This document shows positions 1-64,000 of a stretch of DNA of 64,000 nt, one piece after another; the stretch's first letter is position 1, and every line of letters starts with the position of its first letter. The stretch comes from Dictyophora rubrovolvata (Eukaryota; Basidiomycota; Agaricomycetes; Phallales; Phallaceae). The DNA lies in the NCBI GenBank assembly GCA_029959195.1, contig CP114122.1, positions 2,294,001 to 2,358,000 on the forward strand, given 5' to 3'. Made by a program: the position numbers and the translations under genes. The notes under the pieces are model-generated. The model had not been told where the DNA came from and did no database searches. It saw only the letters and a list, made by a program, of their open reading frames with translations.

Positions 1-1030
1 CACGCTACACTCACTAGTCAACTGTTGTGGTGTTGTTTGTTGTATTTGTTTGTTGTTGCTGTTGATTCAACATCGACATACACTCCTCATCACCTGCTAT
101 CATTTATTCACTCTATTTCACATTTGCCTAAGCAGCACCAGGACCCGCTCCACGGAAGACTAAGGACCTCAAAACAAATATCTCCGTAGATATCCAATTA
201 GACTAGCTGTGACATAAAGCTATCTAGTTCGGATCGTTACACCGGTACAAGTGCACTTGTCTGTGTATGTGTTTGACTCACGCAATCGTAATGAACTCAT
301 ATCTTACCACTCATTTATTGAGGTTTGGACAAAACCATGTGTCCAGGAAACGGGCTATAACATACTGATATACGCCGCTCAGGAGTACGCAGAGATCCAG
401 GGAACCAGTGTTTATGTGTGTCGAGGGAAAATAAGGGATTTTTAGATAGATAGAGAGAATTGTATAATATAATCCATGGATAGAAGATATATTTCTTAAG
501 GCTCAAACTGAGGGAAAAGTTGCGAAAAATGGGGGGAAACTCTCTCTCTCTGATGATATTTTTGTTTAACTATTGGTTATTATATACATGGTTTATGAGT
601 AAGCAGGAACGAGGGACTTAAGTATCTAATAAGTATGAAGGAAAGGCGAGAAACTGCACTCAATACGAATCAAATACTAATTGCAATATAATCAAATGCT
701 GACTAAACACGCTATTGCTAATTAGTCTATTTCCACGTGATCTCCGTGTAAGCCGTTCCGGTCCTCAACAATACGCGAGCCTGCATTGGTCTTATTAGTA
801 CTACAACTTGTGTATGAGTTGGCTGCCTCGTACTCGCTCCTGTATGCACATTTTTTTTTGGTTACTCATCTTTTTCTCAAACTTTCTATTATGTTCCATT
901 GCCCCTTTTTTTCTTTTCGTTTCTTAACTCCCCAATTGTTCCAAATTTTTTAAAACGGCACTCCTTTCGTCGAGTGCTCATTCAACATCCTACTCCTCCC
1001 CTCGGCCCTGCCCAAGTCTCGCTGTTCATA
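1..1030. other. Intergenic, no gene seen
   Basis: This stretch is AT-rich with several pyrimidine tracts (around 545 and 850-960). I see only short open frames with no recognisable motif and no splice-supported gene. The pyrimidine-rich part from about 850 directly precedes the integrase-domain relic and may be its old promoter. Confidence 0.5.
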
Positions 1031-1039
1031 TTGTTCTTC

Positions 1040-2607
1040 AATGCCTCCTCACAATCCTACCGGCATTAATCAATATTCTGCTGTCCATACATATTCTATC
1101 TTTTAAGAGTCTGTCATCCCAATATTCAAGTTGAGCATATTTACAAGGTTCTGAGGCTGCGCACTGGGTTCCTATCATCCAATGTTACCTTGATCAAAGC
1201 ATGAAAGTCAAGGACTTGTCATCTAAAATACTTGAAGAACATGGCATTTTCATTAGGTGCGTATCAATGCTCACCTAGCTTTACTTGAACACTTATATTT
1301 TGCAAGCACACGTTCTATTCAATGGATGATGCGGGAACACAAAGTTCGAAACACACATTGGCCACATCTTTCTATCAGTCAAATGATTGAAGCAGTCGTC
1401 AAAATTACCACAGAAGATCCTTTGAACAAATGGGAAATTCGTCGAATTCAGGAAGAGCTCAAATTAGATTCTATTCACATACCCAGGTATGGCAATATAT
1501 TACTCTTTTTGTTCAAATGCACATATAAAAAATTACAGGGCAGTAATTCAAGCTCTTCAGAGAGCTTGAGATCCCGCAGAAGCTAGGTGTCGTTGAAGTG
1601 GCCGCAGAAAAATTATTCGCAAGGCGTTGTTCAGTGCAGGACCAAATGAAGAATGGTGTATGGATGGCCATGAAAAGCTTAGTGACACAATGGGGATTGA
1701 CATCTGGGGCATTTGCAATAAATTTTCACGCTATGAGCTGGGATTATGGGCGGTCCCTAATGCTTGTCTCTCTCAAGTTCCTGTAGCGCTATTCCTTCGT
1801 ATGGTGAAAGAATTAAAGGGTACAATGCTTTTAATTAATTAATTCCTTCTGATTTTGATTCTATTTATTAGGTTTACCACTGCAGCTGACCGGAGATAAA
1901 GGATCTGAGAATGGTAAAGTAGGTATAATGCAGACTGTTCTTCAGTATGTCAAAACATATTCTTTCGTCTTAATGATAATTAATTAGTGTAACTGGCAGA
2001 ACACATTGCTTACCTTCACTCTCAATTGATAGCCTCCCACCAGTCTGATACATACAAAGTGTGTGTAATATTACACGGGAAAGGGGATGGCGACCATTAT
2101 GGGAGAAGGATTTGAAGAATATTCTGGACGCATGGACAATGGGGCAAGTTCGAGTTGATTATCGAAATGGCAATCGTATTCATAAGTATGTCTATTTCCT
2201 TACATATCCGATTTTTATTACATTCATTTTGTAGGGAACTAGGAACTTGGCTCTGGGCAAAAGTTGTCTAGAATCGGTTGGATCGCGCCCGAGAACACCA
2301 GGTAGTCCACCGTATCAGAATACAAAGAAGAATTCTCTTTCCGAGTGGGGGTACCTCTTATGAGTTTTATCATTATCTGAGGAAGTTTCGCGGCACAAAT
2401 ATGTTGATTAAGATACTAGATATGTTAGTTATTGATGACTTACTTCAGGAGTTTGCAGCTGAGGAACATCTTCGTTTTGGTGATGAAACTTCGAATGCAT
2501 TATTTGAAGCCCTATTTATCAAGGTTGGAAGTCCTAAACTCTCTCTTAGAAACACTTGGGGAGTTTGGCATCGAATGATGGATTTATTAGAGAATATGAC
2601 CCAGTAG
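1040..2607 (+). mobile_element. Decayed integrase-core-domain element gene
   Basis: This is the relic of a gene from the agaricomycete integrase-core-domain family. It opens with the family-typical short start MPPHNPTG near 1040. Around 1640-1760 it shows the catalytic-core block with the string EEWCMDGHEKL, followed by a stretch ending LGLWAVPN. The C-terminal block (2278-2607) includes FGDETSN and the string VGSPKL. Several short introns are still visible. The coding sequence is interrupted more than once, so the copy looks broken. I recognise the family from conserved blocks only. Whether it was mobilised by an LTR-type or a cut-and-paste element cannot be told here, and no terminal repeats were found at its edges. 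Confidence 0.6.
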
Positions 2608-2684
2608 CTAGAATTTCTTGGGCATATGACAATTGATTGAACATGGAATTCACTTTGTATATATTATTTATTATTTGGTAAAAA

Positions 2685-2840
2685 AAAAAACGCTACACAT
2701 GTGAGATTTAAACATTGAAATTAGAAACAACAATGCAGAACACCCATCCACAAAAATAGACTTAAAGGGAACTGAACCATGAAGCTTACCAAAGTAGTAG
2801 GGTCACACCCCGCTGAGCCACAACACCACCTACAATACTC
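2685..2840 (-). repeat. SINE-like repeat with tRNA-type promoter boxes
   Basis: Read on the minus strand, the segment holds an A-box-like string TGGCTCAGCGG (about 2822-2812). About 35 bp further it has a B-box-like string GGTTCAGTTCC. It ends in a run of ten T near 2682, which would terminate RNA polymerase III. The spacing and order fit the head of a tRNA-derived SINE. It does not fold as a complete tRNA as far as I can judge, so I call it SINE-like rather than a tRNA gene. Confidence 0.4.
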
Positions 2841-3139
2841 ATTAAACAGGTATATATAACTAACTTTAACGAGATCTTAACCGTCATGGAGACAAAAGCC
2901 GGGTAAGCTGTTTACTCTAAACTTAGACACGGGCATATCCGGGCTCATCGGATCATATATCAAGAATCAAAAATCAAAAATTGAAGCTGGCGCGTTAGGT
3001 ACACCGTAGAGTGGTGGAAGTATTTTTAATACGCGCGCTACATACGCCACAGCAATCGTCACACGTCATGTGCCATGCATCGTCATGTGTTACATTGCTG
3101 TCAACTTTATTGCTGCTGTGTGCTGCCTTTCATGGACTT

Positions 3140-3933
3140 AGAGAGGATTTGACTCTGATTCGACACCACTTTTTACTGCCAATCTCTCACCATGGTTATA
3201 TCCTTGCATCGTTTCAACGTTAAGTCTCTCCAGGCTCTTGCATGAACAGTCTCTGGTCGAAGTCCCGTAAAATCTGTGTGTACTCTCACGTCCTAGACCT
3301 CGAAAGGGCGACATAGGTGTTGAACGTGGTGAGATTCCCCAACGGTGGTCTAGCAATATTAATTAATAGAGGTGATAAGCTTTGCGCTTGTGCTTTATAG
3401 TCTGTAAAGGCATAGGCAGGCGTTATGGGATATTGCACCCGATGTACAGTCCGTTTCCTTCCAGGTTCTTCATCTATAGAAAGGGTGACGTCGGTAACAT
3501 GTATGGGCAGGCATCCTGTTGTTAAACCTGGTAAGTTTTCTTTCAGCTCCGTGTCTGGTCTGAACACTAATAGCACTGGTTGATACTGAAGCTTGTGGTA
3601 TGCAATGTTGCTTGGAATCGTGGGCTCTCTTGGGTCCAGAATTATGTGCTCCAGTCTGCCCATCCCGAAAAAGAAAGAGCACAGGGCAAGCAAAGGAGAC
3701 GTTTCTGACATTGTCGTTTATTTACGTAATTGTTTACAATATATTGATTTGACTGGGTAACATGCGACCACGGGTGTGTGTGTACATGCAAGGGATTTGG
3801 CGCCCCGCGCCCCTAGTATATACTCTGGAGTCTGCCAAAACTCTATAACGGGCGGCTCGCTTAGGTAAGCGATATTGGCTATTCGGACGTATCGTCGGGA
3901 GTCTCCTTGCAAAAGCGCGGCATAGAAATACAA
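3140..3933 (-). mobile_element. Helitron-type helicase remnant (C-terminal part)
   Basis: The minus strand encodes the C-terminal end of the Pif1-like helicase found in fungal Helitrons. The best block (3711-3286) ends with the strings TPAYAFTDYKAQAQ and YVALSRSRT, the family's last helicase motifs. The reading frame then shifts: the expected tail continues in another frame (3356-3138), and the upstream part (3933-3718) is in a third frame. Rep and N-terminal helicase regions are absent. It is a dead fragment of a DNA transposon, not a host helicase gene. Confidence 0.6.
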
Positions 3934-4490
3934 TAATAACTCACATGAGAGTAACTAGGGTTCCCAGTGACAACAGCAAGACGGACGGCACTTCCACACG
4001 GTGCTTTTAGATATCCGTTCGCATTATTAGCAATGTTTTCGCTATAGGCTTGATTGAGTTTATCTTCTGGTCGCAATCACATATATATACATGCAATGAG
4101 CGCAGCACAAAGTCGTATATTTAGGGAACCTAATCAAGGACATTCCGAAACGTAAGCCTTTTGCTTAATATGAATTCATGATGTACGTCGTTTGGATACA
4201 CAGACAATTAAGCCGGTCGTACTTTCCTCCTAATCATCGCAACAGTCACAGTGGTCTTCCGACGCGGCTGCGCTAGGTGGGGCTATGCCAGCTTGAGTCT
4301 GATGACTGCGTTCAGAATTGAATTTGGAATCACGAAACGGCGAGATACGAACCTGACTGTTGACCTGAGGCAGTTCAGGTGCCGTCACAGACGTCATCTC
4401 CCTAGTGCAGCACTTCTCGCCTTTCGCGTTAACCGGAGTGCAACAAGCCTCAACAAAAGAATAGCAGCGTCAGAGAACGTATACTCTAAT
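3934..4490. other. Intergenic, no supported gene
   Basis: Short open frames occur on both strands, but none shows a domain or a splice-consistent extension. The left part may still belong to the decayed Helitron. The right part is downstream sequence of the cation-efflux-like gene. Confidence 0.4.
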
Positions 4491-5385
4491 TCACAAGAAG
4501 TTTTTTTTTGTTCGACAAACCTCTGTCACTGCGTTAGGGCTTGAAGTGTCAAATGAACACCGGCACTGGTTTGACTGCTTGCATTCCTCCTTCTCTGAAC
4601 AACACCTGCAAATGTCCATACGACTTTCTCCTCTCTCGAGCTCGATACCCTGGTTTGGCACGCGACAAGACGAACAACACCCTCCATCGAAACTCGGATC
4701 TCGAGCCCATCTAATCATTTTGATACCTTCCCATCCGAAGAGGTGAGCCAGAATTATGGACGTAGCGCCGTCTATCCACCATCCTCCTCGCCAGAGACGA
4801 TAGATTAACGATCCAACGAACAGGACGACAGTAATCTGAATACAAGATAAGGAGCAGGTAGCTTCGCCTTCCATTGCCGAACTGTTCAATTGCTTGGCTA
4901 AATACCGTTTGGGAAGCCAGATGAGGATCATGATGCCGATAGCACTCGCGGATATGATGAGAGACGCATCACTGCTGTCAGGTCTTTCATGCAAAGCAAG
5001 GATTGAAATAGCCGTTGCTAACGTTCCCAATCCAAGCAGGAGCAGAAGCGTTCCAATAGCAAACGTGGCGTACTTTTCAAATCTACGCTATGGGATTTAA
5101 AACAGTGTCCTTCAATCTCACAAGTGCCAAAGCGTACCGTACGATCCGGGGATCGACCTTTGTTGTCTGCTCTTCTCCAGGTTTAACCACAGAGAGGAAC
5201 CTCCAGAGAACGATAAGGGAAGACGCCACTTCAATACCTGACTGGACGCCAAAAAAGACCAAAGATCTGGAAGACGACTCGGCTCCAAACACTATGGATA
5301 CCGCACCCTCAGCGCCATTGTATATCACGGAGATGATACTAATGGCTATTGCGTAGTACTGTAGAGCTCGATATGAAGGTGACAT
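4491..5385 (-). CDS. Cation-efflux-like small membrane protein
   Basis: Two exons (5385-5138 and 5082-4491) with a 55-nt intron close a 279-residue frame. The protein resembles the small fungal proteins annotated as cation efflux (CDF) transmembrane proteins. About six hydrophobic helices span residues 8-210. Conserved family strings are visible, such as GAESSSRSLVFFG near residue 35, LPKRYLAKQLNSSAM in the middle and FDGGCCSSC after the last helix. The tail is cysteine-rich (GGCCSSC, then CRCC and further cysteines), which could bind metal. The classic CDF metal ligands (H/D-x3-D in helix 2) are not evident, so transport activity is uncertain. The likely location is an internal membrane. The start is the first Met of an uninterrupted exon. 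Confidence 0.8.
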
Positions 5386-5609
5386 GGACTTGGGTGGTGG
5401 ATGAAAGTCGCTGCCACGACTTGGCCACGACCAAGTCGGATAAACCGACTATCTTACCTAAGCGCAGAAGAACACGAGGTTTACAGCACGCACGAACAAA
5501 CGTGGTTTTGGTGGATACTTCCTTTTAAGGTTTGTTCATGGTAAGAGCGGAGAAAGGATACTGTTTGAGTAGGGATTGGCTATGCTTTCTCCAAGGTCTG
5601 TGTTAGCTT
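5386..5609. promoter_or_regulatory. Upstream region of the cation-efflux-like gene
   Basis: This short stretch lies between the efflux-like gene start and the left edge of duplicated segment A. I see no ORF or repeat and no clear TATA box. Confidence 0.3.
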
Positions 5610-6250
5610 AACTCTTTTAGTCCTAAACCCTAAACATTTTACATCGACTTAAGCGCGTTATTTTTTTTTTACAAACGGCACGGTCTAACACGGAAGAAGT
5701 GGCTTGAAACATATTTCCAGCTTGAGAGATGACTTTGGGACCAAGAGTGGTTATCTGAAGATGTTTTCCGATGTCGCGCCAGCACCACGTCGTAGCACGG
5801 CTCTTAATTGACCCACTAGGAATCAGAACCGTGACTTCGCCGAATCCAACAAAAAACGCTACAATACATAACCGCGGTGTTTGAGGTTCAAATCAGTGCA
5901 AGTACGTTATCGTTTTTATTTCTGTAGTTTCAATTGATCGACTGTTTCTCTAGAAAACACGCTCCTCAATTGTGATTCAATTGTCCTAGGCCATCTCTGC
6001 CCCAAATTATTTCACTACTGAATTATCGTCCCACAACACAAGAAAATGAACACAAAAATACTTATCATTGAACATAGGCATAAAATAAATAATGACTGCA
6101 TCTATCAAAGACGCATCCTATTGTTTGAGAGTCGCTCCGGGCTAGAGAGGCCGAAGAGGCCATCCCAGTCAAGTGAACAATAATCTATTTTATTCCTGAA
6201 ATGTAAACTGACTACTTTATTAAGTCTACAATCAAAAGTAGCAGAAACGC

Positions 6251-6480
6251 ATATAAAATCCAGAGGGATCGACGGTGTTCGGACAGTTCAGTTTTTCATC
6301 ATTCCTCTCTTCCCCGCTCGGTCCAACATCATTTGGAGCAATTCCTCAGCTGCATTGGGTGAAGCGTGTCCTCCAAAGTGGTGGATTGGATAATGTAAGT
6401 CTTGTGATACTTATAGACTGTATACTTATGTTGTTGTAGATTATAGAATCAACTTACTCTGTGGCGTGTATATAACAAGG
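6251..6480 (+). ncRNA. Putative spliced non-coding leader RNA, copy A
   Basis: A TATA-like box ATATAAAAT (6251-6259) is followed by a pyrimidine-rich start region and an exon ending in a GTAAGT donor. The intron spans 6395-6439 (45 nt) and ends TTGTAG. Copies B and C have the same arrangement with an intron of exactly 45 nt. I see no ATG frame of useful length in the exon, so a short non-coding transcript is the simplest reading. It ends somewhere before the zinc-finger gene's own TATA box at 7109. Transcription is inferred, not shown. Confidence 0.4.
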
Positions 6481-6929
6481 TGGCGGATTAATACAAACAG
6501 TTTATTAATCATACGCCTGAGCGCTGGATAATAATCCCCGGTCGTAAAGCCACCGCGCCAGGGGCATACATCTAACTTTCTGATCGTACGTAAATAAACT
6601 GGCCACTCTTCTTGTAAGCCGTTCATTTCCCAATCAGTCAGAACAAGAAAACATCCCTTTGGTCGAAGGAACAACATAAATGCTGCTTATTCTTATTGAC
6701 AACAGATTTAGTTTCACACGCGTGCGAGGTCAATAAGGACCGTATAAATTCAATATGAAAAGGAACAGGAACCTGAGAGCTTTGGTCACGAACAAATGTG
6801 GACAGACAAGGACCACTCACTGACATGTGTTTTCTCTATTTTTTCTTCAGATAAACGCCACTCGATTTGTCTTGCTATATTAGGCATAGCCTTAGATCCT
6901 TACCCTGCAACCGTGAGTGAGTCCTTGTT

Positions 6930-7022
6930 GATCGAAACATGATGGGCCTTCGACACGTCGACGTCAGAGATCCTCCCTTTGAGCGATCTCTCATTTGTGG
7001 TCAATGTTGAATTTTTAGGGTG
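6930..7022. promoter_or_regulatory. Strongly conserved upstream block, copy A
   Basis: A block of about 90-100 bp is nearly identical in all three copies (also about 16615-16710, and 60905-61010 inverted). It contains the overlapping near-palindromes ACACGTCGACGT and the string GAGATCCTCCCTTTGAGCG. It lies about 200 bp before the zinc-finger gene start and is better conserved than much of the coding sequence. Confidence 0.5.
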
Positions 7023-7108
7023 ACTTGCGTGCTGTACTGGCCTTCGCGTAACGACGGCAAGCATTAGTACGCGGTCCTTTCTGAGTTAATGCGTCGCCGT
7101 TGCGTCTC

Positions 7109-7117
7109 ATATAAAAC
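7109..7117 (+). promoter_or_regulatory. TATA box of zinc-finger gene copy A
   Basis: The string CATATAAAA lies about 100 bp before the ATG at 7216. The equivalent box is found at 16796-16804 in copy B and at 60809-60817 in copy C. Confidence 0.5.
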
Positions 7118-7215
7118 GTACACTCTTTCTATGTCTGGTTTACAACAAGAATTTCTTCTTTACCACATTCATTGATCAACAACTATTCCCCCTCTCTTCC
7201 CCCTCTCTACCCTCT

Positions 7216-9445
7216 ATGTCATACCCCTCCAACAATAACGAGTGGCAGTCTGACCGTTTCAACGGTCGTTTGGAAGCCCCGCTTTTTGACGACTTCGAAA
7301 CTTACTTCGAAACTCAAATAGCTGGCCCATCTTCCCCCCCTAAACGTCCTATTCCGTCAAGCTCTAACCCAAACTCATGGTGCTCAGACGCGTCATCATC
7401 TTTAAACGAAAGCTCTTCATTCCCTTCGAGCGCATGGACACCGAACGCGTCCTCCTTGGATTTCCATTCCGTCTCAGGCAATTCTTCACAGAACTCGCTT
7501 CCTCCCTCGGCATTCGCGCCCCTAACTCAGAATGATTACGCCTTTCTGGCAAACATAGACCCCACACTTCTTGCTGCTGATCTTGCCAATGGTGAGCCCC
7601 TTCCAGATTTTTTTCTTCATTTTCGTTAACACTTTTTGTAGTTACAGCCAACCATTCTATACCAACCGTATCCGAGCCACTTGGGCACAGTTCACGCTCA
7701 AGAAAAAGACCTCGAGCAAATGAAGAGCCCGAAGGTCCTAATAACGCGTCGATCGACGCGTTTTCGAATCTTAAACGTCGTAGGCTGTTTACTGATGGCC
7801 ACCAAACTTTACCCAGTACGTCATAACGAGCTTTTTGAGGGCGATCTCATACATATTAATTGACGCGTTGTTGTCTCAGATGTTCCTCCTCCAAGAAATA
7901 CTTACAACAACGTTATGACAAATACCTTCAATGACTTTTGTAAGTGACAATAGATTTATCTTTTTATATTTTTGGATATTCTTCGACGTATTAATTAGCC
8001 TTACCGGCTTCAATTCCCCGCGCCAATACGACACTTTCGTCAACTCCTTATCCAGATCCCCAAATCTTTCACGGTATGTCTATCCACGCCTTGTGTAGTA
8101 AATGTTCATTGTTCAACGCGTGTCCAACAGGCGCACCTGCCTACTCCGTCCCGATTCCATCTGCTCTTCCAGTTCTTCTCCCGCCTGTTCATGTGGGTGC
8201 GAGGCAACCTGGTGCCACTGCACCTTATAGAACGGCGATCGACAACACAGCATGGTGGAACCCGAATGCGGACTTTTATACCCCTCTCGTCAATCTTTCG
8301 CCTCCCCAAGCTCCTGTTGCTACACCCGCCTATTTGCCCGGAGCTCGATTTTGTGCAAGTACTTATCCCGGAAATGAAGGCACAGTCGACTACACATTGG
8401 GATCAAATGGCAATGGAAACGGAGATCTATATAATAGTGGTCGGTCCTACTTTTATCTCACTCCAAATCTTTGACTGAACTGTCATGTGCAGCCGCTGGC
8501 ACCTCTGACGCGCTCCCCAATGCGGAAAATAGACCTCTTGATTGGACCACGGGTCTGCTAGGTCCAGAATACTTTTATAACACAACTGGTAAGTAATATC
8601 AATTTCATTATTGATTTGTTGAATTGATGAGTTATTGTGCCATACAGCCGTTGCTTCGGTTGGATCATCATCGGTTCAAGTTGTTCCGCCATTTTCGGAA
8701 CAACAAACCCCGGTATATCACACGAACGCAGTTGTAAACAGTGAGTCTCAACTTTATTTTAAATGTGAAGAGTCAGAATGACAAGGTCATATAAGATGCA
8801 ACCCACTTGAGTGTCGTCGACTTTCGTCAACACTCGGTCACCGACTACCAGATATCGACGACAGAGCATGTCGCAAATGAGACTATGCCCAACGCTCAAG
8901 CGCCTTCGACATCGGGGGCACCAAGTGTTGATCCTTTAGTCATCACTTATGAGTTAATCGAACCGTCAACCCCACCTTCTTCCCCCTCCCCGACTCGTAA
9001 ACGCCCTAAAAAACGTGAACCGACACTTTACCCAGATGAAAAGTTATGGTTCCTTGATAAAGACAAAAAATATGTTTGCCAATACAAGGGACCGGCCCGT
9101 CCAAAGGGCTGCAAACAAAAGTCGGGTACTCCACGAAATCTAGGTCGCCACATGCGCAAGCATGCTAAAAGTGAGGCAGGCATGCGAGATCTTTCACCGA
9201 ATGAAAGAGTGGCAATCAATGGTATGCCCGAGGGGCTGCTGAGGGTGAAAGCTGAATGTCGCCTCGCCAATGCCGATCTCCATCAGTGTGCTTTCTATCG
9301 TGAGCACGGCCGCCGCTGGGTCGTGATGACGATGGAGCGGCGAGAGAACTTGGAGCGGAAGCATAGGGACCGTGACCATGATGTTGATCAACAGCAGTCC
9401 GATCAGCGACAGTCCCCTCCACAGAAGAAGCGGAAAAAGGTTTGA
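7216..9445 (+). CDS. Zinc-finger-like putative transcription factor, copy A
   Basis: Eight exons (7216-7591, 7642-7815, 7880-7939, 7999-8073, 8131-8439, 8493-8588, 8648-8740, 8796-9445) give an uninterrupted 610-residue protein. The first two thirds are Ser/Pro/Asn-rich and disordered, as in fungal activators. A basic cluster SRKRPRANEE in exon 2 looks like a nuclear signal. The last exon has an atypical C2H2-like finger, C-x10-C-x12-H-x3-H, ending RNLGRHMRKH, and a strongly basic C-terminus QKKRKKV. In copies B and C a further Cys sits inside the long loop; here it is Ala. The product is probably nuclear and DNA-binding. The family is not one I can name. Intact reading through eight exons argues that it is functional. 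Confidence 0.75.
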
Positions 9446-10090
9446 TCCCTGTGTCTTTGGGCATGTCAAGAGCGTTCTCGTCAGAATCTATATTCATTAG
9501 TTTTTCCCCTTTTGATTTACTGTTAGTGTATAGTAGAATAATATCAGCAATCATGTACGAACACATACCATCATGTATTTTCATTTTCATTTTCATTTTC
9601 ATCGTTAGCATACCGTCCCGACCAACGACATATCGTGTATTCCCATCCTCTGTATTCATGTGCCTCTTTTTCGCTGGCTGTGATAGAAACAAAAGAGAAA
9701 CGTTCCAGTTTGAGCTTTTTGCAACAACAATAAAATCGTCTTATATATACGTTTGCGTCGAAACAATAAGAAAACAAAGGCTCAAAGGGCGTGTTGTAGT
9801 CGTGTATCGATCATTGGCCCTTTGTAAGTTGTTTGTAAGTAGGCCTTTGTGACTGTCACACCGAGCCGGTGGTCACGTGTGTAAATTGAGTAATCAAAGG
9901 TTCAGCGCTTCAGCAGTGCGCACCGTGTGCTCTCAGTCTCAAACACTACCTACTACAAGCCTACTATGAATAATGACACTATGTTGCGATAAGTTATTAC
10001 GACACATCACCGGAAATCAAAGCTAAATAGCGTAAGCTACATTTTGAACAAGCACATAGCTGATAAAAATTCCTGACCAGGAACGCCCGA
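9446..10090 (+). other. 3' region of zinc-finger copy A
   Basis: This is downstream sequence shared with copies B and C. It includes a short (TTTTCA)n microsatellite near 9575-9602 and an E-box string GGTCACGTG near 9869 that is kept in the other copies. No gene is visible. Confidence 0.5.
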
Positions 10091-10348
10091 GTACACAATT
10101 CCAAGCTTGCGGTAAACAGAGTGAACCCAGATATTCTCTACAGTACCTTGGTGTTAGCGGTTTACGACTCGACTCCTGTAAACACTACCTTGAAGATTTC
10201 ATATGTCTGTGATCATTGGAGAGAATCTGTGCTTTATGGGCTTTTGTAGACCTGAAAGCTCAATTCTCGATTTGTTCATGAACCGGTCCGGGAATGCTCC
10301 CCTCACTTTGTCACGGACTAACCGGCCTTAGCGTCGCGGTACTCTTAT
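10091..10348 (+). pseudogene. F-box gene remnant, copy A side
   Basis: The segment resembles the F-box region of the intact gene at 36062-37903: it starts at ACACAATTCCAAGCTTGCGG and continues through the CRHW-type region. The reading frame is broken by small indels, and the LRR part is missing because similarity ends near 10348. The same remnant, with more of the gene, follows zinc-finger copy B. Confidence 0.6.
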
Positions 10349-10695
10349 TTAATTGTATTGAGTTGGTGGAGTAACAGACTGCTGTCCATTCTCATGGTCA
10401 TGGGCTTAAAGGCTTCTTGACCATGGAGTTGGTGGAGCAGTAGTGAGATCTGACTTGAAATGGTATCAGATAAAAGAGCTTAGAGGATGAAGGAATACTA
10501 GCAGTTGGACAATGTACAGAGTGAGTCCTGAGGCCTGAATATTGAATGTTCGTTACCCGGTGCACTGAATGGTGCACTAGTTTGTCCACGTCTTTGTCCG
10601 TAGCTTATTTTTGCAATCAATCGCGTGAATCCGGATATACGATCGTCAGACTGAGTCTAAGAAGCAGTTCATCCCTCACCACCGGGTCATAGAAG
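10349..10695. mobile_element. Unmatched insert, possibly a Copia LTR relic
   Basis: Copy B continues with F-box sequence where this segment begins, so it looks like an insertion or a recombination edge. It repeats the string GAGTTGGTGGAG twice. It also holds TGGTATCAGAT (about 10459), which resembles the initiator-Met primer-binding site that follows Copia LTRs. No coding parts are present. If it is an LTR relic, it is old and incomplete. Confidence 0.2.
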
Positions 10696-10739
10696 ACGGA
10701 TGTATATAACAGAACAAAACGTACTAAGGTGTGTAACAA

Positions 10740-12610
10740 CAAAACTTGCAATGCGTCCTAATAACCAGCATACATGTATCAACCCAAAATGTTTTCTGTT
10801 CCTTGAGAAGCCTTCCACGTGTCTGGAGTCTGATATTCACATGATGTCAGAAGAATTTGCGAACCGGCTGGCCAGCCTGAGCTTACAGTTTGATTGGCAG
10901 CTCTTCGATATTTCACCCTACGAGCACACCATTCGCCAGCTGTAACACCTTTCGGTATACCATTAGGTATTCCGGTAGTCTGAATCTTCGAAGCAACCAG
11001 CGGCGAGTCCATAAGTGGTTCCATAATTGCCGTCGCGTGAGGTCTTTTTTTAACACGTCAATGAAGTATGCTGAAGAGGAGCTTTGGTCTGACATACCTA
11101 AGGAAATACACCAAGCTCCATCTCACATAGTCGCCTTGAGCTCCCGGAGCAGGTACCACTCGATGTATACTAGAACGTCTTCGCGACGAAAGTCTCAGAG
11201 ACTCAAAATGAATAGCGAAAAACCTGAAACTTACAAAATTCCTGCAGAATAGATAGACAATGCATCACCAATGTTACAGATGGCGTGTCCCTCAAGAGGC
11301 TGAAAGTATGATACAGAAGCCATCGATGATGGGAAATGCTATACACTTGCCTTGATATATTGCCATTCCTTAGAAATGGGATTCAGAACCTGCAATCCAC
11401 CAATAATATTATGATGTAGGAAGGACTGTATGGTAAAACGGCAACCAGAATCGGAATATTAGTCGCTTCAGTGGCTTGAAATGAAAGTCATGACTTGCCA
11501 AAGAACCAAAATCAGTATGAGCTCCCAATGATACTTTGTCGCCCGTAATAATTTTAGGTGGGTTACGAATAACTCTGCATTCACATCCGCTGAGGTCTTC
11601 AAATTTATGCCTGTCTTCCAAAATCTGGGCCGGTAACTCAAGGTATTCGTTTAAGATATCGAGCAAAGCCCGTAATACAGCATCCGAATCCCCAATGAAA
11701 TTTTGGATAGACGGCATTCGACTGGTCACGGTAGAAGGATATTCTCGGTGGATGATTCTAGGCCACGCCAGAGCATCGTCTTTAGATACGCTGCGTTGAT
11801 TTTAGTTTTTTCTTTACTCCGTCCAATGAAATACATACTTGATGAACTCTGTTGTATCCAATTGACCGTATTGGTCTCTATTTGCACCAGCGGCTTTATA
11901 TCTTGAAGAAACAAGAAACGAAAACCCCATTAAAATCAGCGCGTCTCGCCTAAGTCCTTGATTCTAGGAAACTACCCAAAGGAACGGCCCGTATCCCCTT
12001 GCTCAAACTTCATTTTCTCTTTGAGAGGGAGGGCCATCGTCGCCGCCCCCATTTCCCACATTGGTTGAATATCCACGTGATGATTTTTAAGACTATTTAA
12101 ACAACAGTCGAGAGCAATTACTGTAGAAAGCAAGGTAACGCACTAGAAAAACCCTAAGGACGTGCATGCTTTCCAGAAAGTATCCTAGATGAACATGAGC
12201 GAAAAATGAGCATACGTACCAAGACGTGGAACATACGTACTTTTTCGGATTTAACCCCTTGTTTCAGCTTTTCATAATCAATAACAAGCAGTGGGTGGGT
12301 TGGGACGTCTTCTGGAAATGGCGGTATATCCTGAACCTTGCTCATAAGTGTGAACGCACGAGGCGGCTGATTATAACCTGAAACAAGACCGATTATATGT
12401 AATTACCGTGCTCCATCGTCGTGTGATCGCAGCTGCCGGATGAATGGAAGAGCGGCACCAGAGAAGAGAAGAATTTGAAACGAACACTTGCATTAAGATT
12501 CGTCGACTTGAAAGTGTGTGAGTATCGTGACTTATAATTTGGAAAAGTTTTCACATGAAAAAATTAGCGCAAGTATGAGATCCATTACAGGCAGCGGAAA
12601 TCTCCGGTCA
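10740..12610 (-). repeat. Duplicated dioxygenase segment, copy 1
   Basis: This segment is nearly identical to 24155-26010, including introns and about 250 bp of upstream sequence. The similarity starts close to the stop codon and ends upstream of the gene, so the gene was copied with its promoter. Confidence 0.8.
10779..12345 (-). CDS. 2OG-Fe(II) dioxygenase, IPNS-like, copy 1
   Basis: Ten exons encode a protein of about 345 residues of the isopenicillin-N-synthase/clavaminate-synthase-like superfamily. The N-terminus carries the DIPPFPEDVPTHPLLVIDY region. The iron ligands are visible as HTD (about residues 199-201) and a His in SIHRVV (about 257), and the 2-oxoglutarate-binding RxS as RWS. 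Such enzymes use Fe(II), oxygen and 2-oxoglutarate to oxidise small molecules in the cytosol; the substrate cannot be told. Two introns (11426-11498 and 11300-11350) only splice in frame if the donor is GC (GCAAGT). The gene looks intact and is a recent duplicate of 24196-25760. Confidence 0.85.
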
Positions 12611-13062
12611 AACCAAGCAAAAAAAATGGATTAATCGCCTTTCAATCACAATAACAGTCGTTGGGCATACCAGGGATGCTTAATCCCCTTGCGTGCAATG
12701 GTGCTAGGGCTCCCGGCTCTCCCAGACCCCGGTGGTCTAAACTGCTTCCATGACATTTTTATTTGTATGAATGGAAAGTTTGCAGCTTTTGGAAAGTCGA
12801 GAGGCCTGAATTGATACTTTCCTAACCCATTCCTCGCAAGAGTATGGAGCATTAACCGACTACAAGTGGGATATGACAGGACTGCAGGATATGACGGGAG
12901 CTGTTAATTTTCAGCGCTTCGAGATTAACGGCGCTTGTTCATTTTATCCCCAGCATTTTTCAGAACCATCTCTTTGACTGCTGCTACCTCCTTTGACATT
13001 AATCTGACCCTAAATTGAACTCCCAAGAAGAATCGTCCAGTGGCAACGTTGAAGTGACCGAA
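12611..13062. other. Intergenic between two oxidase genes
   Basis: No gene is supported here. The region carries the promoter of the prolyl-hydroxylase-like gene. An in-frame stop at 13000-13002 limits how far that gene can extend upstream without another exon. Confidence 0.4.
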
Positions 13063-14622
13063 ATGATCAGACCCGCCGCCACCGAAGAAGATAAAGCAGT
13101 CTTCGATCGGCTGCTTCAAAAGATATCAGCCGTTGATTCTTATTTCTGTTGTGGCGGAACTCTCGAATTAACCGACAGACCTTTGACTCTTTACTACAGG
13201 TCCGAAACGACTGGTAAAAGCAATTGGTAATATTAATGGAGTTAACCCTTCCCCATATCGATCCTCTCATTCACCTTTTTCAATTATCTAGTCTCGATTT
13301 TTGCAACCTGCTTGAACGATCAGCAACAAGCCGCCAGACTGCGATAAACGACCTCCTTGAAGCATGTGTGCCCGCTCCCCACGGAAGAGGGGATGAGACT
13401 GTACTTGATGAATCTTATCGATTAGCTCGGGAGCTCCGTCAAAACGAATTTGCACTTAGCATAGACCTCTTAGGTGAAGTCGGTACCCAGATTTTCTCAA
13501 GCATTAGCACGTTGACTGCGGGACGATTGATACTCACCGAAGGGCACTGGCAAGCTGACAAAAGTGTTCCGAGTCTGACGATGATCCCACGTTTGTACAA
13601 ACTTAATGCGTATACTAAGAATGGCTTCTTCAAATCCCATAGAGATACGCCGAAAGGGAATGATCATATTGGCACGTTGATGATTGCTCTTCCCGTTGCC
13701 CATCAAGGCGGTGCATTGCGAATTAATCATGACGGGAACGAAGTCGTGTTTGACTGGCATCAACAATGTTCTGAAGGTTTTAAAGTCCAAGAAGATGGCA
13801 AGTTGAAGATCTCGCTCCCCTGGGCATTTCTCTTTTCCGACGTTGAGCATGAAGTTCTACCCGTAGAATCAGGCACGCGTGTCACCATTGCCTACGACAT
13901 TTTCTCTTCTCAAGAAAACATACCAGTGCCGGGAAACATGGGATCACTTGTGACTAACATGGATGGAACGACGATCCCGCTGTATAACGATTTCGTCGCG
14001 GCCTTGCGTAATCCTTCATTCCTCATCAAGGGTGCCGAAGTCGCCATTTCACTTTCGCATTCATATCCCATGCCTCGCACAGGACTGAGACTAAGCAACA
14101 AAGAGTTCGCAGCACATCTGAAAGGCGTCGATGCAATTGTATATCATGCGATGAAAACGGCAGGGTTTGATGTCTCCTTGAAGGCTGTTATAGTGCACGA
14201 AATCGAGGATTGCGGGTCTGAAGTTGGAGGTATCCCGCAAGATGATTACGAGCCGGTGATATATGGCGACCGCAAATATTCGTGGACTGACAAGTTGCTG
14301 CTCACGTCCGATATCTTCACGTGTACTGACCAAAATGATCTGCCTGTGGACAGGGACGGTTATAGCGAGTATCAGGATATTGTTAAGGCTAAATTTGGTG
14401 CTCGGGCAAGTCCCCAATTGATGTGTAAGTTACCTCTAACCTTTTATTCGATGGCCTTATAATCATCTTTAAACAGGGGTAAAAAAACCGAAAGACACAT
14501 TCATCAACGCTGGTGCATATCTCGCCTACTCGAACGAGTATTCAGTAAACTATTTTTACTCTGCGGCTGCGTTCATACTGAATGTTCCACCGTTCGGGGA
14601 AAAATCTCGTACCTTGTCTTGA
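13063..14622 (+). CDS. Fe2OG dioxygenase, prolyl-4-hydroxylase-like
   Basis: Three exons (13063-13226, 13292-14424, 14477-14622) close a 480-residue frame. The core shows YKLNAYTKNGFFKSHRDTP with the HxD iron ligands, then GGALRINHDG, then the distal His and the 2OG-binding Arg in EHEVLPVESGTRVTIAYD. This is the prolyl-4-hydroxylase-type Fe(II)/2OG fold common in agaricomycetes, where long members have an extra C-terminal half as here. The likely role is hydroxylation of a protein or small molecule; the target is unknown. The start is the first ATG after an in-frame stop; an additional upstream exon is possible. Confidence 0.8.
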
Positions 14623-15079
14623 GGAACCAGGAAAATAATTAAACTTTGAAATCTCATAGTTACTTAACAGAATAGAACCTGCTTTCTGAGCTCTTCTTCG
14701 TGTGATCGATAATTGAATCGGCCCCGGTTCTGAATTGAAAATCAACTTTCGGAACGACAGTGTCGAGTCACTAATACCTAGCATTCTGCAACAGCAAAGT
14801 TCCCTTGAACGTACTCACAAATGCACTAGTTAACATCTGAAGGTTGCGACATTGGCAGTCACCTTTCAAACCAATAGTTTGTATTTGGCGATCATAGATT
14901 CATATCATATCGTGGGATTCGTGGTTAAATCACATATTATAACCTGCGGATTTCAAAGGATAAACGTCCTTTTTTATTTGCTCAAAACTAAGCCGGCCAT
15001 TTTCAGAAATTGGGTTGGCACAGGCTTTGCTACAACATGTATCAATTATCTCAAAGTATATTGAAAAAAGCCTCGCTCT
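14623..15079. other. Intergenic, no gene seen
   Basis: Low-coding sequence follows the Fe2OG gene. Its reverse-strand open frames show no motif. The left edge of duplicated segment B begins just after. Confidence 0.4.
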
Positions 15080-15283
15080 TTTAGTCCTAAACCCTAAACA
15101 TTTTACATCAGACCTAGGCACGTCATCTTTACAAACGGCAAGGTCTAACGCACAAGGAATGGCTTAAGACATATCATCAGGCTATAGGATTAGTTTGGAA
15201 CCGATAGTGGCGTCGAAGATTATCTGAAGATGTTTTCCGATGTCGCGCCAGCCGTCGTGGTACGGCCCTTTATCGACCTGTCC

Positions 15284-15478
15284 GTATAGTCAACCAATCT
15301 TTCCCCCCACTATTAGATAATCTACATTGTGTGAGTAAGGTATTGGCTTAATAGATAACTTCACCTCTTCTTTAGTTGTCTGTAGGACGACTAAAGAAGA
15401 GGTGACGCGCTTAGTAGACGCGATAATGGGCGTGGTGCCGGCGCTCATTTTCCAACACGCACGGAACTCAACATAGGC
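15284..15478 (+). repeat. Hairpin repeat, copy 1 (inserted in segment B)
   Basis: The core is a stem of two 19-nt arms (15362-15380 and 15386-15404) with one mismatch and a 5-nt loop. It is followed by GACGCGCTTAGTAGACGCG. Homologues lie at 40450-40560 and, inverted, at 46500-46640. Segment A lacks the whole stretch at the corresponding place, so it behaves like a small mobile element. The family is not recognised. Confidence 0.55.
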
Positions 15479-15944
15479 GACTAGGAATCAGAACCGGGAG
15501 ACTTCGCGGCGGCTCCCCGAATCCGACAAAAAACGCTGCAATACACAGCTGCAGTGTTCGAGGCTCAAATCCACAAGTACGTTATTGTTTTTATTTTTGT
15601 AGTATCAATTTTGAATTGATTAATTGTTTCTCTAAGAAAACACGCTCCTCAATTGTGTGTCAATTGTCCTAGGCCATCTCTCTGCCCCAAATTATTTCAC
15701 TACTGAATTATCGTCCCACAGCACAGGGAAATGAACAAAAAAAACACAAAAATGTTTATCGTTGAACATGGGCATAAAATAAAAAATGACTGCATCTACT
15801 AAAGACGCATCCTATTGTTTGAGAGTCGTTCCGGGCTAGAGAGGCCGAAGAGGCCATCCCAGTCAAGTGAACAATAATCTATTTTATTCCTGAAATGTAA
15901 ACTGACTACTTTATTAAGTCTACAATCAAAAGTAGCAGAAACGC

Positions 15945-16175
15945 ATATAAAATCCAGAGGGATCGACGGTGTTCGGATAGTTCAGTTTTTCATCATTCCT
16001 CTCTTCCCCGCTCGGTCCAACATCATTTGGAGCAATTCCTCAGCTACATTGGGGTGCAGCGTGTCCTCCAAAGTGGTGGATTGGATAATGTAAGTTTTAT
16101 GATACTTTTGGACTGTATACTTATCCTCTCGTAGATCATGGAACTAACTTATTCTGTGGCGTGTAAATAGCAAGG
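15945..16175 (+). ncRNA. Putative spliced non-coding leader RNA, copy B
   Basis: The TATA-like box is at 15945-15953, the GTAAGT donor at 16090, and the intron 16090-16134 is 45 nt long and ends CGTAG. It corresponds to copy A and copy C. The only ATG frame after the splice encodes ten residues and is not kept in copy A. Confidence 0.4.
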
Positions 16176-16614
16176 TGGCGGACTAATATAAACAGTTTAT
16201 TAATCACGCCCGTGAGCGCTGGGTGATAATCCCCGGTCGTACAGCCACTCCAGGGGTATACATCGAACTTTCTGATCGTACGTAAACTGACCACTCTTCT
16301 TGTAAGCCGTTCATTTCCCAATCAGTCAGAACAAGAAAAACATCCCTTTGGCCAAAGAAACAACATAAATGCTGCTGATTCTTATTGACAACAGATTTAG
16401 TTCCACACGCGTTCAATGTCAACAAAGACCGCATAAATTCAATATGAAAAGGAATAAGAACGAGACTTTGGTCACGAAGGAAAAATGTGGACAGACAAGG
16501 ACCACTCACTAACATGTGTTTTCTCTATTTTTTCTTCAGATAAACGCCACTCGATTTGTCTTGCTATATAAGGTATGGCCTTAGATTCTTACCCTGCAAA
16601 CATGAGTGAGTCCT

Positions 16615-16710
16615 TGTTGATCGAAACATGATGGACCTTCGACACGTCGACGTCAGAGATCCTCCCTTTGAGCGATCTCTCATTTGTGGTCAATGTTGAA
16701 TTTTTAGGGT
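16615..16710. promoter_or_regulatory. Strongly conserved upstream block, copy B
   Basis: This is the near-identical counterpart of 6930-7022, with the same ACACGTCGACGT core, and lies about 200 bp before the zinc-finger start. Confidence 0.5.
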
Positions 16711-16795
16711 GGTTTGCATGCTGTCCCAGTGTCCTTAACGACGGCGGCAGCATTACGCGGTCCTTTATCTGAGTTCATGCATCGCCGTTGCGTAT

Positions 16796-16804
16796 CATAT
16801 AAAA
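16796..16804 (+). promoter_or_regulatory. TATA box of zinc-finger gene copy B
   Basis: CATATAAAA lies 110 bp before the ATG at 16906, in the same setting as in copies A and C. Confidence 0.5.
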
Positions 16805-16905
16805 GAACGCTCTATCCATGTCCGGTTTACAACAAGAATATCTTCTTTACCACGTTCATCCATCGACAATTATTCCCCTTCCATTTCCCCTCTCTAACCC
16901 CTGCG

Positions 16906-19144
16906 ATGTCATACCCCTTCAAATACAACGAGCAGTCTGACCATTTCGACGTACCTTTGGAAGCTCCTTCTTTTGAGGACTTCCAAAGTTATTTCGAAGC
17001 TCGACTCTCTCACCTCCCTCAAACAGCTAGCCCACCTTTCCCCTCAGGCTCTAAACGTCCTCAGCAACTTCCATCTATCATCCAATCAGCCTCTAACCCA
17101 AATACATGGTACTCAGACGCGTCGTCGTCTTCGAACTCCCGCCCCATTTCAGGAACTTATTCGTTTCCGTCGAGCTCACAAACATTAGACGTGTCACCTT
17201 TGGGTCTCTTTTACGAGCCAAACACCTCTTCACAAAACACGCATCCGCCACCGTTTGTGCCTTCAACTGAGGATGATTGCACCTTTCTTGAAAACTTAGA
17301 TCCATCGCTTCTTGACACGGATATTATCAATGGTAAGTCGTATTCAGAATTGTTCTTTCATTTATTAAACACTCTTTTTAGTCATCAACAATCCCTCATT
17401 ATCATACATTCCCGAGCCGGTCGGACACGGCTCTTCTCCCTCAAGAAAAAGACCCCGTGCAAATGAAGCACCCGAGCCTAATAACGCGTTTTCGAATCTG
17501 AAACGTCGTAGGGTGTCTACTAATGGTCACCAAACCTTACCCAGTACGTCATAAAAAGCCTTTTTGGGCGCGATCTCATTAATTGACGCGTTATTGTCTC
17601 AGGTGTCCCTCCTTCAACAAATACTTGCAGCAACAACAACGTTATAACAAATACCTTCAATGGCTTTTGTAAGTGACAATAGATTTTATATTTTCATATT
17701 TTTGGATGTTGAGTACGATATTCTTCGATGCATTAGCCTTACCGGCTTCAACCTCTCATGCCAATACGACGCTTTCACCAACCCCTTATCCAAATCCCCA
17801 AATATTTCACGGTATGTCTACGCCCTGTTTAAAAATATTTGTTCATCTTTTGACGTGTGTCCAACAGACGCACCTGCTCATCCCGTCCCCTTTCCACCTG
17901 CTCCAGTTCTTCTCCCGCCTCTTCATGTGGGCGCGACTCAACCTAGTGCCACTGCCCCTTATAGAACGGCGATCGACAACACGGCATGGTGGAATCCAAA
18001 TGTGGACTTATATGCCCCTCTCGTGGGCCTTTCGCCTACCCCTCCTGTTGCTATTCCGCCCGCCTATTTGCCCGGAGCTCAATTTTATCCAAATGCTTAT
18101 GCCGGAAATGAAGGCACGGTCGAATACACATTGGGATTAAATGGCAATGGAAGCGGAAATTTATACAACGGTCGGTCCTACCTCTATCTTATTCCAAACC
18201 TTTGACTGAACCATCATGTGCAGTAGCAGGAGCCTCTCAGGCTGATGTGCTCCCGTTGTCATATTTCAGGCTCCCCGATGCGGAAAATGGACCTCTTGAT
18301 TGGACTACGGGTCTGCTAGGTCCAGAGCACTTTTATAACACCACTTGTAAGCGTTTTTTCATTTCATTAGTGATCCGTTGAATTGACGAGTTGTTGTGTA
18401 TAGCCGGTGCTTCTGTTGCCTCATCATCGGTTGTTGTTCCGCCGTTTATGGAACAACAAAATCACACAAACGCGGTTGCAAACAGTAAGTCTCAACTTTA
18501 TTTTGAATGTGAACAGTCAAATTGACAAGGTCATATAAGATGCAACCCACTCGAGTGTTGTCGACTTTCGTCAACACTCGACACCTACCAACCAGATATC
18601 GACGACGGAGCATGTCGCAAATGCGACTATGCCCAACGCTCATGTGCCTTCGACATCGGGGGCACCAAGTGTTGATCCTTTAGTCATCACTTACGAGATA
18701 ATCGAACCGTCAAACCCACCTTCCCCCTCCCCCACCTGCAGCCCCAAGCGCAAACGCGCCAAAAAAAGCGACCCCGCAGTCTACCCAGATGGAGACCTAT
18801 GGTTCTCTGAAGGCAAACAATTTTTTTGCCGTTACAAGGGGCCGGACTGTCCAGAGGGTTGCAAAGAAGAGCTGAATTCTCCATCTGCACGCAATTTAGC
18901 TCGTCACATGCGCAGGCATGCTAAAGGTGAGGCAGGCATGCGAAATCTTCCAGCGAATGAAAGAGTGGCCTTCAATGCCTTGTTGCCCCAGGGACTGCTG
19001 AGAGTGAAAGCGAGGTGTAAGCTCGCCTCTGCCCAACTCCACAAGTGCGCCTTTTATCGTAAACATGGCCGTCGCTGGGCCGTGATGACGATGGAGCGGG
19101 CAGAAAATTTGGAGCGGAAGCACAAGGCATACCACGATCCCTGA
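16906..19144 (+). CDS. Zinc-finger-like putative transcription factor, copy B
   Basis: Eight exons (16906-17332, 17382-17543, 17603-17668, 17737-17811, 17868-18170, 18224-18346, 18404-18484, 18540-19144) give an uninterrupted 613-residue protein. Exon 1 is close to copy C and clearly different from copy A. The exon-2 basic cluster SRKRPRANEA is kept. The finger region reads CRYKGPDCPEGC, then RNLARHMRRH, with two extra residues between the last Cys and first His compared with A and C. The protein ends at KAYHDP and lacks the lysine/arginine tail of A and C, so nuclear import may depend on exon 2 only. The start at 16906 follows from the conserved MSYP start; an in-frame ATG further upstream lies before the TATA box. 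Confidence 0.75.
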
Positions 19145-19789
19145 TCAACAGTCTCATCCGCAGGTTTGATCCTCGTGTCTTTGAGTTCGGTGTCAAGAGC
19201 GTCTGTCAGATTCATCTATATTTATTAGTTTTTTCCTCTCTTGATTTACTGTCAGTTTTGTAGTAGAATAACACCAGCAATCATGTACGAACACATACCA
19301 TCATGTATTTTCATTTTCATTTTCATCGTTAGCATACCGTTCTGTACCAACGACATACCATGTATTCCCATCCTCATCACTGTATTCATTTGTACCTCGT
19401 CGTCGTTGGACCGCAATAGAAACAACAAAAGAGAAATGCCCCAGTTTGAGTTTTTTGCAGCAACAATAAGATCGCCTTATATATACGTTTGCGTCGAAAC
19501 AAAAAACACAAGGGCTCAAAGGGCGTGTGTAGTCGTGTGTTTAATTTTTACTGGCCCTTTGTAATCAGATCCAGGCCTTTGTCTGACGTCATAGCCGGTG
19601 GTCACGTGCGTAAATTGAGTAATCAAAGGTCAGCGTTCCAGCTGACTTGCAAGTTGTCATTGTCAAACACTACCTACTATGAACAATGACATTATGTGGC
19701 GATAAGCCATTACGACACATCACCGAACATCAAAGTAAGATACATTTTGAACACATAGCTGATAAAGAATTCCTGACCTTGTCCTGACC
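19145..19789 (+). other. 3' region of zinc-finger copy B
   Basis: The region parallels 9446-10090, with the TTTTCA microsatellite and the GGTCACGTG string. No gene was seen. Confidence 0.5.
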
Positions 19790-21240
19790 AGGAACGCTCG
19801 CGGCCCGAGTACACAATTCCAAGCTTGCGGTAAACAGAGTGAACCCAGATATTCTCTACAGTATCTTCGTGTTAGCGGTTTACGACTCGACTCCTCCTAT
19901 AAACACTACATTGAAGATTTTACATGTCTGTGATCATTGGAGAAAATCTGTACTAGGGTGGCCAGCTTTATGGGCTTTGTAGACCCTGAACATCGCTACA
20001 AGCTCAATATCGACTCTCGATTTGCTCGTGAACAGGTCTTGGAATGCTCCCCTCACTTTGTCACGGAACTAATTGACGTCAGCATCACGGTATTCTTATT
20101 GACTACCTCGAATCTAAAGCCAACGTCATAGTACCCCGCTTATGTCCCCTGACTCTACATCTTACAGATCGCGAGCTCGCCCAAATTCATCATGTATTTC
20201 GGAATTCTACAGAGCGTTCGCTTCGACTGCGGCACCTGGATATTCGCGTGTATCAAGCCTCGCTTGGAGAGAAAATTGCATCTCCGTCGCTGGGGGGAAT
20301 TTTTGCGGATAAACCTCTCCTATCTTCGAGTACTCAAACTTGAAGCATTGGATTTACCATGGCTCGAGCTTCCGCATACCAAACTGCTCATTTCAAACTT
20401 TCATGTCCTCCAAACCCGCCTGTTCTTTCTCAGCTTCTATGTTTCCTTTACCGCTGTCCTCTTTTGTGCGATCCGGAGTTCTATACTTCAGATTTTAAGG
20501 ATGTCCAGGTAGACATCACCGCGGCTACAATGAAATCAATAACAAGACTGGACTTTCCTGACCTCAGGCGACTCATATTGAAGTCAGAGGGCCCGTCCGG
20601 CTACAGTTATATCCGGGAGCTTTCAACTCGCATCCAAACGGCAACATCGTTGTCCGAATTCTGTCTGCTTTATGATCACCGCCCAGAATTCCGATCAACC
20701 ACAGATGCAACCGCACCCCCACCTCTCAACATTTTTGAAGCAATCCCATCTGGGGTATCGTCCTGTTTTGTAAACCATCGCTATTTATATATACGCATTG
20801 ACTTTGAGGCCGGGTCCTTCCAAATTTCCCCCGCGCCCCATCGTGTTTGGCCTTCAGGTTATCCGCTTGACGTCTCGGGCTCCTTTCTTAGTGGTCCAGC
20901 TTCATTTGATCATAACTCCAGATCTCGATTTGATACACTCCATGCCCAGAATAACACAGCTGGAATTAGACTCTCGGAATTATAGCGCTCAGACTTGGGA
21001 AGTTCCTTGGGTCATTGACATACCCAGCTCATTTCAAATTTTGGTACAATCGTCCCCTGGTTTGAAACTCAAAAAGCTTATTCTAACAGACGCTGGTTTA
21101 AATGACAGATCTGTTGATGCACTTCTCCACGCGGTTTCGAGGACTGAAGTTGAGATTTTGGAATTGTACGGGAACATGCCCGATAGAAAAACCGTGAGGG
21201 CGTGACAGCTGCTCTGCGCGAAAAAGGAGCTGTGGTTGTT
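19790..21240 (+). pseudogene. F-box/LRR gene, dead copy B
   Basis: The sequence follows the intact F-box gene at 36062-37903 over most of its length: F-box with CDHWRKS-type region near 19930, then LDLPWLELPH-like LRR segments near 20350, and the C-terminal RTEVEILEL part near 21150. The reading frame is broken repeatedly by stops and small indels, with pieces found in all three frames (19937-20131, 20192-20512, 20359-20985, 20798-21205). An early internal stop follows the LWAL string near 19975. It is a host-family pseudogene. Confidence 0.75.
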
Positions 21241-21349
21241 CGATCCGACTAGAATTAGTGGCTACTCAAGTACGTATAATTTTGTAGCTAATGGTTGTAT
21301 TTGTCATTTAAAATCAAGAACAGTGTATCCGCTCTTCACTGTGCGCGTA

Positions 21350-21616
21350 CTAAACTAAGTCATATGACCGAAGGCGAGTACTAATATTTGTAGAATTCGG
21401 AACTCTTTTATCTTGCAATTCGACCAACAATAAGCACGGCAACAATAATGTATTAGCAATGTATTGTATAAAACACAATTTAAGGTATGTAGGGCACGTC
21501 ATGAAACCTTCAACCGTCGTAGAGCGCGATGGCGAGGCGATTAAAGCGCCGTTGATCTCGACCACCTGTAAAATAATGCCATAGATTGATACCTTCGATT
21601 CAAATAAGAGCGACAT
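21350..21616 (-). CDS. Possible small gene, no homology recognised
   Basis: An ATG at 21616 lies about 90 bp downstream (minus strand) of a TATA-like CCTATATAAAC, with a pyrimidine-rich leader between. The frame runs 88 residues, is fairly hydrophobic near YIANTLLLPCLLLVEL, and could also be spliced after residue 17 at a GTGGTC donor. The promoter layout is the only support, so this is tentative. Confidence 0.25.
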   Translation of the reverse strand: MSLLFESKVSIYGIILQVVEINGALIASPSRSTTVEGFMTCPTYLKLCFIQYIANTLLLPCLLLVELQDKRVPNSTNISTRLRSYDLV

Positions 21617-21892
21617 AAGTACAACCCTTTGTCGAGAGGAAGGCTGCTTGCGGTGGACAAGGTATGAGAAGGTCGGTTACGCAAGCCTTGGGGTTTATAT
21701 AGGAAGTTTAGGGCTTACATAATTAGACGCTAGTGACAAAGCGGCGACAGCTCCGGAGTGACGAGTCTACTAGACGCCATTTTTATCCTGTTCGTGATAC
21801 TGGTAAACATCATTTATTTCTCGTTACTTATGTTGTACTTGTGGATTAGCTCATATACATACATCCGCAACTATGTTTAACCTTGTTTCAAG

Positions 21893-23485
21893 TTATGTGC
21901 TAGCAGGAATGGCTTCGGTTCCCCGAGAAGCCCTCCATGTCTCAGGACCCTATAAGTGGACGGATAACGATTGAGAATTGTAACGTTCTAGGATTTCCGG
22001 CTTAACTTACTGTTCGATTGGCAACCCTTTGGTACTTTATTCTCCGGCTGAACCATTCGCCTGCGGTAACACCTTCGGAAACGTTCTTATATGCGTCTGA
22101 ATTAGATGCAATTTTGGAAGCAACCAAAGGCGAGCTCATTAAAGGTTCCATAATTGCTGTTGAATGTGGTCTTCATCATGTATATTAGAAATGTTTTTGA
22201 TTGACGTTTAAGTTTGACATACCTCAAGAAATAAACCAGACTCCATCTTACATAGTCACCCTGAGCTCCTGGTGCAGGTACGACGCGATGTATGTTTGAA
22301 TGTCTGGGATGAAATATGTAAGGCCGCTTGCGCCGGAGGACAACTAAGAGTATATGTGTCTCACAAAATTCCACCAGAATAAATGGATAGAGCATCGCCG
22401 ATATTACAAATGGCATGTCCTGGAAGCGGCTAGTTTCCCAATAGTACAGGTAAGAGATATCCTTAAAATTTAAGATGAGATTATAGAACGAACTTTGATA
22501 TATTGCCATTCCCGAGAAGTAGGAGGTAGAACCTGTAGACCACCGATAACATTGTGGTGCAGAAAAGACTAATGGAAACATTAGCTGGGATATAGTACTA
22601 TGCCATTAAAGAGTCGAAACACTACACACTAAAGACCCAAAATCAGTATGCGCTCCCAAAGACACCTTTGAGTCGCCCGAGATCTTCTTAGGCGGATTAC
22701 GGATGACTCTACATTCAGATCCACTTGGGAGTTCAATGCTATGTCTCTCGCTCAGCGTATTAATAGGTAAGCCCAGATATTCGTTCATGATGTCAAGTAA
22801 AGTTCGCAGGACGGCATCGGAGTCTGCTACAAACTTTTTGATATTTACCATCCGACTTGTGACAGTTGAAGGGTATTCTCGATGAATGATTTCGGGCCAT
22901 GCTAGAGCATCGTCTTTGGAAACACTGTGAAATTTTAGTTCGCTGTCCAAATTGACACTGATCACTGATCACAATACGTACTTGATAAACTCTACCGTGT
23001 CCAAACTGCCATGTTCATCCGTATTGTTCGCACCAGCAGCCTTGTAGCTAGGGAAAGCTATTAAGTTTTACTCAATGTCCGATAAAGATAGCAAATAAAT
23101 ACCCAAAAGAACGACCGGTGTCCCCTTGTTCAAATTTCATCTTCTCCTCAAGAGGCAATGCCATCGTTGCTGTACCCATCTCCCACATCGGTTGAATGGC
23201 CACATTGTGGTTTTTAAGACTGTTTCACGAAAAAAAGTTATCATGTCAATGTAAATCAGTCCCGCTGTTTAACATAACCTGACTTACTAAAAAAATCCCA
23301 AAGAAGTACATGCTTTCCAGAAGGTTTCCTAGGCGATTCAGGATATTATACGCTTATGAGTGATAACAAAAAATATAAATCACCTTTTCAGATTTATCCC
23401 CCTGCTTCAACTTCTCGTAGTCAATCACCAGCAATGGATGAGTAGGGACGTTGTCAGGAAATTGCGGTATGTCATTAGTGTTCAT
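21893..23485 (-). CDS. 2OG-Fe(II) dioxygenase, IPNS-like, copy 3
   Basis: Ten exons at the same positions as in copies 1 and 2 give an open protein of about 345 residues. The start MNTNDIPQFPDNVPTHPLLV, the HTD iron ligands in LGAHTDFGSL, the distal His in NIHRVVPAPG and RWS are present. It is clearly more diverged than copies 1 and 2 are from each other, so it represents the older duplication. The two introns that use GC donors in copies 1 and 2 have ordinary GT donors here (GTGTGT and GTTCGT). The final residues after the last intron are PETWRASRGTEAIPAST. Confidence 0.85.
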
Positions 23486-24154
23486 GATTAGAGTCTGTGA
23501 GTTGGTTAGGGAAGTGAGTATGATTTAAAAGGGTAGGGGCTAATATATAAGTTTACTGCGCCACCTATTCGACTTCCGAACAAATTGGAAGACGTCGGCA
23601 CACGCATAGTTAGTTCTATATGGTATTCTTGAACTTGTCAATGACCAATGGAAGCAAAGCTACTAATGTGCCCCGATCGTGATTTCGGACTCTAGAGTCT
23701 AAGCTAGTAATATGTATTCCCAAAGTTATTGGTGCGGCAAATGCCTGATAGGAATGGGCTTTTCCAGATAGGTGTCGTCATATTATTGTAAAATGTAGAG
23801 GCTGTGTACATAACCGACTAAAGCAGGTAACGGTGACCTTCGAAATGAGGCAAGGCTGGTCCGATTGATCTAATTCGGATTCGCGATCGTGACCAATCAG
23901 TGACCCTCGTCCTTTGAAAAGGTCCGATCTCATTGCGGCCCTAGCCGGTGCTCTTATCATTTATTTCATAAGGATCTCGAGAAGTTAATGTTTAGTCTCA
24001 TGACCATGATGTTTTGGTCTGGCGATGGTGTGGTAATTTAAAAGGTCATTGCGATTCACGTCGTCGGACTTCCCAACTGCTTAGAGTCAATTCAACTGGC
24101 CCACTGGGTTATGAAGGGCAGCGTAACGACTTAACAAACCAAATTTAACTAAAC
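23486..24154. other. Intergenic, no gene seen
   Basis: Upstream region of dioxygenase copy 3 and unassigned sequence. I see no coding signal beyond chance open frames. Confidence 0.4.
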
Positions 24155-26010
24155 AACAAAGCCCGTAACGCGTCATAATAATCAACATACATGTATCAAG
24201 CCGAAATGTTTTCCGTTCCTTGAGAAGCCTTCCACGCGTCTGGGGTCTGATATTCACATCGTGATGCAACAGATGTCAGAAGAATGTGTGAACCAGCCAG
24301 CCACCATAAGCTTACAGTTTGATTGGCAGCCCTCCGATATTTCACCCTACGAGCGCACCATTCGCCAGCTGTAACACCTTTCGGTATGCCATTGGGTATT
24401 CCGGTAGCCTGAATCTTCGAAGCAACCAGCGGCGAGTCCATAAGTGGTTCCATAATTGCCGTCGCGTGAGGTCTTTTTCATGAAAATCAATGTATGCCGA
24501 AGAGGAGCTTTGGTCTGGCATACCTAAGGAAATACACCAAGCTCCATCTCACATAGTCGCCTTGAGCTCCCGGAGCAGGTACCACTCGGTGTATGCTAGA
24601 ACGTCTTCGCGACGAAAGTCTCAGAGACTCAAAATGAATAGCGAAAAACCTGAAACTTACAAAATCCCTGCAGAATAGATAGACAATGCATCACCAATGT
24701 TACAGATGGCGTGTCCCTCAAGAGGCTGAAAGTAGGGTACAGGAGCCATCGATGATGGGAAATGCTATACACTTGCCTTGATATATTGCCATTCCTTAGA
24801 AATGGGATTCAGAACCTGCAATCCGCCAATAATATTATGATGTAGGAAGGACTGTATAGCAAAACAGCAACCAGAACCAGAATATTAATCGTTTGGTTTG
24901 AAATGAAAGTCACGACTTGCCAAAGAACCAAAATCGGTATGAGCTCCTAATGATACTTTATCGCCCGTAATACTCTTAGGCGGGTTGCGAATTACTCTGC
25001 ATTCACATCCGCTGAGATTTTCAAACTTGTGCCTCTCTTTCAAAATTTGGGCCGGTAACTCAAGGTATTCGCTAAAAAGATCGAGCAAAGCCCGCAATAT
25101 AGCATCTGAATCTTCAATGAACTTCTCGATAGATGACATTCGACTGGTCACGGTAGAAGGATATTCTCGGTGGATGATTCTAGGCCACGCCAGAGCATCG
25201 TCTTTAGAGACACTGCATTGATTGAGTTATTTCTTTACTTCGCCCAATGAAATACATACTTGATGAACTCTGTTGTATCCAATTGACCGTATTCGTCTCT
25301 ATCTGCACCCGCGGCTTTATATCTTGAAGAAACGAAGACCCGTAAAATCAGCGCTTTTTGTCTAAGCCCTTGATTCTAGGAAACTAGTTACCCAAAGGAA
25401 CGGCCCGTATCCCCTTGTTCAAACTTCATTTTCTCTTTGAGGAGGGCCATCGTCGCCGCCCCCATTTCCCACATTGGTTGAATATCCACGTGGTGATTTT
25501 TAAGACTATTCATAAACAAAAGTCGAGAACAATTACTGTAGAAAGCAAGGTAACGCACTAGAAAAACCCTAAGGACGTGCATGCTTTCCAGAAAGTATCC
25601 TAGATGAACATGAGCGAAAAATGAGCATACGTATCAAGACGTGGAACATACGTACTTTTTCGGATTTAACCCCTTGTTTCAGCTTTTCATAATCAATAAC
25701 AAGCAGTGGGTGGGTTGGGACGTCTTCTGGAAATGGCGGTATATCCTGAACCTTGCTCATAAGTGTGAACGCACGAGGCGGCTGATTATAACCTACCGAT
25801 TATATGTAGTTACTGTGCTCCATCGTCGTGTGATCACAGCTGCCGGATGGATGGAAGAGCGGCACCAGAGAAGAGAAGAATTGGAAAAGGAAGCTTCAAA
25901 CTTGCATTAAGATTCGTCGGCTTGAAGGTGTGTGAGTATCATGACTTAAGATTTAAAAAAAGTTCCCACATGAAAATTAGCGTAAGTATGAGATCCATTA
26001 CAGGTAGCAG
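24155..26010 (-). repeat. Duplicated dioxygenase segment, copy 2
   Basis: Near-identical counterpart of 10740-12610; the edges are where alignment by eye stops. Confidence 0.8.
24196..25760 (-). CDS. 2OG-Fe(II) dioxygenase, IPNS-like, copy 2
   Basis: Ten exons give a 347-residue protein. Iron ligands are His199 and Asp201 (AHTDFG) and His257 (SIHRVV); the 2OG-binding RxS is Arg271-Ser273. The C-terminal extension carries MEPLMDSPLVASKIQ and AGEWCARRVKYR, shared by all three copies. Introns 24852-24920 and 24726-24776 require GC donors (GCAAGT) to keep the frame. Relative to copy 1 one codon is missing near residue 71. Cytosolic small-molecule oxidation is the family role; no substrate can be assigned. 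Confidence 0.85.
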
Positions 26011-26242
26011 AAATCTATCCCCTTGCATGCAATGTTGGTACTTTATCCTCCAATTAAATGTTTTGCCGAGAAAAGGATTAGATTCTATTATACTGCATTG
26101 ACCGCTATGAAAATGACTCATGATAATTTGTTCGAACAAGCACAGACGAAGAAAAGTATTGATTATAGTAATAGACGTACGAATGTGTCTAGGGCTATTA
26201 CACCTTTAGGATAGATGCAAATTCTATAACATGACTTTTAAA
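26011..26242. other. Intergenic, no gene seen
   Basis: Unassigned AT-rich sequence between the promoter of dioxygenase copy 2 and the membrane-protein gene that converges on it. Confidence 0.4.
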
Positions 26243-27491
26243 CTAGAAGTTAAGCAGAGGAAGAATGGACTGATGGTGCCTTCTCTGACGACGACAAGGA
26301 AGGAATCCAAACGGAAAGAATATCCTGGAGTGGTATGGTAAGTACTCGAAACACCGGACTAGCGTTCTAATACTCGCTTTCTGCAGGAATACAAGCGCAA
26401 TAGCCGTAGGATCTATGAAAAAGTTGGTAACCGTGCTACGTAAAAAAAAGCGCTTTGACTCACAAAGAGGGAGAAGGACGGCATATGCAGTGGCGATACG
26501 TTGGAAGAACAAAGACGTTCCAAGGTCGCCTTCGCCTAATAAACCAGCACTAGGTAAGATGAGCACGGTATTACGATGCTTATAGAATCTGACAAGACAT
26601 ACAAGGTTGTTAACAGTCTATACACGCATAGAAATGACATGCGTATTAAGATGGAATTCGTTATAACAGGACCGTCAAGATCTTCTATCTGGTTGGGCTT
26701 CAAACGATATCTATTGAAGACGACGAGAAGGGCAACTGTGAAGTTTTGTTGTTCGTGTTAAACATCCATGAAAAAAACAAAAAAAATAAATTGACCATCA
26801 ATAATAGTTGCAATTACGCTGTTAGCTCCTATAAAATAGTTCATGGCGGTAGTGAACCTTGCGGCAGTGGCAAAAAACTCGAGCTGGAGTATATTAAGAA
26901 TCCACGGTAGGTATGATATATTCGGATATTAACGTACTAACGGAATAAGGGCAAATAGATAAGGTGTGACAATAAGCTATTGACTGGTAAGAGACAGTAA
27001 GACATCCAAGTGAAAGTTCCCTCGACTTACTACAGCGTCTATTCGTTTACGATATTTCGTAGACATTGGCCGGAATACATTTTGCATTACAGTTGCGGCA
27101 TGCAGCAAAAGGCTGCATAGAGATACCGAGGCCCTATTTTGAATTAGAAAAAAAAAAATACGTAGAAAGGGACAGGCACATACATTAGTGTAACGGAAGA
27201 TTGTTGAATATTGAGCACCACTCCTTGGACTTGTATAGGTGACAATCTACCCGTATGACTATGAAAAAATTGCATAAATCAGGATTCACAATTTTTTCAA
27301 CAAGCAAAGACATACGAATATACAAAATACCACGAGCTGATAATGGTCACAATAAAAAAGTTCAGAAAGACTGCATTTCGCTGGACTTGATCCGATAGGC
27401 ATATGGTGAGCACCATGACCAGCAGCAGTGCAAATGTTGCACAATTGAGAGCAAGTATAGCAATTACCCCTCCGGTGCTTATATGAGACAT
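26243..27491 (-). CDS. Multi-pass membrane protein (fungal seven-helix type)
   Basis: Exons on the minus strand follow the order of an agaricomycete family of uncharacterised seven-helix membrane proteins. A first exon (27491 to about 27300) begins MSHISTGGVIAILAL and has two helices split by LSDQVQRNAVFLNFF. A second holds SPIQVQGVVLNIQQSSVTLM, joined through a GTATGT intron to a helix ASVSLCSLLLHAATVM. Later come NRYRLKPNQIEDL and a helix-rich end TAYAVLLPL. I could not fix every middle exon: one join near 26900 is unclear, so the gene may be damaged. Function is unknown; a receptor-like role is only a guess. Confidence 0.45.
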
Positions 27492-28292
27492 CGTGGGCTA
27501 TAAGGGTAGAAAAGCCAGCGGGGAGAGCCTGAGAACATCGTCTTGCATGAGTAGATATAATTCTCAAACGCCTTCTCGACTGACAGATGAGACGTCAAAA
27601 AGCCAATATATTGATGGCAAAAAAGGACACTCATTCCAGAAGATCAAGCACGCGGATTGCCTGATGTTGGTCCCATTCATGATCCAGGAACACATTTACC
27701 CAGTGGCGGCTGTTGGACAGGCTGTTCAGCAAGACGGGATACATATGCGATGCTGGGGAGTGATGGCGAGTATTCACATGGTGCAAGATAGGTGCGAAAA
27801 GGAAGATAGCCGGATTTGAATATTCCCTTGTGTTGAAGACAGGTGGTGTGTATCTGGACCTGTACATCTGTTATACGAACTATGACCGACTGGAAAAAGG
27901 CACATGAAAATTGATCTTAAAACTCGATAAAATGAAAATAAGCTCAAGGACATTATAAATTACCTTTTAGCCATGGATCACTAGGTGACCAGGGGCGGTT
28001 TATAGCAAAAATGTATATGCGCAAGTGACCACCGAGATAATGACAATCGAGCGAACGAAAGCTCCAAACTTCTAATTTCAAAACGTGAATCTTTCAGAAT
28101 GAACAATACACGAAATCCAACAGAAAAATGTGGAAAGTGTTAATTCATGGTGACTATACAGTTATACGGTAATTCAAACTCCGCTCTTTCCTGGACACTG
28201 ACGACGATTTCGTATTACGAGACACCTAAAAAAGATAATCAATCTTCGGACGAGCTAGCCTCCAAAAAACTGTAAAAACCTTTTGGGATACC
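27492..28292. other. Region between divergent genes
   Basis: This stretch separates the membrane-protein gene (leftward) and NAC beta (rightward). Open frames on both strands lack motifs. A minus-strand first exon of the membrane-protein gene could lie here but I cannot support it. Confidence 0.35.
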
Positions 28293-28955
28293 ATGGACCC
28301 GGCTAAGCTTGCAAAATTACAGGCTCAAGCAGCGAGCCTCCGGATCGGTGCGTCACTGTCCTCCATGAAGTTCTCGCGCGGGGGACCCTGAGGTTTTTGT
28401 CGTGACTTTCATCTTATGATAATATCTTTTTCAGGTGGAAAAGGATCAGTTCGACGCAAGATCATCCGGAAAGCCAAGCCTTCGACGGCTCAAGATGACA
28501 AAAAACTGCAGAGTGCCTTAAAGAAGTTGAATGTACAACCGATACCTGGTGTAGAGGAGGTTAACATGTTCCAAGAGGATGGTAACGTTCTTCATTTCAC
28601 GGCCCCGAAGGGTAAGCACAAATAACTATTCTCGTGTGTCTTACATGCCTCAATATTCCGGTTGTCAGTTCATGCAAACCTGGCTGCGAACACCCTCGCT
28701 ATTTATGGCGCAGGGCATGTTAAAGAGCTGACAGAGCTCGTTCCAGGCATCTTAAACCAGCTCGGACCTGATTCCCTCGCTTCGTTGCGGAAGTTAGCAG
28801 AGAGCTATCAGGCTATTCAACAAGGACAACAGCGGGCCGCGGCAGGTGGAGGTGCTGCGCCAGAAATTGAGGACGACGATGATGTCCCCGATTTAGTAGA
28901 GAACTTCGATGTGGAAGATTCGAGCGCAAAGGGAAAATTAGAGGAGCTCAACTAG
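28293..28955 (+). CDS. EGD1: Nascent polypeptide-associated complex beta subunit
   Basis: Three exons (28293-28347, 28435-28611, 28669-28955) give 172 residues, the usual size for NAC beta (BTF3/Egd1). The N-terminus [20 protein letters not shown] and the ribosome-binding basic stretch [13 protein letters not shown] are typical. The NAC domain includes [18 protein letters not shown] and [17 protein letters not shown]. The acidic C-terminus [14 protein letters not shown] is conserved. The protein pairs with NAC alpha at the ribosome exit tunnel and prevents mistargeting of nascent chains. The short first exon and intron phases match the protein exactly. This is a single-copy housekeeping gene and a good anchor for the window. 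Confidence 0.97.
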
Positions 28956-29353
28956 TTTCAATGCGAAACCTTGATCTGATCTATCAGGTGTCGAAAAATA
29001 AGGTCGATATGTAAAGATACGGCGGGAGTGTGGATGGGCTCTCTTCATTCAAATTCTTTTTTCATTACTTTCTATCTTATTTGTCGCACCTGGCACTATT
29101 GGCTGAATAATATCTTCATATCGATCGCTGATCATGTTCACGTATGTCTAGTATTATGCTTTCATCTATCACTTCCTATCCCTTCCCCTTCCCTCATCGC
29201 AACGAGTCAATTCAAAAGAGCCGTTCATGTACAAATGCAATGATCTTTTGGCAAGAGAAGTAAAGCAAGAAGTATTATCATCATGATGGTCGTTATCTAA
29301 GACTATTACATTGACGGAAACAGCGAAAATAGATAGGTTTTATAACTAAAATG
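28956..29353. other. Convergent 3' regions
   Basis: The 3' ends of NAC beta and the LIM protein gene meet here. The sequence is T-rich on the NAC side and holds no gene. Confidence 0.6.
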
Positions 29354-30517
29354 TCAGAGTTCGTTCTTGAGAATAAGACTAAAGCAAGATTCACAAAATG
29401 GCTTATTGCCACGTTGAAAGAACGAAGGGCTTTCAAAAGGCCGAAGGCAACCCTAAATGCCAGAAAATAATCAGGACACCGTCGACACGGAGAAAGGCTA
29501 ACAAGCAAAACTTACGACGCAAACAAAACACTCCATACACCAAATTCCACCAAGTGCTTCCACGCCTTGTCCATCGCGTACACTTTTCTTACACTTCTTA
29601 CACTTAGGATACCGTAGTCGAATATGACAAGCTTCACAATACGGATGTCCTTGGTACACCGTAAAGCCCACATCAATCTCAGAAGGATGAATACTATCAT
29701 CCGCGCCTTTATTTTTGCGTGATGGAGGAATGAACGGGTCCCCACATTCGGCGCAGAAAAAGTGCAGTTCGTGATAAGTCCGCTTGCCCAATGCCGGATC
29801 GTCTAACGTTATGAATTGTTCGTCGATGATTGAGGTACGACAATGGTAGCATTGCGGGGCGAATTTCTGAATTTGAATGTCATCAGCTTTGAATAGATTC
29901 GACAAAAGCCAGCTAGTGCTACCTCATGATAATCTAGGTGACAATAAGCTTGTCCTTCATGTTCATAACTACTAATATGTTCCAAGTATTCACCACAAAC
30001 ACAACACCTTTTGAAAAGATAGATACCAAGTCAAACCATCACACCGAGAGAAAATACATACAAACACACATACCTGAAACACTCTGGATGCCACCGTCCA
30101 CCCATGGCACTAACAATACGCCCAACAATACCTTTCCCACATCCATAACATTTCAATCCACCTTTGATACCCAAAGCTCTAAACCCTCGGGTCTGCTGAG
30201 AAGGATGGGTAGCCTGATTTTGCGGATTGAAATTCCCCGCCAAATCATCCATAATAATTGACGGAACACCCCCAACTCCCACGGAGGGAACATCTTCTAA
30301 GCCGTCAACGACGATGGAGGGTGCACTCGAAGCATCTTCTGAAGATGTAACATTGATTGTTGGCGCGGACGTGTACGTTATTGACGGAGCGGTAGAGACA
30401 GTAATAGATGGCGCATGAGAAACAGTAATGGACGGTAAACCAGCACCGCCTTCCTCTTCATCGTCTTCGTCTTCGTCTTCATCGTCCTCGTCCTCGTCAT
30501 CGTCATCGTCCTCGTCG

Positions 30518-30550
<33 letters not shown>

Positions 30551-33500
30551 CCAGGTACATTGATAATAGGAATAGGAGGCATAGTGCGGTTTTGAACAGG
30601 CCGGAAACCAGTACTGCCTCTCTGCATCGGGGCCATACCAACGTTTCCAGTAGGCAGCCCTTGACTCTTGCTCAGTGGACCAGAATGAGCAGGAGGTGTT
30701 CCACCATCGCCAACCAAACCGCCACGAATCTTTGAAACAGGCGGAGAATCTTCAAGGCTTCCAACTCTCCCATGACCATGCTGAACCATCTGCACCTGGC
30801 GCGGAGCTTTTACCGCGCCAAATTCATTCATAGCATGCTTTTTGTTATTGGTGGCTGCTGCGTACTGTTGATGTTGTTGATACTGGGGTTGATACTGGGG
30901 TTGACGTTGACGCTGCTGTTGCTGTTGCTGTTGCTTATCATTTCCCGAGACCGACATCGCCGCAAGTCTAAAAGTCATTGATTGTCCATTATTGGATCCC
31001 TGCGCAGGAGTTGCAAAAGATTTCGAGGTAGCATTAGAGACATGAGTGGAAATAGACTTGGTAGGAGATTGTGAGCGAGTCTGAGTCCGTGTTTGAGTTG
31101 GAACGTGGGCTTGAGACGATTGCGGCTGTGGACGAGCTTGTACCATAGATTTAGTAGGACTACCCGCTCTAGGCGAAGGTGGGGGTCGAGGTTGAACTTG
31201 ACCCTCTACAGGTAGCTGGACAGGTTTCTGGATATCCTACACAAGTAAAAATACATTCAGAAAACAAGATATAAAAAGCAAAAGGGAGTAATTCCCTACC
31301 TGCATATGGACATAATTAGCCAAAACAGGTTGTTGAGGTGGAATAGAAATCAACGGAATAGACGGAGAGCGCGAAGGTAAAGAAGCAGTCGTAGAAACAA
31401 CATCCACATCCTCTCCGCCTCTTTTGTAGCCTTGAGTGGGAATAGGAATAGGAATAGCAGGCAAATCTTCTTTCAATGTCATCGGTGAAATCGATCCAGG
31501 TTTAACACCCGGCGATACGGCAGCCAAAGAAGGGGACACAGCCTTTACAGAAGGCAGAGGCGAATGCGCAGAAGCAGGTGAAGGTGCGACAGAGCCAGGT
31601 TTCATCACCGGTGATGGTGATACGGATACGGGTTCAATAGAGGGTGAAGGTAACGAAATAGATGGTGCAGTGATGCTAGGCGACCGAGACGAATTCGAAG
31701 GCGACGCAGCAGCTTCAACGGCACCAGCTACACCCATAGCGGCATCTACGACAGCACTGACGATGCTCAGAACGTGCACATCATCTTCCAATGTCATTGT
31801 CTTCGTCTTTTGCTTCTCCTTCTCCTTCTCTTTCTCCTTTCCTTTCTCTTTATCTAGCGCCTCTTTCTCTACTGCACTTGCCTTAACGGGTTTCCTCCAT
31901 CCTGGAGATGCAGCACCGGAACGCACATGCGAATGAAAAGGCGGCTTTTGACTTTGATCATGAAGAGGCGAAGGAGGTGGAGAAGGGGGTGCACCAAATG
32001 TACGTACGTGTGCTGGGATCGGCTGTTGGCGTTGTTGAGAAGATGAAGAAATGTTGGACTGAGACGCAGATTGGGTCTCAGCCGCTGATATGGATATAGA
32101 CTGCACTGAAGGCGAAGGCGGTGGCATCGACTTTGCAGTTGAAGCTGGGCTTTTGATCGCATCGGTTCCGTCACCACTCCGACTGGCAGAGACAGACGAC
32201 GTGCCAATCAAAGGCGAAGACCTTACGGGAGCAGCAGCAGAGGTCGACGGCTGAGAAACATTCATCGTCAAACTGGAAACCGCTGAAATCATCGAATTCG
32301 GTGTACCGGATCTCACACTACTCCCATCCCCGTTCTTCGAACTCGAACCCGAATTTTCGAATTTGCCAATCAGAGAACTTATGCCTCCTCCAAGCGTGAC
32401 TGTACCTCTACGAGGTGGAAGTTTGAACGGACCACCTTCTTTAATCAGACGCACCGTCTCGTCTGGTTTGGGCGTAGCAGGTACGGCCATAGTCGGCGAA
32501 GACATAAGTGCGCGCGATGAGCGAGAGGGTGAAGCTGGTTGCTGCTCTGATCGCGACGGAGCCTGAGTTTGAGATGGAGAAGAAACGCTCTCCGTCATGT
32601 TCACATTCGCATCAGCAGGAGTATTAGAAACATCTACATCTCGAACCTCCTCTCTTAATGGGAACACACCGTTACCACCCGAACTGGAGCCAGGATTAGG
32701 AAGAGATACATTCGACGGTAATGTCTGTGACCGATTCGGAATGCCAACTCTCCGAATAGAGTTTTCCCCGCCTACTCCACCTCCAGGTGGTGTAGGTAAA
32801 GGCCTCTTTCCAGGGGACCCATTACCACTGGCAGACGGACTATCCGAACTACCATGTGCAGGTAACTGCACTTGTGACTGCGCTGGACTAACAGCAGTCT
32901 GAGCCTGAGCTTGAGGATGAGATTGACCATAGGGATTTAAAAATGTTCCAGGGCGCATATTACCACTAGCATTCGCATTACCCACCGCATGTTGACTTTG
33001 AGTATACGAACTCGAAGGCGTCGGAGGTGCCGGCACACTAGAACCATATTGCTGCATACTGCTCCGACCAGTCTGACCAGGAAGAGGTGTTCTCCCGAAA
33101 GGTGGATACTCTCTGGACGGAAAAGGAGGATGATACTGCTGCTGTGGAACACCGGGCGTAGGGGCGGCACCAGGGTGAGAGTTAACCGAGTGTGAATGGA
33201 GAGGCTGAGACTGAGGTTGACCGGGTGCGAATCCTGTATTTGACACAGATCCATATCCGGTCCCGTCTGGACCTCTTGAAGGTGCGCGCATCATGGGAGA
33301 GACAGGATGCGCTGGAGAAGGTGGACGGGAAGAAGATCCGTATCCGTATCCGGGAGCGGGAGATGGAGAAGGAGAAGGGGAGGGAGACGGTGAATGAGAT
33401 TGTGGATGTGGGTGTGATTGATATGATCCCGGCTGTACATGGTGTCCTCCCATCATAGCAGGCGAAGGCGAAACGGCTCTGAATCCATGTGCTTGTGAAA

Positions 33501-35702
33501 CAGGAGCAATAGATGCAGGCGCAGAAGGTAAAGGAGAGACAGGACGAAAACCCAGTTCCTGTCCCTGTCCCTGTCCCTGTCCTTGTCCTTGACTTTGAAT
33601 AGAAGCCGGAGGAGCAGGCGAAACAGCACGAAAACCATGTCCATGCGTCTGACTCTGAGACTGTTGGGGTGCAGGAGGTTGACCGTGGTATCCGTAGCCC
33701 CCGTTTGTGTTCGAACTACCACTCTCGGCACGGGGTGCGGATGCTAGCGAAACAGCAGAAACATTAGGGGCGGGGGACGGAGACAAGGGAGGCGGAGGCT
33801 GGGGCGGTATAGCCGGTTGTGGTTGATGCAGATGCAAATTTTGTTGGGAAGGGAGGTACGTAGATTGACCGAGCTGATGTGCCGATTGCTGTTGTGAGTA
33901 CCCACCGCTGTGTTGCTGCTGTTGAGGTGGTTGAACACCATATTGTGTTTGCGGCGGTTGTGAATAACCTCCTTGCTGTTGTTGTTGTTGCTGCTGCGTC
34001 ATATACTCTTGTCCCTGTGAATGTGAAGTCGAATGAGAATACCCTAAATTGGGATGCTGAGGTGCTTGAGAATGACTCGTCATTGGGGGATATTGGGGCG
34101 CTTGAGTGTGCATGTGATGAGGAGGTTGAGGAGATGGACCGCGCTGATGTTGATGTGGTTGAGAATGTGGATAGGGCTGCTGTTGAGACTGGAACTGAGA
34201 CGGGGGATATTGCCCTGACTGAGGCGGCTGAGGGGGGGAACCACGAAGGGTATGCTGATGTGTTTGAGCCGGAGTTTGTGCAAGGTATTGGCTTGGGAGA
34301 TGAGGTTGGCTTTGGGAATGAGCGTGATACCCGCTCTACGTAGGAAAAAGAACAAAGACATTCATCAGAAACTAAATAAGTCCTTCATTAAAAATGGTCT
34401 CACTTGTCCTTGCCGAAACTTCTGAATTTGCTCCTGAACGCGCGAATAAGGCTCTTGAATTCGCGATTGAGGCGGCGTTTGAGTCTGACCTCCTTGCGTC
34501 TGCGACTGAGGCTGATAAGAAGCTTGAGAAGCTTGAGGTATAGGCGTTGGAGGACCAAATAAATGTCCCTGTACCGGACGGGACGGGGGTTGTTGAGACT
34601 GCGAAGCCTGAGTCTGAGAGGGAGGATATGAGCCAAGAGAACTACTAGAAGTGGTACCGAAACCTGAATTGGAATTGGAACCAGACCCGGAGACCGAACT
34701 GTACCCAGCACTAGACGAGGGAGCAGAATTACCTGCATAGGGTAACGTCTGCGATCGAACTGGTTGCTGAGGCTGAGGCGTCACGGAACGGTATGAAGGT
34801 TGTGTCTGTTGCGCCGAGGAGTATTGATCGGAGGAGGACAAAGGCTGCGAGTACGGCTTGGACGGCGAACCACGAGTCTGTGCTGCGACGTACGGCTGAG
34901 AATTGGAATACATCTGATTCTGGTACTGATATCCCATTGAAAGCGGCCTTTGAGCACTTGGGCCGGGGCTTACGGACCTAGGTCGTAAAGACGGTGGATG
35001 ATTGTGACCTTGCTGAGACGGCTGAGAAGAGTACGAATAGGATTGAGGATTGGCTTGATTTTGGGGGAGGGTGTAGGATCGTTGAGGATAGGGGTGGGGC
35101 TGGGCCGCGTGATGCTGCTGATATTGGGTATACATCGATGACGACGATGACGACGGATACGAATTTTGGGTGTAATGATGGGCGGTATTGTTCGTAGCTT
35201 GACTGGAATAGTGATAATAGGGGTGCGCTTGAGCGTGTGGGTTCGTTTGATGTGAAGAAGAATAAGGGTATTGACCGGTCCCGCTAGTCTGCTGTTGTCT
35301 CGGATGATTAGATCCATACGCTGAGGCAACTGTGCTGTGTTGCGATTGCGTGTGCGTTTGAGGGTACGCAGCTGCAGTTGTGGATGCCTTGCTTGGCGAT
35401 GGATATGATCCAGAATAGGAGTATGAGTATGAATGTCCCTGTTGCTGAACATTTCCCTTCGTAGGCGACGAAGATGAAGAAAGTGGAGAATTTTTTGTTG
35501 GTGAGGAAGACAGTTTCGTAGGCGAGGATTTCCCGCTCGATCCGCCTCCTCGACTGGATGCAATACTCACATGGGCACTTGAGCTTGAACTAGAGACACC
35601 TTTCGACTTTGTTGGACTGGGAGGGTTGGAAGAGGATGCCAGCGATGAAGATGAAGAAGATTGAGATTGAGGATGATACGATTGCGGGCGACGGCGAAAC
35701 AT
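29354..35702 (-). CDS. Large three-LIM-domain protein, paxillin-like
   Basis: Six exons (35702-34404, 34335-31300, 31236-30074, 30007-29923, 29866-29516, 29452-29354) close a frame of 2010 residues. Roughly the first 1750 residues are disordered, rich in Ser, Pro, Gln, His and Tyr, with SPTK repeats, a (GQ)n run near 33570 and an Asp/Glu run of about 45 residues (30460-30550). Three C-terminal LIM domains follow: CYGCGKGIVGRIV to LDYHE, CYHCRTSI to CEACHIRL, and CKKCKKSV to CESCFSLIL, each with the Cys/His zinc ligands. The fungal homologue is the paxillin-like Pxl1 type, which acts at the cytokinetic ring and sites of polarised growth. The length is far above yeast Pxl1, mostly by expansion of the disordered part. 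It shares a 359-bp promoter region with the F-box gene. Confidence 0.9.
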
Positions 35703-36061
35703 TCCGCACGGAGTTCAACGATGACGCGATAACGCGTGGCTTCCACGAAGAACTCTGGAGAATCCCCCCACACTCACAAACTACCCTCTCGGCTCCTTTA
35801 AATAGATAATAATACTCTCCTCTTCCTAGGACGGTTGAAACGCGTCGATTGCCGAAAACTTTGGATAGAAACTTCAAACTCACGAGCAACCACAAATTGT
35901 CTTCTCAAAAATATTACGACAAAATTCTGTTAGCGCAACACAACAAATCAATTTACATGTGAACGCGAGGAAAATTATTAGAGCTTACTTCTAATAATAA
36001 TTATGAACCGTTACCGCAGCTGAATTCAACAGAACACGCACAGTGACGCGGAACGAAAACA
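35703..36061. promoter_or_regulatory. Bidirectional promoter region
   Basis: This 359-bp space separates the divergent start codons of the LIM protein and the F-box gene. It has no long open frame and presumably holds both promoters; no strong TATA box was seen. Confidence 0.5.
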
Positions 36062-37903
36062 ATGGACATTCGGAATCTTCCGAATCACGTGATATCGTGT
36101 GCTGCCGCGGGCGCCGGGGCCTGGCAATTCTACTCGACGACCTCGAAGCTCAGTCCAGTGGCACTACTAACTGTCAGGCTGTGGGATATGTGTCTCAAAC
36201 GGCGCACAAGTGAACAACGCTCTCCCATCCGACTGCCTTCATTGGCTAAATTTCATACCCACAAGAAAATCAGCTCAAGGTTTTCGAAGTTCGAACACAA
36301 ACATGACTCGGATATCATTGATATAAGCATAACCAGGAACACGGAAGTTCACAATTCCAAGCTCGCCATAAATCAAGCGATACCAGACGTACTCTACACT
36401 ATCTTCACATTAGCCATCTACGACTCAATTCGACCCATGAGGTCTGTCTTGACAATTTCCCATGTCTGCCGTCATTGGAGGGAATCTGCGTTGGGATGGC
36501 CAGGTTTATGGAGATTCATAGATCTAGATGCCTCAGATCCAATTATCGACTTATTCATGAGTCGATCCGCGAATGCACCTCTTATACTATCATGGACAAC
36601 CCAGACACGCCACTGGCACCGACGCGCCGCCGCCAATCTCAGAATTGGCAACCCATCCATGCTATATCTCGAGTCTAGAGCAAATTCCATTCTACCTCGT
36701 TTGTCTTCTTTGACCCTGCATCTTTTAGATTCCAAACTCGCTCAGATTAAACATGTCTTCCAGAATTCTGAATTGCCTCCACTCCAACTGCGTCGCTTAG
36801 ATATCGAGTTGCGCCCAAATACATCAAGAAAACGAATCAACTTAACGGATTTCCTCCGAGTAGACCTTTCGTACCTCAGAGAACTCAAACTTCGAGGAAT
36901 GGACTTACCATGGCTCGAACTTCCCCACGACAAATTGACACACTTCAAGCTCTCGCTTCCATTCAACCCACCCACACTCTCTGATCTTGTACGTTTTCTA
37001 TCCAACTGTCCTCTTTTATGCGAGCTTGAATTCCGTATTTCGGATCTTGACAACGTCACTACTGTCACGACAGCGTCGATATCAACAACACAGCCATTAG
37101 ACTTTCCTAGCCTCAAACGACTTATATTGTCTTCCGAGGGGGAATCAAGCTATGATTATATCCACAAGCTTTCGTCCCGTATCCGAACGTTAACATCACT
37201 GTCCGAGTTCCATCTATCTTATAATAATCGTTCGGATCTCCGCCCAACGACTGCACACACACCTTTCGACATTTTCGGAGCAGTCCCATCCGGGATATAT
37301 TCTCATTTTATCGGTTATCACTACTTATACATAAACATCGACTTGGACGTCAGAATTTTCGAAGTCTCATCTGCACCTGACCGCGTTAGCAACCCTTTAG
37401 ACTGTCCGCTTCGCATCTCAGGTTCCTTCCCACAACTTGAAGGCCCAGAATTACTTGACCATTTAACCCCAATTCTCGACTTCATACTTACCATTCCTCA
37501 CGCAACGCACTTGACGGTATGCTCTCAAGCTTGGGACGTTCTCACTCCGTGGATTATCGATTTTCCCAACGCCCTTCCTTGGCTTCATACTTTAGAACTG
37601 TCGCAATATCATGCTCATGAAAACCATATCACAGTGGCACCGTCAAACTTTATCCTCAGGAGACTCATTCTTTCAAACACTATAGTCTCATCTGCACGTC
37701 TTCTGAGCATCGTTTCAAGGACCGGAGCTACGGTTGTGGAATTGGACAATTATTACAAAAACCACATAAACAAAACTGATTTTAGGAATATTATTGCCGC
37801 TTTGGATCAAAGAGGGGTTGTAGTTGTCCCAGTCGGTCGTAATTTGGATGAAGTCGCACTACTCGATTTAGGTTTATTTACTAACGAACGCTGTTTTTTA
37901 TGA
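36062..37903 (+). CDS. F-box/LRR-type protein, intact
   Basis: A single exon encodes 613 residues. An F-box lies at about residues 107-155: INQAIPDVLYTIFTLAIYDS, then ISHVCRHWRESALGWPGLW. It is followed by leucine-rich repeats such as LPPLQLRRLDIEL, YLRELKLRGMDLPWLELPH and LKRLILSSEG. F-box proteins link substrates to Skp1-cullin ubiquitin ligases through the F-box, with the repeats choosing the target; the target here is unknown. This is the only intact member of the family in the window; dead relatives are at 10091-10348, 19790-21240 and 41500-41985. The absence of introns is usual in this family. The N-terminal 100 residues have no recognised domain. Confidence 0.88.
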   Translation: MDIRNLPNHVISCAAAGAGAWQFYSTTSKLSPVALLTVRLWDMCLKRRTSEQRSPIRLPSLAKFHTHKKISSRFSKFEHKHDSDIIDISITRNTEVHNSKLAINQAIPDVLYTIFTLAIYDSIRPMRSVLTISHVCRHWRESALGWPGLWRFIDLDASDPIIDLFMSRSANAPLILSWTTQTRHWHRRAAANLRIGNPSMLYLESRANSILPRLSSLTLHLLDSKLAQIKHVFQNSELPPLQLRRLDIELRPNTSRKRINLTDFLRVDLSYLRELKLRGMDLPWLELPHDKLTHFKLSLPFNPPTLSDLVRFLSNCPLLCELEFRISDLDNVTTVTTASISTTQPLDFPSLKRLILSSEGESSYDYIHKLSSRIRTLTSLSEFHLSYNNRSDLRPTTAHTPFDIFGAVPSGIYSHFIGYHYLYINIDLDVRIFEVSSAPDRVSNPLDCPLRISGSFPQLEGPELLDHLTPILDFILTIPHATHLTVCSQAWDVLTPWIIDFPNALPWLHTLELSQYHAHENHITVAPSNFILRRLILSNTIVSSARLLSIVSRTGATVVELDNYYKNHINKTDFRNIIAALDQRGVVVVPVGRNLDEVALLDLGLFTNERCFL

Positions 37904-38130
37904 GACGCGCGCTTTATATACCTGTAAAGATGTCTTAATAAGATGCATTCGCGTCTGATAAAACTTACTGAGTAACCCTAATAATTATCTGAGAGTGATG
38001 TCGAATCGGATGTACACTGCATTGTGCCCCTGTCGAATTAGAGACATCATTCTCCACAATTATATTGTTACGAGATAAATTATCATTATCATTATCATTA
38101 TTATACTTTTTTGAAAAGAAGTCACGCTGC

Positions 38131-39925
38131 TCATACTGTATCAGAAGCATTGTAACTTCTTGGGAAATCCGCTCTGTTGAATGATCCATCGCTACAGTCC
38201 TCAGACATATCATCCTCATCCCCCAATTCTATAATAAACGTCTGGTGCATTTGTTGCAACATATTTGGAATCGAGCGAATTGTGATTGTTGCATTGTTTC
38301 CATCGATTGATGTGGAGTTATTTTCTCGAAGTGCCAACGTAAAATCAGATATTAATATTACTGAAATTCTAGAAATCGAATCAAAAATGAGTTTTGGGTC
38401 GGCCGGATATCGAGATGTATCTTACCCGGCTTGTATTGAGCTTAAAGATGCCGTGATGGTAACATCCTGTAAAGCTCAGCGATCGAGAATCAAGATTCCC
38501 CAGATAAGTCATACTTACAGTCAAAATCTACGAAAGTGGGACGTGAATAAGTACGAATCTAACTGATATAAAGGAACTTACCTGTCCAATAATCGCATAC
38601 GTAACAGATATGAATATTGTAAAGCTTCAATGCATAAAAGCATAAATAAACCCAAATTCCTCAACAATGTTGATGAGCTTACCAAAACCGTGATATAACT
38701 AACATTAATAAACATTAGATTTCCCGCTCAAGCTCGGATTTACTGAGGATAACTTACTCTGTTTGAAGAGTATGGAAGAAAGATTGTTTCCTCCTTGAAG
38801 GTTGGTACCACGCTTTGCTCTCCATGTGCCCCATACATTGTATAAGCACAAGCCGAACGAAAGAACGTCGATTAAAATGCCAAAAATGTTTCCGAGAAGA
38901 TCGATAATTCTCTCTGAGGTCGGAACTTGGATTTGTTTAATGAGCCTACAGCAGTGATTTATACAGTGTCGACATACCGCTAGAGATTAAAGTCAGTACG
39001 CGAAAGGAGACATAGCTTGGATTGCTTACAACAGGCCAACAGTACATGTGTCAAAGAGTATTACTTCTACAAGTTCTCAAGTCAGTACGACATCATATAT
39101 ATCAGTAAACACAACGTTGCTTACCCAAAAGAAGGAATAACACCCCGGCAAAAAAAGCGAGAGCCAGAACTATAGCCACAACTTTCCCACCCCGACACAG
39201 GGCATATGCTCGAGCGACCAATAAACCTGATAATGATTGCACTTAATGCCTCTACAATTGCTTCGCTCCACACTTACCTTGAACACCGAGAAATGTCAAA
39301 ATAGAAAAAGAACTCGCGACGTTGTAAAGAATATTGCAAGTCCTATATCCCTTCAAGCTTGAGCAATTTACCACAGACGCCGATATCGCGTACAATCTTA
39401 CCGTTCTGGCTGCAAAGTACTTATCAGAAATTTGATTCATGGGCGGGTGAAAGACTTTTCACACTTACTGCAGTCTCAGGCAAAATGTTGATAGCGAAAT
39501 AGATTATTTGAGTTACAATAACGGGATATCTTGCAAGAACGTAAAGTAAACTTGGAAAATTGAATCGTCTAGTCCATATGTTTTCGACTTCCTGCGAAAT
39601 TTGCAGCAAAGTAGTATAAATAAGGAGGGCTAAAGGGTGTTTCGTCAGATGTTTTCCTTGCTAGTCTGTTTCAACTCACCTATAACGGCGATTGTGATTA
39701 TGTTGTAGACGTAACTTTTCTTCCAATGAGTGGTGCGGAATAGTAAAAAAAAGGAGGTACACATACGATACATATGCTTCCTGGATCATAGTCTGTATGA
39801 CCGCTTGGGATAGCGTACTGTTCGTGGGATCCATCTGATTTTAAGACAGCAGTCGGGTCAGAGGATGCATTATATACCCATTTATTATCTTGGAGACACA
39901 TACTAATAAGTGATAAGCATGTCAT
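38131..39925 (-). CDS. DUF6533-type seven-helix membrane protein
   Basis: A multi-exon minus-strand gene. The N-terminal domain reads YVYNIITIAVIALLIYTTLL, then QISQEVENIW and LLYVLARYPV, the DUF6533 signature. Helix 3 contains YNVASSFSILTFLGVQ joined to LLVARAYALCRGGKVVAIV. Later helices include IIDLLGNIFGILIDVLSFGL, and the cytosolic tail begins LISDFTLALRENN. Keeping the frame between the first and second helix pairs needs an 8-nt microexon near 39422-39415 (CCAGAACG) flanked by a GTAAGT intron and a GTAAGA intron. One join near 38650 is not settled. These proteins are abundant in agaricomycetes and their function is unknown. Stop at 38131. Confidence 0.75.
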
Positions 39926-40449
39926 AGGTTTTCTGGAATTTCGTAATTTTTGTTCCGTGTTTCAATGGCAGTGATGCCATATATATGGGATCGCTTCTAG
40001 CAGCATCCTGTACTTCGAAAAACTGATAGCTAAGAAGCCCAGTACTGGACCTGATTCAGCTGACGATACAGCCAAGAGAGATCATGGCTTGTTGATACGA
40101 TGATCCCTTCTAGACTGTAAAATTTCGTGAAAAAACTTAGATGCCTGACTAACACTTGACATTAGGATCTACTGAAAGAAAAAAGAACTATCGACGTACC
40201 GGCGTTTCTCAATCAAAATTCGCTCCACCTCCGGCATCGCACAGATTTCAAAAACACCACCTTCTAGTCCTGATCGAGATCTATCATACCTCTCCAAGCG
40301 CTGCACCCATCGTAAAGCTACAGGCTTTTTAAATTTTAACAAACTCTAGTCCAAAAACAGGCACAAGCCACCATTGATTGTTATTCATTAACCAAGCTTT
40401 TATCTAAAGCCCAACTGCACTGCAGCGTGGATTATTTCTGTAAGTTAAT
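39926..40449. other. Intergenic, no gene seen
   Basis: Upstream region of the DUF6533 gene and unassigned sequence up to the hairpin repeat. No coding signal was found. Confidence 0.4.
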
Positions 40450-40560
40450 TAGACTCTTCCCTAGTGGTCGGTAACGACGACTAGGGGAGAGGTGACGCGC
40501 TTGTACTACGCGTATAGGGCGTGATACTGGCGCTTAAAGCGCCAGATTCTAACAATTTCA
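40450..40560 (+). repeat. Hairpin repeat, copy 2
   Basis: Stem arms lie at 40454-40470 and 40475-40491 around the loop GTAA, followed by GACGCGCTTGTACTACGCG and a second perfect palindrome CTGGCGCTTAAAGCGCCAG near 40527. It is homologous to 15370-15460 and to the inverted copy at 46500-46640. Confidence 0.55.
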
Positions 40561-41400
40561 ACTCCGTGGCTGTTCAACGAATAACGTCGGACTCGCATCA
40601 GACGCACTGGGAGGGAATATGAACGTGTTGTTGGGCGTAACTTGTAAGGGATACGGATGAAGGCGGGGCAGACGCCGAAACAGCGTTAACTTCAGTTTTG
40701 AGATCAGAGACGCGCTGCACTTTAACAGCCCGCTCTCAGCCATTGCTGGCTTGGTGTGCTACTAGATAGCACCATCACATTGGTGTGGGTTTTCTGGCTT
40801 ATAATAATCATTTACATTCTATGGGCACAGTATGTACCAGGGCAAGGCACGGAGCCAATATTGAAATACCTATATTTCCAAGCCACGACTGGTCAATAAT
40901 CTTTTTCTTCAAACTACTAAATATCATTCTTATCATCTCCAAATTTCGGACAATGCCCATTATAGTTGGACGGGCCGTTCCTCCGTAATATCGCTTTGGA
41001 CACAGAGATGGCTCGATGTTGCTGACCGGTTCTGCGACACTAACGACCCCCAGATGAAGAAAATTCTGGAGGGGTTGAATGATGTTTCGGGATGACAAGC
41101 CTGTGGTATGTCCGAGTGGCGCAAACATTTTTGAATGACGTTTTTTGTTGACCATTTGGCACCTTCTAGCTTTCTACGCAAACCCAACCCGACCCGACCC
41201 AGACCCAGACCCAGACAAAACAGGAGGTGGTAAGTTAATTTTTGTGAGCTTTTGTCTCCTGAAATTTTTAATAGTCTCCAACCAGACGCTGAGCTACGTA
41301 CAACCTTCGTCCGGGGATGATGTTCAATCTGAATCTAACGGCACTTCTTCCGAGTTCCGACCAACTTTCAACCATTCCCCATCGTGTGGCGATATGCTAT
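40555..41400 (+). pseudogene. Truncated copy of the 44957-45646 hypothetical gene
   Basis: The segment aligns with 44405-45645, from GTTGTTCAAC-type upstream sequence to the last exon (ACGCTGAGC-type acceptor context near 41290). The first exon and most of exon 2 are missing, and the remaining parts have indels, including an expanded GACCCAGACC repeat near 41195. The frame is not open, so this is a dead duplicate. Confidence 0.6.
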
Positions 41401-41499
41401 TACCACACATCACCGAACGTCAAAGTGAAATAGTGTAAGTTACACTTGAACACGCACATTTGAACGCGCACGTATCTGATCAAAATCTCCTGATTGGCA

Positions 41500-41985
41500 G
41501 GAACGCCCGAGTACACAATTTCAAGCTTCCGGTAAACAGGGTGATCTCAGGTATACTCTACAGCATCTTCGTGGCAACGGTTTACGACTCGACTTCTCCT
41601 GTAAGATATGTCTCATGCCCGAAATAACACATTTAGCAATCGGCCCGCATTTGTGGGAGGTTGTTTTCTCGTGGGTCATTAACATCCCCAACTTGTTTCC
41701 TTGCCTCAAGACTCTGGAGCTCAATTTTAAAGAGAACGACCGTGACGTTGGGTTGATCTCGTATGGCACTCTTCCTGGCGTGGTTTCGAGGACCGGAACT
41801 GAGTACTTGGAATTAAACGGGGATTGCTACTTTGATGATGAGGCTGAGTCCGTGGAAACCCTCTTGGATCAAAGAGGAGTTGTGGTTGCTTATGACCAAG
41901 ATGACACCGAACCCGTCGGACAGCGGCTACTAGAACTATCATGTGTGTATAGATATAATGATTCATACACGTCGCAAAATTGAAA
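41500..41985 (+). pseudogene. F-box gene remnant with internal deletion
   Basis: An N-terminal piece (41510-41605, with the string TTTACGACTCGACTTCTCCTG) is joined directly to a C-terminal piece. The latter is open at 41615-41983 and contains FPCLKTLELNF, then VVSRTGTEYLEL and LLDQRGVVV, matching the end of the intact F-box protein. The middle (all central repeats) is deleted. It is dead as an F-box protein, although the C-terminal frame is still open. Confidence 0.65.
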
Positions 41986-42149
41986 CATGTTTGATTTTCC
42001 TTATCACTAAATAAGGTACTGAGGAGCCGTACTTTATCACACATGAAATGGAAATACCGTTTCATGCATACCTTTTTTTACAGTAATAGAAACAACTGGT
42101 CAAAAAGTTTCCAGAAGATATATTAAAATAATAAAATTTTCTGTCAAAT

Positions 42150-42540
42150 ACAGACTCAGCTGCGGCCGAAAACCAAACCGAGCGGCGGTTCGGTTCGGTC
42201 AGAAACCGGTTCGTACTTGAAGCTTGACGGCCCATGGTTTGAGTTCGGTTTGAGCACAGTTCGGTCTGAGACCGATTTGATTGTGGTTTGAAAAGCTCCT
42301 CTGCTTGCTGCACACCGGCTGTCCAGAGACTAATAGGAAGCTCAAAAATGGTAATATGAAAGGGTACACTTCCCAAATATATAATTCTGAGCTTATTTTC
42401 TTCGAAAGAATAAATATTTGTAGTCAAACTGGTTCCAAACTGGTTCCAAATTCTGGAGGATTCCAGTTCCAGTTCGATTCCCAAACAGGGCTGGACCTGA
42501 ACCGAACTGGTTTCAACCCGAACTGTACCCATCACTAAAC
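42150..42540. mobile_element. GGTTCGG-rich repeat, possibly a non-autonomous hAT element
   Basis: Both ends are rich in GGTTCGG/CCGAACC words in inverted arrangement. On the minus strand it starts TTAGTGATGGGTACAGTTCG near 42538, which resembles the CAGTGATGGG ends of hAT-type elements. The other end lacks a matching terminus, so it is probably truncated. No transposase is present. Confidence 0.35.
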
Positions 42541-42671
42541 AGAGCGACAGGATCATAAAACTCCGAAATGGATGTGCAAGGGACGACGATGACGATTCAG
42601 ACAATGGCGAAATGGGTTGCATCCCTTCGATATCTAATTTATCAATGTTACATATAGCCAGGCTAGATGAC

Positions 42672-42681
42672 TATATATAAA
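42672..42681 (+). promoter_or_regulatory. TATA box of the decarboxylase gene
   Basis: TATATATAAA lies about 145 bp before the ATG at 42818 and is followed by a pyrimidine-rich leader (GACTCTTCATCTTCCAACC). Confidence 0.55.
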
Positions 42682-42764
42682 TCTTCACTCGGTCGACTTG
42701 GACTCTTCATCTTCCAACCTTCGCGCCATAGTACAATCACCTACAAAACCATAAGCTTATTCAG

Positions 42765-42814
42765 GTGTGTTCTGGATGAAGTATGCTTCAAAAGCTGAAA
42801 GCTGGCCTTTTTAG
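42765..42814 (+). promoter_or_regulatory. Predicted 5'UTR intron of the decarboxylase gene
   Basis: A 50-nt GTGTGT...TTTTTAG intron lies three bases before the start codon. It contains both upstream ATGs (42776 and 42783); if not removed, the latter would open a 93-residue overlapping frame. Splicing would therefore make 42818 the first start codon. Confidence 0.5.
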
Positions 42815-42817
42815 ATC

Positions 42818-44158
42818 ATGTCCCAGATTTCGAGACCCTCAGCTGAAGAATTTAGAAGAGGAGGGTGGATCCCTGCTAGCCAAGCAATCTTGGTGGATTA
42901 CATCCGAAAACTGGTTTTGCTGGGTCGGAAACGTCGCGATGGAGGAGTGGGTCTGCTTCCCGAAGTCCAAGCATTTAAAGACTTCATTGAAACCGACCCC
43001 GTTGTCTTTACAGGTTTCATTAGAATGTTTTCAGAAGCAACCGAACCTGTATGTCTGTTCCTAAAAAATAACCGATTTTTTTGGATTCTCAATAACAATG
43101 AACTTTCTCTCAAGCCCACGGATTATGGGGAACTCGTCAGTATGTTTAACGAAATCTTCCGCGAAGCACCAAGTTTTGGCTCTCTAGGACCCCCCCTTTA
43201 CATGATCATGGCACAAAGCATGAATACGCAGGGTGGATTTTCAGCCTACACCAAGGCGTCTCTCAACTATCATTTCAAAGAGATGTTCATGACATGGGTT
43301 TCATATCTTAATTCTGAAGATTCTTGCAGCGTCCTGACCGACAAGCAAGGTGGATGGTTTAGTGCTCCTGCACTGGAAGCTCTGATGGCGGAATACGATG
43401 GTCGTACGTTCGAGCAAGTCTTTATTTGTAATACCGACGAACCCCACTATGGTTTCCAATCTTTTGAGGAGTTCTTTAATCGCCGTTACCGTGCGCCTGA
43501 AATTGATCGTCCCACTGGGCCCATTGACGACTTGAGTCTCATCAGCGCTCCCACTGAATCCACCGTATATGCCTACCAGACGAATGTTCATCTCTCCGAT
43601 GAACTTTTCATCAAGGACGAAAAATATTCACTTGTACATTTGCTCGCCAACGACCCTTACACAAGTGAATTCGTAGGCGGGAGTGTAATCCAAGGATTCC
43701 TCAACACCACCGGATATCACCGCTGGCACTCTCCAGTCAACGGAACCATAAAGAAAATCGTCGATGTACCAGGAACGTACTTCGCCCAAGCACCAAGCAC
43801 TCTCGACTCCGAAATCCCCCCGCCCGAGTCTGACGAACTTCCTCCTTACCTCAAGTCACTTAGGTACTTCGCAAACACCGCTACCCGGCAGCTTATTTTC
43901 ATTGAAGCTGACAACACCGCTCTCGGTATCGTTTGTTTTATCGCCATTGGAATGACTGAAGTCTCCAGTTGCGAAGCTACCGTTCGCCTAGGGCAACACG
44001 TCCTGCGGGGTGATGAGTTGGGGATGTTCCATTTTGGTGGTTCATCTGCTGCGCTTGTTTTCCTTCGTACTGCCAATGTTCAGGTTGATCCCACGTATGC
44101 CGTTCCTGGTGCTTTTCTTAGAATCAATAAACCTTTCGCTACCGCGCCAGTGGTCTAA
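42818..44158 (+). CDS. PsiD-like L-tryptophan (aromatic amino acid) decarboxylase
   Basis: One exon, 446 residues, strongly similar to the Psilocybe tryptophan decarboxylase PsiD, a phosphatidylserine-decarboxylase-fold enzyme, over its full length. Shared strings include the region LGPPLYMIMA, YYHW-type NTTGYHRWHSPVNGTI, VPGTYFAQAPST, PPYLKSL and RQLIFIEADN. The self-cleavage motif is GGSS at 407-410; Ser410 aligns with PsiD Ser404, which generates the pyruvoyl cofactor. The expected reaction is decarboxylation of tryptophan or a related amino acid to the amine in the cytosol. No psi-type methyltransferase, kinase or P450 is in the window, so it is not a psilocybin cluster. Such homologues are widespread in agarics, and the true substrate is not known. 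Confidence 0.9.
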   Translation: MSQISRPSAEEFRRGGWIPASQAILVDYIRKLVLLGRKRRDGGVGLLPEVQAFKDFIETDPVVFTGFIRMFSEATEPVCLFLKNNRFFWILNNNELSLKPTDYGELVSMFNEIFREAPSFGSLGPPLYMIMAQSMNTQGGFSAYTKASLNYHFKEMFMTWVSYLNSEDSCSVLTDKQGGWFSAPALEALMAEYDGRTFEQVFICNTDEPHYGFQSFEEFFNRRYRAPEIDRPTGPIDDLSLISAPTESTVYAYQTNVHLSDELFIKDEKYSLVHLLANDPYTSEFVGGSVIQGFLNTTGYHRWHSPVNGTIKKIVDVPGTYFAQAPSTLDSEIPPPESDELPPYLKSLRYFANTATRQLIFIEADNTALGIVCFIAIGMTEVSSCEATVRLGQHVLRGDELGMFHFGGSSAALVFLRTANVQVDPTYAVPGAFLRINKPFATAPVV

Positions 44159-44404
44159 AGGACCATAACAACCTGCAATGTCCAATCGATTAAAAAAAGG
44201 AATAACTGGCGCTGTTTCTTGTGGACATTCATTTCTTGTTTTACCTGTGTAATTCATATCTTGTTCAGTATAAAAATTTGAAGATTCATTGTTTAAAACC
44301 TAATACATAAATATCCATTCAAAAGTTGGGAGTATGACCCTTTGAACCCATGCTTACGACTTACATATGTCGTCTGCTTTAAGTTTGGAAGCCTGTTTAT
44401 TTAA
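44159..44404. other. 3' region of the decarboxylase gene
   Basis: AT-rich sequence with no gene; ends where the duplicated hypothetical-gene segment begins. Confidence 0.4.
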
Positions 44405-45646
44405 TCTAATGGAATTCCGTGGTTGTTCAACAAATAACGGAGAGGACACGGACAGTTGTTGGGCGTAAGGAAATTGAATACGGATGGAGAAACGGCAGAC
44501 GCCGAAAAAGGTTTGAGCCGAATATCGGCCCGGGCGCCCCGAAGCGTACTGCACCTCGTTGTTGGCTCAGTGCGCTAGTAGCACCATCGCTCTAATTACA
44601 TTAGTATGGGATTTTTGGCTTATAATGATCATTTTTTTAGACAATTCTATACCAGGGAACTTTCTCAAGGCACGGACCCGGCTAGTCAATAGCCTATTTC
44701 TCCTCAAATCACTCGATATCATTCTTTTCTTTCGAACGATTCTTACTACTGCTGGACTGGCCGTTCCTCAGTAATGCTGCTTTGGACACAGAGATGGCTC
44801 TTGTTAGAAACGAAATGACAAAAGTTGGTAACATGGCCATGGACAATACGTCCATGCCATGAAAAAGCGTTTAAAAGACCATTTCCAGCTACCCACCTAT
44901 CATTTACAACTCAACCTATTCAAATCAAATACTATTTTCAATACTCGCCGAAAAAAATGTCGAGTCCTCAGTTTCAATCATCCTCCGCATCCTCTGCTCA
45001 ACCCGTCGTACACGAAAATGGAGACGAAACATCCCAGGTAACGATATACATATATTTAGTGGCAGCTACTACCGTTGATTTGACACATTTTCTCAACCAG
45101 CTTTCTACCCTGACCGAAATAGTATCCCCTCAGGCGTCCCAGCAACTTGATACAGAGTCTCCTCTATTCAGGAGTCTCCTGAGATTACCGGCGGAGCAAG
45201 TACGTCCAATCCTTTTTCAATCTCATGACGTCCCATTTACCGACCCCAATAAAAAAACCCAGCGTCGAGCCCTCGCAGACGAAATAGATGTGGTCGTTGC
45301 ACATCTCCAAGGACTTGTTGAAGTCGTCGAACGGTATAGCGACATCAACGCCACCCAAATAAACAGAATTGTAGGGTCATTTAACCCCTCAATAAAGTTT
45401 CGGGATGACCAGTCTGTGGTACGTCCTAGTGGCACAAACATTTTTGAATGCCGTGTTTTGTTAATTATTTGTCATTTTTTTAGCCTTCCACGCAAACTCA
45501 ATCCGAGCCCGACCCAGACAAAACAGGAGACAGTGGTAAGTCAACTTGTGAGCTTTTCGTATCAAGAAGTGTTTAATATTTTCCAACCAGACGCTGAGCC
45601 ACCCGGGAATGACGTTCAGTCCGAATTGGATGGCACCTCCAACTAA
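44405..45646 (+). repeat. Duplicated segment with small hypothetical gene
   Basis: Aligns in the same orientation with 40555-41400. This copy is complete and carries the intact gene; the other is eroded. Confidence 0.65.
44957..45646 (+). CDS. Hypothetical protein, 168 residues
   Basis: Four exons (44957-45037, 45101-45418, 45484-45535, 45591-45646) give an open frame of 168 residues starting MSSPQFQSSSASSAQP. The middle exon is helical and acidic (LADEIDVVVAHLQGLVEVVERYSDINA) with no recognised domain or signal peptide. The C-terminus is polar (QSEPDPDKTG, QSELDGTSN). All introns have proper GT-AG ends, and the frame is kept across phase-1 joins, so it is likely a real gene. A dead copy lies upstream at 40555-41400. 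Function unknown. Confidence 0.6.
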   Translation: MSSPQFQSSSASSAQPVVHENGDETSQVTIYIYLVAATTVDLTHFLNQLSTLTEIVSPQASQQLDTESPLFRSLLRLPAEQVRPILFQSHDVPFTDPNKKTQRRALADEIDVVVAHLQGLVEVVERYSDINATQINRIVGSFNPSIKFRDDQSVVRPSGTNIFECRVLLIICHFFSLPRKLNPSPTQTKQETVVSQLVSFSYQEVFNIFQPDAEPPGNDVQSELDGTSN

Positions 45647-46050
45647 CCTTTAGTCGTTCTGGCCTTCCGAGTCTGATCCCTATCGTCAAAATCCCCAGTT
45701 AAATTCTAGAAATCCAGCGGGATGATAGGAATTAGACGCAGGGAAAAATTGGAGAAGTACTGTAGATAATCTGAACTCAATACTACCGCATTTGATATTT
45801 TTGAGAACAAAGGATCGATTTTTATTATTATTATTGTCCTTGCGTGATCAGCTGCTCCATTGATTGTGTAAACTGGTGAATAAATATTAGTTACCAAAGG
45901 TGACAATGGGAGAAAAAAAATGCTATCGTTTCCTTTATGGTCGAAAGAGGCAACGGCACACCGACACACGGATCCGCTATGTTCCACAGTCTGAAAACCG
46001 GATGCCTTGCTTGGCGGCTCCATCGAATAAATTACATGCCACTGCTTACT
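45647..46050. other. Intergenic, no gene seen
   Basis: Downstream sequence of the hypothetical gene with a short ATT microsatellite near 45820. No gene is supported. Confidence 0.4.
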
Positions 46051-46054
46051 AATA

Positions 46055-46350
46055 ATGAATAAGAAATCTGATCATCGGATATCGGGGGACAGCCTCGACA
46101 TTTAATTGGATGTGTGAATGCCCGCAGAAACCAGCTCTCAAAGAGATCGATGTCTCTTCTCAGCTGCACATTAATTCTCGGGTATTGAAGTATACTCCAG
46201 ACTACATCCTTCACATGACTCAGGGAAGATGTATTTAATCCTCGTTATGGACGGTACCATCATGTACATATGTATTATTATGTACAGACATTAGGGCGAC
46301 CCAAAGAGAATCCGAATCGGATGGACAAATGTAGAAGTGCCTGTCATCTT
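46055..46350 (-). repeat. Dispersed repeat, paired inverted with 56040-56335
   Basis: On the minus strand this reads closely like 56040-56335 on the plus strand, including CCATCCGATTCGGATTCT, AACGAGGATTAAA and CATGTGAAGGATGTAGTC. Parts are open (for example SDSDSLWVALMSVHN), but the frame is not conserved between the copies. It may be an eroded gene fragment of unknown family. Confidence 0.5.
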
Positions 46351-46499
46351 TTACGATTTGGTCGTTAAATGAACCAACCCTGCACCTGAGTCGGAAGACA
46401 CGTAATGCGATCATTGCAATCCGAGTAAACGGCATGGATGAAAAGATAGAGTAGATCTAGAGTTGCACTTTAAGTTCAATTGAACATTTGGAATGTCCA

Positions 46500-46640
46500 C
46501 GACTAGATCAGATCGAATTGTTGAAATCCTAAGCGTCAGTATCCCGCCCTACTACGCGTCCCCCAAGCCCGACGTTACCTCTGTCCTAGTCGTCATTACC
46601 GACCACTAAGGAAGAGGTGAGTATTACCATAGACTAAACA
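46500..46640 (-). repeat. Hairpin repeat, copy 3 (inverted)
   Basis: Stem arms at 46577-46594 and 46601-46618, loop ATTACC. Its reverse complement aligns with copy 2, including GGGCGGGATACTGACGCTTA after the stem. Confidence 0.5.
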
Positions 46641-47294
46641 AAGTACCGTACTTCTAAACCTGTAGATTAATTAACTTACACGAATCACCCTCAAAAAAGT
46701 GCAAGATTTTGCATAAATCTTTACTGATGTCACCAAAGAATCTTGTTCATGAGGTCTGAAATTCAATTATCAGTTTGAGGGCCGATCCCGAGCAAGTGAA
46801 TTTACAAAGTTGGATTTGTTGGCTCCGGCAATCTAATGCGTGTACTTCGTTTCATTGCCCGTCGGGTGGCCCACCCATGTCTGACGTTTATTTATTTATA
46901 TTTTGGTGGACTTTAGGGATGTTACATAGTTTATTGGCGAATGTCGGTCGGATGTACTATCCGAACTGAACCGAGAAGAAAATGCATTTACGTACACTAG
47001 CTGTGAATAACTGGTAGTGTGGGCCCTGGGGCTCAAAGATGTCAAACAAACTCGATCAACACACCGTCCAACTTGGAGCTTGAAGCTTGAAGTTCGGACG
47101 GCTGAATTGATTTCCGAATCGACAGCCCAACTCAAAAAAAAATCACAACGCATAACAAGCACCCATCCTGGTCGTGCATAAATACGAGACAAATCGAAAC
47201 ACATTTTTTTTCTTCATCTGAATTTCCTCAGACCCTTCGATTCAACTAAAACCGACTTCTCAATCACATACTTCTTCCTCTCTCTCAAATCACA
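46641..47294. other. Intergenic and promoter of small secreted peptide gene
   Basis: No gene. The right end has a promoter-like layout: CATAAATACG near 47178, then a long CT-rich leader (TTTTTTTTCTTCATC and CTTCTTCCTCTCTCTC) just before the ATG at 47295. Confidence 0.45.
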
Positions 47295-47384
47295 ATGTCT
47301 TTCAAAGTTGTCGCTCTTACTCTTGTCGCTGCTTTTGTTGGCAACGTAACTGGACCTCTCGCTCCTGCTCCAGGTGACTGGTAG
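47295..47384 (+). CDS. Possible small secreted peptide
   Basis: A TATA-like box and a CT-rich leader precede an ATG with a clear signal-peptide-like start, MSFKVVALTLVAAFVGNVTG, followed by PLAPAPGDW and a stop. The unspliced product is 29 residues. An intron starting at GTGACT within the last codons and ending at ACAG (about 47440) would replace the end with a longer Ser/Pro-rich tail. There is no CaaX motif, so it is not a lipopeptide pheromone precursor. The promoter and signal peptide support a real gene; the exact 3' structure is open. Confidence 0.4.
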   Translation: MSFKVVALTLVAAFVGNVTGPLAPAPGDW

Positions 47385-48100
47385 AAGGTCAGTCATAATA
47401 CCCTTCTCTAACAGTTCACTTTTTCATACTTTGACACAGCTTCCAGTCCGAGTCGCAAGCCTGTTTCTCAATTTCATATAAAGCATTCCTTTCTTATCCC
47501 TCTTTTTTTTATTCTCGTAACCTTTTATCCTAATAATCTCGATTCAAATATGCTGTTGTGTAGGTAGAATAAATCACTTAATGCTTTCAATATGGAACAT
47601 CAGATTGGTTTTACGTGGTGAAGTCATTTATAAGTCAGTCCTAGATGCTTTTTTCCCCTATGAATATATACTGTCAATTGCACGCCATTCCCCCAGTCAA
47701 ATTCCACCGGCACTTCATCGGCCTCCATTTGGTCATTGTGAACGGCTCGTAACAAGGCTCCCGAGTGCATCTCGTTACGGCATCCTGTAGACTTTGTTGT
47801 TTGCTGTCGACCGTGAGGTTGTCAAGAAAGGCCAGATACCCGGCCCTCACGCGCACAGACAGCACTGAAGGTTGGAGTCCGGTATTTAATAACCTCATTG
47901 AGACGATTACCCAGGCAGATCGAATGAGGAACTAAATGCACAGTTCTGGTATCAACTTGGCGGAACTGCTGTCAATGTGGGACGCCGTACCAGGCTATAC
48001 CATATTTCAGGTTTGCTGGCACATTTTCTCAGAAGGCGATAAACAGATTTAAGATTAGTTTGGTGAAAGATTTTCTCTACAACCCCTCTCACAGTTGGAC
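47385..48100. other. Intergenic / dehydrogenase 1 upstream region
   Basis: The part from about 47900 (GAATGAGGAACTAAATGCAC) is repeated before dehydrogenase 2 (about 50225), showing that the tandem duplication included the promoter. The rest has no coding signal. Confidence 0.45.
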
Positions 48101-49269
48101 ATGTCTACATCTACGAAGCAATTGGTCTGGCTAATCACCGGAACATCGTGCGCCGTCATAAATCCCATACTCTACATTCTCCACATTCTACTCATTAAAC
48201 CTCTGGACATCTAGCACGGGTATAGGTCGCGAACTCACGTTGGCTGCTCTAAAGCGAGGTGAAAAAGTTATAGCAACAGCTCGCAACATCCCTAAAATCA
48301 ACGACTTGAAAGAAGCGGGTGCCGATATTCTTCAGTTGGATGTTACGGATCCAATCGATAAGCTGCATGCTATTGCGAAAGAGGCCGTTCAGATTCATGG
48401 TCGTGTTGATGTTTTGGTAAATAATGCTGCTTATCTTGATTTTGGTGCTTTGGAGGAGAACACGTAAGGCGAACGCATTCTCTTGTACGCTGACATATAC
48501 ATATGGTATGATTTTTAGTCCTGAAGAGACTTTTAAACAATACAAGTTAAGGCTAATCTTTGAAACCTACTGCATTCACAATATGCTGACGCGAATTCGG
48601 AGTAGTACAAACATATTCGGAGTACTGAACACTATTCGGGCAGTCTTGCCCTATATGAGAGCTCAAAAATCAGGAACAGTTGTATGGATAGGTTCTGTAT
48701 GTGCATGGGCCGGAACACTAGGCTGCGGGCTCTACACGGGTACAAAGTTCGCTACACGAGGTAGTCTTGAATTTTGTTGTCATGTCAAGTTGTGAAGTGG
48801 TTTGTCTAGGTTTGTCCGAGACGTTGCATATGGAAATTGAACCGTTGGGTTTGAGAAGTATTTGTTTTGAGGCTGGATATTTTAGGACGGCGATACTTCA
48901 TGACGGACACCTTGTGGCGTATAACCCCCGCATAGCGGATTACAATGAAACAGTAAAAACGCAATACGACGCTTTCGAAGGTGTGTTTTTAAACGTTATT
49001 TTATTCATCGACCGCGACACGCATTCTGACATGACGAATTCCCAAAAGCTTACAACGGGAGACAACCCGGTGACCCAAAAAAACTTGTTCAGGTAGTTCT
49101 GGACGTTGTGCGTCAGGAAGGGGTTGCTCAAGGACGAGAAATACCTTTGGCTCTTCCACTGGGAAGCGATTGCTTGAAAGGTGTTCAGAACACTTTGAAT
49201 AGGACTTCGAAAGTTCTGACAGAGTGGGAGGATGTCATAAAAGGAACTGATTTTCCTGATGGATATTGA
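48101..49269 (+). CDS. Short-chain dehydrogenase, tandem copy 1
   Basis: Six exons encode about 289 residues of the classical SDR family. The nucleotide-binding motif TGTSTGIG is at residues 13-20 and is formed across the first splice site. NNA follows near 85, and the catalytic Ser in WIGS, then YTGTK (Tyr and Lys of YxxxK). C-terminal blocks YFRTAIL and GREIPLALPLGSDCLKG are shared by all three copies. NAD(P)-dependent oxidation or reduction of an alcohol or carbonyl is expected; the substrate is unknown. The third intron has a weaker donor, GTTAAG, also present in copy 2, where copy 3 has GTAAGG. The frame is intact. Confidence 0.85.
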
Positions 49270-49787
49270 AGCGCAGTGATAGGCGCATGTAACAATATAG
49301 AGGCGCAAAATCATTTGTACTCAAATCTATCCGTTCAGATGTTCAAATATTCAAATCTCAGGCTCGAGTCCTCTCAGATTTGCATATAAAGAGTATTTCC
49401 TTGCATGTAATGTGTCGCAAAAATTTAAAATCCTAACGCCCCAATTTATTAGCCAAATCGATAAAGGCTCTGACAAGCTTTATAAACAGTTTATTTACCA
49501 TTTATTTACCATTTATAAAGTCAGAGCCTTGATCGATCAGAATATTTACTCTTACTCAAAGCATGTCGTTTTATCGTTTCTTTCTTTAGCTGGCTCAGTT
49601 AAAAGTTTCTTATCAAAAACGCAAATCTTCATTCGATTCCTGTACGAACATCTTTCAGTCAATTTCTCAAAGGACCTGCGTACAACGTATATGTAACCCT
49701 AACTATAATGATGATGTACACACGTGATGGACGCTTGCAAGGAATTTGGCATCCCAAAATACCTCTAGTTTTCTCCCTTGGAATCGT
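49270..49787. other. Intergenic between dehydrogenases 1 and 2
   Basis: Not repeated elsewhere in the array. AT-rich, with chance open frames only, ending at the TIR element. Confidence 0.4.
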
Positions 49788-49789
49788 TA

Positions 49790-50202
49790 GGGGATGTCAG
49801 AGTCGGCCGTTTCAAGGCCGTTTCGCTGTCCGTTTCGATTTCAGTGAAACGGCTGGTGAAACGGCGAAACGAGTGAAACGCCTCGAGAGGTGTTTCACTG
49901 AACTGAACGAAATGGCAGCCGTTTTGCTGTCCGTTTCACCCATCGGTCGTTCTCGGGCAGGGATGAATTTTTAAGGAGAATTTCTAGAAATACTTCTTTA
50001 ATAAATCATATAAATTTTTTTTGAGCAACTGTACAATGCACAGGTGAAACGGCGCACGAAACGGTCGTCGAAACGGACGGGCAGCGGGGGTGTTCAGAGT
50101 TAAAACGGGATAAGTGGTATCCCCGAGGTATTCCCGACATCTCGAAACGGGCAGCGAAACGGACAGCGAAGCGGCCTTGAAACGGCCGACTCTGACATCC
50201 CC
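49790..50202. mobile_element. MITE with near-perfect terminal inverted repeats
   Basis: The 413-bp element begins GGGGATGTCAGAGTCGGCCG and ends with its inverse. The terminal repeats agree over about 48 nt with one mismatch. It is flanked by TA on both sides (49788-49789 and 50203-50204), as expected for Tc1/mariner-type insertion. The interior is full of GAAACGG/CCGTTTC words and has no transposase. The high repeat identity points to a fairly recent insertion. Confidence 0.8.
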
Positions 50203-50374
50203 TAATAATAATTACTCAGGCTCATCGAATGAGTAATTTAATGCACGGCGGTTCCGTGTTCGGCTCGGCGGAACTGCTGTGCAAGGCCATACAAGGCCGT
50301 ACCACATCTCTAAACAGACGATGAGGATCAGATATCAGATTAGTCTACAACGGTCAACCCCTCTCACAGTTGAC

Positions 50375-51543
50375 CATGTCTACATCTACAAAGCAATTGG
50401 TCTGGCTAATTACCGGAACATCGTACGCCGTCGTGAATCTCGTCCTCCACATCTCAGTGCTCATTACTTCACCATGTAGCACGGGTATAGGCCGCGAACT
50501 CACATTAGCTGCCCTAAAACGAGGCGAAAAAGTGATAGCAACAGCTCGCAACATCTCCAAAATCGATGACTTGAAAGAAGCGGGTGCTGATATTCTTCAA
50601 TTGGATGTTACGGACCCACTCGACAGGCTGCATGCTATTGTGAAAGAGGCTGTTCAGATTCATGGTCGTGTCGATGTTTTGGTAAATAATGCTGCTTATG
50701 TTAATTTTGGCGCTTTGGAGGAGGATACGTAAGGCGTTTTAATTTCTTTTTCCTTGTGCGCTGACATACACATATTTATGGCATGGTTTGTAGTCCTGAA
50801 GAGTCTTTTAAACAATACAAGTTAAGGCTAATCTTTAAAGCTTACTGTATTCACAATATGCTGACGCGATTTTAATTAGTACGAACATATTCGGAGCACT
50901 GAACACCATTCGTGCAGTCTTGCCCTATATGAGGGCTCAAAAATCGGGAACAATTGTGTGGGTGGGTTCTGTAGGTGGATGGGGCGGAACATTAGGTTGC
51001 GGGCTTTACGTCGGTACAAAGTTCGCTATACGAGGTATGTATTTAGGTCTTGAATTTTTGTTGTCATGTCAAGTCATGAAATTGTCTGTCTAGGTTTGTC
51101 AGAGACGTTGCATATGGAAATTGAACCGTTAGGTTTGAGAAGTATTTGTTTTGAGGCTGGATATTTTAGGACGGCGTTACTTGAGGACGGACATCTTGGG
51201 GCGTATAACCCCCGTATAACGGATTACAATGAAATAACAAAGAGACAGTACGACGCTTTCGAAGGTATGCTTTTTTCTTCGTCGGCCGCGACACACGTTC
51301 TGACACGACGAATTCCCCAAAGCTTACAACGGAAGACAACCCGGTGATCCTAAAAAGCTTGCTCAAGTATTTCTTGACGTTGTACGTCAAGAAGGGGTTG
51401 CTCAAGGACGAGAAATACCTTTGGCTCTTCCACTGGGAAGCGATTGCTTGAAAGGTGTTCAGAACACTTTGAATAGGACTTCGAAGGTTCTGACAGAGTG
51501 GGAGGATGTTATAAAGGGAACCGATTTTCCTGATGGATATTAA
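50375..51543 (+). CDS. Short-chain dehydrogenase, tandem copy 2
   Basis: Six exons in the same positions as copy 1, about 289 residues, intact. TGTSTGIG, NNAAY, the serine in WVGS and YVGTK are present. It is closer to copy 1 than to copy 3 in exons 2-4 (for example the shared GTTAAG donor). It ends TAA, where copies 1 and 3 end TGA. Upstream sequence from about 50220 repeats that of copy 1. The same enzyme class and unknown substrate apply. Confidence 0.85.
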
Positions 51544-52738
51544 AGCGCAGTGAAAAGTCGAGATGGGCGCATGTGACAATACTAGAGCCGCAAAATCTTC
51601 TGTACTTTAATTCATCTATTCCGCATCTGCACATAAAGATTCGCTACAGTGACTTGTAAGTATACACAGATTAGGATGACATATCAATTAGTTGTGACCA
51701 ACTGTTTCCCTTCGTGATTACACGTGTGCTTGCCTTGGCCAACGCACATCCTGCCACCAAAAACGCGAATGCACTTGCCGTTCATATTATAATAGGGAAA
51801 GATTGGTTTCCCTTTTTTTCGGGATAAGTTGTTACACACTTTCACATTTAGTAAAATCGCGGCCGGTTTGGCAGTTCAACTCGTCCAGCCGTGTGGTATA
51901 GCGACGCATATAGCGACATTGAAGTCATTAATTTGGGTCTCGGATCTCGGAGGTTCTTGCCTTTACTGACGACGATGAATTGATGACGGTCGTTTCAGAC
52001 ACGGTGCCGATATCATTATTGCCTGCTGAAGCTGAAAGCTCGGGTAATTTCAAATTGTTTTATCAAGGCATGTTGACGTATCGTATTATATCGGATGTGG
52101 GGTGAGTAGGTATTCCGAGTCAGTTGTGAAGTTTCTTTTCTCACTTTCAAAAAAGAGATGCCGTATACGTACGTATGTAGTTCTTGGCATGAACACGCTT
52201 CCACCTTTGACAAGCCTAGAAGTATTTTCAGCCGAATCCAAACATATCCATTCTGGCTGTCAACGAACGCAACAAAAGTGGCTTAATAACCTCCTCCTAA
52301 TTTTATGAGTATTACGTTAATTGCACCTCGCTGTGACTCAGTGACGCATCAAGTTCTCCGAAAACTCAACAAAAGAGCTTCTATCGGAGAATAGACTCGG
52401 AGGATTTTTACCAAAATAGGCAAGGAGCCGCGAGCTCTCGCATCAAGTATTGTCTTTCGCTGCAGCCATCGAGCCAATGGGAGAGGCTGACCTTCTTTTC
52501 TCTTTTGCGTAATTCAATTTTTCGGGTACCGATCTAGAAGATGGTTTTTCAAATGAGATTTTGATTTAGAAGATGATGAACGGACTCCACAGAGAATTGC
52601 AAATTGCAGGATTTTCTCACCATGAGGTTTTGATAAGCAAGCCAGGTTTGAGCTGTAAGTTCAGATATATAAAGGATCCCGATTTGAGTGTAATCCTTCA
52701 GAACAATTTCTCAAATAACAAACAGCCTCTTACAGGAC
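51544..52738. other. Long spacer between dehydrogenases 2 and 3
   Basis: About 1.2 kb with no supported gene. Short open frames near 52016-52308 lack motifs. The last 60 bp contain the AGATATATAAAGG TATA-like box (about 52663) of copy 3. Confidence 0.4.
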
Positions 52739-53888
52739 ATGTCTACGTCTACGAAGCAATTGGTCTGGCTAATCACCGGAACATCGTACGCCGTCATAAA
52801 TCTCATATTCTACATTCTGCTCATTAACCCTCTGGACATCTAGCACGGGTATAGGTCGCGAACTCACGTTGGCTGCTTTAAAGCGAGGCGAAAAAGTTAT
52901 AGCAACGGCTCGCAACATCACCAAAATCAATGACTTGAAAGAAGCGGGTGCCGATATTCTTCAATTGAATGTTACGGATCCGCTAGACAAGCTGCATGCC
53001 GTTGCGAAAGAGGCTGTTCAGATTCATGGTCGTGTTGATGTTTTGGTTAATAATGCTGCTTATATTGAAGTTGGTGCTTTGGAGGAGAACACGTAAGGCG
53101 AACGCATTCTCTCGTGCGCTGACATATAAAATTCATGGTACGATTTCTAGTCCTGAAGAGACCTTTCAGCAATACAAGTAAGGCTAATGTTTGAAAGCTT
53201 ACTGTATTCACAATATGCTGACGCAGATTTGGATTAGTACAAACATATTCGGAACACTGAACACTACTCGTGCAGTATTACCCTATATGAGAGCCCAAAA
53301 ATCGGGAACAGTCGTATGGATAGGTTCTTTAGGTGGATGGCGCGGATCTGCAAATGCCGGGCTTTACGTCAGTACAAAGTTTGCTACACGAGGTAGGTCT
53401 TGTGCCTAATTGAACGCGTCAAGTCCATGAAATGGTTTGTCCAGCTTTGTCCGAGACGTTGCATTATGAAATCGAACCGTTGGGTTTGAGAAGCATTTGT
53501 TTTGAGCCTGGGTATTTCAGAACGGCGTTACTTCAGGACGGACATCGAGGATCGTATAACCCCCGCATTGCGGATTACAATGAAATAACAAAGAGACAGC
53601 ACGACGCTCTCGAAGGTATGTTTTTTTGAAGATTTTTCTTTTCGTGACACATGACGAATTTCAAAAGCTTACAACGGGAAACAACCCGGTGATCCCAAAA
53701 AACTTGTCCAGGTGGTTCTGGACGTTGTGCGTCAGGAAGGAGTCGCTCAAGGACGAGAAATACCTTTGGCTCTTCCGCTTGGAAGCGATTGCTTGAAGGG
53801 TGTTCAGAACACTTTGAATAGGACATCGAAAGTTCTGACGGAGTGGGAGGATGTCATAAAAGGAACTGATTTTCCTGCTGGATATTGA
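52739..53888 (+). CDS. Short-chain dehydrogenase, tandem copy 3
   Basis: Six exons give 289 residues. TGTSTGIG is at 13-20, NNA at 85-87, Ser138, Tyr151 and Lys155 form the catalytic set (YVSTK). The C-terminal half with FRTALLQDGHRGSYNPR is somewhat diverged from copies 1 and 2. All splice sites are GT-AG with GTAAGG/GTAGGT-type donors. It is the most diverged member of the array, which suggests it is the oldest split or under different selection. A stray piece of a fourth copy lies inverted at 57728-57815. Confidence 0.85.
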
Positions 53889-54468
53889 AGCTGTTGTATC
53901 TAGTTGTTGAACCTGTGCTATACTTAGACCAATGACAAATCAGGGCAAGCGCCTTGTATAAATGTTCAAACTCCGAAGACTACACCGTACCCGAAAATAA
54001 CATGACTTGGGAAAAAAAATTGAGTCAAGTCGAGAAAAGAAGCTCGACAGATTTTCCAGCTTCCCATGCCATCCGTGATCAACGTTTAGTTATCCGTTTC
54101 CTTTTATTTGGCTTTGCTTATCGTATGTCCTTCTTATTGTCACTGCTGATACTGCGCAGTTTGTACAGGGAAGGTTTCTAACTGACCCTGTTTTCTCTCT
54201 GGTTCTCCTCAGTATCGTACGTTCAATTTCGTGGCCGAGAATTCAATTATACAAGGTATGTTACATATACCTGTATTTTGATATAACAGCCGTTATGAGA
54301 AGGCTAGTCTATTTGAATCGATCGCTCTCCGATACCGGACTCGGATCGGTGCTGTCTGTGCGCGTGAGGGTGTTTGGCCCTTGTTACGGACAACAAAATC
54401 TACTTACAGCAAGCAAGCCGCAACGAGATACGCCCAGAAGCCCCGTTACGAGCCGTTGAGAACGACAA
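53889..54468. other. Intergenic, promoter of the 54469 gene
   Basis: No gene is supported. A short frame at 53954-54181 is hydrophobic at its end but has no homology I can see. Confidence 0.35.
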
Positions 54469-55639
54469 ATGGAGGACGCTGAAGTGCCGGTGGAAATCGA
54501 CTGGGATGATGATATGCAATTGGGGCTAGACGACCTCGACATTCACCTACCAGTAGACGTCGTCGTCGACGAAGATGGAGACGCATATCGAGACTCGCAC
54601 GCCGATGGCACCCATCCACCGCCTTTACTCATTCAACATCACACCGACTTCCACTTCCACGCCTCTCAACCACCACCACCAAACCCAAACCCGAACGCTT
54701 TAACACCGACCCGTACACATTCAATGCCAACCAGAATCGCACCACGAGGTCTTCAAACGGTCAACGCAAACGGTCAACAACAAAGCGTCGCACCACCTCT
54801 ACTCCCCGCTTTCCTTATAACAGGCCTTCTTCTGGGTGGAATTGTGTTTATAATCGTATGGAGGCGTGTCGTGGAACGCAGGAGTAGGGTGTTGAGAAGT
54901 GGATTTGGCGCGGAAGAAGAGGAGGTTTCGAGAGATGGAGATGGTACGAGAGAAAAACCTAGGATGTGGGAGGCTTTTACGACGTTTACTATGTCGGAGG
55001 GAGGGCCTGATTCGGGGGTTAAAGAAAAGTGGGAAGGATGGGAGAGCGTTATGGTATGTTTGTTACGCAATATATAGTATTCATTATTCACATTTATTCA
55101 TTCACTGCTTTGTTTTGCAACAGCCTCTTTCAGCTACACCATTCTTCGGCCCTCCAAAAAAGCAACAACCGCGTTATCTGATTCCCTCGGATCGTCCTAC
55201 AACCTTTATGACAAGAATGTTTGGAGGCGGAATGGAAGGGTACCGATTTCATTCTCGTTCTCGGGATTCCCCTCGTAGTCCCACCAGTACGAGCATGGGC
55301 ATGGGTTTTACAGGTGGATCAGCCGGGGGGCCGCTAATGTCTAGCATTGCGTATACGAATCGACAAGGGATGATGTTGGGTGGTGGTAGTCATAGTGGTG
55401 TAGCGAATGCGGGTCAGTTGGGGAAGGGCGTTGTACCGTCTGGCGAGGAAAGTGAAGACAGGATTGAAAAGGTTTTGCTTTCGTTTGTTGTTTCTATGCC
55501 TTTTGAGCGTGAGAGGCACGATTCCGAGGAAGCGCGAGAAATGAGGAAGAGAAAATCCAAGGATAATGATGAAGCGTTGATGCAGTTGGACGAACTCCCA
55601 GAGCTTTATTTGGGTAGTCTGATGATTCCCTATGGCTAG
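54469..55639 (+). CDS. Single-pass membrane protein, unknown family
   Basis: Two exons (54469-55053 and 55124-55639) with a 70-nt intron give 366 residues. The N-terminus is acidic (MEDAEVPVEIDWDDDMQLGL), then Pro/His/Asn-rich. One clear membrane helix lies at about residues 112-132 (LPAFLITGLLLGGIVFIIVW) and is followed by basic residues, so the N-terminal side is probably luminal or extracellular. The cytosolic part is Gly/Ser-rich with PFFGPPKK and a conserved-looking end LDELPELYLGSLMIP. No signal peptide or enzyme motif was seen. Clean splicing and composition make it a real gene of unknown role. Confidence 0.7.
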
Positions 55640-56413
55640 TCGTTTGGTATCGGTCTCTGTTTATTTATTTTTTTCTTGTAGGGATTTGTACTGTAGATGT
55701 AATTTTACAAGATTTGTTTGTGGGATCTAGTGTATCGTATACTTAGACTGAAGGAGAAAAGTAAAAATAAAGGAGGCTAAAAATGTTTTTTACATAATTG
55801 ATTCAAGGACAACAACCCGGCAGCCGTCAAAAAAAAAAGGTTTATTACATAACCAATTCAGTGTTTTTTATCTAAAATCTACGCATAAAATCGAATGCCT
55901 GTTTTTTGTCACAAAAATCGAAATTGCCTTTTTAGCTTTATAAACTAATCAGAGCTCTGAAAAACGGTTTTGTATGTGTCTTCTTACTCAGATTAGTGCA
56001 GGGCTGGTCCATTTAATGTCCAAATTATAAAAGACAGTGTCAGGCACTTTACATTGGTTATCCGATTCGGATTCTGTTCGAGTGGCCTCAATGTCTGTAA
56101 TACATGTGGTATCGTCCCTAACGAGGATTAAAAACATCTCCATTGAATCATGTGAAGGATGTAGTCCGGTTGGCAGAAAATTTACAGCATACTTCAATAC
56201 CCGGGAATTACATATTGTGCCAGCTAGGAAGAGACATCGATCTTTGAGAACTAGGCCCGTGGGTATTCACACATCCAATTGAATGTCGAGGCCGTCTTCC
56301 GGACCCGATACTTGATGACCAGATTTCCTGTCCATTAGAAGTAAGCGGTGTAGGTGATAAGAGCGATCCTGAAGTAGTGTGGAGTGTGTAATGAGGAAAG
56401 TGAGGGTCGTGTA
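55640..56413. other. Intergenic with inverted dispersed repeat
   Basis: It contains the 3' region of the membrane protein gene and the repeat at 56040-56335. No gene is supported. Confidence 0.45.
56040..56335 (+). repeat. Dispersed repeat, partner of 46055-46350
   Basis: Matches the minus strand of 46055-46350 with moderate divergence. It carries a 35-bp insertion (GGTTGGCAGAAAATTTACAG region) absent from the partner. Confidence 0.5.
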
Positions 56414-57157
56414 TCAAGAGAAGATAGTTAAGTACAGCAGAAGGAAAACGGGGATGAGGAAAAAGTATAACATCCGGCCTCTCGTTAACCGCGCCAACGC
56501 TCCCGGGATTCGCCCTACCCAGGATTGATTTTGTTTGGGAGGCTGTAAAGTGGGCAGGTGGTCAACAAAGACTGCATGCGCAAAAAAATGTATTTCGTTG
56601 CTACTGACAGTTTCTAGATCCAGGAGCCAAAGTGGCCCCCCGAGCCCTTCACGAATCGTCTTTATGTGGTGATCCTCTAGCTCAACATAACGGTTGATGA
56701 ACGATATCAGATACCCAATGTACGCGTACAGCGTGCGGACCTCTCTCTCGAAAGCACGACGCTGGTTATTCGGTTATGTTAGGAACCTGGCGACAACCCA
56801 TAAATTAATGAGAGAGGACGTACTTCTTCGGGAGTCAACCTCAAAATCACCTCGATAACACGTGGGTGCCGAAATATGCTTGCTTGGAACATTGGATCCG
56901 CACGCCACGACGCTGGGAGAGATGGACTCCGGAAAGGGTTTATCGTGGTAAAGATAACCTTTAATAGCCACGCAAATAGCCAGTGCAGCACCATCATTGC
57001 TGTACTTTTGCGGGCCTGTACTTTGGCTTCTGTCTGAAAGGAGGTCAATGAGGCGGTTGGTTTGCCGTTGACCATCTTCTGTGGGTGGGTGGGACAATAG
57101 TAATGAGCTTAGATGAGTGAGGGGTATAGGATCTTGTTTCGAACAGGGAGTAGGCAA
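56414..57157 (-). CDS. Putative tail-anchored membrane protein
   Basis: The last exon (about 56760-56414) encodes RRAFEREVRTLYAYIGYLIS, then a region with LYLE-type helices, and ends in a hydrophobic helix (MLYFFLIPVFLLLYLTIF) just before the stop, a tail-anchor layout. It joins in phase 0 through a GTACGT...CCAG intron to an upstream exon ending HPRVIEVILRLTPEE. Upstream of about 57080 two frames compete, so the start is not fixed; MVNGKP at 57075 or an exon beginning near 57157 are options. No domain is recognised. The 110-residue open last exon with a splice-consistent join supports a gene. Confidence 0.5.
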
Positions 57158-57567
57158 GGATGGCGTTTATAAAGGCTTATTTTTCGTAGCGTGGACGTCG
57201 ACAAAGTAGATGGTGGATGTAAATATGGACAGTTTATATTTCTATCAACATGCATTGTCCAACAAAGGACTCTGCGTCCGCAATATCAGGAACGGTTCAT
57301 AGCAAGATCGACATCCATAATAGTAATTCATTTGTTGCAGTGCCTCGAGATGGTATGGTTCGGACCTAATAATCCTAACAAAGGAATGGAACCACCGGAG
57401 CGATTGATTGATAACAATGGAGGAAAATGCCGCGGAAGCCATGGAAGGCCAAGGACCGGTTCAAGGCTGTTCCTGTGTACACAGGTAGGGTTAGAGGTTT
57501 CGGCTTGGTGTGATTAACCATCGCGACGGCAAAGTTCTCGCTGTCAATTCATCTGAGCTCCAATTTC
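57158..57567. other. Intergenic, no gene seen
   Basis: Only chance open frames; no repeat recognised. Confidence 0.35.
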
Positions 57568-57725
57568 AGTCGAGCAAGTCTGCCCCGGGACCCACTGCTA
57601 CATCCAAAACAGCCCGAACACCTTTCAAACAAGCACTACCAAGTTAAAGAACCAGTTAGTCGAGCAAGTCTGCCCCGGGACCTACTGCTACATCCAAAAC
57701 AATCACTGCCAAGTTAAAGAACCAG
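57568..57725. repeat. Tandem repeat, about two units
   Basis: A unit starting GTCGAGCAAGTCTGCCCCGG occurs at 57569 and again at 57658. The first unit is about 89 bp; the second lacks about 20 bp in the middle. Both end AAGTTAAAGAACCAGT. Confidence 0.6.
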
Positions 57726-57727
57726 TG

Positions 57728-57815
57728 AACCAGTTGTCGTCCTTGAGCGACGCCTTCGTGACGTACGACGTCCAGAATTACTTGAGCAAGTTTTCTAGGG
57801 TCAGGTCATCAGGTT
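57728..57815 (-). pseudogene. Fragment of a short-chain dehydrogenase
   Basis: On the minus strand the segment corresponds to the last exon of the tandem dehydrogenases, around KLAQVFLDVVRQEGVAQG. It has at least one in-frame stop (CTCAAGTAATTC). It is an inverted stray piece more than 4 kb from the array. Confidence 0.6.
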
Positions 57816-58398
57816 GCTTCCCGTTCTGTGCTTTGACATCGTCATTCCAGAAACTCAGTAGGAAATATTTTAGACAGACCATCGAGAGAAACGACTCGTA
57901 TTTCCGTGATTTATTCATAATCCGCGATCCTGGGATTATACGGCTTACAATAACCTTTTAAAAGCAGTGGATAGTAGGATAAGAGTGCGCGTCGGGCTGG
58001 CGTTTGATTACTCAATCTAGGCACGTGACCGCCGGCTCAGGCATGACAAAGGGCAGTAAACGATCGATACACGACTACGCACGCCCTTTGAGCCCTTGTT
58101 TTTTGTTTCGACGCAAACATATATATAAGGGGTTCTTATTGTGCTCAAACTGGAGCGTTTCTCTTTTGTTGTTTCTATCACCGTCAGCGATGAGGAGGCA
58201 TATGAATACAGAGGATGGGAATAAATGGTATGTCGTTGGTACAGGACGGTATGCTAAATGAAAATACATGATGGTATGTATTGGTACATGATTGCTGATA
58301 TTATTCTACACACTGACAGTAAATCAAAAAAGAAACAACTAATGAATATAGATAAATCTGGCGAAGACGCTCTTGACATCGATCCAAAGACACGGTGA

Positions 58399-60708
58399 TC
58401 AAACCTTTTTTTTTCGCTTCTTCTGCGGACGGGACTGTTGTTGATCAGGACCGTGGTTTGAGTCGTTGTGTTTCCGCTCCAAATTATCCTCCCGCTCCAT
58501 CGTCATCACGACCCAGCGACGGCCATGTTCACGATAGAATGCACACTGATGCAGTTTGGCATGGGGGAGTTTACACCCCGCTTTCACCCTCAGCAGTCCC
58601 TCGGGCATGGCATTGATTGCCACTCTTTCATTGGGTGAAAGATCTTGCATGCCTGCCTCAGTTTTAGCGTGCTTACGCATGTGACGACCTAAGTTTCGTG
58701 GCGTATCTGACTTTTGTGCGCAACCCTCGGGACAGCCCGGTCCCTTGTAGCGGCACACAAATTCATCACCTCTACGAAACCATAGCTTTTCATCTGGGTA
58801 AAGCGTGGATTTACGTTTACGCTTGGGGCTGCAGGACGGGGAAGGGGAAGAAGGCGGGGTGGGTTCGAGGATTTCATATGTGATCGTAAGAGGATCAACA
58901 CTTGGTGCCCCCGATGTCGAAGGCACCTGAGCATTGGGCATAGTCGCATTTGCGACATGTCCTCTCGTCGAGATCTGTGTGGTGGTGTCTGAGTGTTGAC
59001 GAAAGTCGACGACACTCGAGTTGGTTGCATCTTATATGGCCTTGTCATTCTGACTGTTCATATATAAAAATAAAGTTGAGACTTACTGTTTGCAACCGCG
59101 TTTGTGTGATATACCGGGGTTTGTTGCTCCAAAAACGGCGGAACAACTTGAACCGATGATGATCCAACCGAAGCAACGGCTGTACACAATGACTGGTCAA
59201 CTCAACGAATCAATAATGAAATTGAAATCACTTACCAGTGGTGTTATAAAAGTGTTCTGGACCTAGCAGACCCGCAGTCCAATCAAGAGGTCCATTTTCC
59301 GCATCGGAGAGCGTGAAATATGACAATGGGAGCGCATCAGCCTGAGAGGGCCCTGCGGCTGCACATGATAGTTCAGTCAAAGGCTTAGAATAAGATAGAA
59401 GTAGGACCGACCATTATATAAATCTCCGTGTCCATTGCCATTTAATCCCAATGTGTATTCGACTGCGCCTTCATTTCCGGCATAAGCATTTGGATAAAAT
59501 TGAGTTCCGGGAAAATAGGTGGGCGGAATGGCAACAGGAGGGGGAGGCGAAAGGTTGACGAGAGGGGCGTATAAGTCCACATTTGGATTCCACCATGCAT
59601 TGTTATCGATCGCCGTTCTGTGAGAGGCAGTGGGACTGGGTTGAGTCGCACCCACATGAAGAGGCGGGAGAAGAACTGAAGGAGTAGGTGGAAGGGGGAC
59701 GGAATGAGTAGGTGCGTCTGTTGGACACGCGTCAAAAGATGAACATATATTAAACGGGGCGTAGACATACCGTGAAAGATTTGGGGATTTGGATAAGGAG
59801 TGGATGAAAGTGTCGTATTGGCGCGGGGGGTTGAAGCCGGTAAGGCTAATACGTCGAAGAATATATATTGTACTCAACATCCAAAAATATAAAATATAAA
59901 AATAATTGTCACTTACAAAAGTCATTGAAGGTATTTGTCATAATATAGTTGTTCTTGTTGTTGTTGCTGTTGTTGTAAGCATTTGTTGAAGGAACACCTG
60001 AGACAACAACGCGTCAATGAATGAGATCGCGCTCAAAACGCTTTTTATGACGTACTGGGTAAGGTTTGGTGACCATTAGTAGACACCCTACGGTGTTTAA
60101 GATTCGAAAACGCGTCGATCGACGCGTTATTAGATTCGGGTGCTTCATTTGCACGGGGTCTTTTTCTTGAGGGAGAAGAGCCGTGTCCGACCGGCTCGGG
60201 AATGTATGATAATGAGGAGTTGTTCACAACTAAAAGCGTTTAATAAATGAAAGAACAATTCGGTATATGGCTTACCGTTGATAATATCCGTGTCAAGAAG
60301 CGAGGGTTCTAAGTTTGCAAGAAAGGTATAATCATCCTCAGTTGAAGGCACAAACGGTGGCGGATGCGTGTTTTGTGAAGAGGTGTTTGGCTCGTAAAAG
60401 AGACCCAAAGGTGACACATCTAATGTTCGTGAGCTCGAAGGAAACGAATAAGTTCCTGAAATGGGGCGGGAGTTCGAAGACGACGACGCGTCTGCCAGTG
60501 AGTACCATGAATTTGGGTCAGAGGCTGATTGGATAGAAGGAAATTGCTGCTGAGGACGTTTAGAGCCTGAGGGGAAAGGTGGACCAGTTGTTTGAGGAAG
60601 TTGAGAGAGTCGAGCTTTGAAGTAACTTTGGAAGTCCTCAAAAGGGGGGGCTTCCAAAGGTACGTCGAAACGGTCAGACTGCTCGTTGTATTTGGAAGGG
60701 TATGACAT
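58399..60708 (-). CDS. Zinc-finger-like putative transcription factor, copy C
   Basis: Eight exons (60708-60276, 60229-60056, 59997-59917, 59845-59771, 59717-59412, 59358-59236, 59179-59087, 59030-58399) give an uninterrupted 638-residue protein. Exon 1 matches copy B closely (MSYPSKYNEQSDRFDVPLEA). The last exon resembles copy A (TLYPDEKLWF, then RNLGRHMRKH, LSPNERVAIN and a basic C-terminus PQKKRKKKV). The finger keeps all three cysteines (CRYKGPGCPEGC) and both histidines, so this copy is the most complete. It also has an Asn-rich expansion in exon 3. A nuclear, DNA-binding role is inferred from composition and motif only. Confidence 0.78.
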
Positions 60709-60808
60709 CGCAGAAGTCAGAGGGAGGGAAGAGAAGGGGAATAATTGTTGATAGATGAACGTGGTAAAGAAGAAATTCTTGTTGTAAACCGGACATGGAT
60801 AGTGTCTG

Positions 60809-60817
60809 TTTTATATG
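60809..60817 (-). promoter_or_regulatory. TATA box of zinc-finger gene copy C
   Basis: CATATAAAA on the minus strand, about 100 bp before the ATG at 60708. Confidence 0.5.
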
Positions 60818-60904
60818 ATACGCAACGGCGATGCATGAACTCAGATAAGGGACCGCGTAGTGCTGCCGCCGTCGTTAAGGACACTGGGACAGCATGCAAA
60901 CCAC

Positions 60905-61010
60905 CCTAAAAATTCAACATTGACCACAAATGAGAGATCGCTCAAAGGGAGGATCTCTGACGTCGACGTGTCGAAGGTCCATCATGTTTCGATCAACAAG
61001 GACTCACTCA
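60905..61010. promoter_or_regulatory. Strongly conserved upstream block, copy C
   Basis: Inverted counterpart of 6930-7022 and 16615-16710, with the same ACGTCGACGTGT core. Confidence 0.5.
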
Positions 61011-61419
61011 TGGTTGCAGGGTATGGATCTAAGGCCATACCTAATATAGCGAAACACAAATCGAGTGGCGTTTATCTGAAGAAAAACACATGTTAGTGAG
61101 ATCCTTGTCTGTCCACATTTTTCCTTCGTGACCAAAGTTTTGTTCCTGTTCCTTTTCATATTGAATTTATGCGGCCCTTATTGACATCGAACGCATGTGA
61201 AACTAAATCTGTTGTCAATAGGAATAAGCAGCCTTTATGTTGTTTCTTTGACCAAAGGGATGTTTTTCTTGTTCTGACTGGTTGGGAATGAACGGCTTAC
61301 AAGAAGAGTGGTCAGTTTACGTACGATCAGAAAGTTCGATGTATACCCCTGGCATGGCTGTACGACCGGGGATTATTATCCAGCGCTCACAAGTGCGATT
61401 AATAAACTGTTTATATTAA

Positions 61420-61645
61420 TCCGCCACCTTGCTATTTACATGCCACAGAGTAAGTTCTATGATCTACAGGAGCATAAGTATACAGTCTATAAGTACCATA
61501 AAACCTACATTATCCAATCCGCCACTTTGAGGGGAACGTTGCACACAGAACAGCTGAGGAATGTTGAAAGTTGTGAGCCGACCGGGGAAAGAACGATGCA
61601 AAACTAAACTGTCTGAAAAACGTCTGTTCCGCTGGATTTTATATG
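61420..61645 (-). ncRNA. Putative spliced non-coding leader RNA, copy C
   Basis: TATA-like box on the minus strand at 61645-61636, donor GTAGGT at 61508, intron 61508-61464 of 45 nt ending CTGTAG. The exon sequence has diverged more than the intron edges and spacing. Confidence 0.35.
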
Positions 61646-61740
61646 CTTTTTTACAACTTTCAATTGTAAACTTGATAAAGTAGTCAGTTTACGCTTCAGG
61701 AATAAAATAGATTATTGTTCACTTCACTGGGATGACCCCT

Positions 61741-62572
61741 CCGGCATCTCTAGTCCGGGCGACTTTTGAACAACAAAGCGTGCCACAAAAAAGTTGCTGG
61801 TTACTTTTATTTTTGTGTTTTTGTTGGGGAGACATAATTTATTGTTCTCGTTTTGTTCATTTCTTTGCGCCCTCATGCCGTAATAATTCTGGTGTTTAAA
61901 ACTCCGGCATAGGAGATGGCCGACGACAATAATATTAGTACATTACAATTGAGCGGGTATGTATTGAGAGAGTCTTTTTACATAGACACAACTCAATTGA
62001 ACTAAAAAGTAAAGAAAAGCATTCAGACAAAAAAATGCCACACTTAGACGAATTTTACCCGTAAGTTCTCCGGCGGTGGCTAGGTGCTGTGTCTTTTTTT
62101 AGAATTTGCAAAATCCCATCACTGATGTCAAAGTTGGGGGTAGCAAGCATTAATAAAACACCAGATAGCTGTTTTGTCTTGCCGTTCAGTCATTGAAAGA
62201 AAACAAGAAAACCGATGATACTGAACTGCGAATAGATTTTGGGCATCAAAAAAGACAGGCTCCAACCTCGTGTCGTCGCCGCGGCCATTTCGGCCATTTC
62301 CGACACGTACGCAAAAAACATCCACAACTCCCACTTTTTTCAAAACCAAAGTCTGAGCCTATTCTCTTCCATACATCCCGAACATTATCAAGGACACTTT
62401 TTAAATGAGGGATTGCCATACGAACGTTTTTTTCTGCTCGGCCATCATGGCAGAGACTTTGGTATGCACGCAAGCGTCACGGATACGAACAGGAGAATGC
62501 CAATCAATTCCACACTTTTTTCTTATTGTAGTAGTACAGGTCAAAACTAGCGATACAAGTTAATCAATTCAA
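61741..62572. other. Intergenic, no gene seen
   Basis: Past the edge of copy C the sequence is unrelated to A and B. No gene is supported; open frames near 62193-62550 overlap on several frames without motifs. Confidence 0.4.
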
Positions 62573-63441
62573 TTACAACACATTACTTGCTTGCTCTTGT
62601 AGCATTTTCACAAACTCTTGACCAAATTTCCACGCACTAGTTGGTCCCTCTCCACTAACAAGCTCCCTGTCCTTGACGACGTTTGGCATGAGAGGCAAAG
62701 TCGTGACCTCCACATTAGCACCTGCCTCTCTGAGTGCGTCTTCTACTTTCTTCTGCAGTTTAGCACCCCACATCATCTCGATACTCGCCTCTTCTTTGTT
62801 GGCATAGCATGTGACCTTGTATCCCTTGTACGCGAATTCACCGTTATTATCATATTTTGTGGAAAGAAGCGCGATGGGACCATGGCAAATTACTCCGGTC
62901 GGCTTGCGGGTGTTGTGAAAGTAGTTCAGAATGTGTCCCAGAGCCTTGTTGTCTCCCAAGTCGCCCATCGGACTGTGTCCCCCCGGAACGACAATACCGG
63001 AGAACGAGTTCAATTCTTCATCTGAGAAGGAGGAAAGAGGTCGGGGATTTTTCAGACCGTTATCAAGAGACTTGACAAAGTCAAGTTCGCGGTTTTTCTC
63101 AGCCCAATTGCCTACGAAGCTGTTACAGAAAAGAATATTTCTGGTGAATCTCACATACCAAGGAACCAGATTGACGAGTTGGATAATGGGTCCATTTGAG
63201 GTTTGTGGCCCTCAGGAGTTGCTATGACCGGAGCGTACCCAGCTTCTATGATCTGAACTAGAGGTTGTGCGAGCTCTTTCAAAAAGAAACTGTGGAAAAT
63301 CATCATCAGCTTGAGCGACAGTATGCCATTGTACATGTATGGGACACACCCAGTCTCCTGGTCAATTTTCCTCCCGTCTTTCTTCTCCAAAGCGATTGCA
63401 TGACAACCAGATAGTACAACAAGGACCTTTCCTTTCGACAT
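62573..63441 (-). CDS. DJ-1/PfpI family protein (Hsp31-like)
   Basis: Three exons give 253 residues. The start MSKGKVLVVLSGCHAIAL and the following DQETGFFLKELAQP are typical of the class I glutamine-amidotransferase-like DJ-1/PfpI fold. The nucleophile elbow is VICHGPIALLS, with Cys150 followed by His151. PGGHSPMGDLGDN matches the family's loop near the active site. Fungal members of this type act as glyoxalase III (methylglyoxal to lactate) or stress chaperones in the cytosol. The second intron must end at CTTCGTAG rather than the earlier ACAG to keep the frame. Intact. Confidence 0.88.
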
Positions 63442-63818
63442 GGTTGGGTCGTCTGGTAATTCCGATAATTTCGAGTTGTTGGTTGTATTCTGTAGAGTGT
63501 AAAGTATTTGGCATGGTTGACGTCAAAGAGTGTGACGGAAGTACTTTTGTTAGCCCGGCACAACAGTTGCACCCCGAACCAGCCTGAGTGATCAATCGCT
63601 AGTCTTCATCTAAAAGTTGGCAGAGTCTACTCACCCGAGACTTTTCCCGCTTGCAAGCATCTCGCACGGTATCTCAAGTTGTGGCTTTAAAAAGTCCATC
63701 CGATGAAACGAGTCAAGATTCATTGTATTACACCTTGATTACTAACGTCATTTTCTACATTTTGTCCACCAGGTACCACGTACGAAGGTGTTGAAGTTGG
63801 GTTTTATAACATTTCGAT
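63442..63818. promoter_or_regulatory. Space between divergent genes
   Basis: Upstream region shared by the DJ-1 gene and a rightward gene at the window edge. No clear TATA box. Confidence 0.35.
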
Positions 63819-64000
63819 ATGGAACATGCACCGCACACGGAGACCAAAAACCCATTCTCCTCTTTGGGGGAATCCAAAGTAGGAGCTTATTTTCTAAGAA
63901 CCATTAACTCTATTAGGCTTAGCGAAGGCCGGAAACGAAGCCTTTTTCCAAGTCATCAATGCATATTCTAACACCTCGGTCCTTTTACTAGACCTGCTGT
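63819..64000 (+). CDS. Start of a gene running off the right edge
   Basis: An ATG at 63819 opens MEHAPHTETKNPFSSLGESK. After a probable short intron (GTAGGA... ending at one of two AG sites near 63920) a frame reads AKAGNEAFFQVINAYSNTSV and then LLLDLL to the end of the window. The exact splice phase is not resolved. The protein is too incomplete to name. Confidence 0.35.

Follow-up and report, generated by a model that had tools for sequence, protein, structure and literature searches.

Dispersed intact copies of an atypical C2H2-like finger gene and their conserved upstream kilobase in Dictyophora rubrovolvata

The window analysed here, a stretch of 64,000 nucleotides from Dictyophora rubrovolvata, contains three intact copies of a finger gene. 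We consider it probable that they belong to a family of nuclear DNA-binding regulators, in which segmental duplication and gene conversion have spread the genes along with a long promoter of their own. The conservation of the DNA upstream of these genes is a stranger feature than the genes themselves, and was overlooked by the original prediction: the upstream kilobase shows about the same degree of conservation as the coding sequence, and between old and new paralogues it is conserved beyond third codon positions.

Copy A (7216-9445, forward strand) is modelled with eight exons, at 7216-7591, 7648-7815, 7880-7939, 7999-8073, 8131-8439, 8493-8588, 8648-8740 and 8796-9445, encoding 608 amino acids. 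Copy B (16906-19144, forward strand) has exons at 16906-17332, 17382-17543, 17603-17668, 17737-17811, 17868-18170, 18230-18346, 18404-18484 and 18540-19144; its 611 residues are without the C-terminal basic tail. Copy C lies on the reverse strand (58399-60708), with exons at 60708-60276, 60229-60056, 59997-59917, 59845-59771, 59717-59412, 59352-59236, 59179-59087 and 59030-58399, and encodes 636 residues. According to a splice-site search, each copy has seven introns of 46-71 nt, all GT-AG, and a single open frame. This confirms three intact eight-exon copies, two direct and one inverted. The open frames predicted earlier also stand, but each protein is two residues shorter than the 610, 613 and 638 given for them.

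Three is, however, an undercount for the genome, where we find eleven close or older members and one outlier. There are eight close copies, dispersed over four contigs: seven are intact (A-F and H) and one is broken (G). The copies outside the window, D, E, F and H, have open eight-exon models like those of A, B and C, and all seven intact close copies keep seven introns. G carries stops, and in its pairs 9-11 of 16-19 indels shift the frame; where both copies are intact, the figure is 2-9 of 8-28. Beyond the close copies there are three older intact paralogues (I, J and K), whose models are open despite a protein identity of 41-46% to A, C and H. The genome further contains a single open frame of greater divergence and a distantly related sister family. 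No title found in a literature search names the A/B/C family.

The proteins end in a two-finger module, located by alignment at 9026-9379 in A (forward; start obtained by manual counting from the end coordinate), 18779-19138 in B (forward) and 58453-58803 in C (reverse), where it runs from LYPDEKLW to NLERKHNDSNH. Eight candidate zinc ligands, forming two Cys2His2 sets, are conserved in all 13 aligned domains, and 36 columns are invariant in an alignment of 11 family sequences. Like the C2H2 fingers described by PF00096 and PF13909 (zf-H2C2_5), finger 1 ends in C-x12-H-x3-H with an RNLxRH helix pattern in most members. However, over the family it reads C-x10-14-C-x12-16-H-x3-H, which departs from the PF00096 spacing C-x2,4-C-x12-H-x3,5-H: the first two cysteines are at least 10 residues apart rather than 2-4, and the second finger has a wide and variable spacing. 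B, C, E and F have a third cysteine within the first gap of finger 1, which is absent from the other members.

In a Pfam search of the three window proteins no model reached its cut-off. The closest model was PF13909, against which the copy C query scored 24.8 bits (E 1.7e-5, curated cut-off 27), and 14.3 against PF00096 (cut-off 25.2), and full-length proteins scored lower against the finger models than this query. The earlier description of the finger as unusual is supported. The best PDB profile match has an E-value of 0.22. In an AlphaFold model of the three window sequences the strand-helix order agrees with a beta-beta-alpha fold, but the model is not reliable (mean pLDDT 37.9). From the residue pattern we infer that this C-terminal pair of atypical C2H2-like fingers binds zinc and DNA. 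The long N-terminal region, low in complexity by eye, has acidic and hydrophobic patches and basic clusters; the protein would be nuclear and may act in transcriptional activation.

The coding sequences are under purifying selection on average in the family. Among the six intact close copies A-F, whole-protein dN/dS is 0.35-0.49 in all 15 pairs, and thus not near 1, a value that the original prediction had named as evidence against itself; one newly relaxed copy would be compatible with such pairwise averages. Over the finger end dN/dS is 0.08-0.44, below that of the rest of the protein in 12 of the 15 pairs, while in three of the five pairs that include B it is not lower. Further, codon position 3 is the most changed, and indels are mostly multiples of three, in every intact pair compared.

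The retention of intact copies under constraint is supported; the earlier interpretation as a whole, with selection on dosage or diversification, is supported in part. The finger-1 residues predicted to contact DNA, assigned by a residue-to-base mapping, are identical in all 13 aligned domains, and this speaks against a diversified DNA specificity. Such constancy suggests one DNA element recognised by all copies, with the differences between them lying mainly in the N-terminal regions, in expression or in dosage. In the KRAB zinc-finger clusters of mammals, duplicated finger genes are kept intact and the finger contact residues diversify; the present family is similar in its duplicated intact genes but differs in its constant predicted finger-1 contacts.

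The conserved, apparently non-coding upstream region covers 6120-7215 for A (forward), 15815-16905 for B (forward) and 60709-61773 for C (reverse). Two predicted TATA boxes and two leader-intron signatures align across the members. In A the distal TATA is at 6250-6259, leader intron 1 at 6395-6439, leader intron 2 at about 6586-6705 and the proximal TATA near 7109. The corresponding positions are 15944-15953, 16090-16134, about 16278-16394 and near 16797 in B, and 61636-61645, 61464-61508, about 61209-61324 and near 60816 in C. Over the members the distal TATA is found at -913 to -1050 and the proximal at -85 to -109.

When A, C and H are compared with I, J and K (9 pairs of 21 possible), the upstream kilobase is 62-68% identical, while codon position 3 is 40-47% and single-base shuffles 40.5-42.5% identical. 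As a control we used three SDR-like tandem duplicates in the window, whose genes are 83-88% identical and whose upstream kilobases are 43-44% identical, the level of the one shuffle made per pair; in the first 300 upstream bases one of these control pairs shows 60.5% identity. Upstream DNA is not the only part conserved: between the deep branches of the family the first 300 downstream bases have an identity of 50-59%, against 41-44% for shuffles, and the raw identity of the first and the last intron is 42-62%. In several pairs the upstream and 3' flanks are more conserved than the coding sequence. This does not hold for C with E or F, and pairs with B are excluded from the claim as they are confounded by conversion. 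In the recent group the upstream region of C is less similar than its introns (91.7 against 97.5% with E, 92.1 against 95.4% with F). An upstream coding exon or conserved upstream open reading frame was rejected: judged by eye, the copies do not share a frame and numerous indels are not multiples of three.

In the preferred reading this region would work as a long promoter, in which a distal start feeds a spliced leader and a second start lies at the proximal TATA. A further, tentative reading, which we hold as possible rather than probable, is that the roughly 1-kb region forms a regulatory cassette, comprising both core promoters and the spliced leader, that is under constraint equal to that of the coding sequence and through which the paralogues share input. 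Alternatively, the upstream kilobase could be a separate non-coding RNA gene or a structured leader and not promoter DNA. The distal TATA and the two aligned intron signatures, far from the start codon, fit such a gene. However, Rfam searches of the window, and of 60700-61850 with E values as high as 1 allowed, are empty; further, a consensus fold of ten upstream regions shows little covariation, which contributes -4.43 of -64.69 kcal/mol, and 11 of 123 pairs show a double change. We find this alternative unlikely.

Copy B is clearly a mosaic: its upstream part is A-like and its core resembles C, E and F. The break has a z of 12.9, where permutations reach 4.6 at most, and is seen in both triples tested, and B is placed differently in the protein and upstream trees. 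Gene conversion has contributed to the present sequence of B. A break also marks the departure of E from F (z 6.5, maximum 4.7). Such observations would fit ectopic conversion that keeps the copies intact by overwriting, with little selection on each copy. Against this stand dN/dS below 0.5 in every pair, the excess of changes at codon position 3, the predominance of indels in multiples of three in each intact pair, and the still open frames of the distant I, J and K, and we regard it as rather improbable.

The block around A (5612-10349, forward) matches that around B (15076-20100, forward); around C the part common to both extends over 57996-61773 (reverse). In the main match of each of the three pairs, identity is 78.7-84.4% over alignments of 3.9-4.8 kb, far above chance. 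Neighbouring F-box genes had been described as dead. An F-box-like frame at 36047-37903 is open (Pfam E 0.0017, below cut-off); related stretches at 9982-10229, 19695-20985 and 41385-41604 are shorter. By eye, duplicated neighbours at 10.7-12.6, 22.0-23.5 and 24.2-26.0 kb resemble 2OG-Fe(II) oxygenases.

Divergent pairs share a unit of near-identical extent. It begins at about -1.1 kb, or at -1.4 kb when both members are from the set A, B, D, G and H, and it reaches about +2.6-2.9 kb; beyond it, most of the fetched flanks show no extra similarity of at least 100 bases (blastn). Together with the eight close copies on four contigs, and flanks that outdo coding conservation in several pairs, this could indicate a mobile or selfish element, either a transposon gene or a driver-like multicopy gene, with conserved ends needed for movement; but we think this very improbable, as inverted repeats of at least 14 bases are absent from the A block and none bracket the B or C units, Pfam finds no transposase, integrase or other mobile domain when run on the full-length proteins of A, B and C, the ends of the recent copies C, E and F are ragged and different (C and F share 5.3 kb, C and E extend to +4.9 kb), and upstream matches outside the close copies are limited to I, J, K and one 49-base match on C8. 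A match to a known transposon protein, which the original prediction had also named as speaking against it, is likewise missing from the Pfam results. A tRNA-like sequence at the -1400 junction was rejected, as ARAGORN finds no tRNA in the window. Retroposition is dismissed by the retained introns. In the preferred reading, of regulators that spread with their promoter, DNA-level duplication would have carried the copies to at least four contigs, each with its introns and some 1.1 kb of the DNA upstream of it.

A survey of Flammulina filiformis lists 58 C2H2 genes and kept only proteins with C-X2,4-C-X12-H-X3,4,5-H (PMC11433517). Both sets are C2H2-type finger proteins of a mushroom-forming fungus that are taken as nuclear regulators; however, that survey reports no duplication among its C2H2 genes, and duplication is what chiefly marks the present family. 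By the survey's spacing rule the A/B/C family would be passed over.

If the cassette reading is true, the paralogues would probably cross-regulate or self-regulate through the upstream region. In general, surveys that require canonical spacing, like that of F. filiformis, would omit genes of this type, and a whole expanded group of probable regulators can thereby remain unnamed. Paralogues whose upstream DNA has outlasted third codon positions offer a ready system for examining the constraint that fungal promoters place on regulators after duplication.

The zinc-finger family is real, and it is larger than first reported. When the window is compared with itself, a duplicated block appears three times, in direct orientation around the gene copies A (7216-9445, plus strand) and B (16906-19144, plus strand), and inverted around C (58399-60708, minus strand). 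A splice-site search, with an open frame imposed as a condition, gives 8 exons and 7 GT-AG introns in each, with proteins of 608 (A), 611 (B) and 636 (C) residues. This agrees with the three eight-exon genes with full open frames of the original prediction. Other genes in the window are also repeated: three related 2OG-Fe(II)/isopenicillin-N-synthase-like genes were recognized by eye from LGAHTDFGSL-type motifs (10735-12603, 22006-23473 and, on the minus strand, 24152-26016), the first and third being 90.6% identical. Further, an F-box-like open frame (36047-37903; Pfam match below the cut-off) has shorter relatives at 9982-10229, 19695-20985 and 41385-41604, two of them within the A and B duplicated blocks.

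The host genome measures 28.2 Mb in 11 contigs, with the window on contig C6 (C6:2294001-2358000). We searched it for family members with three kinds of query: the gene, the flanking DNA and the C-terminal end. Close copies with the same 8-exon open model as A-C were found on contig C2 (D, 2911154), contig C6 (E, 376343; H, 2079190) and contig C3 (F, 676789). Another close copy, G (contig C7, about 1083.2-1084.5 kb), is broken: stops interrupt its frames, there are frameshifting indels, and part of the middle is unalignable. Since A-F and H are open and G is interrupted, seven of the eight close copies are intact. Three older paralogues also have open models, although these are automatic and their exon boundaries less certain than in the close copies: I (contig C6, about 2379.6-2382.2 kb; 725 residues, 9 exons), J (contig C7, about 628.8-631.4 kb; 712 residues, 10 exons) and K (contig C6, about 2451.1-2453.7 kb; 694 residues, 11 exons). 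Their proteins match residues about 142-207 of C, a basic segment, twice, an internal duplication relative to the close copies. A more divergent open frame of 258 residues, M, lies near 95 kb on contig C9. The claim of three intact copies thus holds within the window, but genome-wide the family is bigger (eight close copies, I, J, K and M).

The finger sequence comes from the last exon and reads LW...C-x-YKGP...GC...RNLxRHxRxH, followed by a linker and C...C...G-x-RW...R...H...H. In the alignment of this two-finger module 36 columns are invariant across 11 members, and the eight candidate zinc ligands are kept in all 13 sequences when two sister sequences are added. In the first finger 10-14 residues lie between the first two cysteines, and 12-16 between the second cysteine and the first histidine. 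The spacing departs from that of the canonical C2H2 finger, so the finger is indeed unusual, as was first proposed. If helix positions are assigned from the first histidine backwards, following the scheme of classical fingers, positions 2, 3 and 6 carry R, N and R in 13/13. Zinc-finger matches in Pfam are all below threshold, NCBIfam gives no relevant match, and the best match of a PDB profile search has an E value of just 0.22. A structure predicted from the three window sequences has a mean pLDDT of 37.9, too low for use.

Using the domain of M as query, a distant sister family was found at six places in the same genome (C9:1534103, C9:1538023, C9:1682703, C9:1691239, C3:158093 and C11:644206; E 0.0015-0.047, 29-36% identity), and a seventh place is broken and weaker (E 0.09). 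The full domain is in an open frame at all four of the six places examined. The main-family profile matches two aligned sister sequences with E values of 2.3e-7 and 7.6e-7 (search space 20,000). The sister family is likewise multicopy and dispersed.

The original prediction had suggested comparing synonymous and non-synonymous change. For the 15 pairs of A-F, dN/dS (Nei-Gojobori) is 0.35-0.49, not near 1, at dS 0.056-0.459; such pairwise rates are no proof of selection on each single copy. Over the finger end dN/dS is 0.08-0.44, and lower than in the rest of the protein in 12 of the 15 pairs, the others being B/C, B/E and B/F. The five pairs with B have finger-end values of 0.32-0.44, against 0.08-0.28 in the ten others. 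A basic tail is present in A, C, D, E and F; B and H are without it. Codon position 3 is the most variable in every intact pair compared, and its excess over position 2 is 1.6-2.6-fold in intact pairs versus 1.2-1.6-fold in comparisons with G.

B is A-like at 0.96 of informative sites upstream of about -820 (relative to the start codon), and thereafter F-like, with 0.29 A-like. With A and F as parents the breakpoint scores z 12.9, where the highest value in 1000 permutations is 4.6; for D and C the two figures are 11.3 and 4.6. A and B also have their 3' flank in common to about +3.1 kb, and C, E and F are without it. Breakpoint and flank suggest that B arose by duplication of the A locus and that sequence from the C/E/F side replaced its core; its finger end closely resembles neither. 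B groups with C/E/F in the protein tree (100/100), and in the upstream tree it branches off outside C/E/F, at an open fork. E breaks too, against F and A (z 6.5, maximum 4.7), and three of six triples have no significant break (C with E/A, C with F/H, A with D/C).

Over the last 1.1 kb or so before the start codon the copies are alignable and well conserved. Comparison across the deep split (A, C and H against I, J and K) gives the clean test: in these nine pairs the upstream kilobase is 62-68% identical, where five single-base shuffles of each pair give 40.5-42.5%, and coding identity is 56-60%, 63-68% and 40-47% at codon positions 1, 2 and 3. Conservation extends, at a lower level, to the 300 bases downstream (50-59% identical, against 41-44% in shuffles). 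For the first and last introns identity is 42-62%, a range given without shuffle control. As a control, three tandem SDR-like genes at 48101, 50376 and 52739 (48080-49321, 50355-51606 and 52726-53891; by eye, STKQLVWLITG) are 83-88% identical, while their upstream kilobase, at 43-44%, is no more alike than a shuffle (one for each pair); within the nearest 300 bases, one of these pairs reaches 60.5%. A weaker comparison is one pair of sister genes (C9:1682703 and C9:1691239): all they share is a 1.37-kb block around the domain, 86.6% identical, so they would have no long upstream region in common. Against this reading, introns are better conserved than upstream DNA in C/E and C/F.

Downstream of a distal TATA box (-913 to -1050) the alignments show a short segment resembling an intron, bounded by GT..AG, or by GC..AG in J. 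In J the donor and acceptor of a second such segment survive, with most between them deleted and about 44 nt left. Nearer the start codon, at -85 to -109, is a proximal TATA box. By strict patterns the distal box is found in 10 of 11 copies (D has a variant) and the proximal one in 10 of 11 (absent from the broken G). Putative leader intron 1 is found in 8/11 by the strict pattern, in B and C by a looser one and in D by eye; the donor of leader intron 2 is found in 9/11, and in D and G by eye, and its acceptor in 11/11. Rfam gives no family match in the upstream region, and covariation in the consensus fold is slight. An inverted repeat, AGAGATC...GATCTCT (columns about 941-971 of alignment A3), lies upstream of the close copies and is imperfect in I, J and K; it is possibly a protein-binding palindrome.

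Our literature search, judged by titles, found no paper on this family. A Flammulina C2H2 survey admits only C-X2,4-C spacing and reports no duplicated C2H2 genes (PMC11433517).

In general, the family probably consists of regulators with an atypical two-finger module, whose proteins would bind zinc and DNA and may activate. Its most surprising part is the long conserved upstream region, which would serve as promoter.
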